A DNA stretch of 41,737 bases from Bacillota bacterium (GTDB taxonomy: Bacteria; Actinomycetota; Aquicultoria; Aquicultorales; Aquicultoraceae), in the NCBI GenBank assembly GCA_023511485.1, contig JAIMBH010000020.1, forward strand, positions 1-41,737. The letters run 5' to 3'. Under the pieces are notes generated by a model. The model saw only the letters and a list, made by a program, of their open reading frames with translations, had not been told where the DNA came from and ran no database searches. Positions within the stretch are counted from its first letter, which is position 1; the number at the start of each line of letters is the position of its first letter. The position numbers were made by a program, and so were the translations under genes. This document shows positions 1 through 41,737 of this stretch, in pieces.

Positions 1-2597
1 CCCTCGCTTGAGGTTTGGTGGCCGGCGTATGGGGAATCGCTATCATAATCGGCTTTGATGTTTGTGCTCGCGCCGGTACCGTCGTGGCAAGCCTCACAGA
101 GTAGGTTATAAGTGTCGTGCGAGTAGTTATTTACGACATCCGGGTTGTCCAAATATGCCTTATTTAAGATAACATTGGTTGAATACTGACTATTCGCAGG
201 GATAGTCGTTTCGCTTGAAAAATCGGGTGCCAGGTGCACAAAGTGACAGGTTCCGCAGAGATTTGTGCTGCCTGAGAATTCATGCACGTTTTGGACTATC
301 GATAAAAGGTTTGATTGTAGAGCGCTAAACGGTTTTACCTTCGCGGGGGATTCTACAAGAATCGCGCTCTCATCAGCGATTCTTGTGCCAACTGTCGAAC
401 CAACCGTTGCTGTATCACTTATTGAGTAAATAATATAATACGTGCTGCCAGAGCTTGCTATAGTCTCAGGAGATGCTAGCATAAACAGTTGCGGATTGGC
501 TGAATAGTTTTGCTGGGATAACGTTATTATCGTGTCAGCAGGGCCTACCGGTGTATTTGACCCTTGATAGCCAGATTTGCCATTAGTTTCCTTAGCTAGG
601 TATATGCTGCTGACATTGGCAGGTGCTGATCCGGAGCCGTAATCTTCAAGCCGGAAACCGGTCCAATTAGCAACGCCCAAATCTGTTTTAATGTTTAGTG
701 ATTGCATAACCACATAGTTCTGGCCTACAGTTACCGATCCCCTGGATACAGGTTGAGCCGATACCATTACGCTAGGCGGTATTTGGATCAGTCCGGATTG
801 TATTGGACCGTTCAGGTTAACCGTATCGGGCGGTGCTACACTGATAAAGCTTGCATCGGTCAATTCGGCGCCGACCGTCGGGTTGTTTGGCGCTGTGGGT
901 GACAGATCGTAAACTATGAAGTATTTTAACGCTTTCGTATCTACAACCTGCTGGCTAAACGTTAAATCAACGGTGTTATCACTCGCAAATGTCCCTGAAG
1001 CAAGCAACTGGTCACTTGCTTTGTTAAACGAGCCGTTCCCATCGTCTTTATAGAGATAGACTTTAGTGACAAAATCACCTGCTGCTTCTGTGCCATATCC
1101 GAGTACTCTTATACCTGCCACTTGGGCAGTACCGTAATTAGTCGCCAGGGCTACACCCAGCATACATACATCAGTTTGCCCTGCTGTTGCATACCTAGGC
1201 GCATAATCCGTAGGAACGACGTTAACAATATCACCGCTTATGACCGGCGTATTAGATATGAAGGTGCTGTCTATGCCGGTTACAGGGATTGGCGAGTTCG
1301 CTGCAGTGAGCATTGCGCCAACGGTTGCGCCGACCATGGCCGAATCTTTTATGTCATAGGCGATAAAATAATCTGTTGGCGTAGTTGTAATAGTTTCGCC
1401 TCCAGTAATAATGAATGTCGAGCTATCGGAAGACGGGCCAAAAGTTGCCGGTAGATCGAGTGTAATCCGTATATCCGTCCTTGGATCAAAATTACCGTCC
1501 CCATTGTCTCGATAAAGCTTTACGGACTGGATGTTGTTGAAAGCCAGGCCGCTTCCATATTCATCGAGTGTAAAGCTATCCCATGTAGAACTGCCACTGC
1601 TTGCCCTAACTGTAAAGCGCATCATTACCTTGTTTGTTTGTCCTTGGTAAGCAACTGTTCCACCCAGCGGGATGCAATTCGAAAATTGTATTTGCTGCTC
1701 CAGCGGCTGAGCCGTATCAGCATTCTGCGGGGCAGGTGGGGGATCTACCATATCGTTCCAATTGCCGTAGGCATCTTTGGTAAAGACCGCATAGTAGTAA
1801 GTTGTCCCGTTGGAAAGGGCGGTATCCGTAGTTGAGATGGATGCTCCAGATTCTGGGGCAGTGTTGTCATAGACCACTGTCCCATCTGTGTGGTTAGCTG
1901 GGTAGCTATCTGTCTTTCTTAGGACTGTAACCTCCGCCAAAGCAGTATCTGTCGGGTTGGTCCAGGAAAGAACACTTTGAGCGTTATCTCCATCGGTTGC
2001 ATTAAAGTCTGCAACTGTTGCCGGAGGGGCAGAGTCAACAGTTAAAGTGGCATCTGCCGTATCGTTGTTTGTTACTTGGTTTGTCACTGAGGTTAATGAA
2101 CCTACCTTGCCAACAAGGATATCGCCGTTGCCGGCGGTTAAGCTGGTGTCATAAGTTATGATGTAGCTAGTCTCGGTTGTTGTTACGGGTATGGAGACGG
2201 CAATAATTGCAGTGGTTCCAGAGAAGGAACCTTGGCCTACAAGCGTATCTAATGTATCGTAGTATCCGCTAATCGAGCCGGTATCCTGGTATATCTTAAC
2301 AGATGAGATGTCAGCAGTGTTGGTTGAACCGCTGGCATCGATTGATATTGCTGTCACTGTATCGATATCTGCGTCTGTCTTTAAAGAAAATGCATCTACA
2401 GATTGATTGGCAAAGCCTGGCCCCACGACTCTTGATGCCGGCTTTGTCTGGTTGGTCCCAACGTCTGAGACGGTTATTGCCTGAGCTGCAATAACCAATG
2501 CTATAGGCAATGTAAATATAAATAGCAGGCTTAGCGGAAGCAATAAGAATTTAAGAAAAATTTTTGCATCCGTTTTCCTGATATGATTTCTATTCAT
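1..2597 (-). CDS. Large secreted multidomain multiheme protein (C-terminus beyond window)
   Basis: The reading frame is open from ATG at 2597 to the left edge of the window (865 codons seen, no stop). An N-terminal hydrophobic segment (about residues 13-35) looks like a signal peptide. A fibronectin-III-like domain lies near residues 188-285. Four related blocks of roughly 110-130 residues (about 60-185, 325-450, 483-590, 625-755) each hold a 'VKLYRDNGDGNFD'-type Asp/Gly-rich loop and end in a 'YFIxYD...TVG' motif. The visible C-terminal part has two heme motifs, CGTCH near residue 781 and CEACH near 834, and more probably follow. It is probably a cell-surface cytochrome with an adhesive or calcium-binding stalk. 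The family is not recognised more precisely. A GGAG lies 15 nt before the start, with a palindrome between them. Confidence 0.85.
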   Translation of the reverse strand, partial: MNRNHIRKTDAKIFLKFLLLPLSLLFIFTLPIALVIAAQAITVSDVGTNQTKPASRVVGPGFANQSVDAFSLKTDADIDTVTAISIDASGSTNTADISSVKIYQDTGSISGYYDTLDTLVGQGSFSGTTAIIAVSIPVTTTETSYIITYDTSLTAGNGDILVGKVGSLTSVTNQVTNNDTADATLTVDSAPPATVADFNATDGDNAQSVLSWTNPTDTALAEVTVLRKTDSYPANHTDGTVVYDNTAPESGASISTTDTALSNGTTYYYAVFTKDAYGNWNDMVDPPPAPQNADTAQPLEQQIQFSNCIPLGGTVAYQGQTNKVMMRFTVRASSGSSTWDSFTLDEYGSGLAFNNIQSVKLYRDNGDGNFDPRTDIRITLDLPATFGPSSDSSTFIITGGETITTTPTDYFIAYDIKDSAMVGATVGAMLTAANSPIPVTGIDSTFISNTPVISGDIVNVVPTDYAPRYATAGQTDVCMLGVALATNYGTAQVAGIRVLGYGTEAAGDFVTKVYLYKDDGNGSFNKASDQLLASGTFASDNTVDLTFSQQVVDTKALKYFIVYDLSPTAPNNPTVGAELTDASFISVAPPDTVNLNGPIQSGLIQIPPSVMVSAQPVSRGSVTVGQNYVVMQSLNIKTDLGVANWTGFRLEDYGSGSAPANVSSIYLAKETNGKSGYQGSNTPVGPADTIITLSQQNYSANPQLFMLASPETIASSGSTYYIIYSISDTATVGSTVGTRIADESAILVESPAKVKPFSALQSNLLSIVQNVHEFSGSTNLCGTCHFVHLAPDFSSETTIPANSQYSTNVILNKAYLDNPDVVNNYSHDTYNLLCEACHDGTGASTNIKADYDSDSPYAGHQTSSE

Positions 2598-2850
2598 ACT
2601 AAATAGTATCGACTCCTTTAGCAAAAGCTAGAGGTCAAAGGCATTGATGAAATTTTTGTCTGTTGATTGCCGAAAAAATACCAAGTCCGCCAGCTCCGGC
2701 ATCTGCGGCGGTAGCTACTTTGTAAAATAATTTCTTTTTACAGCGTTTTCGATGTTTATATCAGGAATAATCTAGGGGTAGATTCGGCTTATAACACCAA
2801 TCGATATCAGTACAATCCGCCGTCAATGAACGCTATTTGTTAGCAATTTA
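2598..2850 (-). promoter_or_regulatory. Structured 5' leader of the large surface cytochrome
   Basis: No convincing gene was found between 2598 and 3049. On the minus strand the leader holds a hairpin AATCTA-(4 nt)-TAGATT (2769-2784), a GC-rich hairpin (2687-2711) followed by a U-run (2673-2678), an SD-proximal hairpin CCTTT...AAAGG that could cover the ribosome-binding site, and the palindrome ATACTAAATAGTAT (2594-2607) overlapping the start codon. This resembles a cis-regulatory leader, but no known riboswitch class could be matched. Confidence 0.35.
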
Positions 2851-2853
2851 AAC

Positions 2854-2881
2854 ACTATAAAAATTGTGAATAACTAAGCAA
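2854..2881 (-). promoter_or_regulatory. Candidate promoter for the large surface cytochrome
   Basis: Read on the minus strand, TTGCTT and TATAGT are separated by 16 nt. Transcription from here would give a leader of about 250 nt. The -35 match is only moderate. The rest of 2882-3049 is AT-rich and shows nothing convincing. Confidence 0.35.
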
Positions 2882-3049
2882 ATTTCCTCTATCTAAACTT
2901 AGCAAGAGTACGGCTTTTTTTCAACTGTTATCTTGAGTTAAAACAGCAGGTAAAAGGCATAGCTGGCAAAAAATGGTGCGTGAGTAAGACTTCATAGGTC
3001 GAGTCCATTTTTACTACCATGACTCTTGCTTATGCCGCCGGTATAAACC

Positions 3050-3694
3050 TTAACGGCTGGCAGCCTCCTTGAGCAACTCGTTTGCCCTGGCTGGATTGCC
3101 AAGTGCGTTGTAGGCGTTCGCAAGTTTATTATAGACCTCCGGCTTTAAGGGCGAGTCTTTAGGCAGAATTTTTAGCAAGGTATCCCACTCATGGATGGCT
3201 TCATTGTACTTTTTGTACTTAAAGTACAGGTCACCAAGCGCGGTATGAAAGGGCAGGCTATTCGGTTTGGCTTTAACACAGGCCCTAAGATAGCCGATAG
3301 CTTCATCTTTTTTGCCCATTTTATCCGCAAGAATACCAAGTTGGTAGGCAATATCCGGGTTTGTCTTATGCTCGTAGAGCTTTTTTGTTTCTTCGTAAGC
3401 TTCCGGTACTTTGCCAGTCACAATATAGGCCGAGGACAGCAAGGCGTGAGCTTCATAATCCTCGGGGTTTTTCTTTAAGTAGACGTTGAGGTCTTTGATC
3501 ATTTTTTCATAGTTGCCTTCTGCATAGAGTTTGCGTGCATTCTTTGCCATTTCCGCTTGAGCTTTTTTCTTGGCACTGATTTCTTTATTGTGTGCCGTTA
3601 TGCCGACGATAAACACAGTTAGGAGAAGGATAACCACAATAAAGATTGCTATTATAAGTGGTTGTTTGTCATTTAATTTGTTTATGAAGCGCAA
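3050..3694 (-). CDS. Membrane-anchored TPR protein
   Basis: A 214-residue protein with one N-terminal membrane segment (about residues 13-32) followed by tetratricopeptide-type helices, for example the 'YEAHALLSSAYIVTGKVPEA' and 'LPFHTALGDLYFKYKKYNEA' units. TPR arrays are protein-protein scaffolds, and this one would lie outside the membrane. The start is TTG at 3694 because GGAGAGA sits about 7 nt upstream and no ATG fits. It is the last gene of a TPR-NHL-NHL-TPR run that leads to the large surface cytochrome, so a role in assembling or organising surface cytochromes is plausible but inferred. Confidence 0.85.
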   Translation of the reverse strand: MRFINKLNDKQPLIIAIFIVVILLLTVFIVGITAHNKEISAKKKAQAEMAKNARKLYAEGNYEKMIKDLNVYLKKNPEDYEAHALLSSAYIVTGKVPEAYEETKKLYEHKTNPDIAYQLGILADKMGKKDEAIGYLRACVKAKPNSLPFHTALGDLYFKYKKYNEAIHEWDTLLKILPKDSPLKPEVYNKLANAYNALGNPARANELLKEAASR

Positions 3695-3819
3695 AAATAT
3701 CTCTCCAATCAGTTAGAAATCAGCAGTTTTACTTTACGGCTTTTGCCAGTATACACATTATATCGGCCTATTTATAGCTTTTAAAGCGCCAAAAAATAGC
3801 CTTCGGTATCGCCATTAAT

Positions 3820-4851
3820 CTACTCGCTAAAAACGGCAATTCTGTCCTTTTGCCGGTCTGCGATATAGATTAGGCCGGCATCCGGGTCGGTTGCTATACC
3901 GTTTGGATAAAGAAGAGCAGAATCTCCTTTGCCGGAGCCGTAGCTTAAGATATATTTGCCCTGCTTTGTAAAGACGAATACTTTCTGTCTGGCAAGGTCG
4001 ACTACATGTACCCGCCCTAGGCTATCGATAGCAATGCCCCTCGGTATAATAAAAGGCTCCTTTGGGTTGGGCTTAAAAAAATACTTGAACTTGCCATTTC
4101 TATCAAAGACCTGCACCCGGCTGTTATTGGCGTCGGCGACGTAAATATCGCCGTTCTCGTCAGCTGTGATTCCATGGGGATACATGAATTCTCCCTCCCT
4201 GGTTCCTGCACGGCCAAACTTTACTAAGAGTTTTCCTTCGGTAGAAAAGACTTTAACATCCTGGTCACCGATGTCTGTCACATAAATCCTGCCGTCGCGG
4301 TAAAAAAGGCCGACCGGGCGGTTAAGGACTGGCTGGTTATCCTGAGCTGCCGATTTAGAATTCCCCGGAAACAGGTATTGGAACTTCCCAAAAGCATCGA
4401 CGACCATAATATGGTAAAATCCTCTTACCTCGATGCTTATATAGATACGGTTCTGGTCATCGATTGTGATGCCTAAGGGGTAGCAATCCGAGTCTTTTAA
4501 AAGCTTAACTGACCTTACGAGTGCACCGCGTTTTGTAAAAATCGTAAGTTTGCCATGCCCTGAGTCGGTAACGTAGACGTATTTACCGAAAGCTACAACC
4601 GAGAGCGGCTTTGCAAGCTTTGCGTCGCCTTCTCCGGCAATTGGATGGTAATACTTCGGAAGACCGTTAATCGTCGTTGAGCGGTTGCCGGCATACTCAT
4701 AACCCAGGAGAAAATACGTATATAAGCCCAGCGTTATAAAACCAACCAAAAACACGCTCAAAATTATAACGGTAAATTGCCGCCTGCTGACCTTTATTGA
4801 GTCACCCAAGTTTTTTAATTGCTTTCCAACATCTTTTATATTCATAATCAC
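3820..4851 (-). CDS. Membrane-anchored six-blade NHL-repeat protein
   Basis: A 343-residue protein with an N-terminal membrane anchor (about residues 25-49) and six NHL-type beta-propeller blades. The recurring pattern is 'PxGIxxDxxGxIYVxDxxxxRVxVF', clearest in 'YPHGITADENGDIYVADANN'. NHL propellers usually bind proteins or other macromolecules, and no catalytic signature is seen. GTG at 4851 is chosen as start because GGAG lies 11 nt upstream; an ATG two codons later has no better site. It is adjacent to another NHL gene and two TPR genes on the same strand. The ligand is unknown. A recognition or scaffold role for cytochromes is inference from context. Confidence 0.85.
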   Translation of the reverse strand: MIMNIKDVGKQLKNLGDSIKVSRRQFTVIILSVFLVGFITLGLYTYFLLGYEYAGNRSTTINGLPKYYHPIAGEGDAKLAKPLSVVAFGKYVYVTDSGHGKLTIFTKRGALVRSVKLLKDSDCYPLGITIDDQNRIYISIEVRGFYHIMVVDAFGKFQYLFPGNSKSAAQDNQPVLNRPVGLFYRDGRIYVTDIGDQDVKVFSTEGKLLVKFGRAGTREGEFMYPHGITADENGDIYVADANNSRVQVFDRNGKFKYFFKPNPKEPFIIPRGIAIDSLGRVHVVDLARQKVFVFTKQGKYILSYGSGKGDSALLYPNGIATDPDAGLIYIADRQKDRIAVFSE

Positions 4852-4914
4852 CTGTAAAGCTGCTCCGCACTGCCGTTGAAGCGTGAGCCGAAATGGTACC
4901 AGGACTTTGGCACT

Positions 4915-5889
4915 TTATTTGACCGTGATTTTTACAACCTGCACGCGGTCATTATACTTATCGGCAATTGCAAAACGCCCGTTTTGGTCGTAGGCAATGC
5001 CGGATGGCTGGTTCAGCTCTCCCTCTCTGGACCCCTTTTTACTGAGCTCGGCCTTCAGATTACCCTCTGTGTCCAGAACCTTGACCGAATTAGCAAAAGC
5101 ATCCACCAGGTAAAGAAGGTGTTTTTCATCTATGGCAATCCCGCAGGGAAGGCTGAATTCTCTATCTCGCGCCATGACATCCTGGGCCGGTTTGCCTCTA
5201 GCCCACAGCACCTCGCCATTTCTTGAGAAAGCCTGCAGCCTTAAATTAAAGGTGTCGGCTACATACACTTTGCCGTCGCTATCGACAGCAATTCCGGCAG
5301 GAGTATCGAGGTCACCCTTTTGGCGTCCCTTCTTCGCCCATTTGGCAAGCTCATGGCCTTTAAGGTCATAGACCATTATATGGCCGTAGGTGGTGACGTA
5401 GAGCTTGCCGGCAGCTACCTGTGGCTTAATCGGCATCATAACTTTAAACTCGCTATCGAACTTGCCGTCTCTATCATATATCACGACCTTGTTTAATGCT
5501 TTATCGGCCACATAAACCTGGCCTTCCATAGTTGAGGCCACACCAAAAGGCTCCATAAGCTCGCCTGGACCAAAGCCTTTCTTGCCGAGTGTCCTAAAGT
5601 ACTGGCCGCCAGGGCGAAATACCAACACCCTGGAGTGCCCCGTGTCGGCGACATAAATGTTGCCATCCCCGTCAAATGCGACATCGGATGGGCGGTAGAG
5701 CATCTCATCTTCTTTAGTCCCATAACCATAAATGCTGAGAATGTGCCTGAACTGCGGGGTTTGATAAGCAGGTACGGCCGGCGGGCGGGAGATGATGTAA
5801 TAGAGGTAGAGCAGGATAAGCGTCATCGCTATTAGTATTACTAAAAGTATCACGAGAAAACTTCTTAAACTTATATTGCGTATAGCCAT
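4915..5889 (-). CDS. Membrane-anchored six-blade NHL-repeat protein
   Basis: A 324-residue protein with a membrane segment near residues 10-32 and six NHL blades filling the rest, the first being 'YRPSDVAFDGDGNIYVADTG'. It is a paralogue of the neighbouring NHL protein and of the N-terminal two thirds of the NHL protein at 13739-15226. ATG at 5889 follows the upstream TPR gene by 11 nt, which indicates co-transcription and probably coupled translation; the ribosome-binding site is weak (AGG). It is probably an extracytoplasmic propeller. The function is not known. Confidence 0.85.
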   Translation of the reverse strand: MAIRNISLRSFLVILLVILIAMTLILLYLYYIISRPPAVPAYQTPQFRHILSIYGYGTKEDEMLYRPSDVAFDGDGNIYVADTGHSRVLVFRPGGQYFRTLGKKGFGPGELMEPFGVASTMEGQVYVADKALNKVVIYDRDGKFDSEFKVMMPIKPQVAAGKLYVTTYGHIMVYDLKGHELAKWAKKGRQKGDLDTPAGIAVDSDGKVYVADTFNLRLQAFSRNGEVLWARGKPAQDVMARDREFSLPCGIAIDEKHLLYLVDAFANSVKVLDTEGNLKAELSKKGSREGELNQPSGIAYDQNGRFAIADKYNDRVQVVKITVK

Positions 5890-5900
5890 TTCTAAAAAAC

Positions 5901-6584
5901 CTATTTTAACCTTTCTAAAGCTTTTTTCGCTTCCGTGTAATCGGTTACGTATTTTAACGCTTCCTGATACTCCTTCTTAGCAAGGTCTATCTGATTGGTC
6001 CTCTCGTAGCAATTTCCTAAATAATAATGCGCATCGGCCAGCGTTGGGTTTACTTTTAGTGTTTTTTTATAAGCTTCGATGGCCCGGCCAAAATTTTTCT
6101 GGTTTTGGTATACCCTGCCTAATTGGTAAAATCCAAGCTCGTTGTATGGGTCAATGTTTGCCGCTTTTGTAAAGTGCTTTATAGCTTCACCTTCTTTGCC
6201 AAGTGCATCGTAAGCCCGGCCCATCTCGAAATGTGCGTTCCATGAGTTGGGCTTCAGACGGACGGCCCTTTCCAGATTTTTAAGCGCACTTTGCGGATCC
6301 TGCATTTCAAGATAAACATCGGCAAGGCCGATATAGGCTTCGGCATTGCGGGGGTTCTTTTTTATCGCCGCTTTATACTTTAAAAGGTCTTTCTCTATTG
6401 CTGTGCGGGCAACGGGCGGCTGAAAATAAACCCTCTGCACAATCAAAGCGGTGATTAAAAACATGAGGATTAGAAAGAGTACGACTCCACCAACTAGCCA
6501 GAGACTAATTTCTTCAGCAGGCTTTTCAGCTTCATAATCGATGGAATCACTATTAGTGATTCCCGAATCCATTTCTGACGTCAT
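5901..6584 (-). CDS. Membrane-anchored TPR protein, first gene of operon
   Basis: About 227 residues: a short acidic cytoplasmic N-terminus, a membrane segment (about residues 30-53 from this start), then four or more TPR units such as 'AEAYIGLADVYLEMQDPQSA' and 'ADAHYYLGNCYERTNQIDLA'. The start at ATG 6584 is preferred over a TTG at 6614 because AAGGTG sits 6 nt upstream of the ATG. It heads the TPR-NHL-NHL-TPR run and is paralogous to the TPR protein at 15258-15977, which also precedes an NHL gene. Confidence 0.85.
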   Translation of the reverse strand: MTSEMDSGITNSDSIDYEAEKPAEEISLWLVGGVVLFLILMFLITALIVQRVYFQPPVARTAIEKDLLKYKAAIKKNPRNAEAYIGLADVYLEMQDPQSALKNLERAVRLKPNSWNAHFEMGRAYDALGKEGEAIKHFTKAANIDPYNELGFYQLGRVYQNQKNFGRAIEAYKKTLKVNPTLADAHYYLGNCYERTNQIDLAKKEYQEALKYVTDYTEAKKALERLK

Positions 6585-6867
6585 ACTAAGCACCTTAACA
6601 AAAAAATATAGCAAAGTGAAGCTTTTTACAAGCGCTCAACAGCGTCTTTGCCTCTGTTATCTGCGGATTCGGTCAGCGGCCCTAAGATAAATAAATTTTT
6701 GTTGGCGTATGCTTGTTTTGCTTCTAACAGGCTACAGGTCCATTTGCAATATAATCAAATTTATCCTGAGGCTTCCTGGCGACAGCGGACTGTTTTTACA
6801 GGTAAGGTTATTTGCGCTTTTATATTTTTGATATAAAGCTCTAAGCTCTAAACAGAGTCGGCCATAG

Positions 6868-6932
6868 TTTGTGAAAAGCGAACTGTCATTTGTGAAAAAG
6901 GTCTTTAGTTTAGATATTAGCGGTGGTATAAT
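6868..6932 (+). promoter_or_regulatory. Extended -10 promoter with upstream direct repeats
   Basis: The gap 6585-7099 has no convincing gene. It holds an extended -10 element (TG at 6924-6925, TATAAT at 6927-6932) with no good -35. Two exact copies of TTTGTGAAAA lie upstream at 6868-6877 and 6889-6898, spaced 21 bp, or two helical turns. Their position fits an activator site for the two plus-strand genes that follow. The regulator is unknown. Confidence 0.5.
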
Positions 6933-7099
6933 ATAGTATGCTACCAGGATTTATAGAATTTAAGCCGCAGCTAGCCCACGCGAGTTGTTGAATTAGGTAT
7001 TATATCCTGCTACAAATTAAGAAGGAGAATCTTTATACTCTAAGTAGGAACCTGCTTATTTAAATACTGAGGAAACCTTAATAAAAGGGGAGAAAAGTA

Positions 7100-7507
7100 T
7101 TGAAAAAATTTTTGGTCTTCGTCGTAATTGTGGCGGTGGTTATTATTGGCTGGATGGCTTTAGCGAGCCAGGCAAAGAATTCGAGCGCCAAAGCCGATCT
7201 AGTTATAAAAGATCAGAAAAAAATCTACGAGAGGGTGGAGGCGATAGAACCAAATTTCTACGAGGATGACTACGGCATTACCCGTGTTTACGGTTCGGTC
7301 AAAAACTTATCCACCGACCCGTGTGCTTATGTAAAGTTTCAGATCGAGATTCGAAACAAAGAGCAGAAGTTAATTAAAACCCTTAACATAACGGTTAAGG
7401 ATATTGCACCTGGCGGGGTTAAAACTTACGATGTAAACTCGGGTGAAGAGATCGAAGGCCTGCAGCTTGTAAGCAAGATCACCGAAGTCGGGTTTCAGAA
7501 GAGGTGA
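7100..7507 (+). CDS. Membrane-anchored FxLYD-like protein
   Basis: A 135-residue protein with a single N-terminal membrane segment (about residues 4-22) or uncleaved signal, followed by a beta-sandwich-like domain. The pattern 'YGSVKNLSTDPCAYVKFQIE...IAPGGVKTY' is typical of FxLYD-type domains, small extracytoplasmic modules of unknown binding partner. The start is TTG at 7100 with GGGGAG 7 nt upstream. It is followed 8 nt later by a lipoprotein gene. These two are the only plus-strand genes inside the cytochrome region, so they may be a small independent operon. Confidence 0.75.
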   Translation: MKKFLVFVVIVAVVIIGWMALASQAKNSSAKADLVIKDQKKIYERVEAIEPNFYEDDYGITRVYGSVKNLSTDPCAYVKFQIEIRNKEQKLIKTLNITVKDIAPGGVKTYDVNSGEEIEGLQLVSKITEVGFQKR

Positions 7508-7515
7508 TATGAGAA

Positions 7516-8070
7516 TTGTTTAAACGGATTACTGTTTTGCTGGCAGTGGCTTTTTTAATGATTGCCGTTGCAATAGCTGCAGGATGTACCAACGATAATG
7601 TTGATATGCAAATACAGCAACCTGCCCAAAGCAATAGCGAGGTGGGCAAAGATGGCTTAACGCCGCTTGAGCGAGGCAAGGTAAGGCGCCAGATCCTAAA
7701 CGATATGCAGGAAAACATGGATATCTGGCTTAAGGGCGATACGCAAAACTACGATAAGGCTTTTACCAAAAAGCTTGTTAAAATCTACAGGGAACAGCTG
7801 GATAAACTTCACCAGAGTGGGCAGGACAAGGTACGAGTCCATGAGAACGCCCATATGGAAGTGGTCGAGCTGGATAGCCCAACGGCAGGTGCCGTAAAAT
7901 ACTACTTCGATGAAAAATCGTATTTTGTAGATATCAAAACAAAAAAGATTACTAAATTTGTTGAGAAAGCTCCGCAGGGTGGGCAAAGCCAGTTTGAAAT
8001 TGTTGTTGTAAAAGAAGACGGGCGCTGGAAGATTGACGCTATGATTGGTGCGGGCGAGGCAACCCTTTAA
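7516..8070 (+). CDS. Lipoprotein of unknown function
   Basis: A 184-residue protein with a lipoprotein signal peptide ending in the lipobox 'IAAGC' (Cys at about residue 24). The mature part is an alpha/beta domain ending in 'FEIVVVKEDGRWKIDAMIG', a pattern seen in NTF2-like/SnoaL-type folds. The start is TTG at 7516, placed 8 nt after AGAGGTGAT; an ATG at 7509 in another frame stops after four codons. Function is unknown. It is co-transcribed with the FxLYD-like gene and ends at a strong shared terminator. Confidence 0.75.
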   Translation: MFKRITVLLAVAFLMIAVAIAAGCTNDNVDMQIQQPAQSNSEVGKDGLTPLERGKVRRQILNDMQENMDIWLKGDTQNYDKAFTKKLVKIYREQLDKLHQSGQDKVRVHENAHMEVVELDSPTAGAVKYYFDEKSYFVDIKTKKITKFVEKAPQGGQSQFEIVVVKEDGRWKIDAMIGAGEATL

Positions 8071-8095
8071 GACTCTTAAGATAAACAGAAATTAG

Positions 8096-8141
8096 AAAGC
8101 GGCCCTAGCTAGGTCTATCTAGGATTTCAGGGCCGCTTTTT
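8096..8141. terminator. Bidirectional terminator between convergent genes
   Basis: An inverted repeat AAAGCGGCCCT...AGGGCCGCTTT with an A-run on one side and a T-run on the other lies between the end of the lipoprotein gene and the end of the eleven-heme cytochrome gene. It can serve both strands. Confidence 0.85.
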
Positions 8142-8146
8142 GCTGC

Positions 8147-9367
8147 TTATTCTTCGCTATGTGGCGAGCCTTGACTACCGGTGATGTTGCCATCCTGCTG
8201 CCGCGGCACAACCTTATACTTGCCCACTGGATGGCAGTAGTCGCATAGCTTTTCGCTATGGCAGCTATAGCAGTTCTCGTTTTCACCGTTTCCAGGTATC
8301 TTGCCTGTAGCAATCGGCCCGTGCTGCTTGCGCCACTCATCAAATGTACCGTGGTACTCCATTGTTCCATGGCAGGTGCAGCCCTGCAGCCTGGAAGCTT
8401 GAAGCGGGGCGTACGGCATGTCGTGGCATCTAAAACATACATTTGGATTAGTAAATGCCGGTAAGGCATGTTTAACTTCGCTTACCCAGTTTGGTGGATG
8501 CGGCATCTGCAGTCCATGGCAATTAGTGCATTTCTGCGGCTGATGGCACCGGTAGCAAAAATCCCAATTGACAAATATGCCGGTTTTGATAAGATCGCGT
8601 TTTGGCGTGCGAATCTTCTCTCCAATGTCTTTTTCGTGGCAGAGGGAGCAATCGGCTTTGGCTGTTTTATCGTTATGGCATTTAACACAGGCACTCATAC
8701 TAGGCACCGTTTCAGGCTTAATAAGGCCTGCGTGCGCAACGCTGTTGTGGCAGTCCATACAGTCTGCTCCAGCATCCAGAAATTCCTTGTGGCTAACCCT
8801 TATGCCATAGCGGCTTAATGTTTTTTGCCTTACTTCAGAATGGCATTTCAAACAAGCTGCATCTTCAATACGGGCTTTCCCTGGGTTGGCTTTGTTTGTA
8901 ATCGCATAGACCCAAAACCAGCGCGCATAATCTACCTTTTGTGCAATGGCACCTGTTATTCCGGGCGGCTGGTGACAGCTCAAACACTTAATTCCAGCGT
9001 GGGCGGACTTTTCCAAAGCCTTGGCTTCTTTTTTCAGGCTGTGGCAATTTGCGCAAAATTTCGGTTGGCCTGTATAGTAGCTTCCAGCGAATAAGATAAT
9101 CAGAATTACAGCTACTACAATCAGCCGCTGAAGCCAGACATCGTATGCGCTCTCGGAAACTGGGACTTTTAACTTAAGACGCAGCCGGTCGCGTGTGGCA
9201 TAGGAATAGATAAGGTAGCCTATCATACCCAATAAAACCAGCGATAAGAGTAGCATAGCGATAACCACCAGGGTGAGCGTGGCATCGGCCGAGGGGTCGT
9301 CTAAAACCAGTCTTATGTTTTCTAAGATTCCGCGGAGGAAACCAAAGATATTTACTGTCTTAGTCAA
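8147..9367 (-). CDS. Membrane-anchored eleven-heme cytochrome c
   Basis: A 406-residue protein with two membrane segments (about residues 31-55 and 82-98), then eleven CxxCH motifs: CANCH, CLSCH, CLKCH, CMDCH, CVKCH, CSLCH, CYRCH, CTNCH, CFRCH, CYSCH, CDYCH. The first pair resembles the NapC/NirT quinol-dehydrogenase arrangement, but the CxxCHxM methionine is replaced ('FCANCHSL'). Near residue 336 there is an unusual C-x-C-H ('GCTCHG') that is too short for a standard heme site. The start is TTG at 9367; the gene overlaps the upstream twelve-heme gene by 8 nt, and GGGAG lies about 10 nt upstream. It is probably an electron carrier on the outer face of the membrane. Confidence 0.9.
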   Translation of the reverse strand: MTKTVNIFGFLRGILENIRLVLDDPSADATLTLVVIAMLLLSLVLLGMIGYLIYSYATRDRLRLKLKVPVSESAYDVWLQRLIVVAVILIILFAGSYYTGQPKFCANCHSLKKEAKALEKSAHAGIKCLSCHQPPGITGAIAQKVDYARWFWVYAITNKANPGKARIEDAACLKCHSEVRQKTLSRYGIRVSHKEFLDAGADCMDCHNSVAHAGLIKPETVPSMSACVKCHNDKTAKADCSLCHEKDIGEKIRTPKRDLIKTGIFVNWDFCYRCHQPQKCTNCHGLQMPHPPNWVSEVKHALPAFTNPNVCFRCHDMPYAPLQASRLQGCTCHGTMEYHGTFDEWRKQHGPIATGKIPGNGENENCYSCHSEKLCDYCHPVGKYKVVPRQQDGNITGSQGSPHSEE

Positions 9368-10376
9368 GGTTCACCGACTCCCTGAGAAGCTTTAGTTTAT
9401 CCTGCGGTATTCCCGGATGGATATGAAAGCTGTGACATTTAATGCAAGCTTCCTTAAAGTGGCATGCGTAACAGGCCTTAGTGCCTTCTTTTTTGACTAT
9501 CTTACTGTGCTGCGAAAGGAAGGTTTTTGGATGCGGCATCTCCATTGTGTGGCAGTTTTTACATAGCGCACCTTTATGGCATTGCAGGCAGCTCTTTTGT
9601 GCCTCTGCCGAACCATCAATCTCCTTGCCATGGGTAGCAAGCCAGCCGGCACTGTGCGGCAGCTCGGTTTTATGGCAGCGGTTGCAGAAAAGTTTGCTAT
9701 GGCAGCTCTGGCAGGTGGCAAGATTGCCCATACCGTGAAGTTTGCGCCAGTTTGGCCCGTGGGTAGTCTGCCAGTTGCCGGCTATTCTGTCGGTTTGCCC
9801 AACAACGTCGATTTTAATATGGCATTTTTCGCAAGCACCAGAGGCCGCAGAGCCGTTGTGGCAGCCCAGGCATTTTTCCATCTCGGGTACGTTTTTTCTA
9901 ACCGTGCTTTTGCCGTGGGCCACCGTGCTGTGGCAGTAGTCGCATTCATATCCTGCGCTTATAATCTCCTTGTGGCTGACACGCATCAGGCCGTTTTGCA
10001 CTGTTTTAATTGCTACGTCGCTATGGCACTGAAGGCACTTAATGCTTGGTACTTTTGCAGTTACAGGGCGCTTATAAATCATGGTAAGCTGGGCTGGAAC
10101 CATCCGGGCAAGGCTAAGACGGCTCGACACAGCGCTAAACACATCGGCTCCGCCATGGCAGCTGCTGCACCCGGTACCGCTATGGCTCGATGCCTTCCAG
10201 GCATCGTAAGACTGCTTATGGCAGGGCGAACAGGAGACAGGCAAAGTGCCCAGCAATCCAACTACGTTAAAGTAAACGATTGCTAAAAGTACAAGGGAAA
10301 GCACAGCAAAATAAGTTCTTTGCAGTATCAGGCTTAGCCTTTCTTCGGTTATCCGTTCTTTAAATCTACCGCCCAT
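9360..10376 (-). CDS. Membrane-anchored twelve-heme cytochrome c
   Basis: A 338-residue protein with one N-terminal membrane anchor (about residues 20-45) and twelve CxxCH motifs: CSPCH, CSSCH, CLQCH, CDYCH, CLGCH, CEKCH, CQSCH, CNRCH, CLQCH, CKNCH, CYACH, CIKCH. The first two hemes are spaced as in NapC/NirT proteins ('CHKQSYDAWKASSHSGTGC') but lack the methionine after the first heme. ATG at 10376 directly abuts the stop of the upstream gene, and an AAGG lies in that gene's tail. With the overlapping eleven-heme gene it forms a tightly coupled pair that probably works as one complex. Confidence 0.9.
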   Translation of the reverse strand: MGGRFKERITEERLSLILQRTYFAVLSLVLLAIVYFNVVGLLGTLPVSCSPCHKQSYDAWKASSHSGTGCSSCHGGADVFSAVSSRLSLARMVPAQLTMIYKRPVTAKVPSIKCLQCHSDVAIKTVQNGLMRVSHKEIISAGYECDYCHSTVAHGKSTVRKNVPEMEKCLGCHNGSAASGACEKCHIKIDVVGQTDRIAGNWQTTHGPNWRKLHGMGNLATCQSCHSKLFCNRCHKTELPHSAGWLATHGKEIDGSAEAQKSCLQCHKGALCKNCHTMEMPHPKTFLSQHSKIVKKEGTKACYACHFKEACIKCHSFHIHPGIPQDKLKLLRESVNLD

Positions 10377-11093
10377 TTATTTAGACTTACCTTCTTCCGG
10401 TTGGCCTCCGGACGGTTGTTTATTCGCCTGAGGTTTATTGCTCGTTCCGGCGCCTGTTATTATAGCCTGGGCAATAGGCATAGCATGGTTTTTGAGAATG
10501 TTGCCTTTTTCCACAGGGGCATGTTCCAAAAAGGAAGTAATTATTCTTATGCTATAGTTCTGTTTGGTCCAGCCCATAAAAAAGCTGTCCTCGCGCTCGG
10601 TATAGCCCGTTTTTACAATAGTTGTTCCGATTAACAAGTTCTCATGGCCATTTGGGAAGCGCTTTGCCAAGGTATCAGCGACATCTTTTTTTGCATCCTC
10701 TTCAGAAGCGAAATAGGTAACCTTTGCGTAAGAATTGCAGGGCGCCCTCAGCATTAAATTAGGGTCCAAATTCTCATATATTGCCTCTGATGCAGGGTAC
10801 TCGGAGCCGGCAACATCCTGGCGGGCTTTGGTTTCATACTGCAGGATAAAATCGGGCAGCATATTAATAACCGGTACCGGCGGTTTTAATCTCTTTGGCA
10901 GGATTTGCTCAAGGCCACTAGTCTTACTCTGTTTTGGGCTTAGAGTTTTGTTGATTTCAATCCAAATGCTGCCCAAAGAAAGCAGCGTTGTCACAACCGC
11001 TAAAATTAGTGCGTATTGGAAGATTCGCCGCTCGGGGATAATATTATCTGACCTACCTGTGCTACTCTGGTTTGTTACGCTTGGTTTAAGCAT
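10377..11093 (-). CDS. Single-pass membrane protein co-transcribed with two cytochromes
   Basis: A 238-residue protein with a cytoplasmic N-terminus of about 25 residues, one membrane segment (about 26-45), and an extracytoplasmic domain ('YAKVTYFASEEDAKKDVADT') with a Pro/Gln/Gly/Lys-rich tail. No family was recognised and it has no heme motifs. It abuts the twelve-heme gene with no spacer, so it may be a non-heme subunit or assembly factor of that cytochrome pair. This is inference from position only. Confidence 0.75.
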   Translation of the reverse strand: MLKPSVTNQSSTGRSDNIIPERRIFQYALILAVVTTLLSLGSIWIEINKTLSPKQSKTSGLEQILPKRLKPPVPVINMLPDFILQYETKARQDVAGSEYPASEAIYENLDPNLMLRAPCNSYAKVTYFASEEDAKKDVADTLAKRFPNGHENLLIGTTIVKTGYTEREDSFFMGWTKQNYSIRIITSFLEHAPVEKGNILKNHAMPIAQAIITGAGTSNKPQANKQPSGGQPEEGKSK

Positions 11094-11200
11094 TAATTTA
11101 CCAACTTACCTGCTAAATTATTTAGCTATTAATAAGTCTAACACGTATGGAAATCTAGTCAAGACGCAGGTAGAAAGCAAAATATAGTAGCTTTGGCGCA

Positions 11201-11232
11201 AAAGAAAGAGACCCGTTAAAAACGGGTCTCTT
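11201..11232 (-). terminator. Rho-independent terminator after the seven-heme cytochrome
   Basis: GAGACCCGTT and AACGGGTCTC form a perfect 10-bp stem with a 3-nt loop, followed on the minus strand by TTTCTTT. It ends the single-gene transcript of the secreted seven-heme cytochrome. Confidence 0.9.
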
Positions 11233-11271
11233 ATTTGTTTTACGAATGTTTCCCTTATAAAGGGACCACTA

Positions 11272-12777
11272 TTAGTGGTTAGTACCGATACCGATGTGGC
11301 ATCTCAAGCAAACGCCGTCGATGGTGTTCTCGGAAACGGTTACAGCTGAACCGGTTGCATCTACACCTCCAGCCGAAATCGGCATATTGAGGACTGCGCT
11401 TGCGCTCTTGTTAGCACTGTACTGTGCAAGCCATGGACCAAGCAGCTTGATCGCGTTTGGTTGACCGGAGTGCGGGAAGTCTGACTTGCCGTCCGGTGCA
11501 CTTGTACCAATTGGATACAGGCCATTAACGTTGTCGTTAGTTGCCTCGTATGCATCAGTACCAAAGTGGCAACGTGAGCATCCACTATCAACCGTGCTTC
11601 TGGTCGGCAGGTCGTTCCTGTGGCAGGAGTAGCACTGTGACGGACCGTTGTGTGCACCGGTGTATGGTGCCGGGTGGGTCCTGTCAGAGTGGCTCTTGTA
11701 GCCGAGCTCCTCGTTTGTCAGGTGTTTCCAGTAACCGATGTTTAGGTTGTGGCAGTCAGCGCACCATGGCGAGAGTGTGAACTGGTTGACAGTCTGCGGT
11801 GCCTGGTGTGGATCGGTATTATTCGGCTCACCAACAAAGGCGGTGTAAATTGTGTTCGGAACAGCTGGATTGGTTGAACCGCCCTCTGCATCGTAACCTG
11901 TGTTGTCAGCAGTCATGGTCTCTTCTGGTACCTGAATGATGTCCTGAGCATTATACATGCCATACGTGTTTGGTGCCGAGCCCGGCTTGACGGAGCCGGA
12001 TGGGAACTTCCTCAGGAGTTTGTAGCCGACCTTTTGCGTCATGTTGTTCTTGTCGGTAGGTCTCCAGGTCATGTTGATCGCGTTGTGCGGCTGGTGGCAG
12101 TTCATGCAGCGAAGTGCAAGTGGGCCAATCCTCATGTAGCCGCTTCTACCGGTTCCAGCAATTCCCTGGCCGTGGTGCCTAGCGAAACGATACATCTGGT
12201 TTTTGTTCGCATCGTAAGCACGGACCTGAACGGTCTCTGTAACCGGGTTGCCGTCTGCATCAGAAGCAGTAAGCGTTACGTCTACCAGCCACTGATCGAT
12301 CGAGCTATCTGGGATGGTTGAGCTTGCACCAATGGTATGACCGTTGGTGGTCTGCTTGCCATTCGGGTTCAGGTCGTAGACAGTGTTGTTTGAGTGGGCG
12401 GAACCCCCGATGTGGCAGTAATCGCAGGCATCATCCTGTGAATCTGCTCTTAATAGGTAGTATGAACCCTCAGCACGGTGGACAGCGTGGCAAACTTTGC
12501 ACTTGTTGGTCGTGGTGTCGTATCCGCCGTGCGGGCCGCTTGTGTCGGTCTGGCCGGGAGTACCATCGCCGGTGTCTTTGCTGTACTTCTGGGTGATCGG
12601 ATCATCGAATGCCCTATATGCACCCTCGGTCTTGGCCGTAGAATCCTGCAGGTCTTTGTAAGTCCAAACAGAAGCACCGTCACTACCGATGACAGATGGG
12701 GTAGCAGCAAGTGCTGTACCAGCAGCTAACGCAATAACAAACAGAGTAGCTACCGCAATAATTAACGCCTTTTTCAT
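11272..12777 (-). CDS. Secreted seven-heme cytochrome c
   Basis: About 501 residues with a clear Sec signal peptide (MKKALIIAVATL... cleaved after 'TALA'), no further membrane segment, and seven CxxCH motifs: CKVCH, CDYCH, CMNCH, CADCH, CYSCH, CSRCH, CLRCH. Long stretches between hemes are rich in Thr, Asn and Gly, which suits an exported protein. The start at ATG 12777 has a near-perfect AAAGGAGGTGAAAGA site. A second in-frame ATG at 12822 also has AGGAGGTGAAA upstream and would add 15 residues. The gene has its own promoter, long leader and terminator, so it is probably strongly and separately expressed. It is a candidate terminal or surface electron carrier. Confidence 0.9.
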   Translation of the reverse strand: MKKALIIAVATLFVIALAAGTALAATPSVIGSDGASVWTYKDLQDSTAKTEGAYRAFDDPITQKYSKDTGDGTPGQTDTSGPHGGYDTTTNKCKVCHAVHRAEGSYYLLRADSQDDACDYCHIGGSAHSNNTVYDLNPNGKQTTNGHTIGASSTIPDSSIDQWLVDVTLTASDADGNPVTETVQVRAYDANKNQMYRFARHHGQGIAGTGRSGYMRIGPLALRCMNCHQPHNAINMTWRPTDKNNMTQKVGYKLLRKFPSGSVKPGSAPNTYGMYNAQDIIQVPEETMTADNTGYDAEGGSTNPAVPNTIYTAFVGEPNNTDPHQAPQTVNQFTLSPWCADCHNLNIGYWKHLTNEELGYKSHSDRTHPAPYTGAHNGPSQCYSCHRNDLPTRSTVDSGCSRCHFGTDAYEATNDNVNGLYPIGTSAPDGKSDFPHSGQPNAIKLLGPWLAQYSANKSASAVLNMPISAGGVDATGSAVTVSENTIDGVCLRCHIGIGTNH

Positions 12778-12865
12778 TCTTTCACCTCCTTTATGTAAAG
12801 TCATTGATGAACTTGTTTTCATTATCCTGTTTCACCTCCTTTTTAAGAAATAAATGTGTACGTGA

Positions 12866-12883
12866 ACGTGCGCACATGCACGT
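12866..12883. promoter_or_regulatory. Inverted repeat in the seven-heme cytochrome leader
   Basis: ACGTGC and GCACGT flank a 6-nt centre. The whole 18 bp alternates purine and pyrimidine, and a similar 11-bp stretch lies at 12854-12864. It could be an operator, an RNA hairpin or Z-DNA-prone DNA. A second perfect inverted repeat, ATCCAAT-T-ATTGGAT, lies at 12921-12935. Confidence 0.4.
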
Positions 12884-12957
12884 CATAATCGAAAGATTAG
12901 TTTCTTATGGGCTTTTCAAGATCCAATTATTGGATAGAGGTAGTGTGGCTATTTCAA

Positions 12958-12987
12958 TCTATAATCTATGCCTCGATTAAGGGTCAA
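12958..12987 (-). promoter_or_regulatory. Candidate promoter of the seven-heme cytochrome
   Basis: On the minus strand TTGACC and TATAGA are separated by 18 nt. The predicted leader is about 170 nt and contains the two inverted repeats at 12921-12935 and 12866-12883. The rest of 12988-13145 is AT-rich without a gene. Confidence 0.5.
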
Positions 12988-13145
12988 CTTAAGGATACCA
13001 TGTTAACGCTATAACGGTAAAGACTTTATGGGAAAAAATTTTATAACTTTGTATATTTTGTTGTTAAACATCATAGCCTACGCTACTATTTTATAACGGT
13101 ATGCCAGATATTGCAAGCGGTTAATGGAGGGATAAGCTGATAAAG

Positions 13146-13178
13146 AAAAACCCCGCCAATTAAGCTGGCGGGGTTTTT
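13146..13178. terminator. Terminator after the GerMN lipoprotein gene
   Basis: CCCCGCCA and TGGCGGGG form a perfect 8-bp GC-rich stem flanked by A5 and T5. It closes the TPR-NHL-GerMN operon on the minus strand. Confidence 0.9.
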
Positions 13179-13204
13179 AGCAAGCTCTTGCATTTGTGAT
13201 AGAT

Positions 13205-13735
13205 TTATTTTTTAAGCGGCCAGGGTTGCCCGTTAAGAGAAACGGCTTCCCAGAACCTCTTTACGTCCTTGCCGTTTACTATTCCGTTCTCTTTACCTTG
13301 AACCTGGAACTTAAACGCTTTAAGTTCTTTAAACTGCTTCAGGGTCTCCTGCACGGCACCAAATGCCAACAGCTTTTCTTTTGGCGTGGCTTCGAAATCC
13401 AATACTTCTTTACTGAAATTAATCGTTGCGACGCCTGCCTTATCGACTTTAACATCAAGCACCTTGCACTCGGGCTGCACAATTGCAATATCTTTGTTTT
13501 CTTGCGGCTTGGCCGCAAGCACTTCGTCTACCGCAGTTTTTATGATGTCCTTGTTGTCTGCTACGACGTGTTTTTCCTGAACGAGCGTGTTGCCGGTTGA
13601 AAAGTAGACTAATACCGTTCTGGTTTTTTCCGGCATTGAGATCGTTGGGTCGGGCACGTCGGTTTGCCCCTGGCATCCCATCACGGCAGCGGCCAGCATA
13701 ACTGCCGCTGATATTAAAAGCAATATTTTCTTCAT
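13205..13735 (-). CDS. GerMN-domain lipoprotein
   Basis: A 176-residue protein with a lipoprotein signal ending 'AVMGC' (Cys about residue 21), followed by one GerMN-type domain ('RTVLVYFSTGNTLVQEK', then 'LDVKVDKAGVATINFSKEVLDF' and 'FGAVQETLKQFKELKAFKFQVQG'). GerMN domains occur in spore-germination protein GerM and in LpqB-like lipoproteins, and probably bind cell-wall or protein partners. The gene starts 3 nt after the stop of the NHL gene with GAGG upstream. In this setting it may help anchor the NHL/TPR proteins in the envelope; no sporulation gene is nearby. Confidence 0.85.
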   Translation of the reverse strand: MKKILLLISAAVMLAAAVMGCQGQTDVPDPTISMPEKTRTVLVYFSTGNTLVQEKHVVADNKDIIKTAVDEVLAAKPQENKDIAIVQPECKVLDVKVDKAGVATINFSKEVLDFEATPKEKLLAFGAVQETLKQFKELKAFKFQVQGKENGIVNGKDVKRFWEAVSLNGQPWPLKK

Positions 13736-13738
13736 ATT

Positions 13739-15226
13739 TTACTCATCCTCACTGGCCGGTTTGGGCTTGGACCCCTCGGTTTCAGCCTTAGATTTATGGT
13801 AGGCCTCTTTAAATTCGTCGTAGCTCATGGTAGCTAGATTGAGCCGCTCGGCTTCGGCCTTAAGGTTTTGAGACGATGTTAGAAGCACTCTCTTGCCTTT
13901 TGTGCTACTAGCCAATGCTAAGGCTGCTAGGTCGGTTTTGGAGAGGCCTTTGATTGAAGAAAGGCTTGCCAGAGCCTCCTCGCTTGCCGGCTTTACCATT
14001 AGCTTAAGCCCTTCAGGCAACTTATGTTTGAGATTTTCAAAAGCCTCTGGCACAATTGTTAGTTTCTTAAACGCTCTGGAGAGCGCCTCGCCATCGCCAG
14101 AGTCGACTGCTGTACTTATAAAACCCTCCGAAGCGATGACCTGCAGACCTGACCTTCTTAACAATAGCAGGCCAAGTGGCAGCAGTAGCAGCAACAGGTA
14201 TGGCAGCATGTCAAAGATTTTGGCGCTTACCGGTGTTGAGATAGGCACCTGGAATACCTGTACGCGGTCATTGAATTTGTCTGCCAGAACAATCTTGCCC
14301 TGGCCGGCATAGGCGATTCCATCGGGGTAATAGAAGAAACCGTCGTCGTGACCTACATCGCCGATTTTTTGCAGAAACTTACCCTTGGTATCAAGGACAA
14401 TAAGTTCACTGCTTAAGCCATCTACTACGTAAAGGTGCCCGTTACCATCAAGTGTGATACTGGAAGGAAGCCCGAACTTGCGATCACTGCCCCTGTACAT
14501 AACTGCTTGATCTGCCGGAATAGGGGAGCCGTATTGCCATAGGGGATCTCCGTTTTTATTAAAGGCCTGCACGCGGTAATTTAGGCTATCGGCGACATAG
14601 ATATCGCCGTTTGGACCGACGGTTATACCGCCGGGCATGTCGAACTCACCCTTACCTTTTCCTCTTTTGCCGAAAGAGGTTATCAAGTTGCCTTCAAGGT
14701 CACCGATCATTATGCCCCGTGCGGTTGTTACATACAATTTTCTATCGTGGATTGTCAGGGCCAGCGGAGGGTCGGGGAAGACTATCTCGTGGATTGGTTT
14801 AAACTGCCCGTTATAAACAACGATTTTCTTTGATGTCTTGGACAGGACAAACGTGCGGCCGTCTGGCGCAACGGCGATACCGATCGGGTCTCTGTACTTA
14901 AACTTTCCGTCACCGTAATCAGTAAACTGGTTTACATAGTTGCCGTTTGCATCAAAGATAACAACCCTTTGCTTGCCAGTATCGGCAACATATATACGTC
15001 CCTGTTCATCCATAGCAACACCAGAAGGTCTTCTTAAAAGGTCGCCCTCAAAGCCGTATATGGAGAACAGGGGTGTAAAATCTTCTTGCTTTCTGGCATC
15101 TTTGGCTACCGGCGGCTTGGTCAGCATAAAATAGAGAAATAGCAATGCTATTAATGCCGCCAGTAGAACGGCAATAAACATTATGTATTTTTTGTAGGTA
15201 TCATCGGTCGCTACAAGTTGTGCCAA
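13739..15226 (-). CDS. NHL-repeat membrane protein with C-terminal PIN-like domain
   Basis: A 495-residue protein: a membrane segment at about residues 15-34, six NHL blades (about 45-335, for example 'RRPSGVAMDEQGRIYVADTG'), a second membrane segment near 345-362, and a C-terminal domain of about 130 residues. The pattern 'TDLAALALASSTKGKRVLLTSSQNLKAEAERLNL' looks like the latter half of a PIN fold, with the usual acidic TDD/TSD position changed to TSS. With two membrane crossings the propeller would be outside and the PIN-like part in the cytoplasm. The start is TTG at 15226 with GGAGG 8 nt upstream. The PIN assignment is by eye and moderate; the NHL assignment is strong. Confidence 0.85.
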   Translation of the reverse strand: MAQLVATDDTYKKYIMFIAVLLAALIALLFLYFMLTKPPVAKDARKQEDFTPLFSIYGFEGDLLRRPSGVAMDEQGRIYVADTGKQRVVIFDANGNYVNQFTDYGDGKFKYRDPIGIAVAPDGRTFVLSKTSKKIVVYNGQFKPIHEIVFPDPPLALTIHDRKLYVTTARGIMIGDLEGNLITSFGKRGKGKGEFDMPGGITVGPNGDIYVADSLNYRVQAFNKNGDPLWQYGSPIPADQAVMYRGSDRKFGLPSSITLDGNGHLYVVDGLSSELIVLDTKGKFLQKIGDVGHDDGFFYYPDGIAYAGQGKIVLADKFNDRVQVFQVPISTPVSAKIFDMLPYLLLLLLPLGLLLLRRSGLQVIASEGFISTAVDSGDGEALSRAFKKLTIVPEAFENLKHKLPEGLKLMVKPASEEALASLSSIKGLSKTDLAALALASSTKGKRVLLTSSQNLKAEAERLNLATMSYDEFKEAYHKSKAETEGSKPKPASEDE

Positions 15227-15257
15227 TGCTCAAACCTCCAATTTATTTCTTAGAAAT

Positions 15258-15977
15258 CTACTTATTCGTATTTTTTGCCGGAGTATTGTTTCCCTCGGCA
15301 TTATTGGCGGTATTTTTACTATCGGTTGTTACGCCCTGTTTGATTAGGCGTTTAGCTGCATCTATCGCTTCCTTATAGTCCGGCGTATACTCCAGCGCCT
15401 CTTTGTAATATGCAAGAGCCGTGACTTTGTCGCCGCTTTTTTCGTAGGCCACTCCAAGGCTGTAAAGAATTGGAGATGACTCTGGGCCAAAGCTCAGGGC
15501 TTTCTCATAAGCCTTAACAGCCTTTTTATAGTCCTTCAAATTCATGTCGACCTGGGCAGCCTCCAGCCAGCAGTTCTGGTAAAATGGTGCGAGCTGGCCT
15601 TTTGAATTTGCTGCTTTCTCGAAACTTTTGGCGGCCTCTTTAAGATTATTTTGCTCTTTTTGCGCCAAACCTAAGACAAAGTGGGCCTGGCCATTATCCG
15701 GTGCAAGACGAGCTGCGACTTTAGCCTCTTTTACTGCATTATTTACCCGGCCAAGCTCGAGATAGGCTGCGGCTAGCTTGATCCTTGCCTGCGCATCATT
15801 GGGGTTGGCTTTTACGGATTGAACGGCTAAAAAGAGCGCCCGCTCGGCTTCTGTGCGCGGTGCGTTTAAGTCATCACTGAGAAGCATGTAGCGAGCTATG
15901 GCTATGCCTGTACCCAGAACTGCTAGTACTAAGACAACTATTAATGCTTTTAATATAAAGGGTGTCCATCTGCTCAT
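15258..15977 (-). CDS. Membrane-anchored TPR protein
   Basis: A 239-residue protein with an N-terminal membrane segment (about residues 8-29), then about five TPR units ('AQARIKLAAAYLELGRVNNA', 'SPILYSLGVAYEKSGDKVTA') and a low-complexity Asn/Thr/Lys tail. ATG at 15977 has AAGGAGAG 9 nt upstream. It is the first gene of the TPR-NHL-GerMN operon and a paralogue of the TPR gene at 5901-6584, which also precedes an NHL gene. It is probably a scaffold on the outer face of the membrane. Confidence 0.85.
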   Translation of the reverse strand: MSRWTPFILKALIVVLVLAVLGTGIAIARYMLLSDDLNAPRTEAERALFLAVQSVKANPNDAQARIKLAAAYLELGRVNNAVKEAKVAARLAPDNGQAHFVLGLAQKEQNNLKEAAKSFEKAANSKGQLAPFYQNCWLEAAQVDMNLKDYKKAVKAYEKALSFGPESSPILYSLGVAYEKSGDKVTALAYYKEALEYTPDYKEAIDAAKRLIKQGVTTDSKNTANNAEGNNTPAKNTNK

Positions 15978-16384
15978 ATAAGCAATCTCTCCTTAAGGAA
16001 TATTCTCTAATCTCACCGATTGCAAGTATTTACTGTCAGTAATTGACAACATTACCAACCATATCTTACCTTACAAAACTCAGAATGCAATACCAAAACT
16101 GATATGCAATCGACTTTATTTATAATATCGGCATTATTTAATTCCCCAACCACCCCCACATGCTTTCTTGGCTGGCGCAACTTTGCCTAGGCCTGGGTTC
16201 GCCCGGACCAAGAGAGTGCAAGTGGAAGTATGCTGTACTCAAAGTCCTGAAATACCTCCATTTACAGATACAAAGTTGCAGTGTTTGCAGGTGAGATTCG
16301 AGCAACCGTTGACTTGTAAATAATATCACAATTGGATGTAAGTTTGCTAATATATATCCCGACTCTTCTAGCGGTAATTCATTC
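15978..16384. other. Intergenic region with no supported gene
   Basis: About 400 nt separate the TPR operon from the twelve-heme cytochrome gene. A minus-strand frame from 16329 to 16138 exists, but it has no ribosome-binding site and an unlikely composition. The small inverted repeat TGTCA-N5-TGACA near 16034 is the only other structure seen. No clear promoter was found. Confidence 0.5.
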
Positions 16385-16412
16385 TCACTCTTCTAGCGGT
16401 AATTCATCCTCA
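16363..16412. repeat. 25-bp tandem duplication at a cytochrome stop codon
   Basis: Two copies of a 25-bp unit beginning CTCTTCTAGCGGTAATTCAT (16363-16387 and 16388-16412) differ at one base. The stop codon of the twelve-heme cytochrome gene (16385-16387) lies at the junction. Because 25 is not a multiple of three, the second copy shifts the frame. Confidence 0.9.
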
Positions 16413-17827
16413 GGATTATCTGATGGCTTAGTTGGAGGTGAAATTAAATTCTGCCCTTGCCACTTTGGTATTTCTACGTTGCCGGAATCCCAATCGGGTT
16501 GCCAGCTGGGCTGAGACAAAGTATTTTTTGCTGGTCCGTTCTTTGGCTGCACCTGGCCAGTTGTATGGCACTTAGCGCAAAATGTCGGTCCGTGACAGTC
16601 AAAGCAGTATGCAGGTCCGACTCTGTTGACGACATGCTGATGCATTGGTATCCAGGACCCGGGAGGGCCCGTATACCCTTTGTGATGACATGAATTGCAA
16701 AAATCCGATTGCCTGTGGCATTTCCGGCAAACCTCTGGATTTTTTGTGCCGATCTCGCCATGGTTCTCTTTCTTAAATTTCTCCGGGTGGGGAACTTCAA
16801 CGCCATGGCACCCTGTGCAAAACGATTTCTGATGACACATCATGCACGGGCCGATATCTTTAAGAGCGTTCTTGCCGTGGTCCCCATGCAGCCAGGTTCC
16901 GGTTTGATGGTCCAGCTCGCCACTTGATGGGATTATATTGAAGCTCTTTGGATGGCAGGCAGTGCACCTTCCCGGTGCGATGGCCGATTTCGAAAGCCCG
17001 TGGCAGCGGAAGCAGCCCTGCATGCTGATAAAAGTCTTGTAGCCGGCGCTTCCCGGATGCCCGGCCCGGTTGTGGCATGTAGTACAGTTGATCCCTTTTT
17101 CAATATGGATGTTGTGGTTCATAACCAGGGTTCTTCTTGGCGTGATCACCCTTTTAGGGGTATGGCATTTAAGACAGCTATTGTTATCTATTGCTTTACT
17201 TAGCGAACTATCAGCGTTGATTGTTGGGCTGCCGCCTGTCTGCCCATAGGATTTGGTAAAGTGGTAATAAATGTGCGATACCAAAGCCGCCTTTTGCTTA
17301 AAGAAGCCAACGAATCCCGGATAATGGCAGGTATTGCAATCTACCTCCTCGTGAATCGACTCCTTCCACGCCTCATAGGCGGGCTCCATCTCGTGGCAGC
17401 TTTTACAGAAATCTGGTTGCGCGATGTATGATGATGCAAATCCCAGCACGATAAGAACCAGTATTGCCACAACTGCGCCCAGGATTAGGGGTGCCTTCGG
17501 GTATTTGCCGAGCAGCTCTTTTATGCCGGGCAGTCTTGGGCCTGACATTGCGGATTTTGCGCCAAACCTGCGAGCCTTAGATCTAAGGCCAAATCCCGGC
17601 CATTTAGGTTCCGGCTTGAGGCCAAGTACCTGCGACTCCGTTGCAGCTTCACCGTATTTGCTATCAAGCGCTTCTGATGTGCTTGGGCTCGGGCCTGTCT
17701 TTCTAGGTTTTTGCCAGGGCAAATTTAGCCTAAAGCGTGGGAGTTTTGTTTTTTGTCCCGGGACTTTTAGCTTGAACTTCGGGGGCTTAGATTTAGGTTT
17801 TAGCCATCGAAAATTAAATTTAAACAT
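16385..17827 (-). CDS. Membrane-anchored twelve-heme cytochrome c with basic N-terminal region
   Basis: About 480 residues. The first 110 or so are unusual: rich in Lys, Pro, Phe and Arg with near-repeats ('PPKFKLKVPGQKTK', 'LPRFRLNLPWQK'), predicted cytoplasmic. A membrane anchor follows, then twelve CxxCH motifs: CKSCH, CNTCH, CLKCH, CTTCH, CFRCH, CTACH, CMMCH, CTGCH, CRKCH, CNSCH, CFDCH, CAKCH. The first pair has the full NapC/NirT pattern 'CHEM...AWKESIH...C', consistent with quinol oxidation. The tail is acidic and Pro-rich. The start is uncertain: ATG 17827 has a distant AGGTG, and GTG 17845 has no site. It lies downstream of the Rex-like gene on the same strand. Confidence 0.9.
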   Translation of the reverse strand: MFKFNFRWLKPKSKPPKFKLKVPGQKTKLPRFRLNLPWQKPRKTGPSPSTSEALDSKYGEAATESQVLGLKPEPKWPGFGLRSKARRFGAKSAMSGPRLPGIKELLGKYPKAPLILGAVVAILVLIVLGFASSYIAQPDFCKSCHEMEPAYEAWKESIHEEVDCNTCHYPGFVGFFKQKAALVSHIYYHFTKSYGQTGGSPTINADSSLSKAIDNNSCLKCHTPKRVITPRRTLVMNHNIHIEKGINCTTCHNRAGHPGSAGYKTFISMQGCFRCHGLSKSAIAPGRCTACHPKSFNIIPSSGELDHQTGTWLHGDHGKNALKDIGPCMMCHQKSFCTGCHGVEVPHPEKFKKENHGEIGTKNPEVCRKCHRQSDFCNSCHHKGYTGPPGSWIPMHQHVVNRVGPAYCFDCHGPTFCAKCHTTGQVQPKNGPAKNTLSQPSWQPDWDSGNVEIPKWQGQNLISPPTKPSDNPEDELPLEE

Positions 17828-17914
17828 TTTGCTAAATTTTAGCACCTGATAACTATATTAACAAGCGGAATCAACCAAGATGTCAACTGAGGGCGCTGCA
17901 GCAGGCATCCTGCT

Positions 17915-18601
17915 CTAATCGTCCACAACGGTTGTTGCGGGGGGCTCCTGATGCTCCAGTAAATTAGCGTAATAGAAGAGTGATTTCAGTCCGCAAGCAA
18001 TGCCAAGCTGCATGATATGGACTCCAGGCGGCGTGTTTGTAACCTCCGATTGGGTTAGCACCAGGATACTTTTGATCCCGGCCTGGACAAGAAGGCCAAT
18101 GCTGTGGTTCAACCAGGTAGGATGGGTTGCAACTACAGCTACTCTTACTCCCAGGTCGACTATTGTCTTGGATATTGCTTCAATCGCCTGAACCTCATGA
18201 CCGTAAATCCATGCGCCGTGGTCTCGTGGGTCTTCGGAAAAAAACGCGGCAGGGGTAAAGCCAAACTTTTCAATTGGGAAGTAGTCGAAAAATGATCTTA
18301 CAACGGAAGTTGAGCCTACAAAAGCAACCGGAGCAAATTGCGGCAGCGACAGAAAATCTCCAATCATGCGCCTTAAGCTACTGATATTATAACCGCTTCC
18401 GCGTTTCCCCGGCGTCTCTCCCATAAACATGAGGTCACGCCGTATGGTCGATTCATTTAAACCCAATGCATTGGCTAGCTCCTTGGAGGTAATCGTATCG
18501 TTCTTCCTAGCCAGCAGCATATCGGTTAATTTGCAATGATACAGGGCCAGCCTGTGCAGTGACTCGGCCGGAACTGACTTTAAATTTATTGAATCATGCA
18601 A
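17915..18601 (-). CDS. Divergent Rex-like redox-sensing regulator
   Basis: About 228 residues matching the architecture of Rex repressors: an N-terminal winged helix ('ITSKELANALGLNESTIRRDLMFMG', then 'GKRGSGY') and a Rossmann-like domain ending in the Rex-type swapped C-terminal helix ('CGLKSLFYYANLL'). Rex proteins normally bind NADH through GxGxxG; here that loop reads 'VGSTSVV', so cofactor binding may be changed or lost. The start is TTG at 18601, 9 nt after GGAGGT; an ATG at 18637 has no site. It is embedded among cytochrome genes and probably controls them, possibly sensing something other than the NADH/NAD ratio. Confidence 0.8.
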   Translation of the reverse strand: MHDSINLKSVPAESLHRLALYHCKLTDMLLARKNDTITSKELANALGLNESTIRRDLMFMGETPGKRGSGYNISSLRRMIGDFLSLPQFAPVAFVGSTSVVRSFFDYFPIEKFGFTPAAFFSEDPRDHGAWIYGHEVQAIEAISKTIVDLGVRVAVVATHPTWLNHSIGLLVQAGIKSILVLTQSEVTNTPPGVHIMQLGIACGLKSLFYYANLLEHQEPPATTVVDD

Positions 18602-18675
18602 CAGGACACTACCTCCTGCATTTACGCTTATATGCATAACACAATTATAACTTAAACCAGTAAATAAAAGAACCC

Positions 18676-18693
18676 TGTATTATATAAATAACA
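18676..18693. promoter_or_regulatory. AT-rich imperfect palindrome upstream of the Rex-like gene
   Basis: TGTATTATATAAATAACA is an imperfect palindrome similar in style to Rex operators of Gram-positive bacteria. It also contains a TATAAT -10-like hexamer on the minus strand. It could be an autoregulatory site. The match is weak. Confidence 0.3.
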
Positions 18694-18741
18694 GAACTCT
18701 GAGTTGGTAAGCAGGGGAGATTCTAATGAGCATTTAGAGGT

Positions 18742-19338
18742 TTAGTGGGAGAACTGACTAGAGAATGCAAAACGCTTATTATGGCAGAAAGAGCATTCGT
18801 TTCTGCGCTCGGCATGGCATTTAAAGCAAAGTTTTCTTTTAGGGATCAGATCACCTATGCTTCCAACACGCGGATGGGCTGCCCCTGGATGGCACGTTGT
18901 GCAGGAAATATTTGCTTTTAAGACATGAAGCTTATGGTTAATCTTGATATCACCAGACTCTGATGTAACTCTATTTAAACTATGGCAACCCTTCCTCTGG
19001 CAAGAAGCTACACCCGGCAGGCTTGCACCAATTGGCTTTAAATCTGCTCCTACCATGCTTGCATATATCTCACGGTAAAAACTTATCCTGTATATGAAAA
19101 GATTCAGAGTACCTTGCTTCACATGGCAGTGGAAGCAGTTGTTTGCAGCAGTTGCATGGGAAGACTTTTTCCATGAGTCGTAATAAGGCTTCATGGAATG
19201 GCAGCTAGTGCAGCTTTGAGCATTGGACGTATATATGTAGGGAATCGCATAGAAGGCCAGCAGAAATACAAAAGCGGCCACTAAATATTTGACCGCTCTT
19301 TTTGCTCTTTTATCGCCCGTTTTAACCGATTTGCCCAT
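18742..19338 (-). CDS. NapC/NirT-like membrane cytochrome with six heme sites
   Basis: A 198-residue protein with one N-terminal membrane anchor (about residues 16-37) and heme motifs CTSCH, CFHCH, CQRKGCH, CTTCH, CFKCH, CSFCH. The first shows the quinol-site pattern 'CTSCHSMKPYYDSWKKSSH'. The third is a CX4CH motif, a non-standard heme attachment known from some tetraheme cytochromes c3. It is the smallest of the NapC-like set and is followed by the Rex-like gene. It is probably a membrane electron-entry or relay protein. An AGGT lies about 13 nt before the ATG. Confidence 0.9.
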   Translation of the reverse strand: MGKSVKTGDKRAKRAVKYLVAAFVFLLAFYAIPYIYTSNAQSCTSCHSMKPYYDSWKKSSHATAANNCFHCHVKQGTLNLFIYRISFYREIYASMVGADLKPIGASLPGVASCQRKGCHSLNRVTSESGDIKINHKLHVLKANISCTTCHPGAAHPRVGSIGDLIPKRKLCFKCHAERRNECSFCHNKRFAFSSQFSH

Positions 19339-19419
19339 TTTAGCCCATTTTACCTTTTTAGATCTTTTTATTTCCTGCCTTTATGATTTATATTTATCCA
19401 GCAGGGATGGGTCTTTAAA

Positions 19420-20241
19420 CTAGGGCTGTACGCCGTGGCACCTCATACAGAACTCGTTCTTGTGGCAGGCGTTGCATCCTGCACGGTCTGTCTTGGCACG
19501 GTCACCGTGCTTGCTTCTCCAAAGCGTTAGGTGAGACTGCGGTTTTTGCTTATGGCATTGCATACACCAGTCCGGCCTCCAGTTATGGCACTTACCGCAG
19601 TTTACGATCTTTGACATTTGCCCGTGCACCTGGAACCAGTTGGCTTGCTTATGGCTTTCCGGAACCGCTTTTTTGGTATGGCAAACACCACATTTATTTG
19701 GAGCCTTCTTGCCATCGTGGCAAGTCAAGCACGTTTCCATCTTTGGCTTTCTCTGATCGGCTTCACCGTGCGCTACTCTGGAATGGCAGGTTGGGCAGGT
19801 GAGCCCTTTCTTAATATGAAGCTCGTGTGGAACCCTAAGGTCGCCTGAGAAGGAATACATCCTGTTAAGTGAGTGACACTGCAGGCACGCCTCATTGATT
19901 GGCTCCATATCCTTTGCGATAATCTTCGGCGGGTTTGGCTTGTTATACACAGTAAAGTGCAGGTAGAGCTCTTTCATCGCCTCGATCTTGTGAATCATCT
20001 GCGCTGTCAAGCTTGGGTGTACGTGGCACTGGATGCAATTTACCTCTTCATGGACAGAGGATTGCCAGGTCTTATACATCGGCTTCATCTCATGGCAGTT
20101 AGAGCAGAAGCCTGGCGTTGATGTAAAGACCAACCCCGCGTAACTGACAACCACGAGGGCGATTACAGCTATTACCGCTATGTTTACTACTCTTGTGTGG
20201 TTTTGATAGAATTCCTTTATTTTATCCAACAAGCTGCTCAC
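19420..20241 (-). CDS. NapC-like membrane ten-heme cytochrome c
   Basis: A 273-residue protein with one membrane anchor (about residues 19-41) and ten CxxCH motifs: CSNCH, CIQCH, CLQCH, CPTCH, CLTCH, CGVCH, CGKCH, CMQCH, CNACH, CMRCH. The first pair reads 'FCSNCHEMKPMYKTWQSSVH', the NapC/NrfH-type quinol site with Met after the heme. It is closely similar in layout to the ten-heme gene just upstream, suggesting duplication. The start is GTG at 20241 with AAGGA about 11 nt upstream; the gap to the upstream gene is 17 nt, so the two are co-transcribed. Confidence 0.9.
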   Translation of the reverse strand: MSSLLDKIKEFYQNHTRVVNIAVIAVIALVVVSYAGLVFTSTPGFCSNCHEMKPMYKTWQSSVHEEVNCIQCHVHPSLTAQMIHKIEAMKELYLHFTVYNKPNPPKIIAKDMEPINEACLQCHSLNRMYSFSGDLRVPHELHIKKGLTCPTCHSRVAHGEADQRKPKMETCLTCHDGKKAPNKCGVCHTKKAVPESHKQANWFQVHGQMSKIVNCGKCHNWRPDWCMQCHKQKPQSHLTLWRSKHGDRAKTDRAGCNACHKNEFCMRCHGVQP

Positions 20242-20258
20242 CGCTTCTTATATCCTTC

Positions 20259-21149
20259 CTACTTTTTCTCAGAGAAAGTTCCTTCGTCATGACACCTGAA
20301 GCAGAATGTCTCTTTATTATGGCATACAAGGCAACCGTTATAATTAACACGGGCTCTTATGCTATGGTATGTACGCCACTCAGTGCCGCCATAATGGGTG
20401 GACGGGCGTTTGCTCTGATGGCACTGGCTGCAGAAGAATGGGGTCCAACCATGGCATCTCTTGCAGTTACTGTCCTCATGTGATGGGTCTTTAGCCACAA
20501 GGCTGTGTATCTCAAACCACTTTGCATCTTTGTGACTTTCTGGAATTGCCTTTTCAGTATGGCAATTCTTACATGTTAAAACAGGCGCATTAAATGTCTC
20601 ACTAACGTTTTTGTTACCGCCGCCGTGGCAGCTTAAGCAAAGCTCCATGGCCGGCCTTCTGATAAATTTGCCCTCAAGGTTGGCTCCATGAACTACGGCA
20701 AAGTGACATTTCACGCAAGGGATTCCTTTGTCAAGGTGTTTCTGGTGTGGGATAATTAAATCACCAGAGGGAGAAACATCACGCCAGCTAACATGACAGT
20801 TCTGGCAGACCTCGGTCTTGATATGCGTCTTGGCTTTAATTGGCTCGGTGTAATTACCGCTAACATGAGCCACTACACTTTCAATCTTGTGCGGTATTCC
20901 CAGGATAAAGCCCTTTATGCCCGGAGCTGGATTGTGGCAGTTTGGGCAGCCAATCTTTTCATGGGATGAACCCTGCCAAGATTTGATGGCTTCACCCATC
21001 TCATGGCAGGTCGCACAGGTTTGATATCGGGCGGCTATGGAGTTACCCAAGAAAAGACCGGCGATGATTAGAACAACCAGTGCTCCAAGTTGATACAACA
21101 GCAGTCTTTTCTTTTTAGGGTCCATGTCTTTTAAGTTTGGTAATTGCAT
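20259..21149 (-). CDS. NapC-like membrane ten-heme cytochrome c
   Basis: A 296-residue protein with one membrane anchor (about residues 17-38) and ten CxxCH motifs: CATCH, CPNCH, CQNCH, CVKCH, CLSCH, CKNCH, CKRCH, CSQCH, CLVCH, CFRCH. The N-terminal pair has the quinol-site arrangement 'CHEMGEAIKSWQGSSH'. It shares with the next gene the conserved pieces 'LCLSCHGG' / 'TCLTCHDG' and 'AIPESHKDAKWFEIH' / 'AVPESHKQANWFQVH', so the two are paralogues. It is the first gene of the run 21149 to about 18742, after a 425-nt leader region. Confidence 0.9.
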   Translation of the reverse strand: MQLPNLKDMDPKKKRLLLYQLGALVVLIIAGLFLGNSIAARYQTCATCHEMGEAIKSWQGSSHEKIGCPNCHNPAPGIKGFILGIPHKIESVVAHVSGNYTEPIKAKTHIKTEVCQNCHVSWRDVSPSGDLIIPHQKHLDKGIPCVKCHFAVVHGANLEGKFIRRPAMELCLSCHGGGNKNVSETFNAPVLTCKNCHTEKAIPESHKDAKWFEIHSLVAKDPSHEDSNCKRCHGWTPFFCSQCHQSKRPSTHYGGTEWRTYHSIRARVNYNGCLVCHNKETFCFRCHDEGTFSEKK

Positions 21150-21574
21150 TAAGTAACCGTCCTGAATGTTAAATACTGATTTAAGGTATTCTTAAGGTCT
21201 TTATACCTTTATAAGTCATCGGCTAATCATTTGCCAACTTTAGCATTCATTAACTTTTTTTAAAGCGAACGATCTTTAATGGATATTTAAGTGCACATAA
21301 AGGTATTGCTAAGTGTATGCTAATAGGTATCTTCGTATACCAGGATGGCTTTGCAGGATGAATCTTTAAACTAAACCGTATTAACCGATTATCCAAACCG
21401 GATTTTGCAGATTTTAAAATAATCTGCAAATGGTTCGATTACAAAGTTACAAAGCCATGAATATTATAATTGGCATGCTAGGGTAGTTGTCAAGCAAATT
21501 TTACCAATATGGGGTAATTTAGCGGTATTTTAAGTATTTTTTATTTAGTTTAGTAAAATTTACCTTTGTTTACT
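21150..21574 (-). promoter_or_regulatory. Leader and promoter region of the ten-heme cytochrome operon
   Basis: No gene is seen. On the minus strand TTGACA (21488-21493) and TATAAT (21463-21468) are separated by 19 nt. Downstream, a perfect inverted repeat TTTGCAGATT-N7-AATCTGCAAA lies at 21404-21430. A smaller GGTAT...ATACC repeat lies near 21327-21342, and another TAAGGTAT...ATACCTTTA pair lies near 21184-21213. The leader is therefore long (about 300 nt) and structured. Confidence 0.45.
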
Positions 21575-22294
21575 TTAACTTCCGACTCCCTGGATATAGT
21601 TGTTAATTATATTTAAATATCCGGTAAGGATAAGGATGCCCATTATAAGCAAAAGTATGCCGCTTATAATGTTTATTGTTCTAAAGTTTTTCTTAATCCA
21701 CTGGAAGGCCCCAAGAGCAGTATTGAAAAACAATGCTGTTGCTATGAATGGAATTCCAAGCCCCAGCGCATAAACGCTGAGAAGCAGTGTACCTTGGTTT
21801 ACGGTGCTGGTAGTTGCCGCCATCGAAAGAATTGTACCTAAATAAGGCCCGACACAGGGCGTCCAGGCAAACCCAAAGGCAGCACCCAGCGGGAGGGCTC
21901 CCCAAATGCCAATTTTAAGGTTGCCCATGTTTAGCCGCTTTGTCTCGTAGAGTTTCGGTATTTTTATTAGCTCCATCGAAAACAGCGCAAAGATTATAAT
22001 GACGATACCCGCGATTTTCATGAAAATCGCGCGGTAGGAAATAAGCCAGGAACCGAGGAAACCAGCGGATGCTCCAAGCGCTACAAAAATAATTGTAAAC
22101 CCGAGGACAAAAAGAAGCGTTGCGGCAATGACTCTTACTCTGTTCTGGGTGGATGTTCTACCCAGGTCATTGACCGAGATGCCCGATATAAAGGAGAGGT
22201 AGCCGGGAATGAGCGGCAGCACGCATGGTGAGGCAAAGGATGCAATCCCAACGAAAAATGCCATATATATACTAATGTCTGGACTACCGTTCAT
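21575..22294 (-). CDS. ccdA: CcdA/DsbD-type thiol-disulfide transporter
   Basis: A 239-residue integral membrane protein with six hydrophobic segments and the two family cysteines in 'FASPCVLPLIPGYLSF' and 'FAWTPCVGPYLG'. CcdA passes reducing power across the membrane to thiol proteins that keep apocytochrome CxxCH cysteines reduced for heme attachment, which fits the many cytochromes downstream. ATG at 22294 has AGGGGG 5 nt upstream, and this site lies inside a CsoR-like operator, so copper may influence expression. Some copper and iron uptake loci also carry CcdA, so it could serve the neighbouring metal island as well. Confidence 0.92.
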   Translation of the reverse strand: MNGSPDISIYMAFFVGIASFASPCVLPLIPGYLSFISGISVNDLGRTSTQNRVRVIAATLLFVLGFTIIFVALGASAGFLGSWLISYRAIFMKIAGIVIIIFALFSMELIKIPKLYETKRLNMGNLKIGIWGALPLGAAFGFAWTPCVGPYLGTILSMAATTSTVNQGTLLLSVYALGLGIPFIATALFFNTALGAFQWIKKNFRTINIISGILLLIMGILILTGYLNIINNYIQGVGS

Positions 22295-22315
22295 ATATAC
22301 CCCCTACCGGTATAT
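22295..22315 (-). promoter_or_regulatory. CsoR-like operator at ccdA
   Basis: ATATACC-CCCTACC-GGTATAT is a perfect 7-7-7 inverted repeat covering the ccdA ribosome-binding site. It shares the TATACCCC(C)TA core with the sites at csoR and copA. A -10-like TAGAAT preceded by TGA lies at 22329-22334 on the minus strand. Confidence 0.6.
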
Positions 22316-22554
22316 GTGCTCTTGATTCATTCTATCACAAGATTACTTTATTAAAAGATGTTTTTCTGAAAAACTTGAAATTAACGACAATTTTCAAGCT
22401 TTTCCATTTGGCGCTTTTAGCCATTTTAAAGCGGCCATCCCAAGGAGGAAGCAGAAAATTCATATACTGACTTGCCCTGCACTACCGCTTGCACTACTTT
22501 TCGATTTTTAATTTACATTTTTTAAACGTTTTGACGGTTAGTTTCTGGATATCC

Positions 22555-22597
22555 TTGCCAGATTGCTAGATAAAGTGATATACTACATAGCATAGTA
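22555..22597 (+). promoter_or_regulatory. Promoter with BlaI-type operator
   Basis: TTGCCA (22555-22560) and TATACT (22579-22584), the latter preceded by TG, are 18 nt apart. Overlapping the -10 is TACTA-CATAGCA-TAGTA (22581-22597), close to the TACTACATATGTAGTA-type sites of BlaI/MecI repressors. This suggests autoregulation of the blaI-like gene. Confidence 0.65.
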
Positions 22598-22694
22598 ATT
22601 AGTTGCTATCCGGAAAAGATAGCGCAGGCGGATTTTAATATGTATTCCTGCTTTAGGCTTTCGAACTCCGGATTCAGTTCACTAGGGGTAAACT

Positions 22695-23114
22695 GTGAGA
22701 AGGTTCAAGGTAAGTAGCTTCAGACCAAGCGAATCGGGGATTAGAAAGGTGCTTGGAGACCTTGAAGCCGACATAATGGAACTTATGTGGCAGAAAGGTG
22801 TATCTAGCGTGCGCGAGATATACGAATTGCTTGCAAGAAATCGCGAGATCGCCTACACGACAGTTATGACAGTAATGAGCCGCCTGGCTGATAAGGGTAT
22901 TCTTAATAAAGAGCGCGATGGCAAGCACTACCTGTATAGACCCGCAACAAGTAAGGAAGAGTTCAGCCGGACGATGTTTTCCTCCGTCCTAAGAGGGCTT
23001 AAATCTGATTTGGGTGCGCAGGCACTTGCCTTCTTTGTTGATAATTTTACCGAAGACGAAGATACGTTAAACGAGCTTGAGAGACTGATACAAGAAAAAA
23101 GGAAACGCTCTTAA
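22695..23114 (+). CDS. BlaI/MecI/CopY-family repressor
   Basis: A 139-residue winged-helix protein. The core 'LGDLEADIMELMWQKGVSSVREIYELLARNREIAYTTVMTVMSRLADKGILNKE' is the family DNA-binding domain, and the C-terminal half is the dimerisation helix region. Family members are released from DNA either by cleavage by a BlaR1/M56 protease or, for CopY, by copper. An M56 protease follows directly, so proteolytic control is likely. The start is GTG at 22695 with AGGGG 7 nt upstream. Two matching operators (22581-22597 and 24114-24130) suggest it controls itself and the downstream transport genes. Confidence 0.9.
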   Translation: MRRFKVSSFRPSESGIRKVLGDLEADIMELMWQKGVSSVREIYELLARNREIAYTTVMTVMSRLADKGILNKERDGKHYLYRPATSKEEFSRTMFSSVLRGLKSDLGAQALAFFVDNFTEDEDTLNELERLIQEKRKRS

Positions 23115-23115
23115 G

Positions 23116-24096
23116 ATGACTAAAACTGCGTCAAGAAACACAAAAATAAGTTTAATAAGCCTGGGTGCACTTGGTATATTTGCACTTCTGGCGGTTGCTT
23201 ACAACATGGATAAGTGGTTTGCCGGAGGAATAGCGGTAAAAAAGATTACTCAGGCTTGCGATATTGTGGGTAGCGGCTGCACCGGAGCAATATCCTCGAT
23301 TTTCGACGTTGTTGGCAATCCGCAGCAGCTTTTCTTAAGTGCTGCTCTTGCAACACTTGCCTTTGCTTTGCTAAAAGCAGCTGCGGTCATTATTTCCGCA
23401 CGGCGAGCAGCTGCAGGTTTCAAAAACTCTGACTTTGTATCCCCGCGTGTTCAAGCAGCTCTTAAAGACCTGGGGTTTGAAGATATACGAGTAAGGATAG
23501 CTAATAATCCAAATCCTATTGCTTTTACCTATGGTGTGCTTAAGCCGACAATCTGTTTGTCAAGTGGACTGATTGATAGCTTAGGCGATGCGGAGTTGTC
23601 ATCGCTCATAGCCCATGAGGTGGGACATGTCAAACGACGTGACAATTTGGCAATACTCTTAGCTATCTTCATCCGGGATTTTCTGTGGTTGCTTCCAATT
23701 AGCCACTACCTGTTCCGGGTCTTTGTTTATGAGAAGGAGTACGCGGCGGACGATTTCGCAGTAAAGGTCACTGGAAAACCGGTTGAGTTGGCAAGTGCAA
23801 TAGTAAGTGTGGCCAAAGCTGCTCATAGCAGGCGATACCTTTTGCCTGCTTATGCGACTTTTTTCTCTGATAAAGCCACAGCCAAGCACAGGGTGCAGAG
23901 GCTTCTAGAATTTGGCGACCAGGTAAGGCCGTCCTTTTATAAGTTGGCAGTAAGTGCCCTGCTTAGCTTGGTCATAGTAGCCGGTATGCTTGGTATAGCT
24001 TACGCCCAGCCATCTGGTGAGGCTGGAAGTTATAGTCAGTGCAGAATGGATAGTGCTTGCGTAGAGCAGAATTATAGCTGTTGCAATTTAAAGTAA
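23116..24096 (+). CDS. M56 (BlaR1-type) membrane metalloprotease with Cys-rich tail
   Basis: A 326-residue membrane protein with the zinc-protease motif HEVGH (about residues 167-171) and the third-ligand region 'YEKEYAADDFA', as in M56/BlaR1 proteases. Membrane segments lie near 13-30, 70-95, 180-197 and 282-300. It has no C-terminal penicillin-binding sensor domain; instead it ends in a short tail with four cysteines ('SQCRMDSACVEQNYSCCNLK'), predicted extracytoplasmic. It probably cleaves the BlaI-type repressor encoded just upstream, and the Cys tail could sense metal or redox. The last point is inference. Confidence 0.88.
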   Translation: MTKTASRNTKISLISLGALGIFALLAVAYNMDKWFAGGIAVKKITQACDIVGSGCTGAISSIFDVVGNPQQLFLSAALATLAFALLKAAAVIISARRAAAGFKNSDFVSPRVQAALKDLGFEDIRVRIANNPNPIAFTYGVLKPTICLSSGLIDSLGDAELSSLIAHEVGHVKRRDNLAILLAIFIRDFLWLLPISHYLFRVFVYEKEYAADDFAVKVTGKPVELASAIVSVAKAAHSRRYLLPAYATFFSDKATAKHRVQRLLEFGDQVRPSFYKLAVSALLSLVIVAGMLGIAYAQPSGEAGSYSQCRMDSACVEQNYSCCNLK

Positions 24097-24113
24097 AAAT
24101 TTTTAAATTAAAC

Positions 24114-24130
24114 TACTATTGGCTGTAGTA
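24114..24130 (+). promoter_or_regulatory. Second BlaI-type operator
   Basis: TACTA-TTGGCTG-TAGTA has the same half-sites and the same 7-nt spacing as the site at 22581-22597. It lies about 70 nt before the DUF2318 gene, so the repressor probably also controls the transport operon. Confidence 0.6.
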
Positions 24131-24200
24131 GCACAGCGGCACCTATTAGTGTCACTGTATGGGAGATTAAAAAGATAAACCAAAGAAGGTGGGTAAAAGG

Positions 24201-24878
24201 ATGGATAAAAAGGACCAATTCAAAAACGACCGATCCAGGAATAAAAGAGAGCAGTTTGTAGGCTCAAGGGGAAGCTCCAAATCCATGTATATAGCAGTAG
24301 CAGCTGCTGTTCTTTTGGTTATAGTAGCTGGTTTTCTTTATGCTGGGTCAAAGAATAAGGCTGCTACTGGGCAGGTAGATCCCAGGGAAGCTAAATATAT
24401 AGGCCGGTACTTAACCCAAGGCTTTGCGCCGGCCAAGCTAACCGAGCCAATCAAGTATGATAAAACAATTGAGCCGCTTGATATCAAGCCAGAGGTCAAA
24501 GATGGCAAGGTTCTAATCAACGTTGGCGATGTTATAAGCAGCAGGATGGTCTACTTCGAGTATACAAGACCTTCCGATAATCAAGTCATACCCATGCTGG
24601 CTTACATAAAGCCGTCGGGTAGGCTTTTTACCGGGGTAAGCCTGTGCCCGCCCTGCCAGGCAAAGAAACAGCACTTTGAATCCGATAATCTGCTTACGTG
24701 CAATTCATGCGGCACAAAGAGGGATCCGGAAACCCAGGCAGGCATCTCGGGTGCCTGCAAGCTCTATCCGCTTGATGAGATGCCGCATAAGCTGGTTGGG
24801 GACAAAATTGAGATCGCGGAAGCCGACCTTGCAAAGTGGACACCGCAGCCGCTCGACCGGCCTGTCGGTTCAGAATAA
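24201..24878 (+). CDS. DUF2318 membrane protein
   Basis: About 225 residues with a basic N-terminus, one membrane segment (about residues 26-46), and a C-terminal cysteine cluster 'CPPCQAKKQHFESDNLLTC' followed by 'NSCGTKRD' and 'GACKLYPL'. DUF2318 proteins are predicted metal-binding membrane proteins that occur beside ABC permeases in P19/FetMP-like iron or copper uptake loci. ATG at 24201 is chosen because AAGGTGG lies 8 nt upstream; a GTG at 24189 is less likely. It begins the five-gene transport operon. The bound metal cannot be read from sequence. Confidence 0.85.
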   Translation: MDKKDQFKNDRSRNKREQFVGSRGSSKSMYIAVAAAVLLVIVAGFLYAGSKNKAATGQVDPREAKYIGRYLTQGFAPAKLTEPIKYDKTIEPLDIKPEVKDGKVLINVGDVISSRMVYFEYTRPSDNQVIPMLAYIKPSGRLFTGVSLCPPCQAKKQHFESDNLLTCNSCGTKRDPETQAGISGACKLYPLDEMPHKLVGDKIEIAEADLAKWTPQPLDRPVGSE

Positions 24879-24916
24879 AGTAAGTCAGGCATTTTTTAGC
24901 GTTAAGGAGGAAGTCA

Positions 24917-25432
24917 ATGGAGAAAAGTAAGACTAATGGACCTACCACTGGGGCCACGGAGGTGGAGAGCATGGAAAGCTCGGCCAAAACCGCCTCCAGC
25001 AAGAAACAGCAAATCATTAAGTATGCAGCGGTATGGGTTGCACTCGTTGCCGCCTTTTTCATCGTTAACATGGTCATAAAATCTGTGGTGGCCACGGGAA
25101 ATGTCCAGAACCAGGGTGGCTATTACACAAGCAGTATCCCGGCATCAAACAACTATGCAGTTCAGGCAGATCTGGCTCCAGGGGCTGGATTTGGCAGTTG
25201 CGGAGCCGGAGGGGCTTGCTGTGGTACAAGCTCACAGGCCACCGGCGAAAAGACCAATTTTAAACAGCTTGAGAAGGTTGCAATCGACTGGTATACAAAA
25301 ACCTATGGCGACTCAAACGTAACGGCAGAAGTCAAGGACTTTGGCTGCCACCAGCAGGTAAATATCCTAAAGGATGGCAAGGTTATAAAAGAACTTGAAT
25401 ACCGAAACGGACAACTAAGGCCGATTAATTAA
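24917..25432 (+). CDS. Cys-rich single-pass membrane protein of the metal-transport operon
   Basis: A 171-residue protein with one membrane segment (about residues 36-58), a small Cys/Gly motif 'GSCGAGGACCG' near residues 93-103, and a C-terminal domain 'AIDWYTKTYGDSNVTAEVKDFGCHQQVNIL'. The family is not recognised. The cysteine cluster and the 'FGCHQQ' site suggest metal or thiol chemistry outside the membrane. It has a strong AAGGAGG site and sits between the DUF2318 gene and the ABC permeases, so it may be a metal-binding partner of the transporter. Confidence 0.75.
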   Translation: MEKSKTNGPTTGATEVESMESSAKTASSKKQQIIKYAAVWVALVAAFFIVNMVIKSVVATGNVQNQGGYYTSSIPASNNYAVQADLAPGAGFGSCGAGGACCGTSSQATGEKTNFKQLEKVAIDWYTKTYGDSNVTAEVKDFGCHQQVNILKDGKVIKELEYRNGQLRPIN

Positions 25433-25435
25433 TAG

Positions 25436-25484
25436 AAGCTGTCAGCTATCAGCCATCAGCATGAGATGTAAAAGCTGTCAGCTA
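25436..25484 (+). repeat. Short direct repeats before the first permease
   Basis: AAGCTGTCAGCTA occurs twice (25436-25448 and 25472-25484), with further partial copies of 'CAGCTATCAGC' between. Such repeats are often dispersed intergenic elements. They fill the only sizeable gap inside the operon. Confidence 0.6.
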
Positions 25485-25494
25485 GGAGCTATAA

Positions 25495-26655
25495 ATGAAA
25501 TTGCGCCATATAACCTGGAAGAACATAAAAGAGCACCCGTCGAAGGTCGCCCTTTTGATCGTCTCGTTGGCAATTGGGGTGGCAACAGTCGTAATCCTGT
25601 TTAGTATATCAAGAGCGATGTTTATCGATTTGCAGGACAAAATCGACGAGTACGGCGCCAATATGGTGGTCGTGCCAAACTCCAAAACCCTGCCGCTTAC
25701 CTATGCTGGGGTTACAGTTGGTGGCCTGCAATACGAGTCGGCGACGCTTACTGAAGCGGATGTGGCTAAAATCCGCACAATTGAGAACCGGGCCAATATA
25801 AACGTGGTTGCACCAAAGCTTTTAGGTATCGTTTCCATCAAAGGACACAAGAGCGTTATTGCCGGTGTACATTTTGCCGATGAGTTGAAGATTAAAAAGT
25901 GGTGGAATATAAAATCCGGCATCCGCCCGGGTGGTAACCGTGAGCTACTGTTGGGAGGAAAGGCTGCTCAGGTATTAGGTTTAGGTGTTGGAGATAGTGT
26001 AGACATCCAGGGTGAGAGTTTTAAGGTAGCCGGAGTACTCTCTCGGGTTGGAACGCAGGAGGACGAGCTTATCTATCTTGATCTCAAACAGGCTCAGACA
26101 ATTTTAAATAGACCCGGTGAGGTAAGCCTGGTTGAGGTTTCCGCCTGGTGTAAGAATTGCCCGATAGCAGACATCGTAGAGCAAATCAGTGCTAAATTGC
26201 CCAATGCTAATGTATCTGCGGTAAGACAGGCCGCAGAAGCTAGGGATTTGGTTATTAACCATTTCATTCTCTTTTCGGCAATTCTATCAGCTACGATGGT
26301 CGCAGTTGCTATATTAATAGTTTTTACGAACGTATTAAGCTCGGTCAGAGAAAGGCGCCGGGAAATCGGGATATTCAGAGCGGTTGGTTATCGCAAATCC
26401 CATATCCTTAAGGTTGTTTTGCTAGAGACCGGCGTTGCAGGTATATTGGCGGGATTGGTTGGCTACCTCGCTGGATTTTTCGGTGCCAGTGCAATCGCAC
26501 CGCTGGCGGTCGGAATCGATGTTGGAATTAAATTCGACCCTGTACTTGCAGGTGCCTCAGTCGGTGGAGCGGTTCTCATCGCGCTTCTGGCAAGCCTGTA
26601 CCCGGCAATACTTGCCTCACGTCTTAACCCGGCCGAGGCCATAAATGCGCTGTGA
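25495..26655 (+). CDS. FtsX/MacB-type ABC transporter permease
   Basis: A 386-residue protein with the MacB layout: one N-terminal membrane helix (about residues 18-40), a large extracytoplasmic domain, and three C-terminal helices ending 'ASRLNPAEAINAL', the standard family ending. The extracytoplasmic domain carries a 'WCKNCPIAD' cysteine pair that the second permease lacks. ATG has TAGGAG 6 nt upstream. It pairs with the next permease and the ATPase. The DUF2318 context suggests metal handling rather than lipoprotein or macrolide export. Confidence 0.9.
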   Translation: MKLRHITWKNIKEHPSKVALLIVSLAIGVATVVILFSISRAMFIDLQDKIDEYGANMVVVPNSKTLPLTYAGVTVGGLQYESATLTEADVAKIRTIENRANINVVAPKLLGIVSIKGHKSVIAGVHFADELKIKKWWNIKSGIRPGGNRELLLGGKAAQVLGLGVGDSVDIQGESFKVAGVLSRVGTQEDELIYLDLKQAQTILNRPGEVSLVEVSAWCKNCPIADIVEQISAKLPNANVSAVRQAAEARDLVINHFILFSAILSATMVAVAILIVFTNVLSSVRERRREIGIFRAVGYRKSHILKVVLLETGVAGILAGLVGYLAGFFGASAIAPLAVGIDVGIKFDPVLAGASVGGAVLIALLASLYPAILASRLNPAEAINAL

Positions 26656-26682
26656 TTTTCAATCCTCCGAAGGAGGTAAAGG

Positions 26683-27840
26683 ATGAACATACAAACCATA
26701 GCAATCAAAAATATAATAAGGCGCAAGGGAAAGATGGCCCTTACCGTGATTGGGCTGGCGGTCGGTGTAGCCACGCTGGTTGCAATTGTTACGGCTATGC
26801 TTGGGTTCCAGAGAAGTATCGATAAAAAGTTCGATGCCTTTGGATTTAACATCATCATCTATCCTTCATTCTCAAACCTGTCCCTATCCTACGGCGGCAT
26901 GAACATATCCGGCGTTGATACATACAGCGTAAAGTCACTTAGTTTAGAAGATGTCGAGCGGATCAAAAAAATACCCAGCGCAGACAAAATCGCTGCCGTA
27001 TCGCCTAAGCTTTTAGAAGTCGCCGAAGTTAAAGGTAAAAGAGCACTTCTTGTCGGGACAGATTTTAACCAGGAACTGTCGGTCAAGAGGTGGTGGCACT
27101 TAAACGGAGAAAAGCCGGGAAGTGATGATGAAGTCATCATCGGGGCTGATGCTGCCAGAGAGCTTAAGCTCTCTGTAGGGGATAGGTTTGAATATGGTGG
27201 CAGGGTATTTAAGGTCTCTTCGATACTGGATAGCACAGGAAGCCAGGATGACAGTCTTATCTTTGCCGATTTAAACCAGGTCCAGTCAATCGCTAATAAG
27301 GCTGGCAGTTTGAGCCTAATCGAGGTCTCTGCAAGGGGCGGCGGGGATATTGATACGGTTGTAGAGGACCTTGAGAGAGCGATTCCAGAGGCGTCGGTAT
27401 CTTCTATAAAGCAGGCAGTCCAGTATAAAGAAAAAGCAGTTGGTTCGCTGGCTAATTTTGGTTTGGCAGTGAGTGCGGTAATCATCATGATCAGCGGTTT
27501 GATAGTTTTTACTACCATGGCCTCTTCGGTAAGTGACCGCAAACGTGAGATCGGTATATTTAGAGCGATAGGGTACCGGCAATCTACCGTCGCCAGAATT
27601 ATATTTACGGAAGCCTTTATTTTAAGTCTTATTGGAGGCGTTACCGGATACATTGCCGGATTTACCCCGATTTATATACTGCCGGTTGTCCTGAAAAAGA
27701 TCGACCTTTCCGTCAACCTTAATCTGTTTGTTTTGGCCATGGCTGTTGGTCTTGCAGTCTTTATAGGCATAGTGGCTAGCTTGATACCGGCAAGAAGGGC
27801 TGCAAATATGGATCCGGCCGATGCGCTTAAAAGTTTATAA
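26683..27840 (+). CDS. FtsX/MacB-type ABC transporter permease
   Basis: A 385-residue paralogue of the preceding permease with the same layout: N-terminal helix, extracytoplasmic domain, three C-terminal helices, and 'ARRAANMDPADALKSL' at the end. It has a strong GAAGGAGG site. The two probably form a heterodimer in the membrane. The cysteine pair of the first permease is absent here ('VSARGGGDID' at the same place), so the two halves are not equivalent. Confidence 0.9.
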   Translation: MNIQTIAIKNIIRRKGKMALTVIGLAVGVATLVAIVTAMLGFQRSIDKKFDAFGFNIIIYPSFSNLSLSYGGMNISGVDTYSVKSLSLEDVERIKKIPSADKIAAVSPKLLEVAEVKGKRALLVGTDFNQELSVKRWWHLNGEKPGSDDEVIIGADAARELKLSVGDRFEYGGRVFKVSSILDSTGSQDDSLIFADLNQVQSIANKAGSLSLIEVSARGGGDIDTVVEDLERAIPEASVSSIKQAVQYKEKAVGSLANFGLAVSAVIIMISGLIVFTTMASSVSDRKREIGIFRAIGYRQSTVARIIFTEAFILSLIGGVTGYIAGFTPIYILPVVLKKIDLSVNLNLFVLAMAVGLAVFIGIVASLIPARRAANMDPADALKSL

Positions 27841-27852
27841 GGAGGAGAGTAA

Positions 27853-28587
27853 ATGCCTTTGGTTTTGGCAGAGAGTTTAAGCAAATATTATGGGGGCGGT
27901 GGGGGCACGAGGGTTTGTGCACTGGATGGCGTCAGCTTTGCTATAGAGGAGGGCGAGTACGTTGCGGTTATGGGTCCGTCGGGCAGCGGAAAGAGCACGC
28001 TGCTTGCGATACTTGGGGCGATGAGCCCACCAAGCAGCGGAGCCTTAACCATAGATGAGATAGAAGTCTACGGTCTTCCGCAGGAGAAGAGGGCAGACTT
28101 TAGGCGTGAGTATCTGGGATTTGTCTTCCAGCAGCTTCAGCTTATCCCGTATCTTTCTGCGCTTGAGAACGTTATGCTTCCCCTGGTTATCACAAATCAT
28201 AAAGACAAAGATAAGAAAGAGCTTGCACTAAACACGCTTGCAAAGGTTGGACTTGCAAATAAGGTAAATCGTCTTCCGTCAGAGCTATCCGGTGGCGAGC
28301 AGAGCAGGGTTGCGATCGCCCGTGCGGTAGTAAACAACCCTCCAATACTTCTTGCCGACGAACCGGTGGGGAGTCTTGACACCAAAACAGGGAACGAAGT
28401 CCTTGAGCTTTTTAAGAAACTCCATGAAGAGGGCCAGACGATAATTATGGTCACACATAATCCAGAGTCAATCCGCGATGCCGGCCGCCTTATTACGCTA
28501 AGGGACGGACGCATAGTGGAAGATATAAAGGCAAACGATATTGACGGTATGCGGCTAACCGAGTGTGCGATCTTTACCGATGTCTAA
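27853..28587 (+). CDS. LolD/MacB-type ABC transporter ATP-binding protein
   Basis: A 244-residue ATPase with Walker A 'GPSGSGKST' (about residues 40-48), signature 'LSGGEQSR', Walker B 'ILLADEP' and the His switch 'VTHNP'. It matches the LolD/MacB group that works with FtsX-type permeases. It follows the permease by 12 nt with AAGGAGGAG upstream. Its last four bases overlap the end of the convergent csoR gene. A glycine-rich insert ('YGGGGGTR') near residues 14-21 is slightly unusual. Confidence 0.93.
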   Translation: MPLVLAESLSKYYGGGGGTRVCALDGVSFAIEEGEYVAVMGPSGSGKSTLLAILGAMSPPSSGALTIDEIEVYGLPQEKRADFRREYLGFVFQQLQLIPYLSALENVMLPLVITNHKDKDKKELALNTLAKVGLANKVNRLPSELSGGEQSRVAIARAVVNNPPILLADEPVGSLDTKTGNEVLELFKKLHEEGQTIIMVTHNPESIRDAGRLITLRDGRIVEDIKANDIDGMRLTECAIFTDV

Positions 28588-28859
28588 GCTTTTACAAAAC
28601 GCTCGATTACATCGATAAGCTCCTGGATGGTAGCATCCTCGCCTCCATTTACAAGGGCGTTTCTAATACAGCCCTTAATATGATCATCGAGGATAATGAA
28701 ACCGACTCTTTGTGTGGCACCTAATACGGAAGAGATTTGCACCAGGATATCGACGCAATACTTGTCATCCTTAACCATTCGCTGGATGCCGCGAAGCTGC
28801 CCTTCAATGCGTTTTAGCCGTGATAAGATTTTTTCTTTATCGGCCGAGTACGACGCCAT
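28584..28859 (-). CDS. csoR: Copper-sensing repressor CsoR
   Basis: A 91-residue all-helical repressor of the CsoR/RcnR family. The copper ligands are visible as Cys in 'KYCVDIL' and His and Cys in 'DDHIKGC', the Cys-His-Cys pattern typical of Cu(I) sensors. 'LSRLKRIEGQLRGIQRMV' is the family N-terminal signature. ATG at 28859 has AGGGGG 5 nt upstream; an upstream TTG at 28922 lies in the promoter and is rejected. It is divergent from copA, with operator-like sites at both promoters. Confidence 0.93.
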   Translation of the reverse strand: MASYSADKEKILSRLKRIEGQLRGIQRMVKDDKYCVDILVQISSVLGATQRVGFIILDDHIKGCIRNALVNGGEDATIQELIDVIERFVKA

Positions 28860-28864
28860 AAAAT

Positions 28865-28915
28865 CCCCCTGTATACGTATACCCCTATTATTATGAAATA
28901 CAGCGATTGTGTCAA
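28865..28915 (-). promoter_or_regulatory. csoR promoter and CsoR-like operator
   Basis: On the minus strand TTGACA (28910-28915) and AATAAT (28887-28892) are 17 nt apart, an excellent promoter. The operator-like block 28865-28886, with TATACCCCTA and a GTATACGTATAC centre, follows immediately and reaches the ribosome-binding site. This fits autorepression. Confidence 0.7.
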
Positions 28916-28967
28916 TATTCACACGCGTATCATATCATTAGCTTGTAATTTCAACATTATTGGCGTG

Positions 28968-29000
28968 TGGTATAATTATATTGATAGGGGGTAGGGGTAT
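28968..29000 (+). promoter_or_regulatory. copA promoter and CsoR-like operator
   Basis: An extended -10 (TGG-TATAAT, 28968-28976) is followed by ATAGGGGGTAGGGGTAT (28984-29000), which is the reverse of the TACCCCTAC-type core at csoR and ccdA. The remaining leader to 29243 is about 240 nt. It holds an open frame without a start codon and no recognised element. Confidence 0.7.
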
Positions 29001-29243
29001 ATCACAGCTACATTGGGGGTTCGCCGCTCAGGGTGCTATCAGAAAAGAATGCTTATCAATTGAAAAGAGTATAGCTTTACTCAAGAATAAAAACAGCCGA
29101 ATAGAAAATCGGTTGGATTATTATTGGCAAAGCTTGAAAAGTGATGGAAAATTTAAAAAAGTATTTTTAGTCCGGTTGTTTCCCCAAACACCGAGTCTTA
29201 AAACCTGCAGGACAATAGTGCGTGAAGGAGTAGTAGTATAACG

Positions 29244-31697
29244 GTGACAAAAAAATATATTTTACCGATTACAGGGATGACCTGAGCATCATGCGTACGT
29301 CGTGTGGAAACGGCACTCGGTCGACTTGAAGGCATAAAAAGTGTAAATGTAAGCCTCGCGAACCAAAAGGCGGTTATCGAAGCCGATGGCCCTAATGTCA
29401 ATGTTGCTGATTTGATCAGGGCTGTTGAGGATTCTGGGTATCACGTGCCGGTTGATGAGATAACTATTTCAATCGGCGGCATGACTTGCGCCTCTTGCGT
29501 AAGAAGAGTAGAGCAGGCTTTGTTAAAGATAGACGGTGTTATCGAGGCCAACGTAAACCTTGCAACCGAGAAGGGTACCGTAAGGTATATTGCCGAGATG
29601 GCGGGCCCGCGCGATTTAAAGCAGGCGGTAAAGGATGCAGGCTACGAGGTCAAGGAAGAGAATCAAGCAGGTGCCCCAAATAAGGAAGAAATTAAAGACC
29701 CGAAGCAGATCGAGATTGCGGGTCTTAGAAAACGGCTTGTAGTGGCCGCAGCACTGACCGCTGTAATCATGGTCGGAAGTATGCACGAGCTTATCCCGGC
29801 GCTTGAGCTTATCCCAATGCAGGTCCGGTTTATTGCATTACTTGTCCTTACAACCCCAGTTCAATTCTGGGCAGGTTGGCGGTTCTATCGCGGGGCGTAT
29901 TTGACCGCAAAACATGGCAGCACCGATATGAATACGCTTGTCGCTGTGGGTACATCGGTTGCATATCTATACAGTGTTGCAGTTACTTTCTTTCCAAAGT
30001 TTTTTGCTGCACAGGGATTGCAGCATGGAGTCTACTACGACACAGCGGCAACTATTATCACCTTAATTCTGTTTGGGAGATATCTTGAGGCTAAGGCCAA
30101 GGGTCGAGCCTCAGATGCCATAAAGAAACTTTTAGGCTTGCAGGCTAAGACAGGTCGCGTTGTGCGAGACGGGCATGAGATTGATATCCCGATTGAGGAT
30201 ATTCAGGTGGGCGACATTGTTATTGTTCGCCCGGGTGAGAAGGTGCCGGTTGATGGCACGCTTATCGAGGGCCATTCATCTGTTGACGAGTCGATGATTA
30301 CCGGCGAGAGCATCCCGCTTGAGAAGCGCGAAGGCGATACAGTCATCGGCGCCACGATTAATAAGAATGGCACTTTTAAGTTTAGGGCAACAAAAGTCGG
30401 CTCGGAGACAGCTCTAGCTCAGATTATACGCCTTGTTGAGGAAGCGCAAGGTTCAAAGGCCCCCATACAGAGGCTTGCCGATGTTGTTGCGAGTTATTTT
30501 GTCCCAACGGTTATTGCAATCGCACTCATTACTTTTGCTGTCTGGTACCTGTTTGGTCCTAAGCCAGCCTTTACGACAGCTTTACTCAACTTTATTGCAG
30601 TTCTTATTATAGCCTGCCCGTGCTCGCTTGGTCTGGCGACTCCGACTGCGATCATGGTTGGGACCGGCCAGGGGGCACAAAATGGTATCTTGATTAAAGA
30701 TGCGCAAGCGTTGGAAAACGCACATAAGATAGACACCATTGTCTTAGATAAGACGGGCACGCTTACTCAAGGCAAACCCGTGGTGACCGACATCCTGGCA
30801 AGAAATGGTTTTTCCGAGTCAGACATCCTGCGTTTTGCGGCATCTGCCGAACGGGCTTCCGAGCACCCGTTAGGTGAGGCAATTGTTGCAAAAGCAAAAG
30901 AAGCAGGGGTTGTGCTTGTAAGCCCTGATGATTTCGAGTCTTTTACTGGGCGTGGAATCAGTGCCAAAATCGACGGGCGCCGGGTAATGCTTGGAAATCT
31001 TCGTCTTATGCAAGAGCACAACGTTTCACTGGATGGATTATCCGACCAGGCAATAAAACTGTCTGAGGAAGGCAAAACGCCGATGTTTATCTCGGTCGAC
31101 TCACAGGTTGCCGGCATTGTTGCAGTAGCTGATGTGCTAAAGCCAAATTCAGCCTCTGCAGTTAAGAGATTGCAAGAATTGGGACTTGAGGTCATTATGT
31201 TAACTGGCGACAATAAGCGAACAGCCATAGCAATAGCCAGTCAAACTGGCGTAAATCGAGTTTTGGCTGAAGTGCTTCCGGCCGATAAGGCTATTGAAGT
31301 GAAGCGGCTTCGGGAAGAAGGTAAAACTGTAGCTATGGTTGGCGACGGAATAAATGACGCGCCAGCTCTTGCTCAGGCTGATATCGGTATCGCTATTGGT
31401 ACAGGAACCGACGTTGCTATCGAAGCATCTGATATCACGCTAGTGGGTGGCGATTTACAGGGTCTGGTGACTGCAATCGCGCTATCGCGAAAGACTTTAA
31501 AGACGATATACCAGAATCTCTTCTGGGCGTTTTTCTACAACGTCATACTTATTCCAGTTGCCGCCGGCGTGCTCTATCCAATTTGGGGCATCCGGCTTGA
31601 CCCGATGTATGCCGCAGCGGCGATGGCGTTTAGCTCGGTATCGGTTGTCTCGAACTCGCTGAGGCTTAGACGCTTTAAGGCGCCGCAAGTACAGTAA
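29244..31697 (+). CDS. copA: Copper-transporting P1B-type ATPase with in-frame UGA (possible selenoprotein)
   Basis: 817 residues if the TGA at 29283-29285 is read as an amino acid. Two N-terminal HMA domains come first: 'GMT-X-ASC' at residues 11-17, where X is the TGA, and a normal 'GMTCASC' with Cys 82 and 85. Eight membrane helices follow, with the Cu(I) site CPC at 458-460, the phosphorylated Asp of DKTGT at 502, 'SEHPLG' and 'GDGIND'. It pumps Cu(I) out of the cytoplasm. The start is GTG at 29244 (AAGGAG 13 nt upstream), the only usable start after an upstream in-frame stop. No start with a ribosome-binding site exists just after the TGA, so either the TGA is recoded (selenocysteine) or the gene is damaged or mis-sequenced there. 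Confidence 0.88.
29299..29325 (+). promoter_or_regulatory. Possible bacterial SECIS-like hairpin in copA
   Basis: Downstream of the TGA, GTCG/CGAC and GTG/CAC can form a bulged stem with a 7-nt apical loop (GAAACGG, 29307-29313). The loop begins 21 nt after the TGA with G in first position, as expected for bacterial SECIS elements. Folding was done by eye, and an alternative stem (TGCGT/ACGGCA) is possible. Confidence 0.35.
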
Positions 31698-31739
31698 TTT
31701 TCGGTTATCAATTTATGATTTCCGGTTGAATAAATATTT

Positions 31740-31767
31740 AAGGACGGAGTTTGTTTCCGTCCTTTTT
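31740..31767 (+). terminator. Terminator after copA
   Basis: AAGGACGGA and TCCGTCCTT form a perfect 9-bp stem with a 7-nt loop, followed by a T-run. Confidence 0.9.
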
Positions 31768-31847
31768 ATTGTCTATCGGTTGCAGGTGTGCATAAACCCA
31801 CCTCTAATAGGAAAAATAAAACCTATCTAAGTCAACCGGAGGATTGT

Positions 31848-32630
31848 ATGGCGATAGATCTATATAAGATCGCGCAGATGTCTGACATTCATTGCGGAGA
31901 CCCGCGTTTTAGCGACGAGCTTCTGTCGAATGCGATTCAGGAGATAAATTCTTTGGAGCCTCATGTCGTTGTAGTCTGTGGCGATCTGACAGCTGCCGGT
32001 TACTTAGATCAATTCGAGCAAGCCAAAGAATATCTGGATATGATTGAGTGCCCGCTAAAGATTATCTTGCCAGGCAACCATGACAGCCGCAATCTTGGCT
32101 ACCTTTATTTTGAGGGTATCTTTGGTTCGCGCTACAGCACTCTAGATTTGCAGTTTGGGATGCACACAAGAGAAAACTTTGAGGAGCGCATAAAATTTGT
32201 CGCAGTCGATTCCACCAAGCCGGATCTAAACGACGGCGAGATTGGACGTGAACATTACGATTGGCTGAGAGAAGAATTCAGCGCGCCGCATGCTTTTAAA
32301 GTCTTTGTGCTTCACCACCATCTGGTGAGCGTCCCGGGAACCGGTAGGGAGAGAAATATTGTGTTTGATGCAGGGGATGTGCTCGCGCTTCTTCGCGGTT
32401 CCGGAGTAAATCTTGTTCTGTGCGGTCACAAGCACGTTCCATACACCTGGAGTATTTCAAACACTCTTATAATAAACAGTGGGACTGTTGCAACTCTGCG
32501 CACCCGTGGCTATACTCCGCCGTCATATAATCTTGTAGAAATCAGGCCAGAAGAGATTACCGTGATTACTAAGACTCCTGGCGTAGATTTTGCCGAGGAG
32601 TTTTCTTTCGCACGCAAGCCAATCTTTTAA
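31848..32630 (+). CDS. Calcineurin-like metallophosphoesterase
   Basis: About 260 residues with all motifs of the family: 'DIHCGD' (D-x-H), 'VVCGDLT' (GD), 'LPGNHD' (GNHD), 'LHHH' and 'LCGHKH' (GHxH), which bind two metal ions. It is similar to 3',5'-cyclic nucleotide phosphodiesterase (CpdA-like) and related phosphoesterases. The substrate cannot be told from sequence. ATG at 31848 is chosen because GGAGG lies 5 nt upstream; a GTG 60 nt earlier has none. It appears to be a single gene after the copA terminator. Confidence 0.88.
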   Translation: MAIDLYKIAQMSDIHCGDPRFSDELLSNAIQEINSLEPHVVVVCGDLTAAGYLDQFEQAKEYLDMIECPLKIILPGNHDSRNLGYLYFEGIFGSRYSTLDLQFGMHTRENFEERIKFVAVDSTKPDLNDGEIGREHYDWLREEFSAPHAFKVFVLHHHLVSVPGTGRERNIVFDAGDVLALLRGSGVNLVLCGHKHVPYTWSISNTLIINSGTVATLRTRGYTPPSYNLVEIRPEEITVITKTPGVDFAEEFSFARKPIF

Positions 32631-32754
32631 GTTGCAAGAGTTCCAAGGTGTCAAAATATAAGTGTTGGGTAAATCAAGCTATGGTGCTAAAAAAAATGAC
32701 CGATAAATATTATTACCTGAGCTTGGTTTTAGAACTCTGGTTTCGAGGTGGAAA

Positions 32755-33723
32755 ATGAAGGCAAGGCAAATAGCGATTGCTTTAGATGTTGGTGGAACTA
32801 AGTTATCGGGCGCCATCGTGGATGCCGAGGGCCATATTCTGTCTATGCTCAAAACAGATACCCCGGACGGAACAGCCGACAATGTAATTGCCGCCATAAA
32901 CAATCAAATAGAAAGGTTAATAGAGCTATCTGCAGAGGCAGGAGAGGTAGCAGGAATCGGTCTTGCAGTTGCAGGCACCATTGACTGGAAACATGGAATA
33001 GTGGTGCAATCCCCAAATCTACCCTTTAGCGAACTACACTTAAAAGATATCATCGAAGCACGGTTTGGGCTTACAGCTTTTATGGATAACGATGGAAACC
33101 TTGCAGCTTGGGGCGAGAAATATTATGGGGTAGCAAAGGATGCGCAGGACTTTGTTGGCCTGACTATCGGTACTGGCATCGGCGGCGGTATAGTTATTGG
33201 CGGCTGCCTGTATAGAGGTGCAACTGGGAGTGCAGCCGAGATTGGCCATATGGTTATTGAGGCAACGGGTCCCAGGTGTACTTGTGGCTCTTACGGGTGT
33301 TTTGAAGAGATGGCCTCTGGAAGAGCTCTGGTTAGGTTAGCCAAAGAGAAAATAGAACAAAACAAACAAAGCATCATTTTGGAGTCAGCAAAAGGCAAAG
33401 TTGAAAATATAACTGGGCCTATGATCACCGAGGCGGCGCAAAAGCAAGATAAAGTTGCGCTAGAGGTTTTTTGCGAAGCCGGTTTTTGGCTGGGTATCGG
33501 TTTAAATAATATAATCAACATATTCAATCCGGAGCTGGTTGTTATTGGTGGAGGCGCGGCTGAGGCGGGCGAACTTCTTCTTGCTCCTGCAAGAGATGTT
33601 GTTGCCGAACGGACGCTTCATCCAAATCAAGATGTTGCCAGGATAGTGCTATCCAAATTAGGGAACCGAGCCGGTATGCTTGGTGCGGCAGCACTAGTAT
33701 TCAATGGGCTCTCACTGCATTAG
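32755..33723 (+). CDS. ROK-family sugar kinase (probable glucokinase)
   Basis: A 322-residue kinase with the N-terminal phosphate-binding loop 'LDVGGTKLSGAIVD', the ROK zinc motif in 'GPRCTCGSYGCFEEMASG' preceded by 'EIGHM', and the catalytic Asp in 'FMDNDGNLAAWGE'. There is no N-terminal helix-turn-helix, so it is a kinase rather than a ROK repressor. It probably phosphorylates glucose or a related hexose with ATP. ATG at 32755 has GAGGTGG 3-4 nt upstream. Confidence 0.9.
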   Translation: MKARQIAIALDVGGTKLSGAIVDAEGHILSMLKTDTPDGTADNVIAAINNQIERLIELSAEAGEVAGIGLAVAGTIDWKHGIVVQSPNLPFSELHLKDIIEARFGLTAFMDNDGNLAAWGEKYYGVAKDAQDFVGLTIGTGIGGGIVIGGCLYRGATGSAAEIGHMVIEATGPRCTCGSYGCFEEMASGRALVRLAKEKIEQNKQSIILESAKGKVENITGPMITEAAQKQDKVALEVFCEAGFWLGIGLNNIINIFNPELVVIGGGAAEAGELLLAPARDVVAERTLHPNQDVARIVLSKLGNRAGMLGAAALVFNGLSLH

Positions 33724-33879
33724 AGTTCTTGCCTGATTATCTTCCCTTCTCCTGTTCAAGCTGTATTTGATTTGTTCATTGACCGATTTACTTGTTCAGC
33801 TTACAGATGGTTCTCCTGTTTTTAATTTGTCAAAAGGGGGTACATCTCAAATGAATTAATTTGCTTAAGGAGGACGCAA

Positions 33880-36318
33880 ATGGGCGAACTGGTAAATTTA
33901 AGGAAAAGCACCAATAACTTCGCCGAGGTTGCAATCGAGGATTTGCGCCGTGAATGCGACCAGTCGATATTTCAGTTTAAGTCAACAGAAGAGGTTGAGC
34001 CGCTTAAAGGTACTATTGGGCAGGAGAGGGCCGTGCAGGCAATTGAATTCGGCCTTGGGATAAAAACCAAAGGATTTAATATCTATGCGGCAGGACCCTC
34101 AGGAACGGGGAAGACTTCGACGGTTAAGGCTTATATCCAGATGAAGGCCGAAAAGGAACCTGTTCCGAACGACTGGTGTTATGTAAATAACTTCTATGAC
34201 CCGGATAAGCCTCTTGCAATATCGCTTCCACCGGGGCGCGGCAGGGTCTTTGCAAAAGATATGGACGAGCTTATTGCGCACACGCGCGAGGAAATACCAG
34301 GTGCATTTGAGAGCAAGGAGTATGAAGAGAGGAAAGCTCGGATTACTAACGAGTTTGAGCAGGCTCGCGAGAAGGGTTTTGCGGAGATCGAGAAGAAGGC
34401 CGATGAGCGTGGATTTGCGGTTGAGATTACGACTGCAGGCATAATAACTATTCCTTTAATAAAGGGAAGGCCGCTACGCAGAGAAGAGTTCAATCTTCTC
34501 CCCGAAGAACAAAAGGCGCAGATACAAGCTGCGGGCGAGGAGTTGCAATCGGAGATAAACGAAGTTCTCACCCGGATTAGAAAGCTTGAAAAGGAGTTGA
34601 AGGAGAAGCTGCAGCAGCTGGATAGAGAGGTAGCCCTGTTTGCTATTGGGCACCTTTTGCAAGATTTACGGGATAAATACAGTGATATTCCGAAGGTATT
34701 GGATTACCTTAATCAGGTTGAAAAAGATATCATTGAAAATCTAGAAGACTTTAGGGTAACTGAGAAGCCGGCATCTCCAATACCCGGGCTGGAGGCGCTG
34801 CAGAGACCGGTGACTTTCGACCGCTATAAAGTTAACGTGATCGTTAACAATAGCGAATTAAAAGGGGCACCGGTTGTAATTGAACTTAATCCTTCTTACT
34901 ATAACCTGATCGGTAAGACAGAGTATAGGGCCCAGTTTGGTGCGATGAGTACTGACTTTACTATGATAAAGGCTGGGGCTCTTCACCGGGCAAACGGCGG
35001 ATATCTTATCATCCATGCGCTTGATATACTAACCAGTCCACTGGCATGGGATGCGTTAAAGAGAGCGATTCGAAGCGAAGAGATTAGAATCGAGTTAATG
35101 GGCGAGCAGTACAGAGTGATACCTGCGACAGCCATCAGGCCAGAGCCGATACCGCTTAACGTCAAAATCGTTTTAATCGGTAATCCTTACATCTACATGC
35201 TTCTTTATAATCTGGATGAAGATTTTCGGGAGCTCTTTAAGGTTAAGGCTGATTTTAACACGGAGATGGATAGGGATGATGAGCACGTCCAGAGGTATGC
35301 AAGCTTTGTTAGCGAGCAGGTTAGGGAATCTAACCTTAAACACTTCGACCCATCTGGTGTGGCGAGAATTGTTGAGTATGGCTCCTGGTTAGCTGGGGAC
35401 CAGAAGAAGCTTTCGACCAGATTTATGGATATTGGAGACATGGTAAGTGAGGCCAGTTACTGGGCAAGTACCGATGCGTCTGATCTGGTATCGGCAAAGC
35501 ATGTCGACCAGGCGGAAGAACATAAGAAGTATCGTTCAAATATGATTGAGGCTAAGATCCAGGAAATGATCAATCGGGGTATGATTTTGCTTCAAACTGA
35601 GGGTGCGGTTGTTGGGCAGATAAACGCTTTATCGATCGTAAGTCTCGGCGATTATTATTTCGGACAGCCGTCAAGAATAACCGCTAAAATTCATCTTGGC
35701 CGAAAAGGCGTAATCAACATCGAGCGCGAAATCAAGCTCAGCGGACCAACACATAGCAAGGGTGTCCTTATACTTGCTAATTATCTTGCTGGGATGTATG
35801 CACAGGATAAGCCGCTATCTGTTTCGGCAAGCATTACATTTGAGCAAAATTATTCAGGAGTTGAAGGCGATAGCGCCTCGAGTACAGAGCTTTATGTTCT
35901 TCTCTCAGCGCTATCTGGGGTTCCGATTAAACAGAGCTTTGCAGTAACCGGCTCCGTCAACCAACGCGGTGAAATACAGCCGATTGGTGGAGTAAACCGT
36001 AAGATAGAGGGGTTCTTTGATGTATGTAAAGCAAGAGGTCTAACCGGAGATCAGGGAGTCCTGATTCCCCACCAAAATGTCACAAACCTAATGCTGAAGC
36101 AAGAAGTAATAGATGCTGTAAGGCAGGGTATGTTCCATATATACCCCGTAAAGACAGTTGATGAGGGTATTGAAATACTTACTGGAGTCGAAGCTGGAGT
36201 CCGCCGTGAGGACGGCACCTTCCCGGAAGGCACTATACACTATTTGGTCGACCAGAGGCTAAAGGAGATGGCCGATTTACTAAGGGAGTATGAATTTCCT
36301 GAAGAAGAGGCCGCATAA
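33880..36318 (+). CDS. Lon-like AAA+ ATP-dependent protease
   Basis: An 812-residue protein of the AAA_32/Lon-C group (LonB/YcbZ-like). Walker A 'GPSGTGKTST' lies near residues 71-80, followed by a long coiled-coil insertion (about 145-280), the second part of the AAA domain, and a C-terminal Lon-type protease domain. The catalytic Ser is in 'GVEGDSASST' (about residue 665) and the Lys in 'NRKIEGFFD' (about 708). It degrades damaged or regulatory proteins in the cytoplasm. It has a strong AAGGAGG site. Its stop codon lies inside the hairpin that ends both this gene and the convergent BON gene. Confidence 0.92.
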   Translation: MGELVNLRKSTNNFAEVAIEDLRRECDQSIFQFKSTEEVEPLKGTIGQERAVQAIEFGLGIKTKGFNIYAAGPSGTGKTSTVKAYIQMKAEKEPVPNDWCYVNNFYDPDKPLAISLPPGRGRVFAKDMDELIAHTREEIPGAFESKEYEERKARITNEFEQAREKGFAEIEKKADERGFAVEITTAGIITIPLIKGRPLRREEFNLLPEEQKAQIQAAGEELQSEINEVLTRIRKLEKELKEKLQQLDREVALFAIGHLLQDLRDKYSDIPKVLDYLNQVEKDIIENLEDFRVTEKPASPIPGLEALQRPVTFDRYKVNVIVNNSELKGAPVVIELNPSYYNLIGKTEYRAQFGAMSTDFTMIKAGALHRANGGYLIIHALDILTSPLAWDALKRAIRSEEIRIELMGEQYRVIPATAIRPEPIPLNVKIVLIGNPYIYMLLYNLDEDFRELFKVKADFNTEMDRDDEHVQRYASFVSEQVRESNLKHFDPSGVARIVEYGSWLAGDQKKLSTRFMDIGDMVSEASYWASTDASDLVSAKHVDQAEEHKKYRSNMIEAKIQEMINRGMILLQTEGAVVGQINALSIVSLGDYYFGQPSRITAKIHLGRKGVINIEREIKLSGPTHSKGVLILANYLAGMYAQDKPLSVSASITFEQNYSGVEGDSASSTELYVLLSALSGVPIKQSFAVTGSVNQRGEIQPIGGVNRKIEGFFDVCKARGLTGDQGVLIPHQNVTNLMLKQEVIDAVRQGMFHIYPVKTVDEGIEILTGVEAGVRREDGTFPEGTIHYLVDQRLKEMADLLREYEFPEEEAA

Positions 36319-36344
36319 AGGAGCCTGCAGACTCCTTTATGCGG
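36311..36344. terminator. Shared terminator containing both stop codons
   Basis: CCGCATAAAGGAG and CTCCTTTATGCGG form a perfect 13-bp stem with an 8-nt loop. The stop codon of the Lon-like gene (36316-36318) is in the left arm and that of the BON gene (36337-36339) in the right arm. The downstream T-run is short (TAGCTTTT). Confidence 0.75.
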
Positions 36345-36996
36345 TAGCTTTTACCGTTAGCTCGTTGATAACATCGCGGACTCCTGGGGTCCACCAGGCG
36401 ACATCGGATGCGATCCACTTTTGCGTAAAATCACTGACTGTTCCTCTTATATAAACGACCGCATCAGTTACCTCTATGTCGATGTTTTTAATGTCGATTC
36501 TGGTATCCCTTGCAAGGCTTGCAATGACATCCTCCTGTATGTCCTGGTCCATACGCTCAACAGCCGGCGTAACAACAATATTATTGATAACATCGGTCAC
36601 GCCGGGCGTTAGCCAGGCATCGCTTTCGGCAGCGTTCTTTTCCGCCATAGTCGCAACTGAGCCACTCAGCACAACAATGCCGTTTGCAACTCGCACTATT
36701 ATGTTTGTCTCATCAACCAGAACATCCCTTCGCATTGCGGCGTATATGTCGTCTTCGATTTCCTGGTCTGACCTAACAAAAACCGGTTTTACAACTAGTT
36801 CATTTACCACATCGACGACCCCTTTGATCCGGCTTGCAATCTGAGATGCATCGAGCTTTTGCGTGTAGGTATCAACAGTGCCGGTTAATGTTACTACTCC
36901 GTTTACGACGCTTACATCTATATTGGCTGAGTTGACCCTGACATCCCAGGTGAGTGCATCCTGAACATCTGACAATATCTCCTGGTCGCTAGCCAT
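36337..36996 (-). CDS. Triple BON-domain protein
   Basis: A 219-residue protein made of three BON domains in tandem (about residues 1-70, 74-146, 150-219), each with the 'D.......V.V.NGVV.L.G.V' pattern, for example 'IDVSVVNGVVTLTGTVDT'. BON domains bind membranes or ligands and are linked to osmotic and envelope stress, as in OsmY. There is no signal peptide, so unlike OsmY it is probably cytoplasmic. ATG at 36996 has AAAGGAG 5 nt upstream. Confidence 0.9.
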   Translation of the reverse strand: MASDQEILSDVQDALTWDVRVNSANIDVSVVNGVVTLTGTVDTYTQKLDASQIASRIKGVVDVVNELVVKPVFVRSDQEIEDDIYAAMRRDVLVDETNIIVRVANGIVVLSGSVATMAEKNAAESDAWLTPGVTDVINNIVVTPAVERMDQDIQEDVIASLARDTRIDIKNIDIEVTDAVVYIRGTVSDFTQKWIASDVAWWTPGVRDVINELTVKATA

Positions 36997-37121
36997 CGGT
37001 ACTCCTTTCTTTTTAGAGAAAATTTATCTCTCTTTTTACTACCCACGCTAAGAGAAAAATCACGATGGTTGGGTAAGGTCAGGATATCTTGATGTGCCAA
37101 AATAGCAATGTTATTTCTTGG

Positions 37122-37178
37122 CTTTGGCACTTTGGAACCTTGGTACTTTGGCATAGCACTTCTGGAATTTGCTATAAT
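37122..37178 (+). promoter_or_regulatory. 8-bp tandem repeats and extended -10 before the DUF362 gene
   Basis: Four imperfect 8-bp units (CTTTGGCA, CTTTGGAA, CCTTGGTA, CTTTGGCA; 37122-37153) each contain a TTGGnA hexamer. An extended -10 (TG at 37170-37171, TATAAT at 37173-37178) follows 19 nt after the last hexamer. The array lies in the gap between the divergent BON and DUF362 genes. Confidence 0.5.
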
Positions 37179-37248
37179 CTAGGCTTGAGCCACAAATTAA
37201 TTGCTCGCCAATCATGAGCGTACAATTGACAACCCAGAGGTGTTTTTC

Positions 37249-38340
37249 ATGTCGAAAGTATATTTCAGCGATTTTCATGGAAAAAAAAGTTGGCTTGATA
37301 AGACAGGCAAACTTTTCGATAGAGCTGGCTTTAAATCACTGATTGAGCCAGGAGACTTAGTTGCGATAAAGGTCCACTTTGGAGAGCCCGGCAACACGGC
37401 TTTCCTTTCGCCGATTTTTGTGAGGCGTATTGTAGACAAAGTAAAACAGGCAGGGGGAAAACCGTTTTTAACGGACGCAAATACTCTTTATGTTGGCTCA
37501 CGCTCCAATGCTGTCGACCATTTGATAGCCGCAGTCGAAAACGGGTTTGGCTACGCTACCGTAGGTGCTCCGCTTATCATAGCTGATGGTTTAAACGGCA
37601 AGGACTATATCACCGTCGATATCGACGGCAAGCACATAAAAGAGGCGAAGATCGGAAGTACTGCCTACCATGCAGATGCAATGATAGTCCTTACCCATTT
37701 TAAGGGCCATGAGCTCACGGGCTTTGGCGGTGCGCTAAAGAACATTGGGATGGGGTTGGGCAGCCGCAGTGCAAAGCAGGTTATGCATTCGGATGTGCTT
37801 CCGCAGATTGATCAGGATATTTGTACTAATTGCGCAAAGTGCGTCCGGTGGTGTCCAGAAAAGGCAATAACCGTAACCAAAGCCGGTTCCTCTATTGATC
37901 ACTCAAGATGTATCGGGTGCGGTGAGTGCACAGTGACTTGCACGTTTCAAGCCATAGCTGTTAATTGGAAGACCGACCCCGCCGTGACGCAAGAAAAAAT
38001 AGTCGAATATGCGTGGGCCGTCATTAAAGACAAACCGGGAAAAGTTGGATTCTTTAACTTTGTTTTAAATGTAAGCCCGGATTGTGATTGCTGGGGCTGG
38101 AACGAAGCCCCGATTGTTCCCGATCTAGGCATCCTGGCATCGATAGATCCTATTGCAATTGACCAGGCAAGCGTTGATTTAGTAAACAAAGCCCAGCCTC
38201 TGCATCGAGGCAGGCTTGGGAATGTGCCCGACAAAGACAAGTTTATGGCACTCTCCGGAGTGGATTGGCGCACACAACTATCATATGGCGAAGAAATAGG
38301 ACTTGGCAGTCGTAACTATGAATTAGTAGTAGTTAAATAA
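37249..38340 (+). CDS. DUF362 protein with two 4Fe-4S clusters
   Basis: About 363 residues: an N-terminal and central DUF362 domain ('VAIKVHFGEPGN', 'VLTHFKGHELTGFGGALKNIGMG') interrupted by a ferredoxin module with two 4Fe-4S motifs, 'CTNCAKCVRWCP' and 'CIGCGECTVTC' (about residues 203-240). Such proteins are predicted cytoplasmic redox proteins of unknown substrate. ATG at 37249 is chosen because GAGGTG lies 6 nt upstream; the TTG at 37201 has none. It might connect to the electron-transfer theme of the region, but it is far from the cytochromes. Confidence 0.88.
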   Translation: MSKVYFSDFHGKKSWLDKTGKLFDRAGFKSLIEPGDLVAIKVHFGEPGNTAFLSPIFVRRIVDKVKQAGGKPFLTDANTLYVGSRSNAVDHLIAAVENGFGYATVGAPLIIADGLNGKDYITVDIDGKHIKEAKIGSTAYHADAMIVLTHFKGHELTGFGGALKNIGMGLGSRSAKQVMHSDVLPQIDQDICTNCAKCVRWCPEKAITVTKAGSSIDHSRCIGCGECTVTCTFQAIAVNWKTDPAVTQEKIVEYAWAVIKDKPGKVGFFNFVLNVSPDCDCWGWNEAPIVPDLGILASIDPIAIDQASVDLVNKAQPLHRGRLGNVPDKDKFMALSGVDWRTQLSYGEEIGLGSRNYELVVVK

Positions 38341-38416
38341 AATAGTAATACTTAAATCTAATTGCAGTATTGCAAGATTGTCCTATTGTATTATCAAGCA
38401 TATAAAGGGGATTACA

Positions 38417-39331
38417 GTGCCGTACGGCAAATTATTAAAGAATTCCTTAAAAACAGTCTGGAGCAACAAAGTCATCTGGTTGTTTGGTATGCTGCTGGTC
38501 TTTTTCAGCGGCTCGGGATTTAATTTTGCCAACTATAATATAATACCTCTGGGAGGGCCGGAAGAGCCTGCGGCTATGTCGCCTAACGAATTGGCTGCAC
38601 AGGTTGCATATTTTATCGATCGATATCACCTTATACCTTATATAATCGCCGGTATAGCTCTTCTGGTTGTATACTTAATCGCCGGCATTTTTTTAAGGCC
38701 CCTGTTTAATGGTACTCTCATTGGTCTGGTTAGTAATGCCTATCAAGGAAGGAGTGCCGGATTTAAAGATGGTTTAACTACCGGTAGGCAAAACATGTAT
38801 AAGATCCTTGGGCAGTCTATACTCGTGAGCTTGCCTCTCTCAATCGTGGCTTTAGTTGTCATATTAATTATTGCTTTACTGGTTGTGTTGCCGTTAGTGC
38901 AGGGGTCGGACCCACCAGGTGAAAGGGTGGCTTTATCGGTGGTTATTTTTTTGATCTCGCTACCAGTGTTGCTTGTCATCGGAGTTTTAGTCGACTTCAT
39001 CGGCACCCTTGCGGCAAGGTTTATTGTAATTGAAGGCAAGGGGATTGTCGACTCCATTAAAACGGCCGCATTGACTTTTAGGCAGAACCTAGGGCAGGTC
39101 TTCCTGGCGGGGTTAATTGCTTTCGGGGTAGGTATAGCAGCTGATCTATTAATCGCCGTTTTGTTTCTTGCAGCAGGCATACCTCTGGTTTTAATTGGCA
39201 CGCATAACCTGGTCCTGGCTCTTGTTATGGCAGTTCCCTTGATGTTTGGCATGCTGGCGCTAATTGGCTTTGTTAAGGCGTTTATAAGTGCATACTGGAC
39301 GTACTTTTTTATAACCCTGCGGAGCAAATAG
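38417..39331 (+). CDS. Multi-pass membrane protein, tandem paralogue 1
   Basis: About 304 residues with roughly six hydrophobic segments. It begins 'PYGKLLKNSLKTVWSNKVIWLFGMLLV' and ends shortly after the last helix ('FITLRSK'). It is clearly related to the next gene, whose N-terminus reads 'YTELLGKSLQTVWDFKVIWLFG'. The shape resembles bacterial families of membrane proteins of unknown function. The start is GTG at 38417 with AAAGGGG 6 nt upstream. No specific function can be given. Confidence 0.8.
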   Translation: MPYGKLLKNSLKTVWSNKVIWLFGMLLVFFSGSGFNFANYNIIPLGGPEEPAAMSPNELAAQVAYFIDRYHLIPYIIAGIALLVVYLIAGIFLRPLFNGTLIGLVSNAYQGRSAGFKDGLTTGRQNMYKILGQSILVSLPLSIVALVVILIIALLVVLPLVQGSDPPGERVALSVVIFLISLPVLLVIGVLVDFIGTLAARFIVIEGKGIVDSIKTAALTFRQNLGQVFLAGLIAFGVGIAADLLIAVLFLAAGIPLVLIGTHNLVLALVMAVPLMFGMLALIGFVKAFISAYWTYFFITLRSK

Positions 39332-39374
39332 ATGGCTTAAAAGCCGTAAATTGCACGAAAAATCTTAAAAATTG

Positions 39375-39394
39375 CGGCACGGTTCTCCGTGCCG
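39375..39394 (+). terminator. Possible terminator or hairpin between the paralogues
   Basis: CGGCACGG and CCGTGCCG form a perfect 8-bp stem with a 4-nt loop. The following TATTAACTTT is only weakly T-rich, so termination may be partial. Confidence 0.5.
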
Positions 39395-39483
39395 TATTAA
39401 CTTTCCTAAAAAGCACCCGATACTTTTAATGAGCAAAAGTTTTAAAGGAAAGCTAACCTTTAATCCTGGAGGGGCCGATTATC

Positions 39484-40542
39484 TTGAGGTATACTGAGCT
39501 TTTAGGTAAATCGCTTCAGACGGTATGGGATTTTAAAGTAATCTGGCTTTTTGGAATCCTTCTTGTTGTTTCTAGTGGCCCGGCTAGCATTATGCTTAAC
39601 CTTCCGTACGCCGTTGATAAGCAGCTCTGGGGTGTAGCTTTGTACACCGAGCGATTCCTCTCCATGATTTCAGGAAGCGGGCAGCGGAATTTACAGTATA
39701 TGGTTGTTGTGGCAATGGCCGTCATCTCTTATGTGTTGGTAAGTGTTGTTTTTTATTTTCTGTTCTCCGGCTCTATAATTGCCCATATTAAAGCAATTAG
39801 CGGGAACAACAAACCCAGGGCGAGAACCAGCCTTTATACAGGTCTGCACAAAACTTTGCCGATGATTACCCAATCCCTTACCATCGGCGTTCCTTATTTT
39901 GTTATAGTATGTGTTATATCTACAACCAGTATCATTATGCTTACGCTGAAGTTTTTAACCATGTCTCCGCTTACACAGAGAGGGTTAATATTAGCGATTG
40001 TATTTACACTTTTAGCGGGCATTATACTTATTGTGGGTGGGATAACTGCTGTCATCACAAACAGTTTTGCCCATCGCTTTATAATACTTGACGACGTTGG
40101 CGCCATAGCTTCCATTAAAAAGGCTACTATAATGTTCAGAAGGAACCTCAAATTTGTTTTACCGGCATGTCTTTTACTGGTCGCCGCAGGAATTTTGATT
40201 TTGATAGCTTATTTTGTAATAATCGCTGTGTTAAGCATTTTAGTGATGCGCATCACCGCTGTGAATTTAACCGCGGCTTTGCTAGTTGCCCTGGCGGCTT
40301 CATTGGCTCTCTTTGCGTTCGCTGGATTTATTAAAGCGTTCTTTAATGTGTTTTGGACATATTTATTTTTAACTCTTAAGAACAAAGAAGAGCACGGAGA
40401 AGCACTGGAGGCAAAATCAGGAAAAGATGCCTACCAAGTAGATGAGGGGTTGGCGTGTCTAAAAATAGAGGCAGACTCTACGTCTGCGCAACACCAATTG
40501 GAAATCTTGAAGACATTACCCTTCGAGCCCTGCGGGTGCTAA
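39484..40542 (+). CDS. Multi-pass membrane protein, tandem paralogue 2
   Basis: A 352-residue paralogue of the previous protein with the same helix layout. The start is TTG at 39484 with GGAGGGG 9 nt upstream. After the final helix ('FLTLKNK', where the paralogue ends) it carries a 47-residue hydrophilic tail ending 'FEPCGC'. The last 88 nt of this tail overlap the start of rsmI in another frame. The tail may be the result of a lost stop codon rather than a functional domain. Confidence 0.78.
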   Translation: MRYTELLGKSLQTVWDFKVIWLFGILLVVSSGPASIMLNLPYAVDKQLWGVALYTERFLSMISGSGQRNLQYMVVVAMAVISYVLVSVVFYFLFSGSIIAHIKAISGNNKPRARTSLYTGLHKTLPMITQSLTIGVPYFVIVCVISTTSIIMLTLKFLTMSPLTQRGLILAIVFTLLAGIILIVGGITAVITNSFAHRFIILDDVGAIASIKKATIMFRRNLKFVLPACLLLVAAGILILIAYFVIIAVLSILVMRITAVNLTAALLVALAASLALFAFAGFIKAFFNVFWTYLFLTLKNKEEHGEALEAKSGKDAYQVDEGLACLKIEADSTSAQHQLEILKTLPFEPCGC

Positions 40543-41315
40543 AGGAAGTAGACCTTATAGCTGCAGAGGATACCCGCGTGACAATAAAACTTCTCTCGCA
40601 TTATGGGATATCTACTCCAATGACGAGTTATCATGAGCATAACGAGGTGACCAGAGGCAGAGAACTGGTTGGGGAGTTGAAGGCTGGTAAAAAAATTGCT
40701 CTGGTCTCAGATGCCGGAATGCCGGGAATATCCGACCCTGGCCACCGTTTAATTAAAGCGTGCATAGAAGAGGGGATACCCGTTGAGCCGGTTCCCGGCC
40801 CTTCAGCTTTAATCACAGCGATAGTTATATCTGGACTACCGACCGATAGCTTTATCTTTCAGGGATTCTTACCAAAGAAAAAAGGAGAGCGCATAGCACT
40901 TTTAAATGAGCTCTTAAATAGCGGGCGCACGGTTGTACTATTTGAGTCCCCAAAGAGACTCAAACGGACGCTTGAAGAAGCTTCAGGAATCGATCCATCA
41001 GTTGATGCGGTGGTTGCACGGGAGTTGACAAAAAAATTTGAAGAAGTAATCAGGGGGACAGTTTCAGAATTACTGGACAAATTAAGAGACACCGAAATTA
41101 AGGGCGAGATTGTCTTGCTCTTTGGCCCCACGAAAAAGATGGCACAAGCACTTAAGCCGGATGATCTTAGAGAAGCCGTTGTTGATTTAATCAAAAAAGG
41201 CACCCGAAAAAAACAGGCTATCTCTGAGGTTGCCAAAAAATACGGCATTAGCAAACACCTGGTTTACGAAGCCGTCATTGACATCCACGAAAAAGATATC
41301 AAAGGGCATTCATAA
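40455..41315 (+). CDS. rsmI: 16S rRNA 2'-O-methyltransferase RsmI
   Basis: A 286-residue tetrapyrrole-methylase-fold enzyme that 2'-O-methylates C1402 of 16S rRNA using SAM. Diagnostic stretches are 'YVCATPIGNLEDITLRAL' at the N-terminus, 'AEDTR', 'SDAGMPGISDPG' and 'PGPSALITA'. A C-terminal helix-turn-helix-like tail ('KKQAISEVAKKYGISKHLVY') is typical of the family. The start is GTG at 40455 with GAGGGG 5 nt upstream. It overlaps the preceding gene by 88 nt and is convergent with the abrB-like gene, the same neighbour as in Bacillus. Confidence 0.95.
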   Translation: MSKNRGRLYVCATPIGNLEDITLRALRVLKEVDLIAAEDTRVTIKLLSHYGISTPMTSYHEHNEVTRGRELVGELKAGKKIALVSDAGMPGISDPGHRLIKACIEEGIPVEPVPGPSALITAIVISGLPTDSFIFQGFLPKKKGERIALLNELLNSGRTVVLFESPKRLKRTLEEASGIDPSVDAVVARELTKKFEEVIRGTVSELLDKLRDTEIKGEIVLLFGPTKKMAQALKPDDLREAVVDLIKKGTRKKQAISEVAKKYGISKHLVYEAVIDIHEKDIKGHS

Positions 41316-41362
41316 GCTTGATCTAACCGGCGATCTAGAAACCAACCGTATAAACCGTATAA

Positions 41363-41398
41363 ATTAAAAAACTTAAGTAACAACTTAAGTTTTTTAAT
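41363..41398. terminator. Bidirectional terminator between rsmI and the abrB-like gene
   Basis: ATTAAAAAACTTAAGT and ACTTAAGTTTTTTAAT form a perfect 16-bp AT-rich stem with a 4-nt loop. The A- and T-runs are inside the arms, so it can act in both directions. Confidence 0.8.
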
Positions 41399-41403
41399 CT
41401 TGT

Positions 41404-41655
41404 CTAAACTCTTCTGTCGCCTAGCAATTCTTTTTTGCAATCCTGACAGACGTTTTTACCCTTGAAACTCTCGATTTGAGTTCCGCTTCCGCAGAACACA
41501 CAGACCGACTGGTATTTTGAGAGAACGATGGAGTCTCCATCCACAAAAATTTCCAGAGGGTCTTTAATTTCAATGCCAAAAGTACGTCTAAGTTCCATGG
41601 GTATTACAATTCTTCCTAATTCGTCTACTCGTCTCACTATACCAGTGGATTTCAT
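41404..41655 (-). CDS. AbrB/SpoVT-type transition regulator with zinc-ribbon tail
   Basis: An 83-residue protein. The N-terminal 50 residues are the AbrB swapped-hairpin DNA-binding domain ('MKSTGIVRRVDELGRIVIPM', 'LRRTFGI...DPLEIFVDGDSIVL'), very close to Bacillus AbrB. The C-terminus differs: it has a small zinc-ribbon-like motif, 'CVFCG' and 'CQDC', in place of the usual multimerisation domain. ATG at 41655 has AGGAGGT 5 nt upstream; an upstream in-frame start at 41697 is rejected. It probably regulates growth-phase transitions. Confidence 0.92.
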   Translation of the reverse strand: MKSTGIVRRVDELGRIVIPMELRRTFGIEIKDPLEIFVDGDSIVLSKYQSVCVFCGSGTQIESFKGKNVCQDCKKELLGDRRV

Positions 41656-41696
41656 GGGGTACCTCCTGCTGCTTTCCTTGACAAGTGGTTGTTTCA

Positions 41697-41725
41697 ATTA
41701 TATGGTTGTGGAAAAATTGTGTCAA
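41697..41725 (-). promoter_or_regulatory. Consensus promoter of the abrB-like gene
   Basis: On the minus strand TTGACA and TATAAT are separated by exactly 17 nt, a perfect housekeeping-sigma promoter, about 40 nt before the start codon. Confidence 0.9.
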
Positions 41726-41737
41726 CGAGGACTATAC

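Follow-up and report, generated by a model that had tools for sequence, protein, structure and literature searches.

A probable quinol-linked extracellular electron transfer locus with 13 multiheme cytochromes in a monoderm actinobacterium of the Aquicultor family

Gene content of the locus

The window, meaning the whole 41,737-nucleotide stretch of DNA that was analysed, is one complete contig from a groundwater actinobacterium of the Aquicultor family (Actinomycetota), related to Candidatus Aquicultor. Its positions 1-22294 encode eight multiheme cytochromes, in which ORF and motif counts gave 69 CXXCH motifs and one invariant CX4CH, 70 sites in all, as the original prediction had held. Shuffling the residues of these eight proteins left a mean of 0.53 sites (maximum 5 in 1000), and the CXXCH count in the 33 remaining ORFs of the window was 0. 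The predicted per-gene counts of 12, 11, 7, 12, 6, 10 and 10 also stood, while the cytochrome at the contig end, credited with at least 2 sites, was found to have 14 and to continue in a second contig, C3. The TPR, NHL and CcdA genes were confirmed by Pfam/NCBIfam, as were the positions of two small plus-strand genes by ORF, and an Rfam search gave no match. The genes are as follows.

3..2624, minus strand: first 874 of the 1619 aa of a secreted multiheme protein (the giant cytochrome), cut by the contig end; the rest lies at C3:109140-111452
3050..3694, minus strand: TPRa, membrane-anchored TPR protein with one N-terminal hydrophobic segment (Pfam TPR_2, 6.5e-16)
3820..4851, minus strand: NHLa, membrane-anchored NHL beta-propeller (Pfam NHL, 1.7e-30)
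4915..5889, minus strand: NHLb, membrane-anchored NHL beta-propeller (Pfam NHL, 3.6e-30)
5901..6614, minus strand: TPRb, membrane-anchored TPR protein, 11 bp from NHLb (Pfam TPR_2, 8.1e-29)
7100..7507, plus strand: small membrane or secreted protein without assigned function; homolog in the G002 locus
7516..8070, plus strand: probable lipoprotein without assigned function; AAGC lipobox-like motif seen by eye, no Pfam match, homologs in the G002 and G008 loci
8147..9367, minus strand: 11-heme membrane cytochrome with two hydrophobic segments (Cytochrom_NNT, 7.8e-12; NrfH 2j7a_C, 2.9e-7)
9360..10376, minus strand: 12A, 12-heme membrane cytochrome, overlapping the 11-heme gene by 8 bp
10377..11093, minus strand: anchored protein without assigned function next to the 12-heme/11-heme pair; no Pfam match, homologs adjoin the pair in other loci
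11272..12822, minus strand: secreted 7-heme cytochrome of the PHGGY...KCKxCHAVH type (alignment A2; Paired_CXXCH_1, 4.5e-7)
13205..13735, minus strand: GerMN-domain protein (Pfam Germane, PF10646, 5.7e-14), 3 bp from NHLc
13739..15226, minus strand: NHLc, NHL propeller flanked by two hydrophobic segments (residues 15 and 337), with a C-terminal tail (Pfam NHL, 1e-28)
15258..15977, minus strand: TPRc, membrane-anchored TPR protein (Pfam TPR_2, 4.1e-20)
16385..17845, minus strand: 12B, 12-heme membrane cytochrome (family alignment A1; Cytochrom_NNT, 1.8e-16; 2j7a_C, 6.9e-16 with profile A1)
17915..18637, minus strand: divergent Rex-like regulator
18742..19338, minus strand: 6-heme membrane cytochrome, NrfH-like (5 CXXCH and a conserved CX4CH)
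19420..20241, minus strand: 10A, 10-heme membrane cytochrome, NrfH-like (2j7a_C, 2.6e-10; alignment A4)
20259..21149, minus strand: 10B, 10-heme membrane cytochrome, NrfH-like
21575..22294, minus strand: CcdA/DsbD-type thiol transporter (PF02683, 1.7e-15)

Positions 1-77 of the window dovetail exactly (77 bp) with the end of C3, a contig of the same genome. This join is backed by the gene order of two congeners (G001 and G002), in both of which the alignment of the ortholog with the giant cytochrome (residues 619-1479 of the latter) spans the junction. The giant cytochrome consists of adhesin-like repeats followed by its 14 CXXCH sites, two of them inside the window. Once joined, the locus comprises 13 cytochromes with 134 heme-binding sites in about 47 kb, the C3 side contributing five further cytochromes and ResB/CcsA heme-attachment genes. 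Because the locus runs on into C3, the electron route once proposed as complete is not complete within the window. In addition, minus-strand gaps of 382-485 bp suggest several probable transcription units, so that ‘continuous’ applies to the gene content and not to a single operon.

NrfH-like membrane cytochromes

Six cytochromes of the window are membrane-anchored and NrfH-like. The Cytochrom_NNT domain scores above cut-off in the 11-, 12B-, 6-, 10A- and 10B-heme proteins and below it in 12A (16.8 vs 24.1). Among solved structures, NrfH (2j7a) comes closest to their N-termini in sequence and, weakly, in fold: an AlphaFold2 model of 10A (pLDDT 52) found NrfH structures as its top Foldseek matches (best 2j7a_C), with an E of 0.007 and a poor rmsd, which makes the fold support weak. 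All of the proteins score below the NrfH family cut-off of 134 bits, and hence none is filed as NrfH proper.

The residues compared are those that we take to be Met49, Lys82 and Asp89 in the numbering of the 2j7a structure. The Met ligand of heme 1 (CXXCHxM) is kept in 12B, 6, 10A and 10B and absent from the 11-heme protein (CHSL) and 12A (CHKQ). The Lys82 equivalent is kept in 12B, 10A, 10B and the 11-heme protein, and is Arg in the 6-heme protein; in the 12B family it is K185, invariant in alignment A1. An acid at the place of Asp89 is found in 10A, the 6-heme protein and most 12B orthologs but neither in 10B nor in the window's own 12B, which has His where its orthologs have Asp or Glu. The description as a quinol-type first heme, expected of the membrane forms in general, thus fits four of the six anchored cytochromes, the 11-heme protein and 12A lacking the Met; the former is likely a relay. 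Compared with the NrfH/NapC/CymA quinol dehydrogenases (2j7a), the locus proteins are alike in the N-terminal anchor and first heme pair, and several have the CHxM ligand and the Lys and acidic quinol-site residues, but they carry additional heme chains as fusions, for a total of 6-12 sites, in a genome in which the partner reductase NrfA (PF02335) was not found. The CX4CH of the 6-heme cytochrome reads CQRKGCH, and its Cys, Cys and His are invariant across 11 homologs.

Heme attachment and the Rex-like regulator

A System II cytochrome c maturation set is present, with two ResB and two CcsA genes on the C3 side and CcdA in the window, where it would supply reductant for attaching hemes; CcdA adjoins a 10-heme gene in most loci of the family. 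The ResB/CcsA genes were considered as an extra dedicated set and rejected as such, since the two ResB genes of this locus are the only ones above cut-off in the genome.

A gene for the anticipated Rex-like regulator does exist; its product falls outside the Rex family, scoring 116 bits vs a cut-off of 126 and carrying GSTSVV in place of GxGxxG. The motif is also lost in the orthologs and in a paralog on contig C15, and in the alignment the two true Rex proteins of the same genome (C23 and C29) keep it. A working NADH sensor is not borne out: the glycine-rich motif is gone, and Rex operators are not in excess (2 sites vs 1.3 expected, not significant). Upstream palindromes were scattered and formed no pattern. 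That this protein regulates the locus is a guess.

Proposed electron route and alternative readings

From its gene content, it is reasonably probable that the locus serves quinol-linked extracellular electron transfer in its monoderm Aquicultor-family host, and the 13 cytochromes are probably a wire taking respiratory electrons through the cell wall. The sequence basis for this route lies in the NrfH/NapC-type 10-, 10-, 6- and 12-heme cytochromes, the 12-heme/11-heme pair without a quinol-site Met, the anchored TPR/NHL proteins, the secreted 7-heme cytochrome with the adhesin-like ones of 14/15 hemes, and ResB/CcsA with CcdA. Menaquinol would give up its electrons to the NrfH-like heme pair at the outer face of the membrane, and these electrons would then hop along the multiheme chains to the 12/11-heme pair, held within the cell wall by NHL/TPR scaffolds. 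The secreted and adhesin-like cytochromes may finally deliver them to an acceptor outside the cell, for instance a partner cell or a mineral containing Fe(III). The hemes themselves would be attached outside the membrane by CcdA and ResB/CcsA. On contig C11, the genome encodes a DsrAB-like pair whose neighbours resemble the Dsr complex, and the host therefore need not rely on an extracellular acceptor.

These Dsr genes bear on a rather unlikely alternative, that electrons run inward: a syntrophic partner, Fe(II) or another reduced solid would donate them, and the cytochromes would pass them to menaquinone in support of the Wood-Ljungdahl pathway and of sulfite reduction by DsrAB. Wood-Ljungdahl-like genes were recognised by eye on C3 near the locus, and NrfH-type quinone sites could run in both directions. 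Multiheme cytochromes are presumed to serve syntrophy in the bacteria that partner ANME (PMC5539420), and Dethiobacter Z-1002, with similar clusters, oxidises Fe(II) (PMC10376724). Against this reading, direction cannot be read from sequence, and in the closest cultured comparisons, Parvivirga (PMC9686372) and Dethiobacter AHT1 (PMC10376724), genes of this sort belong to organisms that reduce Fe(III).

Of the membrane, secreted and surface forms predicted, the sequence shows NrfH-like membrane proteins, proteins with signal peptides and one very large adhesin-like protein. That the large cytochromes are exposed at the surface is suggested by their adhesin-like repeats and signal peptides; their C-termini have no sortase motif nearby. 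Searched against the PDB, the secreted 7-heme and the 6-heme proteins gave only chance matches to unrelated proteins, and the giant protein gave one marginal match. Neither OcwA/OmhA-type terminal reductases, for which the 7-heme and giant proteins yielded no useful PDB match, nor solved nanowire subunits (OmcS/OmcE/OmcZ/archaeal), searched by sequence and profile, were recognised. An AlphaFold2 model of the 7-heme protein (pLDDT 32) was too poor for a fold search.

Multiheme reductases often cluster with NrfH/NapC-type donors, as in the Nrf and Mcc systems. Given the NrfH-like N-termini, one cytochrome might accordingly be a respiratory reductase of a soluble compound (a sulfur oxyanion, nitrogen oxide or metal complex) that the others merely feed. 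This is improbable: NrfA is missing from the genome, the cytochrome ORFs of the window contain no CXXCK and match no Pfam/NCBIfam reductase, and several secreted or adhesin-like cytochromes exceed what such an enzyme requires. One finding named beforehand as fatal to the proposed route, a dedicated soluble terminal reductase next door, did not emerge, as Pfam/NCBIfam recognised no known terminal reductase in the locus or in some 25 kb of C3 sequence adjoining the window. A formate-dehydrogenase-like gene on C3 (~73 to 78.5 kb) was considered and rejected as such a reductase: it contains an in-frame TGA and encodes a molybdopterin enzyme that has NAD(P)-type domains.

Nearly the whole gene order is kept in G001 and G002, where the NHLa ortholog adjoins the giant cytochrome (69-70% identity); NHLb orthologs in family loci are 61-76% identical, and the other family genomes inspected have recognisable parts of the locus. 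The idea that several independent multiheme modules, each with its own partners and conditions, merely lie side by side draws on the intergenic gaps and the plus-strand pair that divide the stretch, on paralogs with different neighbours (the 12A/11-heme pair again on C3 and C15, the 7-heme protein on C3 and C46) and on parts absent or rearranged in other family genomes, but it is the least probable reading, as the core order CcdA-10-10-6-(Rex)-12 is preserved across genera and two congeners retain almost the entire arrangement.

Among 60 relatives, 12B homologs occur in 39, and NHL proteins in 37 of these 39 cytochrome-positive genomes vs 0 of the 21 negative ones. Moreover, 55 of 108 NHL matches are no more than 10 kb away from a listed cytochrome, although such neighbourhoods make up ~2.4% of the sequence. 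NHL propellers and multiheme cytochromes thus co-occur strongly, and the locus offers a compact, conserved parts list from a subsurface class that is uncultured.

Comparison with known systems

Omp85 was not found in the genome, which bears out the Gram-positive-type envelope and means that an outer-membrane porin-cytochrome conduit (Mtr/Pcc/Omb-Omc) is not expected; nor has the locus a porin-like Pfam match. The locus bears on the question of how electrons cross the peptidoglycan wall without such a conduit. Tentatively, and with considerable doubt, the membrane 12-heme/11-heme pair held by NHL/TPR proteins might itself be a porin-free wall conduit of monoderm actinobacteria, an exit module repeated on C20, C3 and C15 with a role like that of porin-cytochrome complexes. 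Its regulator would then be a Rex paralog that has lost the NADH site and senses something else.

The scaffolds had been thought to set this locus apart from Geobacter, a view that the literature does not support. NHL propeller genes beside multiheme cytochromes are published for Geoalkalibacter ferrihydriticus, in a locus that includes an OmcE homolog (PMC12016550), and Desulfovibrio ferrophilus (PMC9769857), although these hosts are diderm and have outer-membrane cytochromes. Carboxydothermus ferrireducens (OmhA/Smh) and Thermincola (OcwA) are monoderms performing extracellular electron transfer via secreted multihemes, with putative quinol-oxidising multihemes (PMC7829351, PMC6703420). The C. 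ferrireducens genes are mostly scattered, and the Aquicultor-family locus has no OcwA/OmhA-like terminal protein recognisable by sequence.

Closer in kind is the monoderm Dethiobacter alkaliphilus, whose clusters (1-Fe-T to 3-Fe-T / 2-Fe), in the excerpted account, combine NHL, TPR and multiheme proteins and contain most of the cytochromes overexpressed on ferrihydrite or thiosulfate (PMC10376724). By the gene content given there, they share a CymA-like quinol oxidiser, secreted multihemes and NHL- and TPR-repeat proteins with the present locus, in which a quinol-oxidiser-like cytochrome and the other three components likewise stand together, as in clusters of the Dethiobacter/Anaerosomatales type. 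Dethiobacter belongs to another phylum, however, its largest cluster has nine multihemes vs 13, and the same excerpts report no ResB/CcsA or Rex inside the clusters (PMC10376724). Similar loci are thus already reported in a few other Gram-positive iron reducers, and the Aquicultor-family locus, unusually large among them, is a large example of an established type.

Parvivirga hydrogeniphila, an obligate Fe(III) reducer of the same phylum with a Gram-positive envelope, has a cluster (MCL4079323-32) in which a Rex-type gene and genes of cytochrome c biogenesis accompany the multihemes; it differs in that the cluster has ten genes and belongs to the class Coriobacteriia, and NHL proteins are unmentioned in the report (PMC9686372). 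The Anaerosomatales/Coriobacteriia multiheme loci examined here do contain NHL proteins. Together, the gene contents show a recurring unit of quinol oxidisers, the 12/11-heme pair, NHL/TPR proteins, secreted giants and heme-attachment genes common to Aquicultoria and Coriobacteriia.

Cytochromes and heme sites

The window spans the whole of contig C20, one of 58 that make up a 2.37 Mb genome, and a scan for open reading frames and motifs recovered, each in its place, all eight cytochrome genes of the original prediction. The estimate of about 70 heme sites also proved accurate, as these genes encode 69 CXXCH motifs and one CX4CH, against an average of 0.53 CXXCH in shuffled versions of the same proteins and none in the 33 other reading frames of the window. 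The CX4CH motif lies in the 6-heme protein, and since 11 homologs all share its two Cys and its His, it is probably a real heme site. Pfam and NCBIfam confirmed the accompanying three NHL, three TPR, CcdA/DsbD_TM and Rex-like proteins, and additionally identified a GerMN protein in the window. Several long gaps lie between the genes of the stretch, which suggests several promoters within the locus. The genes referred to below are:

3-2624 (-), giant cytochrome, truncated in the window
3820-4851, NHL propeller protein NHLa
4915-5889, NHL propeller protein NHLb
5901-6614, TPR protein TPRb
8147-9367 (-), 11-heme cytochrome
9360-10376 (-), 12-heme cytochrome 12A, overlapping the 11-heme gene
13739-15226, NHL propeller protein NHLc
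16385-17845 (-), 12-heme membrane cytochrome 12B
17915-18637 (-), Rex-like protein
19420-20241 (-), cytochrome 10A
20259-21149 (-), cytochrome 10B

Extent of the locus

The observation of a cytochrome locus thus stands and can be extended, while its reading as an electron-transfer route is borne out only in part: a complete route, as had been proposed, is not contained in the window, and the locus continues into another contig of the genome, C3, with five more cytochromes, ResB and CcsA. The join, drawn from the assembly overlap, is well supported, because bases 1-77 of the window are identical to the last 77 bases of C3, the truncated reading frame remains open through the junction to give a 1619-aa protein with 14 sites, the orthologs of this protein in two congeners (G001 and G002) align continuously across it, and in both congeners the order radical SAM, CcsA, ResB, 14-heme, NHLa, NHLb and TPRb is found on a single contig. 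The C3 side contributes 15-, 6-, 12-, 12- and 7-heme cytochromes, together with two ResB, two CcsA, a B12-binding radical SAM protein, a TPR protein, a Big-domain protein and two small membrane proteins, and the joined locus reaches 134 sites, spread over 13 cytochromes, within about 47 kb. In a relative (G008), about 31 kb contain 15 multiheme genes with 123 CXXCH. CcdA, ResB and CcsA are presumably the heme attachment set, and since no further ResB above the Pfam cut-off occurs in the genome outside the locus, the cell's heme-attachment genes sit inside it. The B12-binding radical SAM protein (stretch L031, 14684-16261) is flanked by the two CcsA genes, and a similar protein adjoins CcsA in two congeners.

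Predicted electron route

The function of the locus is a prediction from sequence. The anchored cytochromes carry N-termini related in sequence to the quinol dehydrogenase NrfH, with a weak fold match. Because 12B, 10A, 10B and the 6-heme protein retain the Met ligand of heme 1, which the 11-heme protein and 12A have lost, and the Lys and acid of the quinol site are partly retained in the anchored cytochromes, the former four would oxidize quinol, whereas the latter two would relay electrons. Signal peptides and repeats point to the secreted 7-heme and adhesin-like 14- and 15-heme proteins as the likely outer end of the route. Every NHL and TPR protein carries an N-terminal hydrophobic anchor, and judging by their co-occurrence with the cytochromes these proteins may act as a scaffold.

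The Rex-like protein scores 116 bits against a family cut-off of 126, and GxGxxG is absent from it, from its orthologs and from its paralog on contig C15. A search for Rex operators gave no enrichment. The two paralogs without GxGxxG (17915-18637 in the window and 13950-14633 in stretch L034) each adjoin one of two cytochrome clusters, besides two normal Rex genes elsewhere in the genome that score above the cut-off.

Conservation and comparison with known systems

Homologs of the 12-heme protein are found in 39 of 60 relatives, including every family member, and the 37 genomes with NHLc homologs all fall within these 39 (Fisher p 3e-14, relatedness ignored), the two remaining genomes being incomplete MAGs. 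At least 55 of 108 NHL matches lie within 10 kb of a cytochrome match among those listed, neighborhoods that make up about 2.4% of the sequence. The 12-heme/11-heme pair is present in three copies in the genome (C20, C3 and C15). Among the annotated and named loci, those of Coriobacteriia also repeatedly have NHL, TPR, ResB and CcsA genes next to multihemes. In a further relative (G013; stretch L049, 11497-13240), the first CXXCH of the NrfH-like pair has disappeared from the two decaheme homologs, which have 8-9 sites and so may have given up quinol oxidation. One reading frame with 38 CXXCH sites occurs in a Coriobacteriia MAG (locus L072).

Similar clusters have been published. The monoderm Dethiobacter has multiheme clusters with NHL/TPR proteins and a CymA-like oxidizer, and these clusters supply most of the cytochromes that it overexpresses on ferrihydrite or thiosulfate (PMC10376724). 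In Parvivirga, which shares the phylum of the host and is an obligate Fe(III) reducer, multihemes cluster with cytochrome c biogenesis genes and a Rex-type gene (PMC9686372), and Carboxydothermus uses secreted multihemes whose genes are mostly scattered (PMC7829351). The proposed contrast between the propeller/TPR scaffolds of the window and the Geobacter system is unsupported, as NHL proteins adjoin multihemes in Geoalkalibacter (PMC12016550) and Desulfovibrio ferrophilus (PMC9769857). No description of this locus in Aquicultoria was found in the open-licence literature. Given the clusters of Dethiobacter, Parvivirga, Geoalkalibacter and D. ferrophilus, the locus is not a new kind, but a large, well conserved example of a known cluster type in a new class.

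Host

Close dodecaheme proteins occur in Candidatus Aquicultor primus and secundus and in other Actinomycetota MAGs, and by record title nearly all of 78 loci compared come from Actinomycetota lineages (Aquicultor-like, Coriobacteriia/Anaerosomatales, Thermoleophilia and others), one being titled Armatimonadetes. Omp85 was not found in the genome by a search that was positive in seven control genomes, and its absence fits a monoderm host. A DsrAB-like pair is likewise present in the genome, with neighbors that by eye resemble the Dsr complex, in line with Dsr pathways published for Aquicultoria (PMC10591310). Genes resembling the Wood-Ljungdahl pathway, by eye, lie on C3 upstream of the locus, and a formate-dehydrogenase-like gene (stretch L134, 4444-8523), about 8 kb from where the locus ends on C3, has an in-frame TGA, possibly encoding selenocysteine.

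Genes beyond CcdA

Divergent from CcdA, a block at 22695-28587 encodes a BlaI-type repressor, an M56/M48 peptidase, an FtrD-like (DUF2318) protein, two MacB/FtsX permeases and an ATPase. In several genomes of the family it keeps this position next to the cytochrome locus, and it is perhaps an export system for metal or a redox cofactor. At 28584-31697, a CsoR-type metal repressor adjoins a heavy-metal P-type ATPase.

Follow-up and report, generated by a model that had tools for sequence, protein, structure and literature searches.

The Locus and Its Orthologues

The window (the whole 41,737-nucleotide stretch of DNA that was analysed) carries on its forward strand, at 23116..24096, a gene with an ATG start for a 326-residue M56 BlaR1-type membrane metalloprotease that ends in a cysteine tail. 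The first-pass annotation had described the M56 core as complete and the beta-lactam sensor domain as missing, and both descriptions are borne out. In Pfam the protein scores 49.2 bits against Peptidase_M56 (PF05569; cut-off 31) and 51.7 bits against Peptidase_M48, and its HExxH...ExxxD site is intact: H167, E168 and H171 of the HEVGH zinc-protease motif (residues 167-171; 23614..23628, forward strand) are invariant in all 12 orthologues, as are E208 and D212 of E208-x3-D212 (23737..23751, forward strand), which by analogy with the HEXXH...E of BlaR1 is the expected third zinc ligand region. No PBP/beta-lactamase-type sensor domain (SXXK) was found when the full protein was compared with Pfam, the C-terminus lies about 28 residues beyond the last transmembrane helix, and the NCBIfam BlaR1 models score 34.6, far below their cut-off of 400.

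The orthologues are full-length matches of 435-564 bits in 12 of the 36 genomes of the class, with the next matches at 191 and 153 bits. Ten come from the 11 genomes of the organism's own family (relatives of Candidatus Aquicultor), one from the same order (G325) and one from the same class (G233); these genomes are akin to one another, and the x-of-y counts given here are not independent events. The family genome G001 has no M56 orthologue and stands outside the 12, and loci with other cysteine-tail patterns in G223, G244, G250, G045 and G004 were counted apart. A search of the genome contigs with an alignment found nine loci (seven in the own family, and the relatives G223 and G233).

A Partner Repressor Without Cysteines

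Upstream of the protease gene lies a gene for a BlaI/MecI/CopY-family repressor (22695..23114, forward strand; PF03965, 98.6 bits), and the M56 start follows, or overlaps, the repressor stop. Orthologues of the repressor are present in all 11 genomes of the family. Its best PDB match by sequence is 2g9w, which we take to be BlaI of M. tuberculosis (Rv1846c).

The CopY/TcrY repressors, which belong to the same family, carry a C-terminal CXC metal-binding motif (PMC7253601), unlike the repressor of the window, which has no such motif and no cysteine at all; moreover, CxC-x3-6-CxC is found in none of the 14 aligned repressors, and the CopY_TcrY model reaches 67.3 bits, below its cut-off of 121.95. 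With zero cysteines, direct metal sensing by the repressor in the CopY manner is therefore ruled out. The operators differ as well: the CopY/TcrY operator is RNYKACANNTGTMRNY, whereas the 24 operators described below are TACTA-N7-TAGTA and none contains TACANNTGTA. Finally, the repressor here is paired with a membrane protease.

An Asn-Phe pair lies near the S. aureus cleavage position in the window repressor, and the other 13 of the 14 aligned repressors have different residues there. Because the pair is not conserved, we rejected it as an S. aureus-type cut site and make no claim about where the repressor is cleaved.

Paired Operators

The exact pattern TACTA-N7-TAGTA occurs in the window only at 22581 and 24114. 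Operator 1 (TACTACATAGCATAGTA, 22581..22597) stands before the repressor gene, and operator 2 (TACTATTGGCTGTAGTA, 24114..24130), which the first-pass annotation had already named, stands before the downstream operon; both recur at the same places in 12 of 12 orthologous loci. Over these 24 sites the outer arms are invariant and the inner bases vary. Written as TACTAY-N5-RTAGTA, the geometry is the same as that of the C. thermocellum BlaI sites, where six-base inverted repeats are separated by five bases (PMC8457756). A putative sigma-70-like promoter for the repressor-protease unit, TTGCCA-18-TATACT (22555..22584, forward strand), has 10 of 12 matches in a consensus scan, and its -10 element overlaps operator 1; over the promoter region as a whole, promoter-like sites are no more numerous than in shuffles.

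The genome-wide count of operators was discarded as evidence, with four exact sites in the 2.37-Mb own genome (G000, which carries the window on contig C20) against eight for the reversed control and hence no enrichment. Our argument is for this reason built on position and conservation. Two of the four sites are those at the protease locus, one lies before a selenothioredoxin gene (L040) and one in coding sequence (L043); at a density of 4-8 sites per 2.37 Mb, chance would produce a pair within 1.6 kb far less than once. Among the matches listed, at least one exact operator is present at 16 of 17 loci with a short cysteine tail, versus none of the 21 M56 loci without one, for which the flanks covered were about 1.5 kb (shorter at contig ends). 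These 21 are a subset of the M56 matches. Seven of these 21, from which two HtpX-like loci (L192, L193) were excluded, have two cysteines inside a long (>100-residue) C-terminal part.

A Metal- and Thiol-Related Operon

Behind operator 2, on the forward strand, lies a gene for an FtrD-like (DUF2318) membrane-anchored protein with the pattern CPPC-x14-CNSC-x15-C (24189..24878; PF10080, 51.6 bits, cut-off 26.3). It is followed by a membrane-anchored protein with a C-x5-CCG motif (GSCGAGGACCG; 24917..25432), which has no Pfam or NCBIfam match and whose position is taken by a homologue in orthologous loci, by two FtsX/MacB-type ABC permeases (25495..26655 and 26683..27840; PF02687 and PF12704 in each), and by an ABC ATPase of the LolD/MacB type (27853..28587; PF00005). 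The P19 iron cluster of C. jejuni (Cj1649-1656; CJJ81176_1649-1656) shows the same gene order, with a DUF2318 protein followed by two permeases and an ATPase, and DUF2318 genes are almost always found within such clusters (PMC6083913). A full P19 system was nevertheless rejected here, P19 (PF10634) being absent from all 11 family genomes; FTR1 (PF03239) occurs in two of the 11, never at the protease locus, and is absent from the own genome, and the operon differs further in its extra CC protein and in the repressor and M56 protease in front. By homology, the operon is a partial P19/Cj1651-1654-type metal cluster, and what the first-pass annotation had called a metal-transport operon holds up as a metal/thiol-related one.

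Beyond the operon follow two neighbours, a CsoR/RicR-type metal repressor with its own regulation (28584..28922, reverse strand; PF02583, 98.2 bits; RicR model 89.7, below its cut-off of 175) and a CopA-type P-type ATPase (29304..31697, forward strand; TIGR01511, 652 bits, cut-off 397). Wherever a family contig extends far enough, CsoR and CopA come next after the operon, and at the distant loci of G244 and G004, which have other cysteine tails, a DsbD-cupredoxin fusion, a CACCG cupredoxin and CopA come after the protease. At the G325, G223, G250 and G045 loci, copA was not seen. On the other side, divergent from the repressor gene, lies a CcdA/DsbD-type membrane thiol-electron carrier (21575..22294, reverse strand; PF02683, 57.4 bits), an arrangement found in nine of the nine family contigs that reach that far. 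Upstream of CcdA, the window contains a run of multihaem c-type cytochrome genes (16385-21149, reverse strand); the only one of the run that was scanned, 19423-20241, is of the NapC/NirT type.

A glycine-rich CCG/CACCG motif is common to different membrane-anchored proteins of these clusters, namely the window protein at 24917-25432, L094 9466-9972, the CCG reading frame of L095, L096 4064-4552 and the cupredoxin reading frame of L099. This motif is perhaps a metal-handover site.

One relative offers a natural deletion. G001, of the same genus and 97% complete, retains the repressor (78% identical), operator 1, CcdA, CsoR and CopA, and has lost the protease, both permeases and the ATPase at the locus. 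At the scar, the protease reading frame breaks off near codon 12 and the sequence continues inside the FtrD-like gene, around its middle (L101 2990-3180; G001:C34), and the residual FtrD-like reading frame lacks one cysteine of the second CxxC. A search for permease 1 gives at best 47.5 bits in G001, versus at least 356 in the nine family genomes with the gene assembled (the G002 contig stops before permease 1). Protease and transporter were lost together, which is suggestive only, because a single species is concerned.

An Invariant Cysteine Array Predicted on the Outer Face

Seven cysteines are encoded in the protease, at positions 48, 55, 147, 309, 315, 322 and 323. The first-pass annotation had counted four of them in the last 20 residues and had named a tail that was cytoplasmic or not conserved as grounds for abandoning its proposal. 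These four (C309, C315, C322 and C323; C-x5-C-x6-CC; 24040..24084, forward strand) all fall within the last 18 residues and are invariant in 12 of 12 orthologues. Equally invariant are two that it had not mentioned, Cys48 and Cys55 (C-x6-C; 23257..23280, forward strand), which structural alignment places in an outer loop equivalent to EL1 of BlaR1. Across the 12 orthologues, pairwise identity is 1.0 for the six cysteines predicted outside, compared with means of 0.26 for the 20 non-cysteine tail columns, 0.43 for the other EL1 columns and 0.62 for the protease core; Cys147, predicted inside, is kept in 10 of 12. With about 26% identity in the remaining tail columns, the invariance of the six goes beyond chance. 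The five distant loci (G223, G244, G250, G045 and G004) have short tails with two to five cysteines in other patterns, and the tail cysteines are absent from four paralogous M56 proteins of the same genus (G000, G001, G002).

An AlphaFold2 model of the protease, built from 10 sequences, has a mean pLDDT of 71.9 and a pTM of 0.70, with pLDDT below 50 at residues 51-67 and 299-326, that is, in part of loop 1 and in the tail. Foldseek places BlaR1 at ranks 1-3 for this model, with M48/M56-like proteases of a general kind in the rows below; for the tail no structural match came up, which is uninformative given its low model confidence. When aligned to S. aureus BlaR1 with VIA-align (Z 14.0, 207 residues, rmsd 3.4 A), residues 1-253 fall onto BlaR1 23-286. 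From this alignment, the N-terminus seems to correspond to the start of the second BlaR1 helix, so that the model lacks an equivalent of the first transmembrane helix of BlaR1, the loop at about 36-68 seems to correspond to EL1 (56-96), and the C-terminus seems to follow the last helix outward. In all 12 orthologues the net charge of residues 1-12 is positive, as expected for an N-terminus inside. The outer-face tail of the first-pass annotation therefore agrees with what both the BlaR1-like model and this charge predict.

At the end of the last transmembrane helix lies a signal-peptidase-like sequence, AYA|Q (residues 295-298; 23998..24009, forward strand), with AxA or AxG in 12 of 12 orthologues. 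In S. aureus BlaR1, SpsB cleaves at the equivalent position, between Gly331 and Gln332 (PMC9834060). By analogy, signal peptidase may cleave at AYA/Q, and the tail may be shed.

A Wider Regulon

The operator is also found away from the protease. A gene for a thioredoxin-like lipoprotein with an in-frame TGA at the first CxxC position (UxxC) lies at L040 1051-1443 (G000:C7:49148-49540), and such genes are also present in L050 and L158-L165. The gene occurs in 10 of the 11 family genomes and was not found in G296 (77% complete). It likely encodes a selenoprotein, and the own genome (G000) has a gene for SelB. An exact operator precedes the gene in G000 and G002, and one with a single mismatch in G074; none with at most one mismatch was found before it in the other seven of the 10 genomes, G001 included. 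In several RNA folds, made without a control, a hairpin appears about 20 nt past the TGA. The SAO selenoprotein organometal system, considered as a candidate (compare PMC13188914), is unsupported at the one model cut-off, that of SaoT, where the operator-linked selenothioredoxin scores 26 against 65.

Further operators stand before a TPR/HMA/DsbD run in G325, where this is the third operator, and at the head of second FtrD-like runs unlinked to the protease in G045 and G250 (L152 and L153); these runs contain a zinc-ribbon gene in both genomes and CcmH in G045. Thiols and metals are the common theme of these wider targets.

Paralogous BlaI-M56 pairs without a cysteine tail adjoin a radical SAM protein at L053 2609-5657 (G000:C17) and L094 4019-7070 (G233:C8), the assignment (PF04055) coming from a profile scan of L053. 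These pairs form a different system, possibly a peptide-modifying one.

Comparison with Known Systems

The pair shares much with BlaR1/MecR1 and BlaI/MecI, including the M56 fold, the HEXXH...E site, outer loop 1, a C-terminus outside (here by prediction), an adjacent repressor partner, paired operators and a signal-peptidase-like site after the last helix. However, BlaR1 has a beta-lactam sensor domain, whereas the protease here has none and instead carries six invariant cysteines predicted outside; likewise, the target of BlaR1/MecR1 is beta-lactamase, whereas here metal/thiol genes take its place. The architecture is BlaR1-like and the sensor is lacking, and therefore we assign the system to the M56-BlaI kind rather than to the BlaR1 beta-lactam receptors. 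M. tuberculosis BlaI with its sensorless BlaR resembles it in having an M56 partner without a sensor and, through 2g9w, in the repressor. For that sensorless BlaR1 homologue, PknB has been proposed as a substitute sensor (PMC9834060), in a passage that mentions no cysteine tail, and the regulon differs from the one described here. A BlaR1 homologue without a sensor is thus already known, and the new part is the conserved cysteine array. In the open-licence literature, we found no report of a metal- or cysteine-sensing M56/BlaR1 protein.

What the Protease May Sense

The protease probably informs the cell of external metals or of the external redox state. Our best explanation, which we hold to be about evenly balanced between right and wrong, is that it is a BlaR1-type transducer in which the beta-lactam sensor has been replaced by a six-cysteine thiol sensor, such that metal or redox conditions lead to cutting of the repressor and induction of the operons. 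The conserved array, the repressor and the operators are established, and from them we infer the later steps by analogy. Six outward cysteines, those of the C-x6-C in outer loop 1 and of the C-x5-C-x6-CC tail, would together make up a single thiol site. An external thiophilic metal, in the first place copper(I) but possibly zinc, silver or mercury, would bind or bridge these cysteines, or their disulfides would change, and loop 1 and the last helix would then shift as in BlaR1, where EL1 occupies the sensor, passes on the signal and, together with the outer sensor, moves the protease (PMC9834060). The cytoplasmic protease would cut the BlaI-type repressor, which would leave TACTA-N7-TAGTA. Induction would then extend to the repressor-protease unit and the FtrD-CCG-FtsX-FtsX-ATPase operon, and in some relatives to the unlinked selenothioredoxin gene; their products may move or detoxify metal and keep outer thiols reduced. 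The metal- or redox-triggered signalling put forward in the first-pass annotation is in this respect partly supported.

Copper is the first candidate trigger, followed by iron and thiol redox, because cupredoxins and CopA accompany the protease in G244 and G004 and because CsoR and CopA follow the operon in the own family. Against copper, the related cluster of C. jejuni is one for iron uptake (PMC6083913), a cytoplasmic repressor of the copper type, CsoR, already adjoins the operon, and four of the loci, as given above, showed no copA. More specifically, the protease may be the first BlaR1-type receptor of extracytoplasmic copper or another soft metal, with a metal bridge between loop and tail, the BlaR1 lever, and shedding of the tail by signal peptidase as the reset; in this full form we regard the proposal as tentative and on the doubtful side.

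CcdA, the operator-linked selenothioredoxin and the CcmH-type genes fit redox sensing as well as they fit metal. It is thus conceivable, if somewhat unlikely in our estimation, that the same array senses not metal but thiol/disulfide state, with disulfides between loop and tail holding the protease off or on and the state being reported through CcdA and the membrane-anchored selenothioredoxin, in a bacterium with many multihaem cytochromes. The invariably divergent CcdA gene, the operator before the UxxC thioredoxin-like gene (exact in two of 10 genomes and with one mismatch in a third) together with the encoded SelB, and the operators before the TPR/HMA/DsbD, zinc-ribbon/CcmH/FtrD (G045) and zinc-ribbon/FtrD (G250) runs all argue for such a role. 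On the other hand, seven of the 10 genomes have no operator before the selenothioredoxin gene, the main target operon includes components of metal type, and vicinal CC motifs are well suited to capturing soft metals.

Invariant cysteines on the outer face often form disulfides, and the six may accordingly be structural, bracing loop 1 and the tail while the signal comes from elsewhere, such as a partner protein, a lipid or a kinase. The PknB proposal for the sensorless M. tuberculosis homologue (PMC9834060) is consistent with a signal source of this kind. Nevertheless, we consider this improbable, since cysteine-tailed M56 proteins are, among the matches listed, tied to one operator and to metal/thiol clusters (16 of 17 loci versus 0 of 21) and since the four M56 paralogues analysed from the same genus have no such tail. 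Very improbable indeed is that signal peptidase I releases the tail at AYA/Q as a metal-binding peptide of about 28 residues and four cysteines, leaving a protease that is a transducer or is constitutively active: the AxA or AxG at the helix end and the equivalent SpsB cut would favor it, but that cut has been interpreted as turnover rather than function (PMC9834060), and the tails of G244, G250 and G004 have no clear AxA.

M56-BlaI pairs without a beta-lactam sensor were found in many of the searched genomes. With a defined six-cysteine array, an operator and a target operon, the question of what serves as input to such sensorless pairs becomes directly testable at this locus. If the six-cysteine transducer is real, the BlaR1 lever would be a general chassis that accepts different outer sensors, and these bacteria would possess an outside sensor of metals or thiols distinct from both histidine kinases and cytoplasmic metalloregulators.
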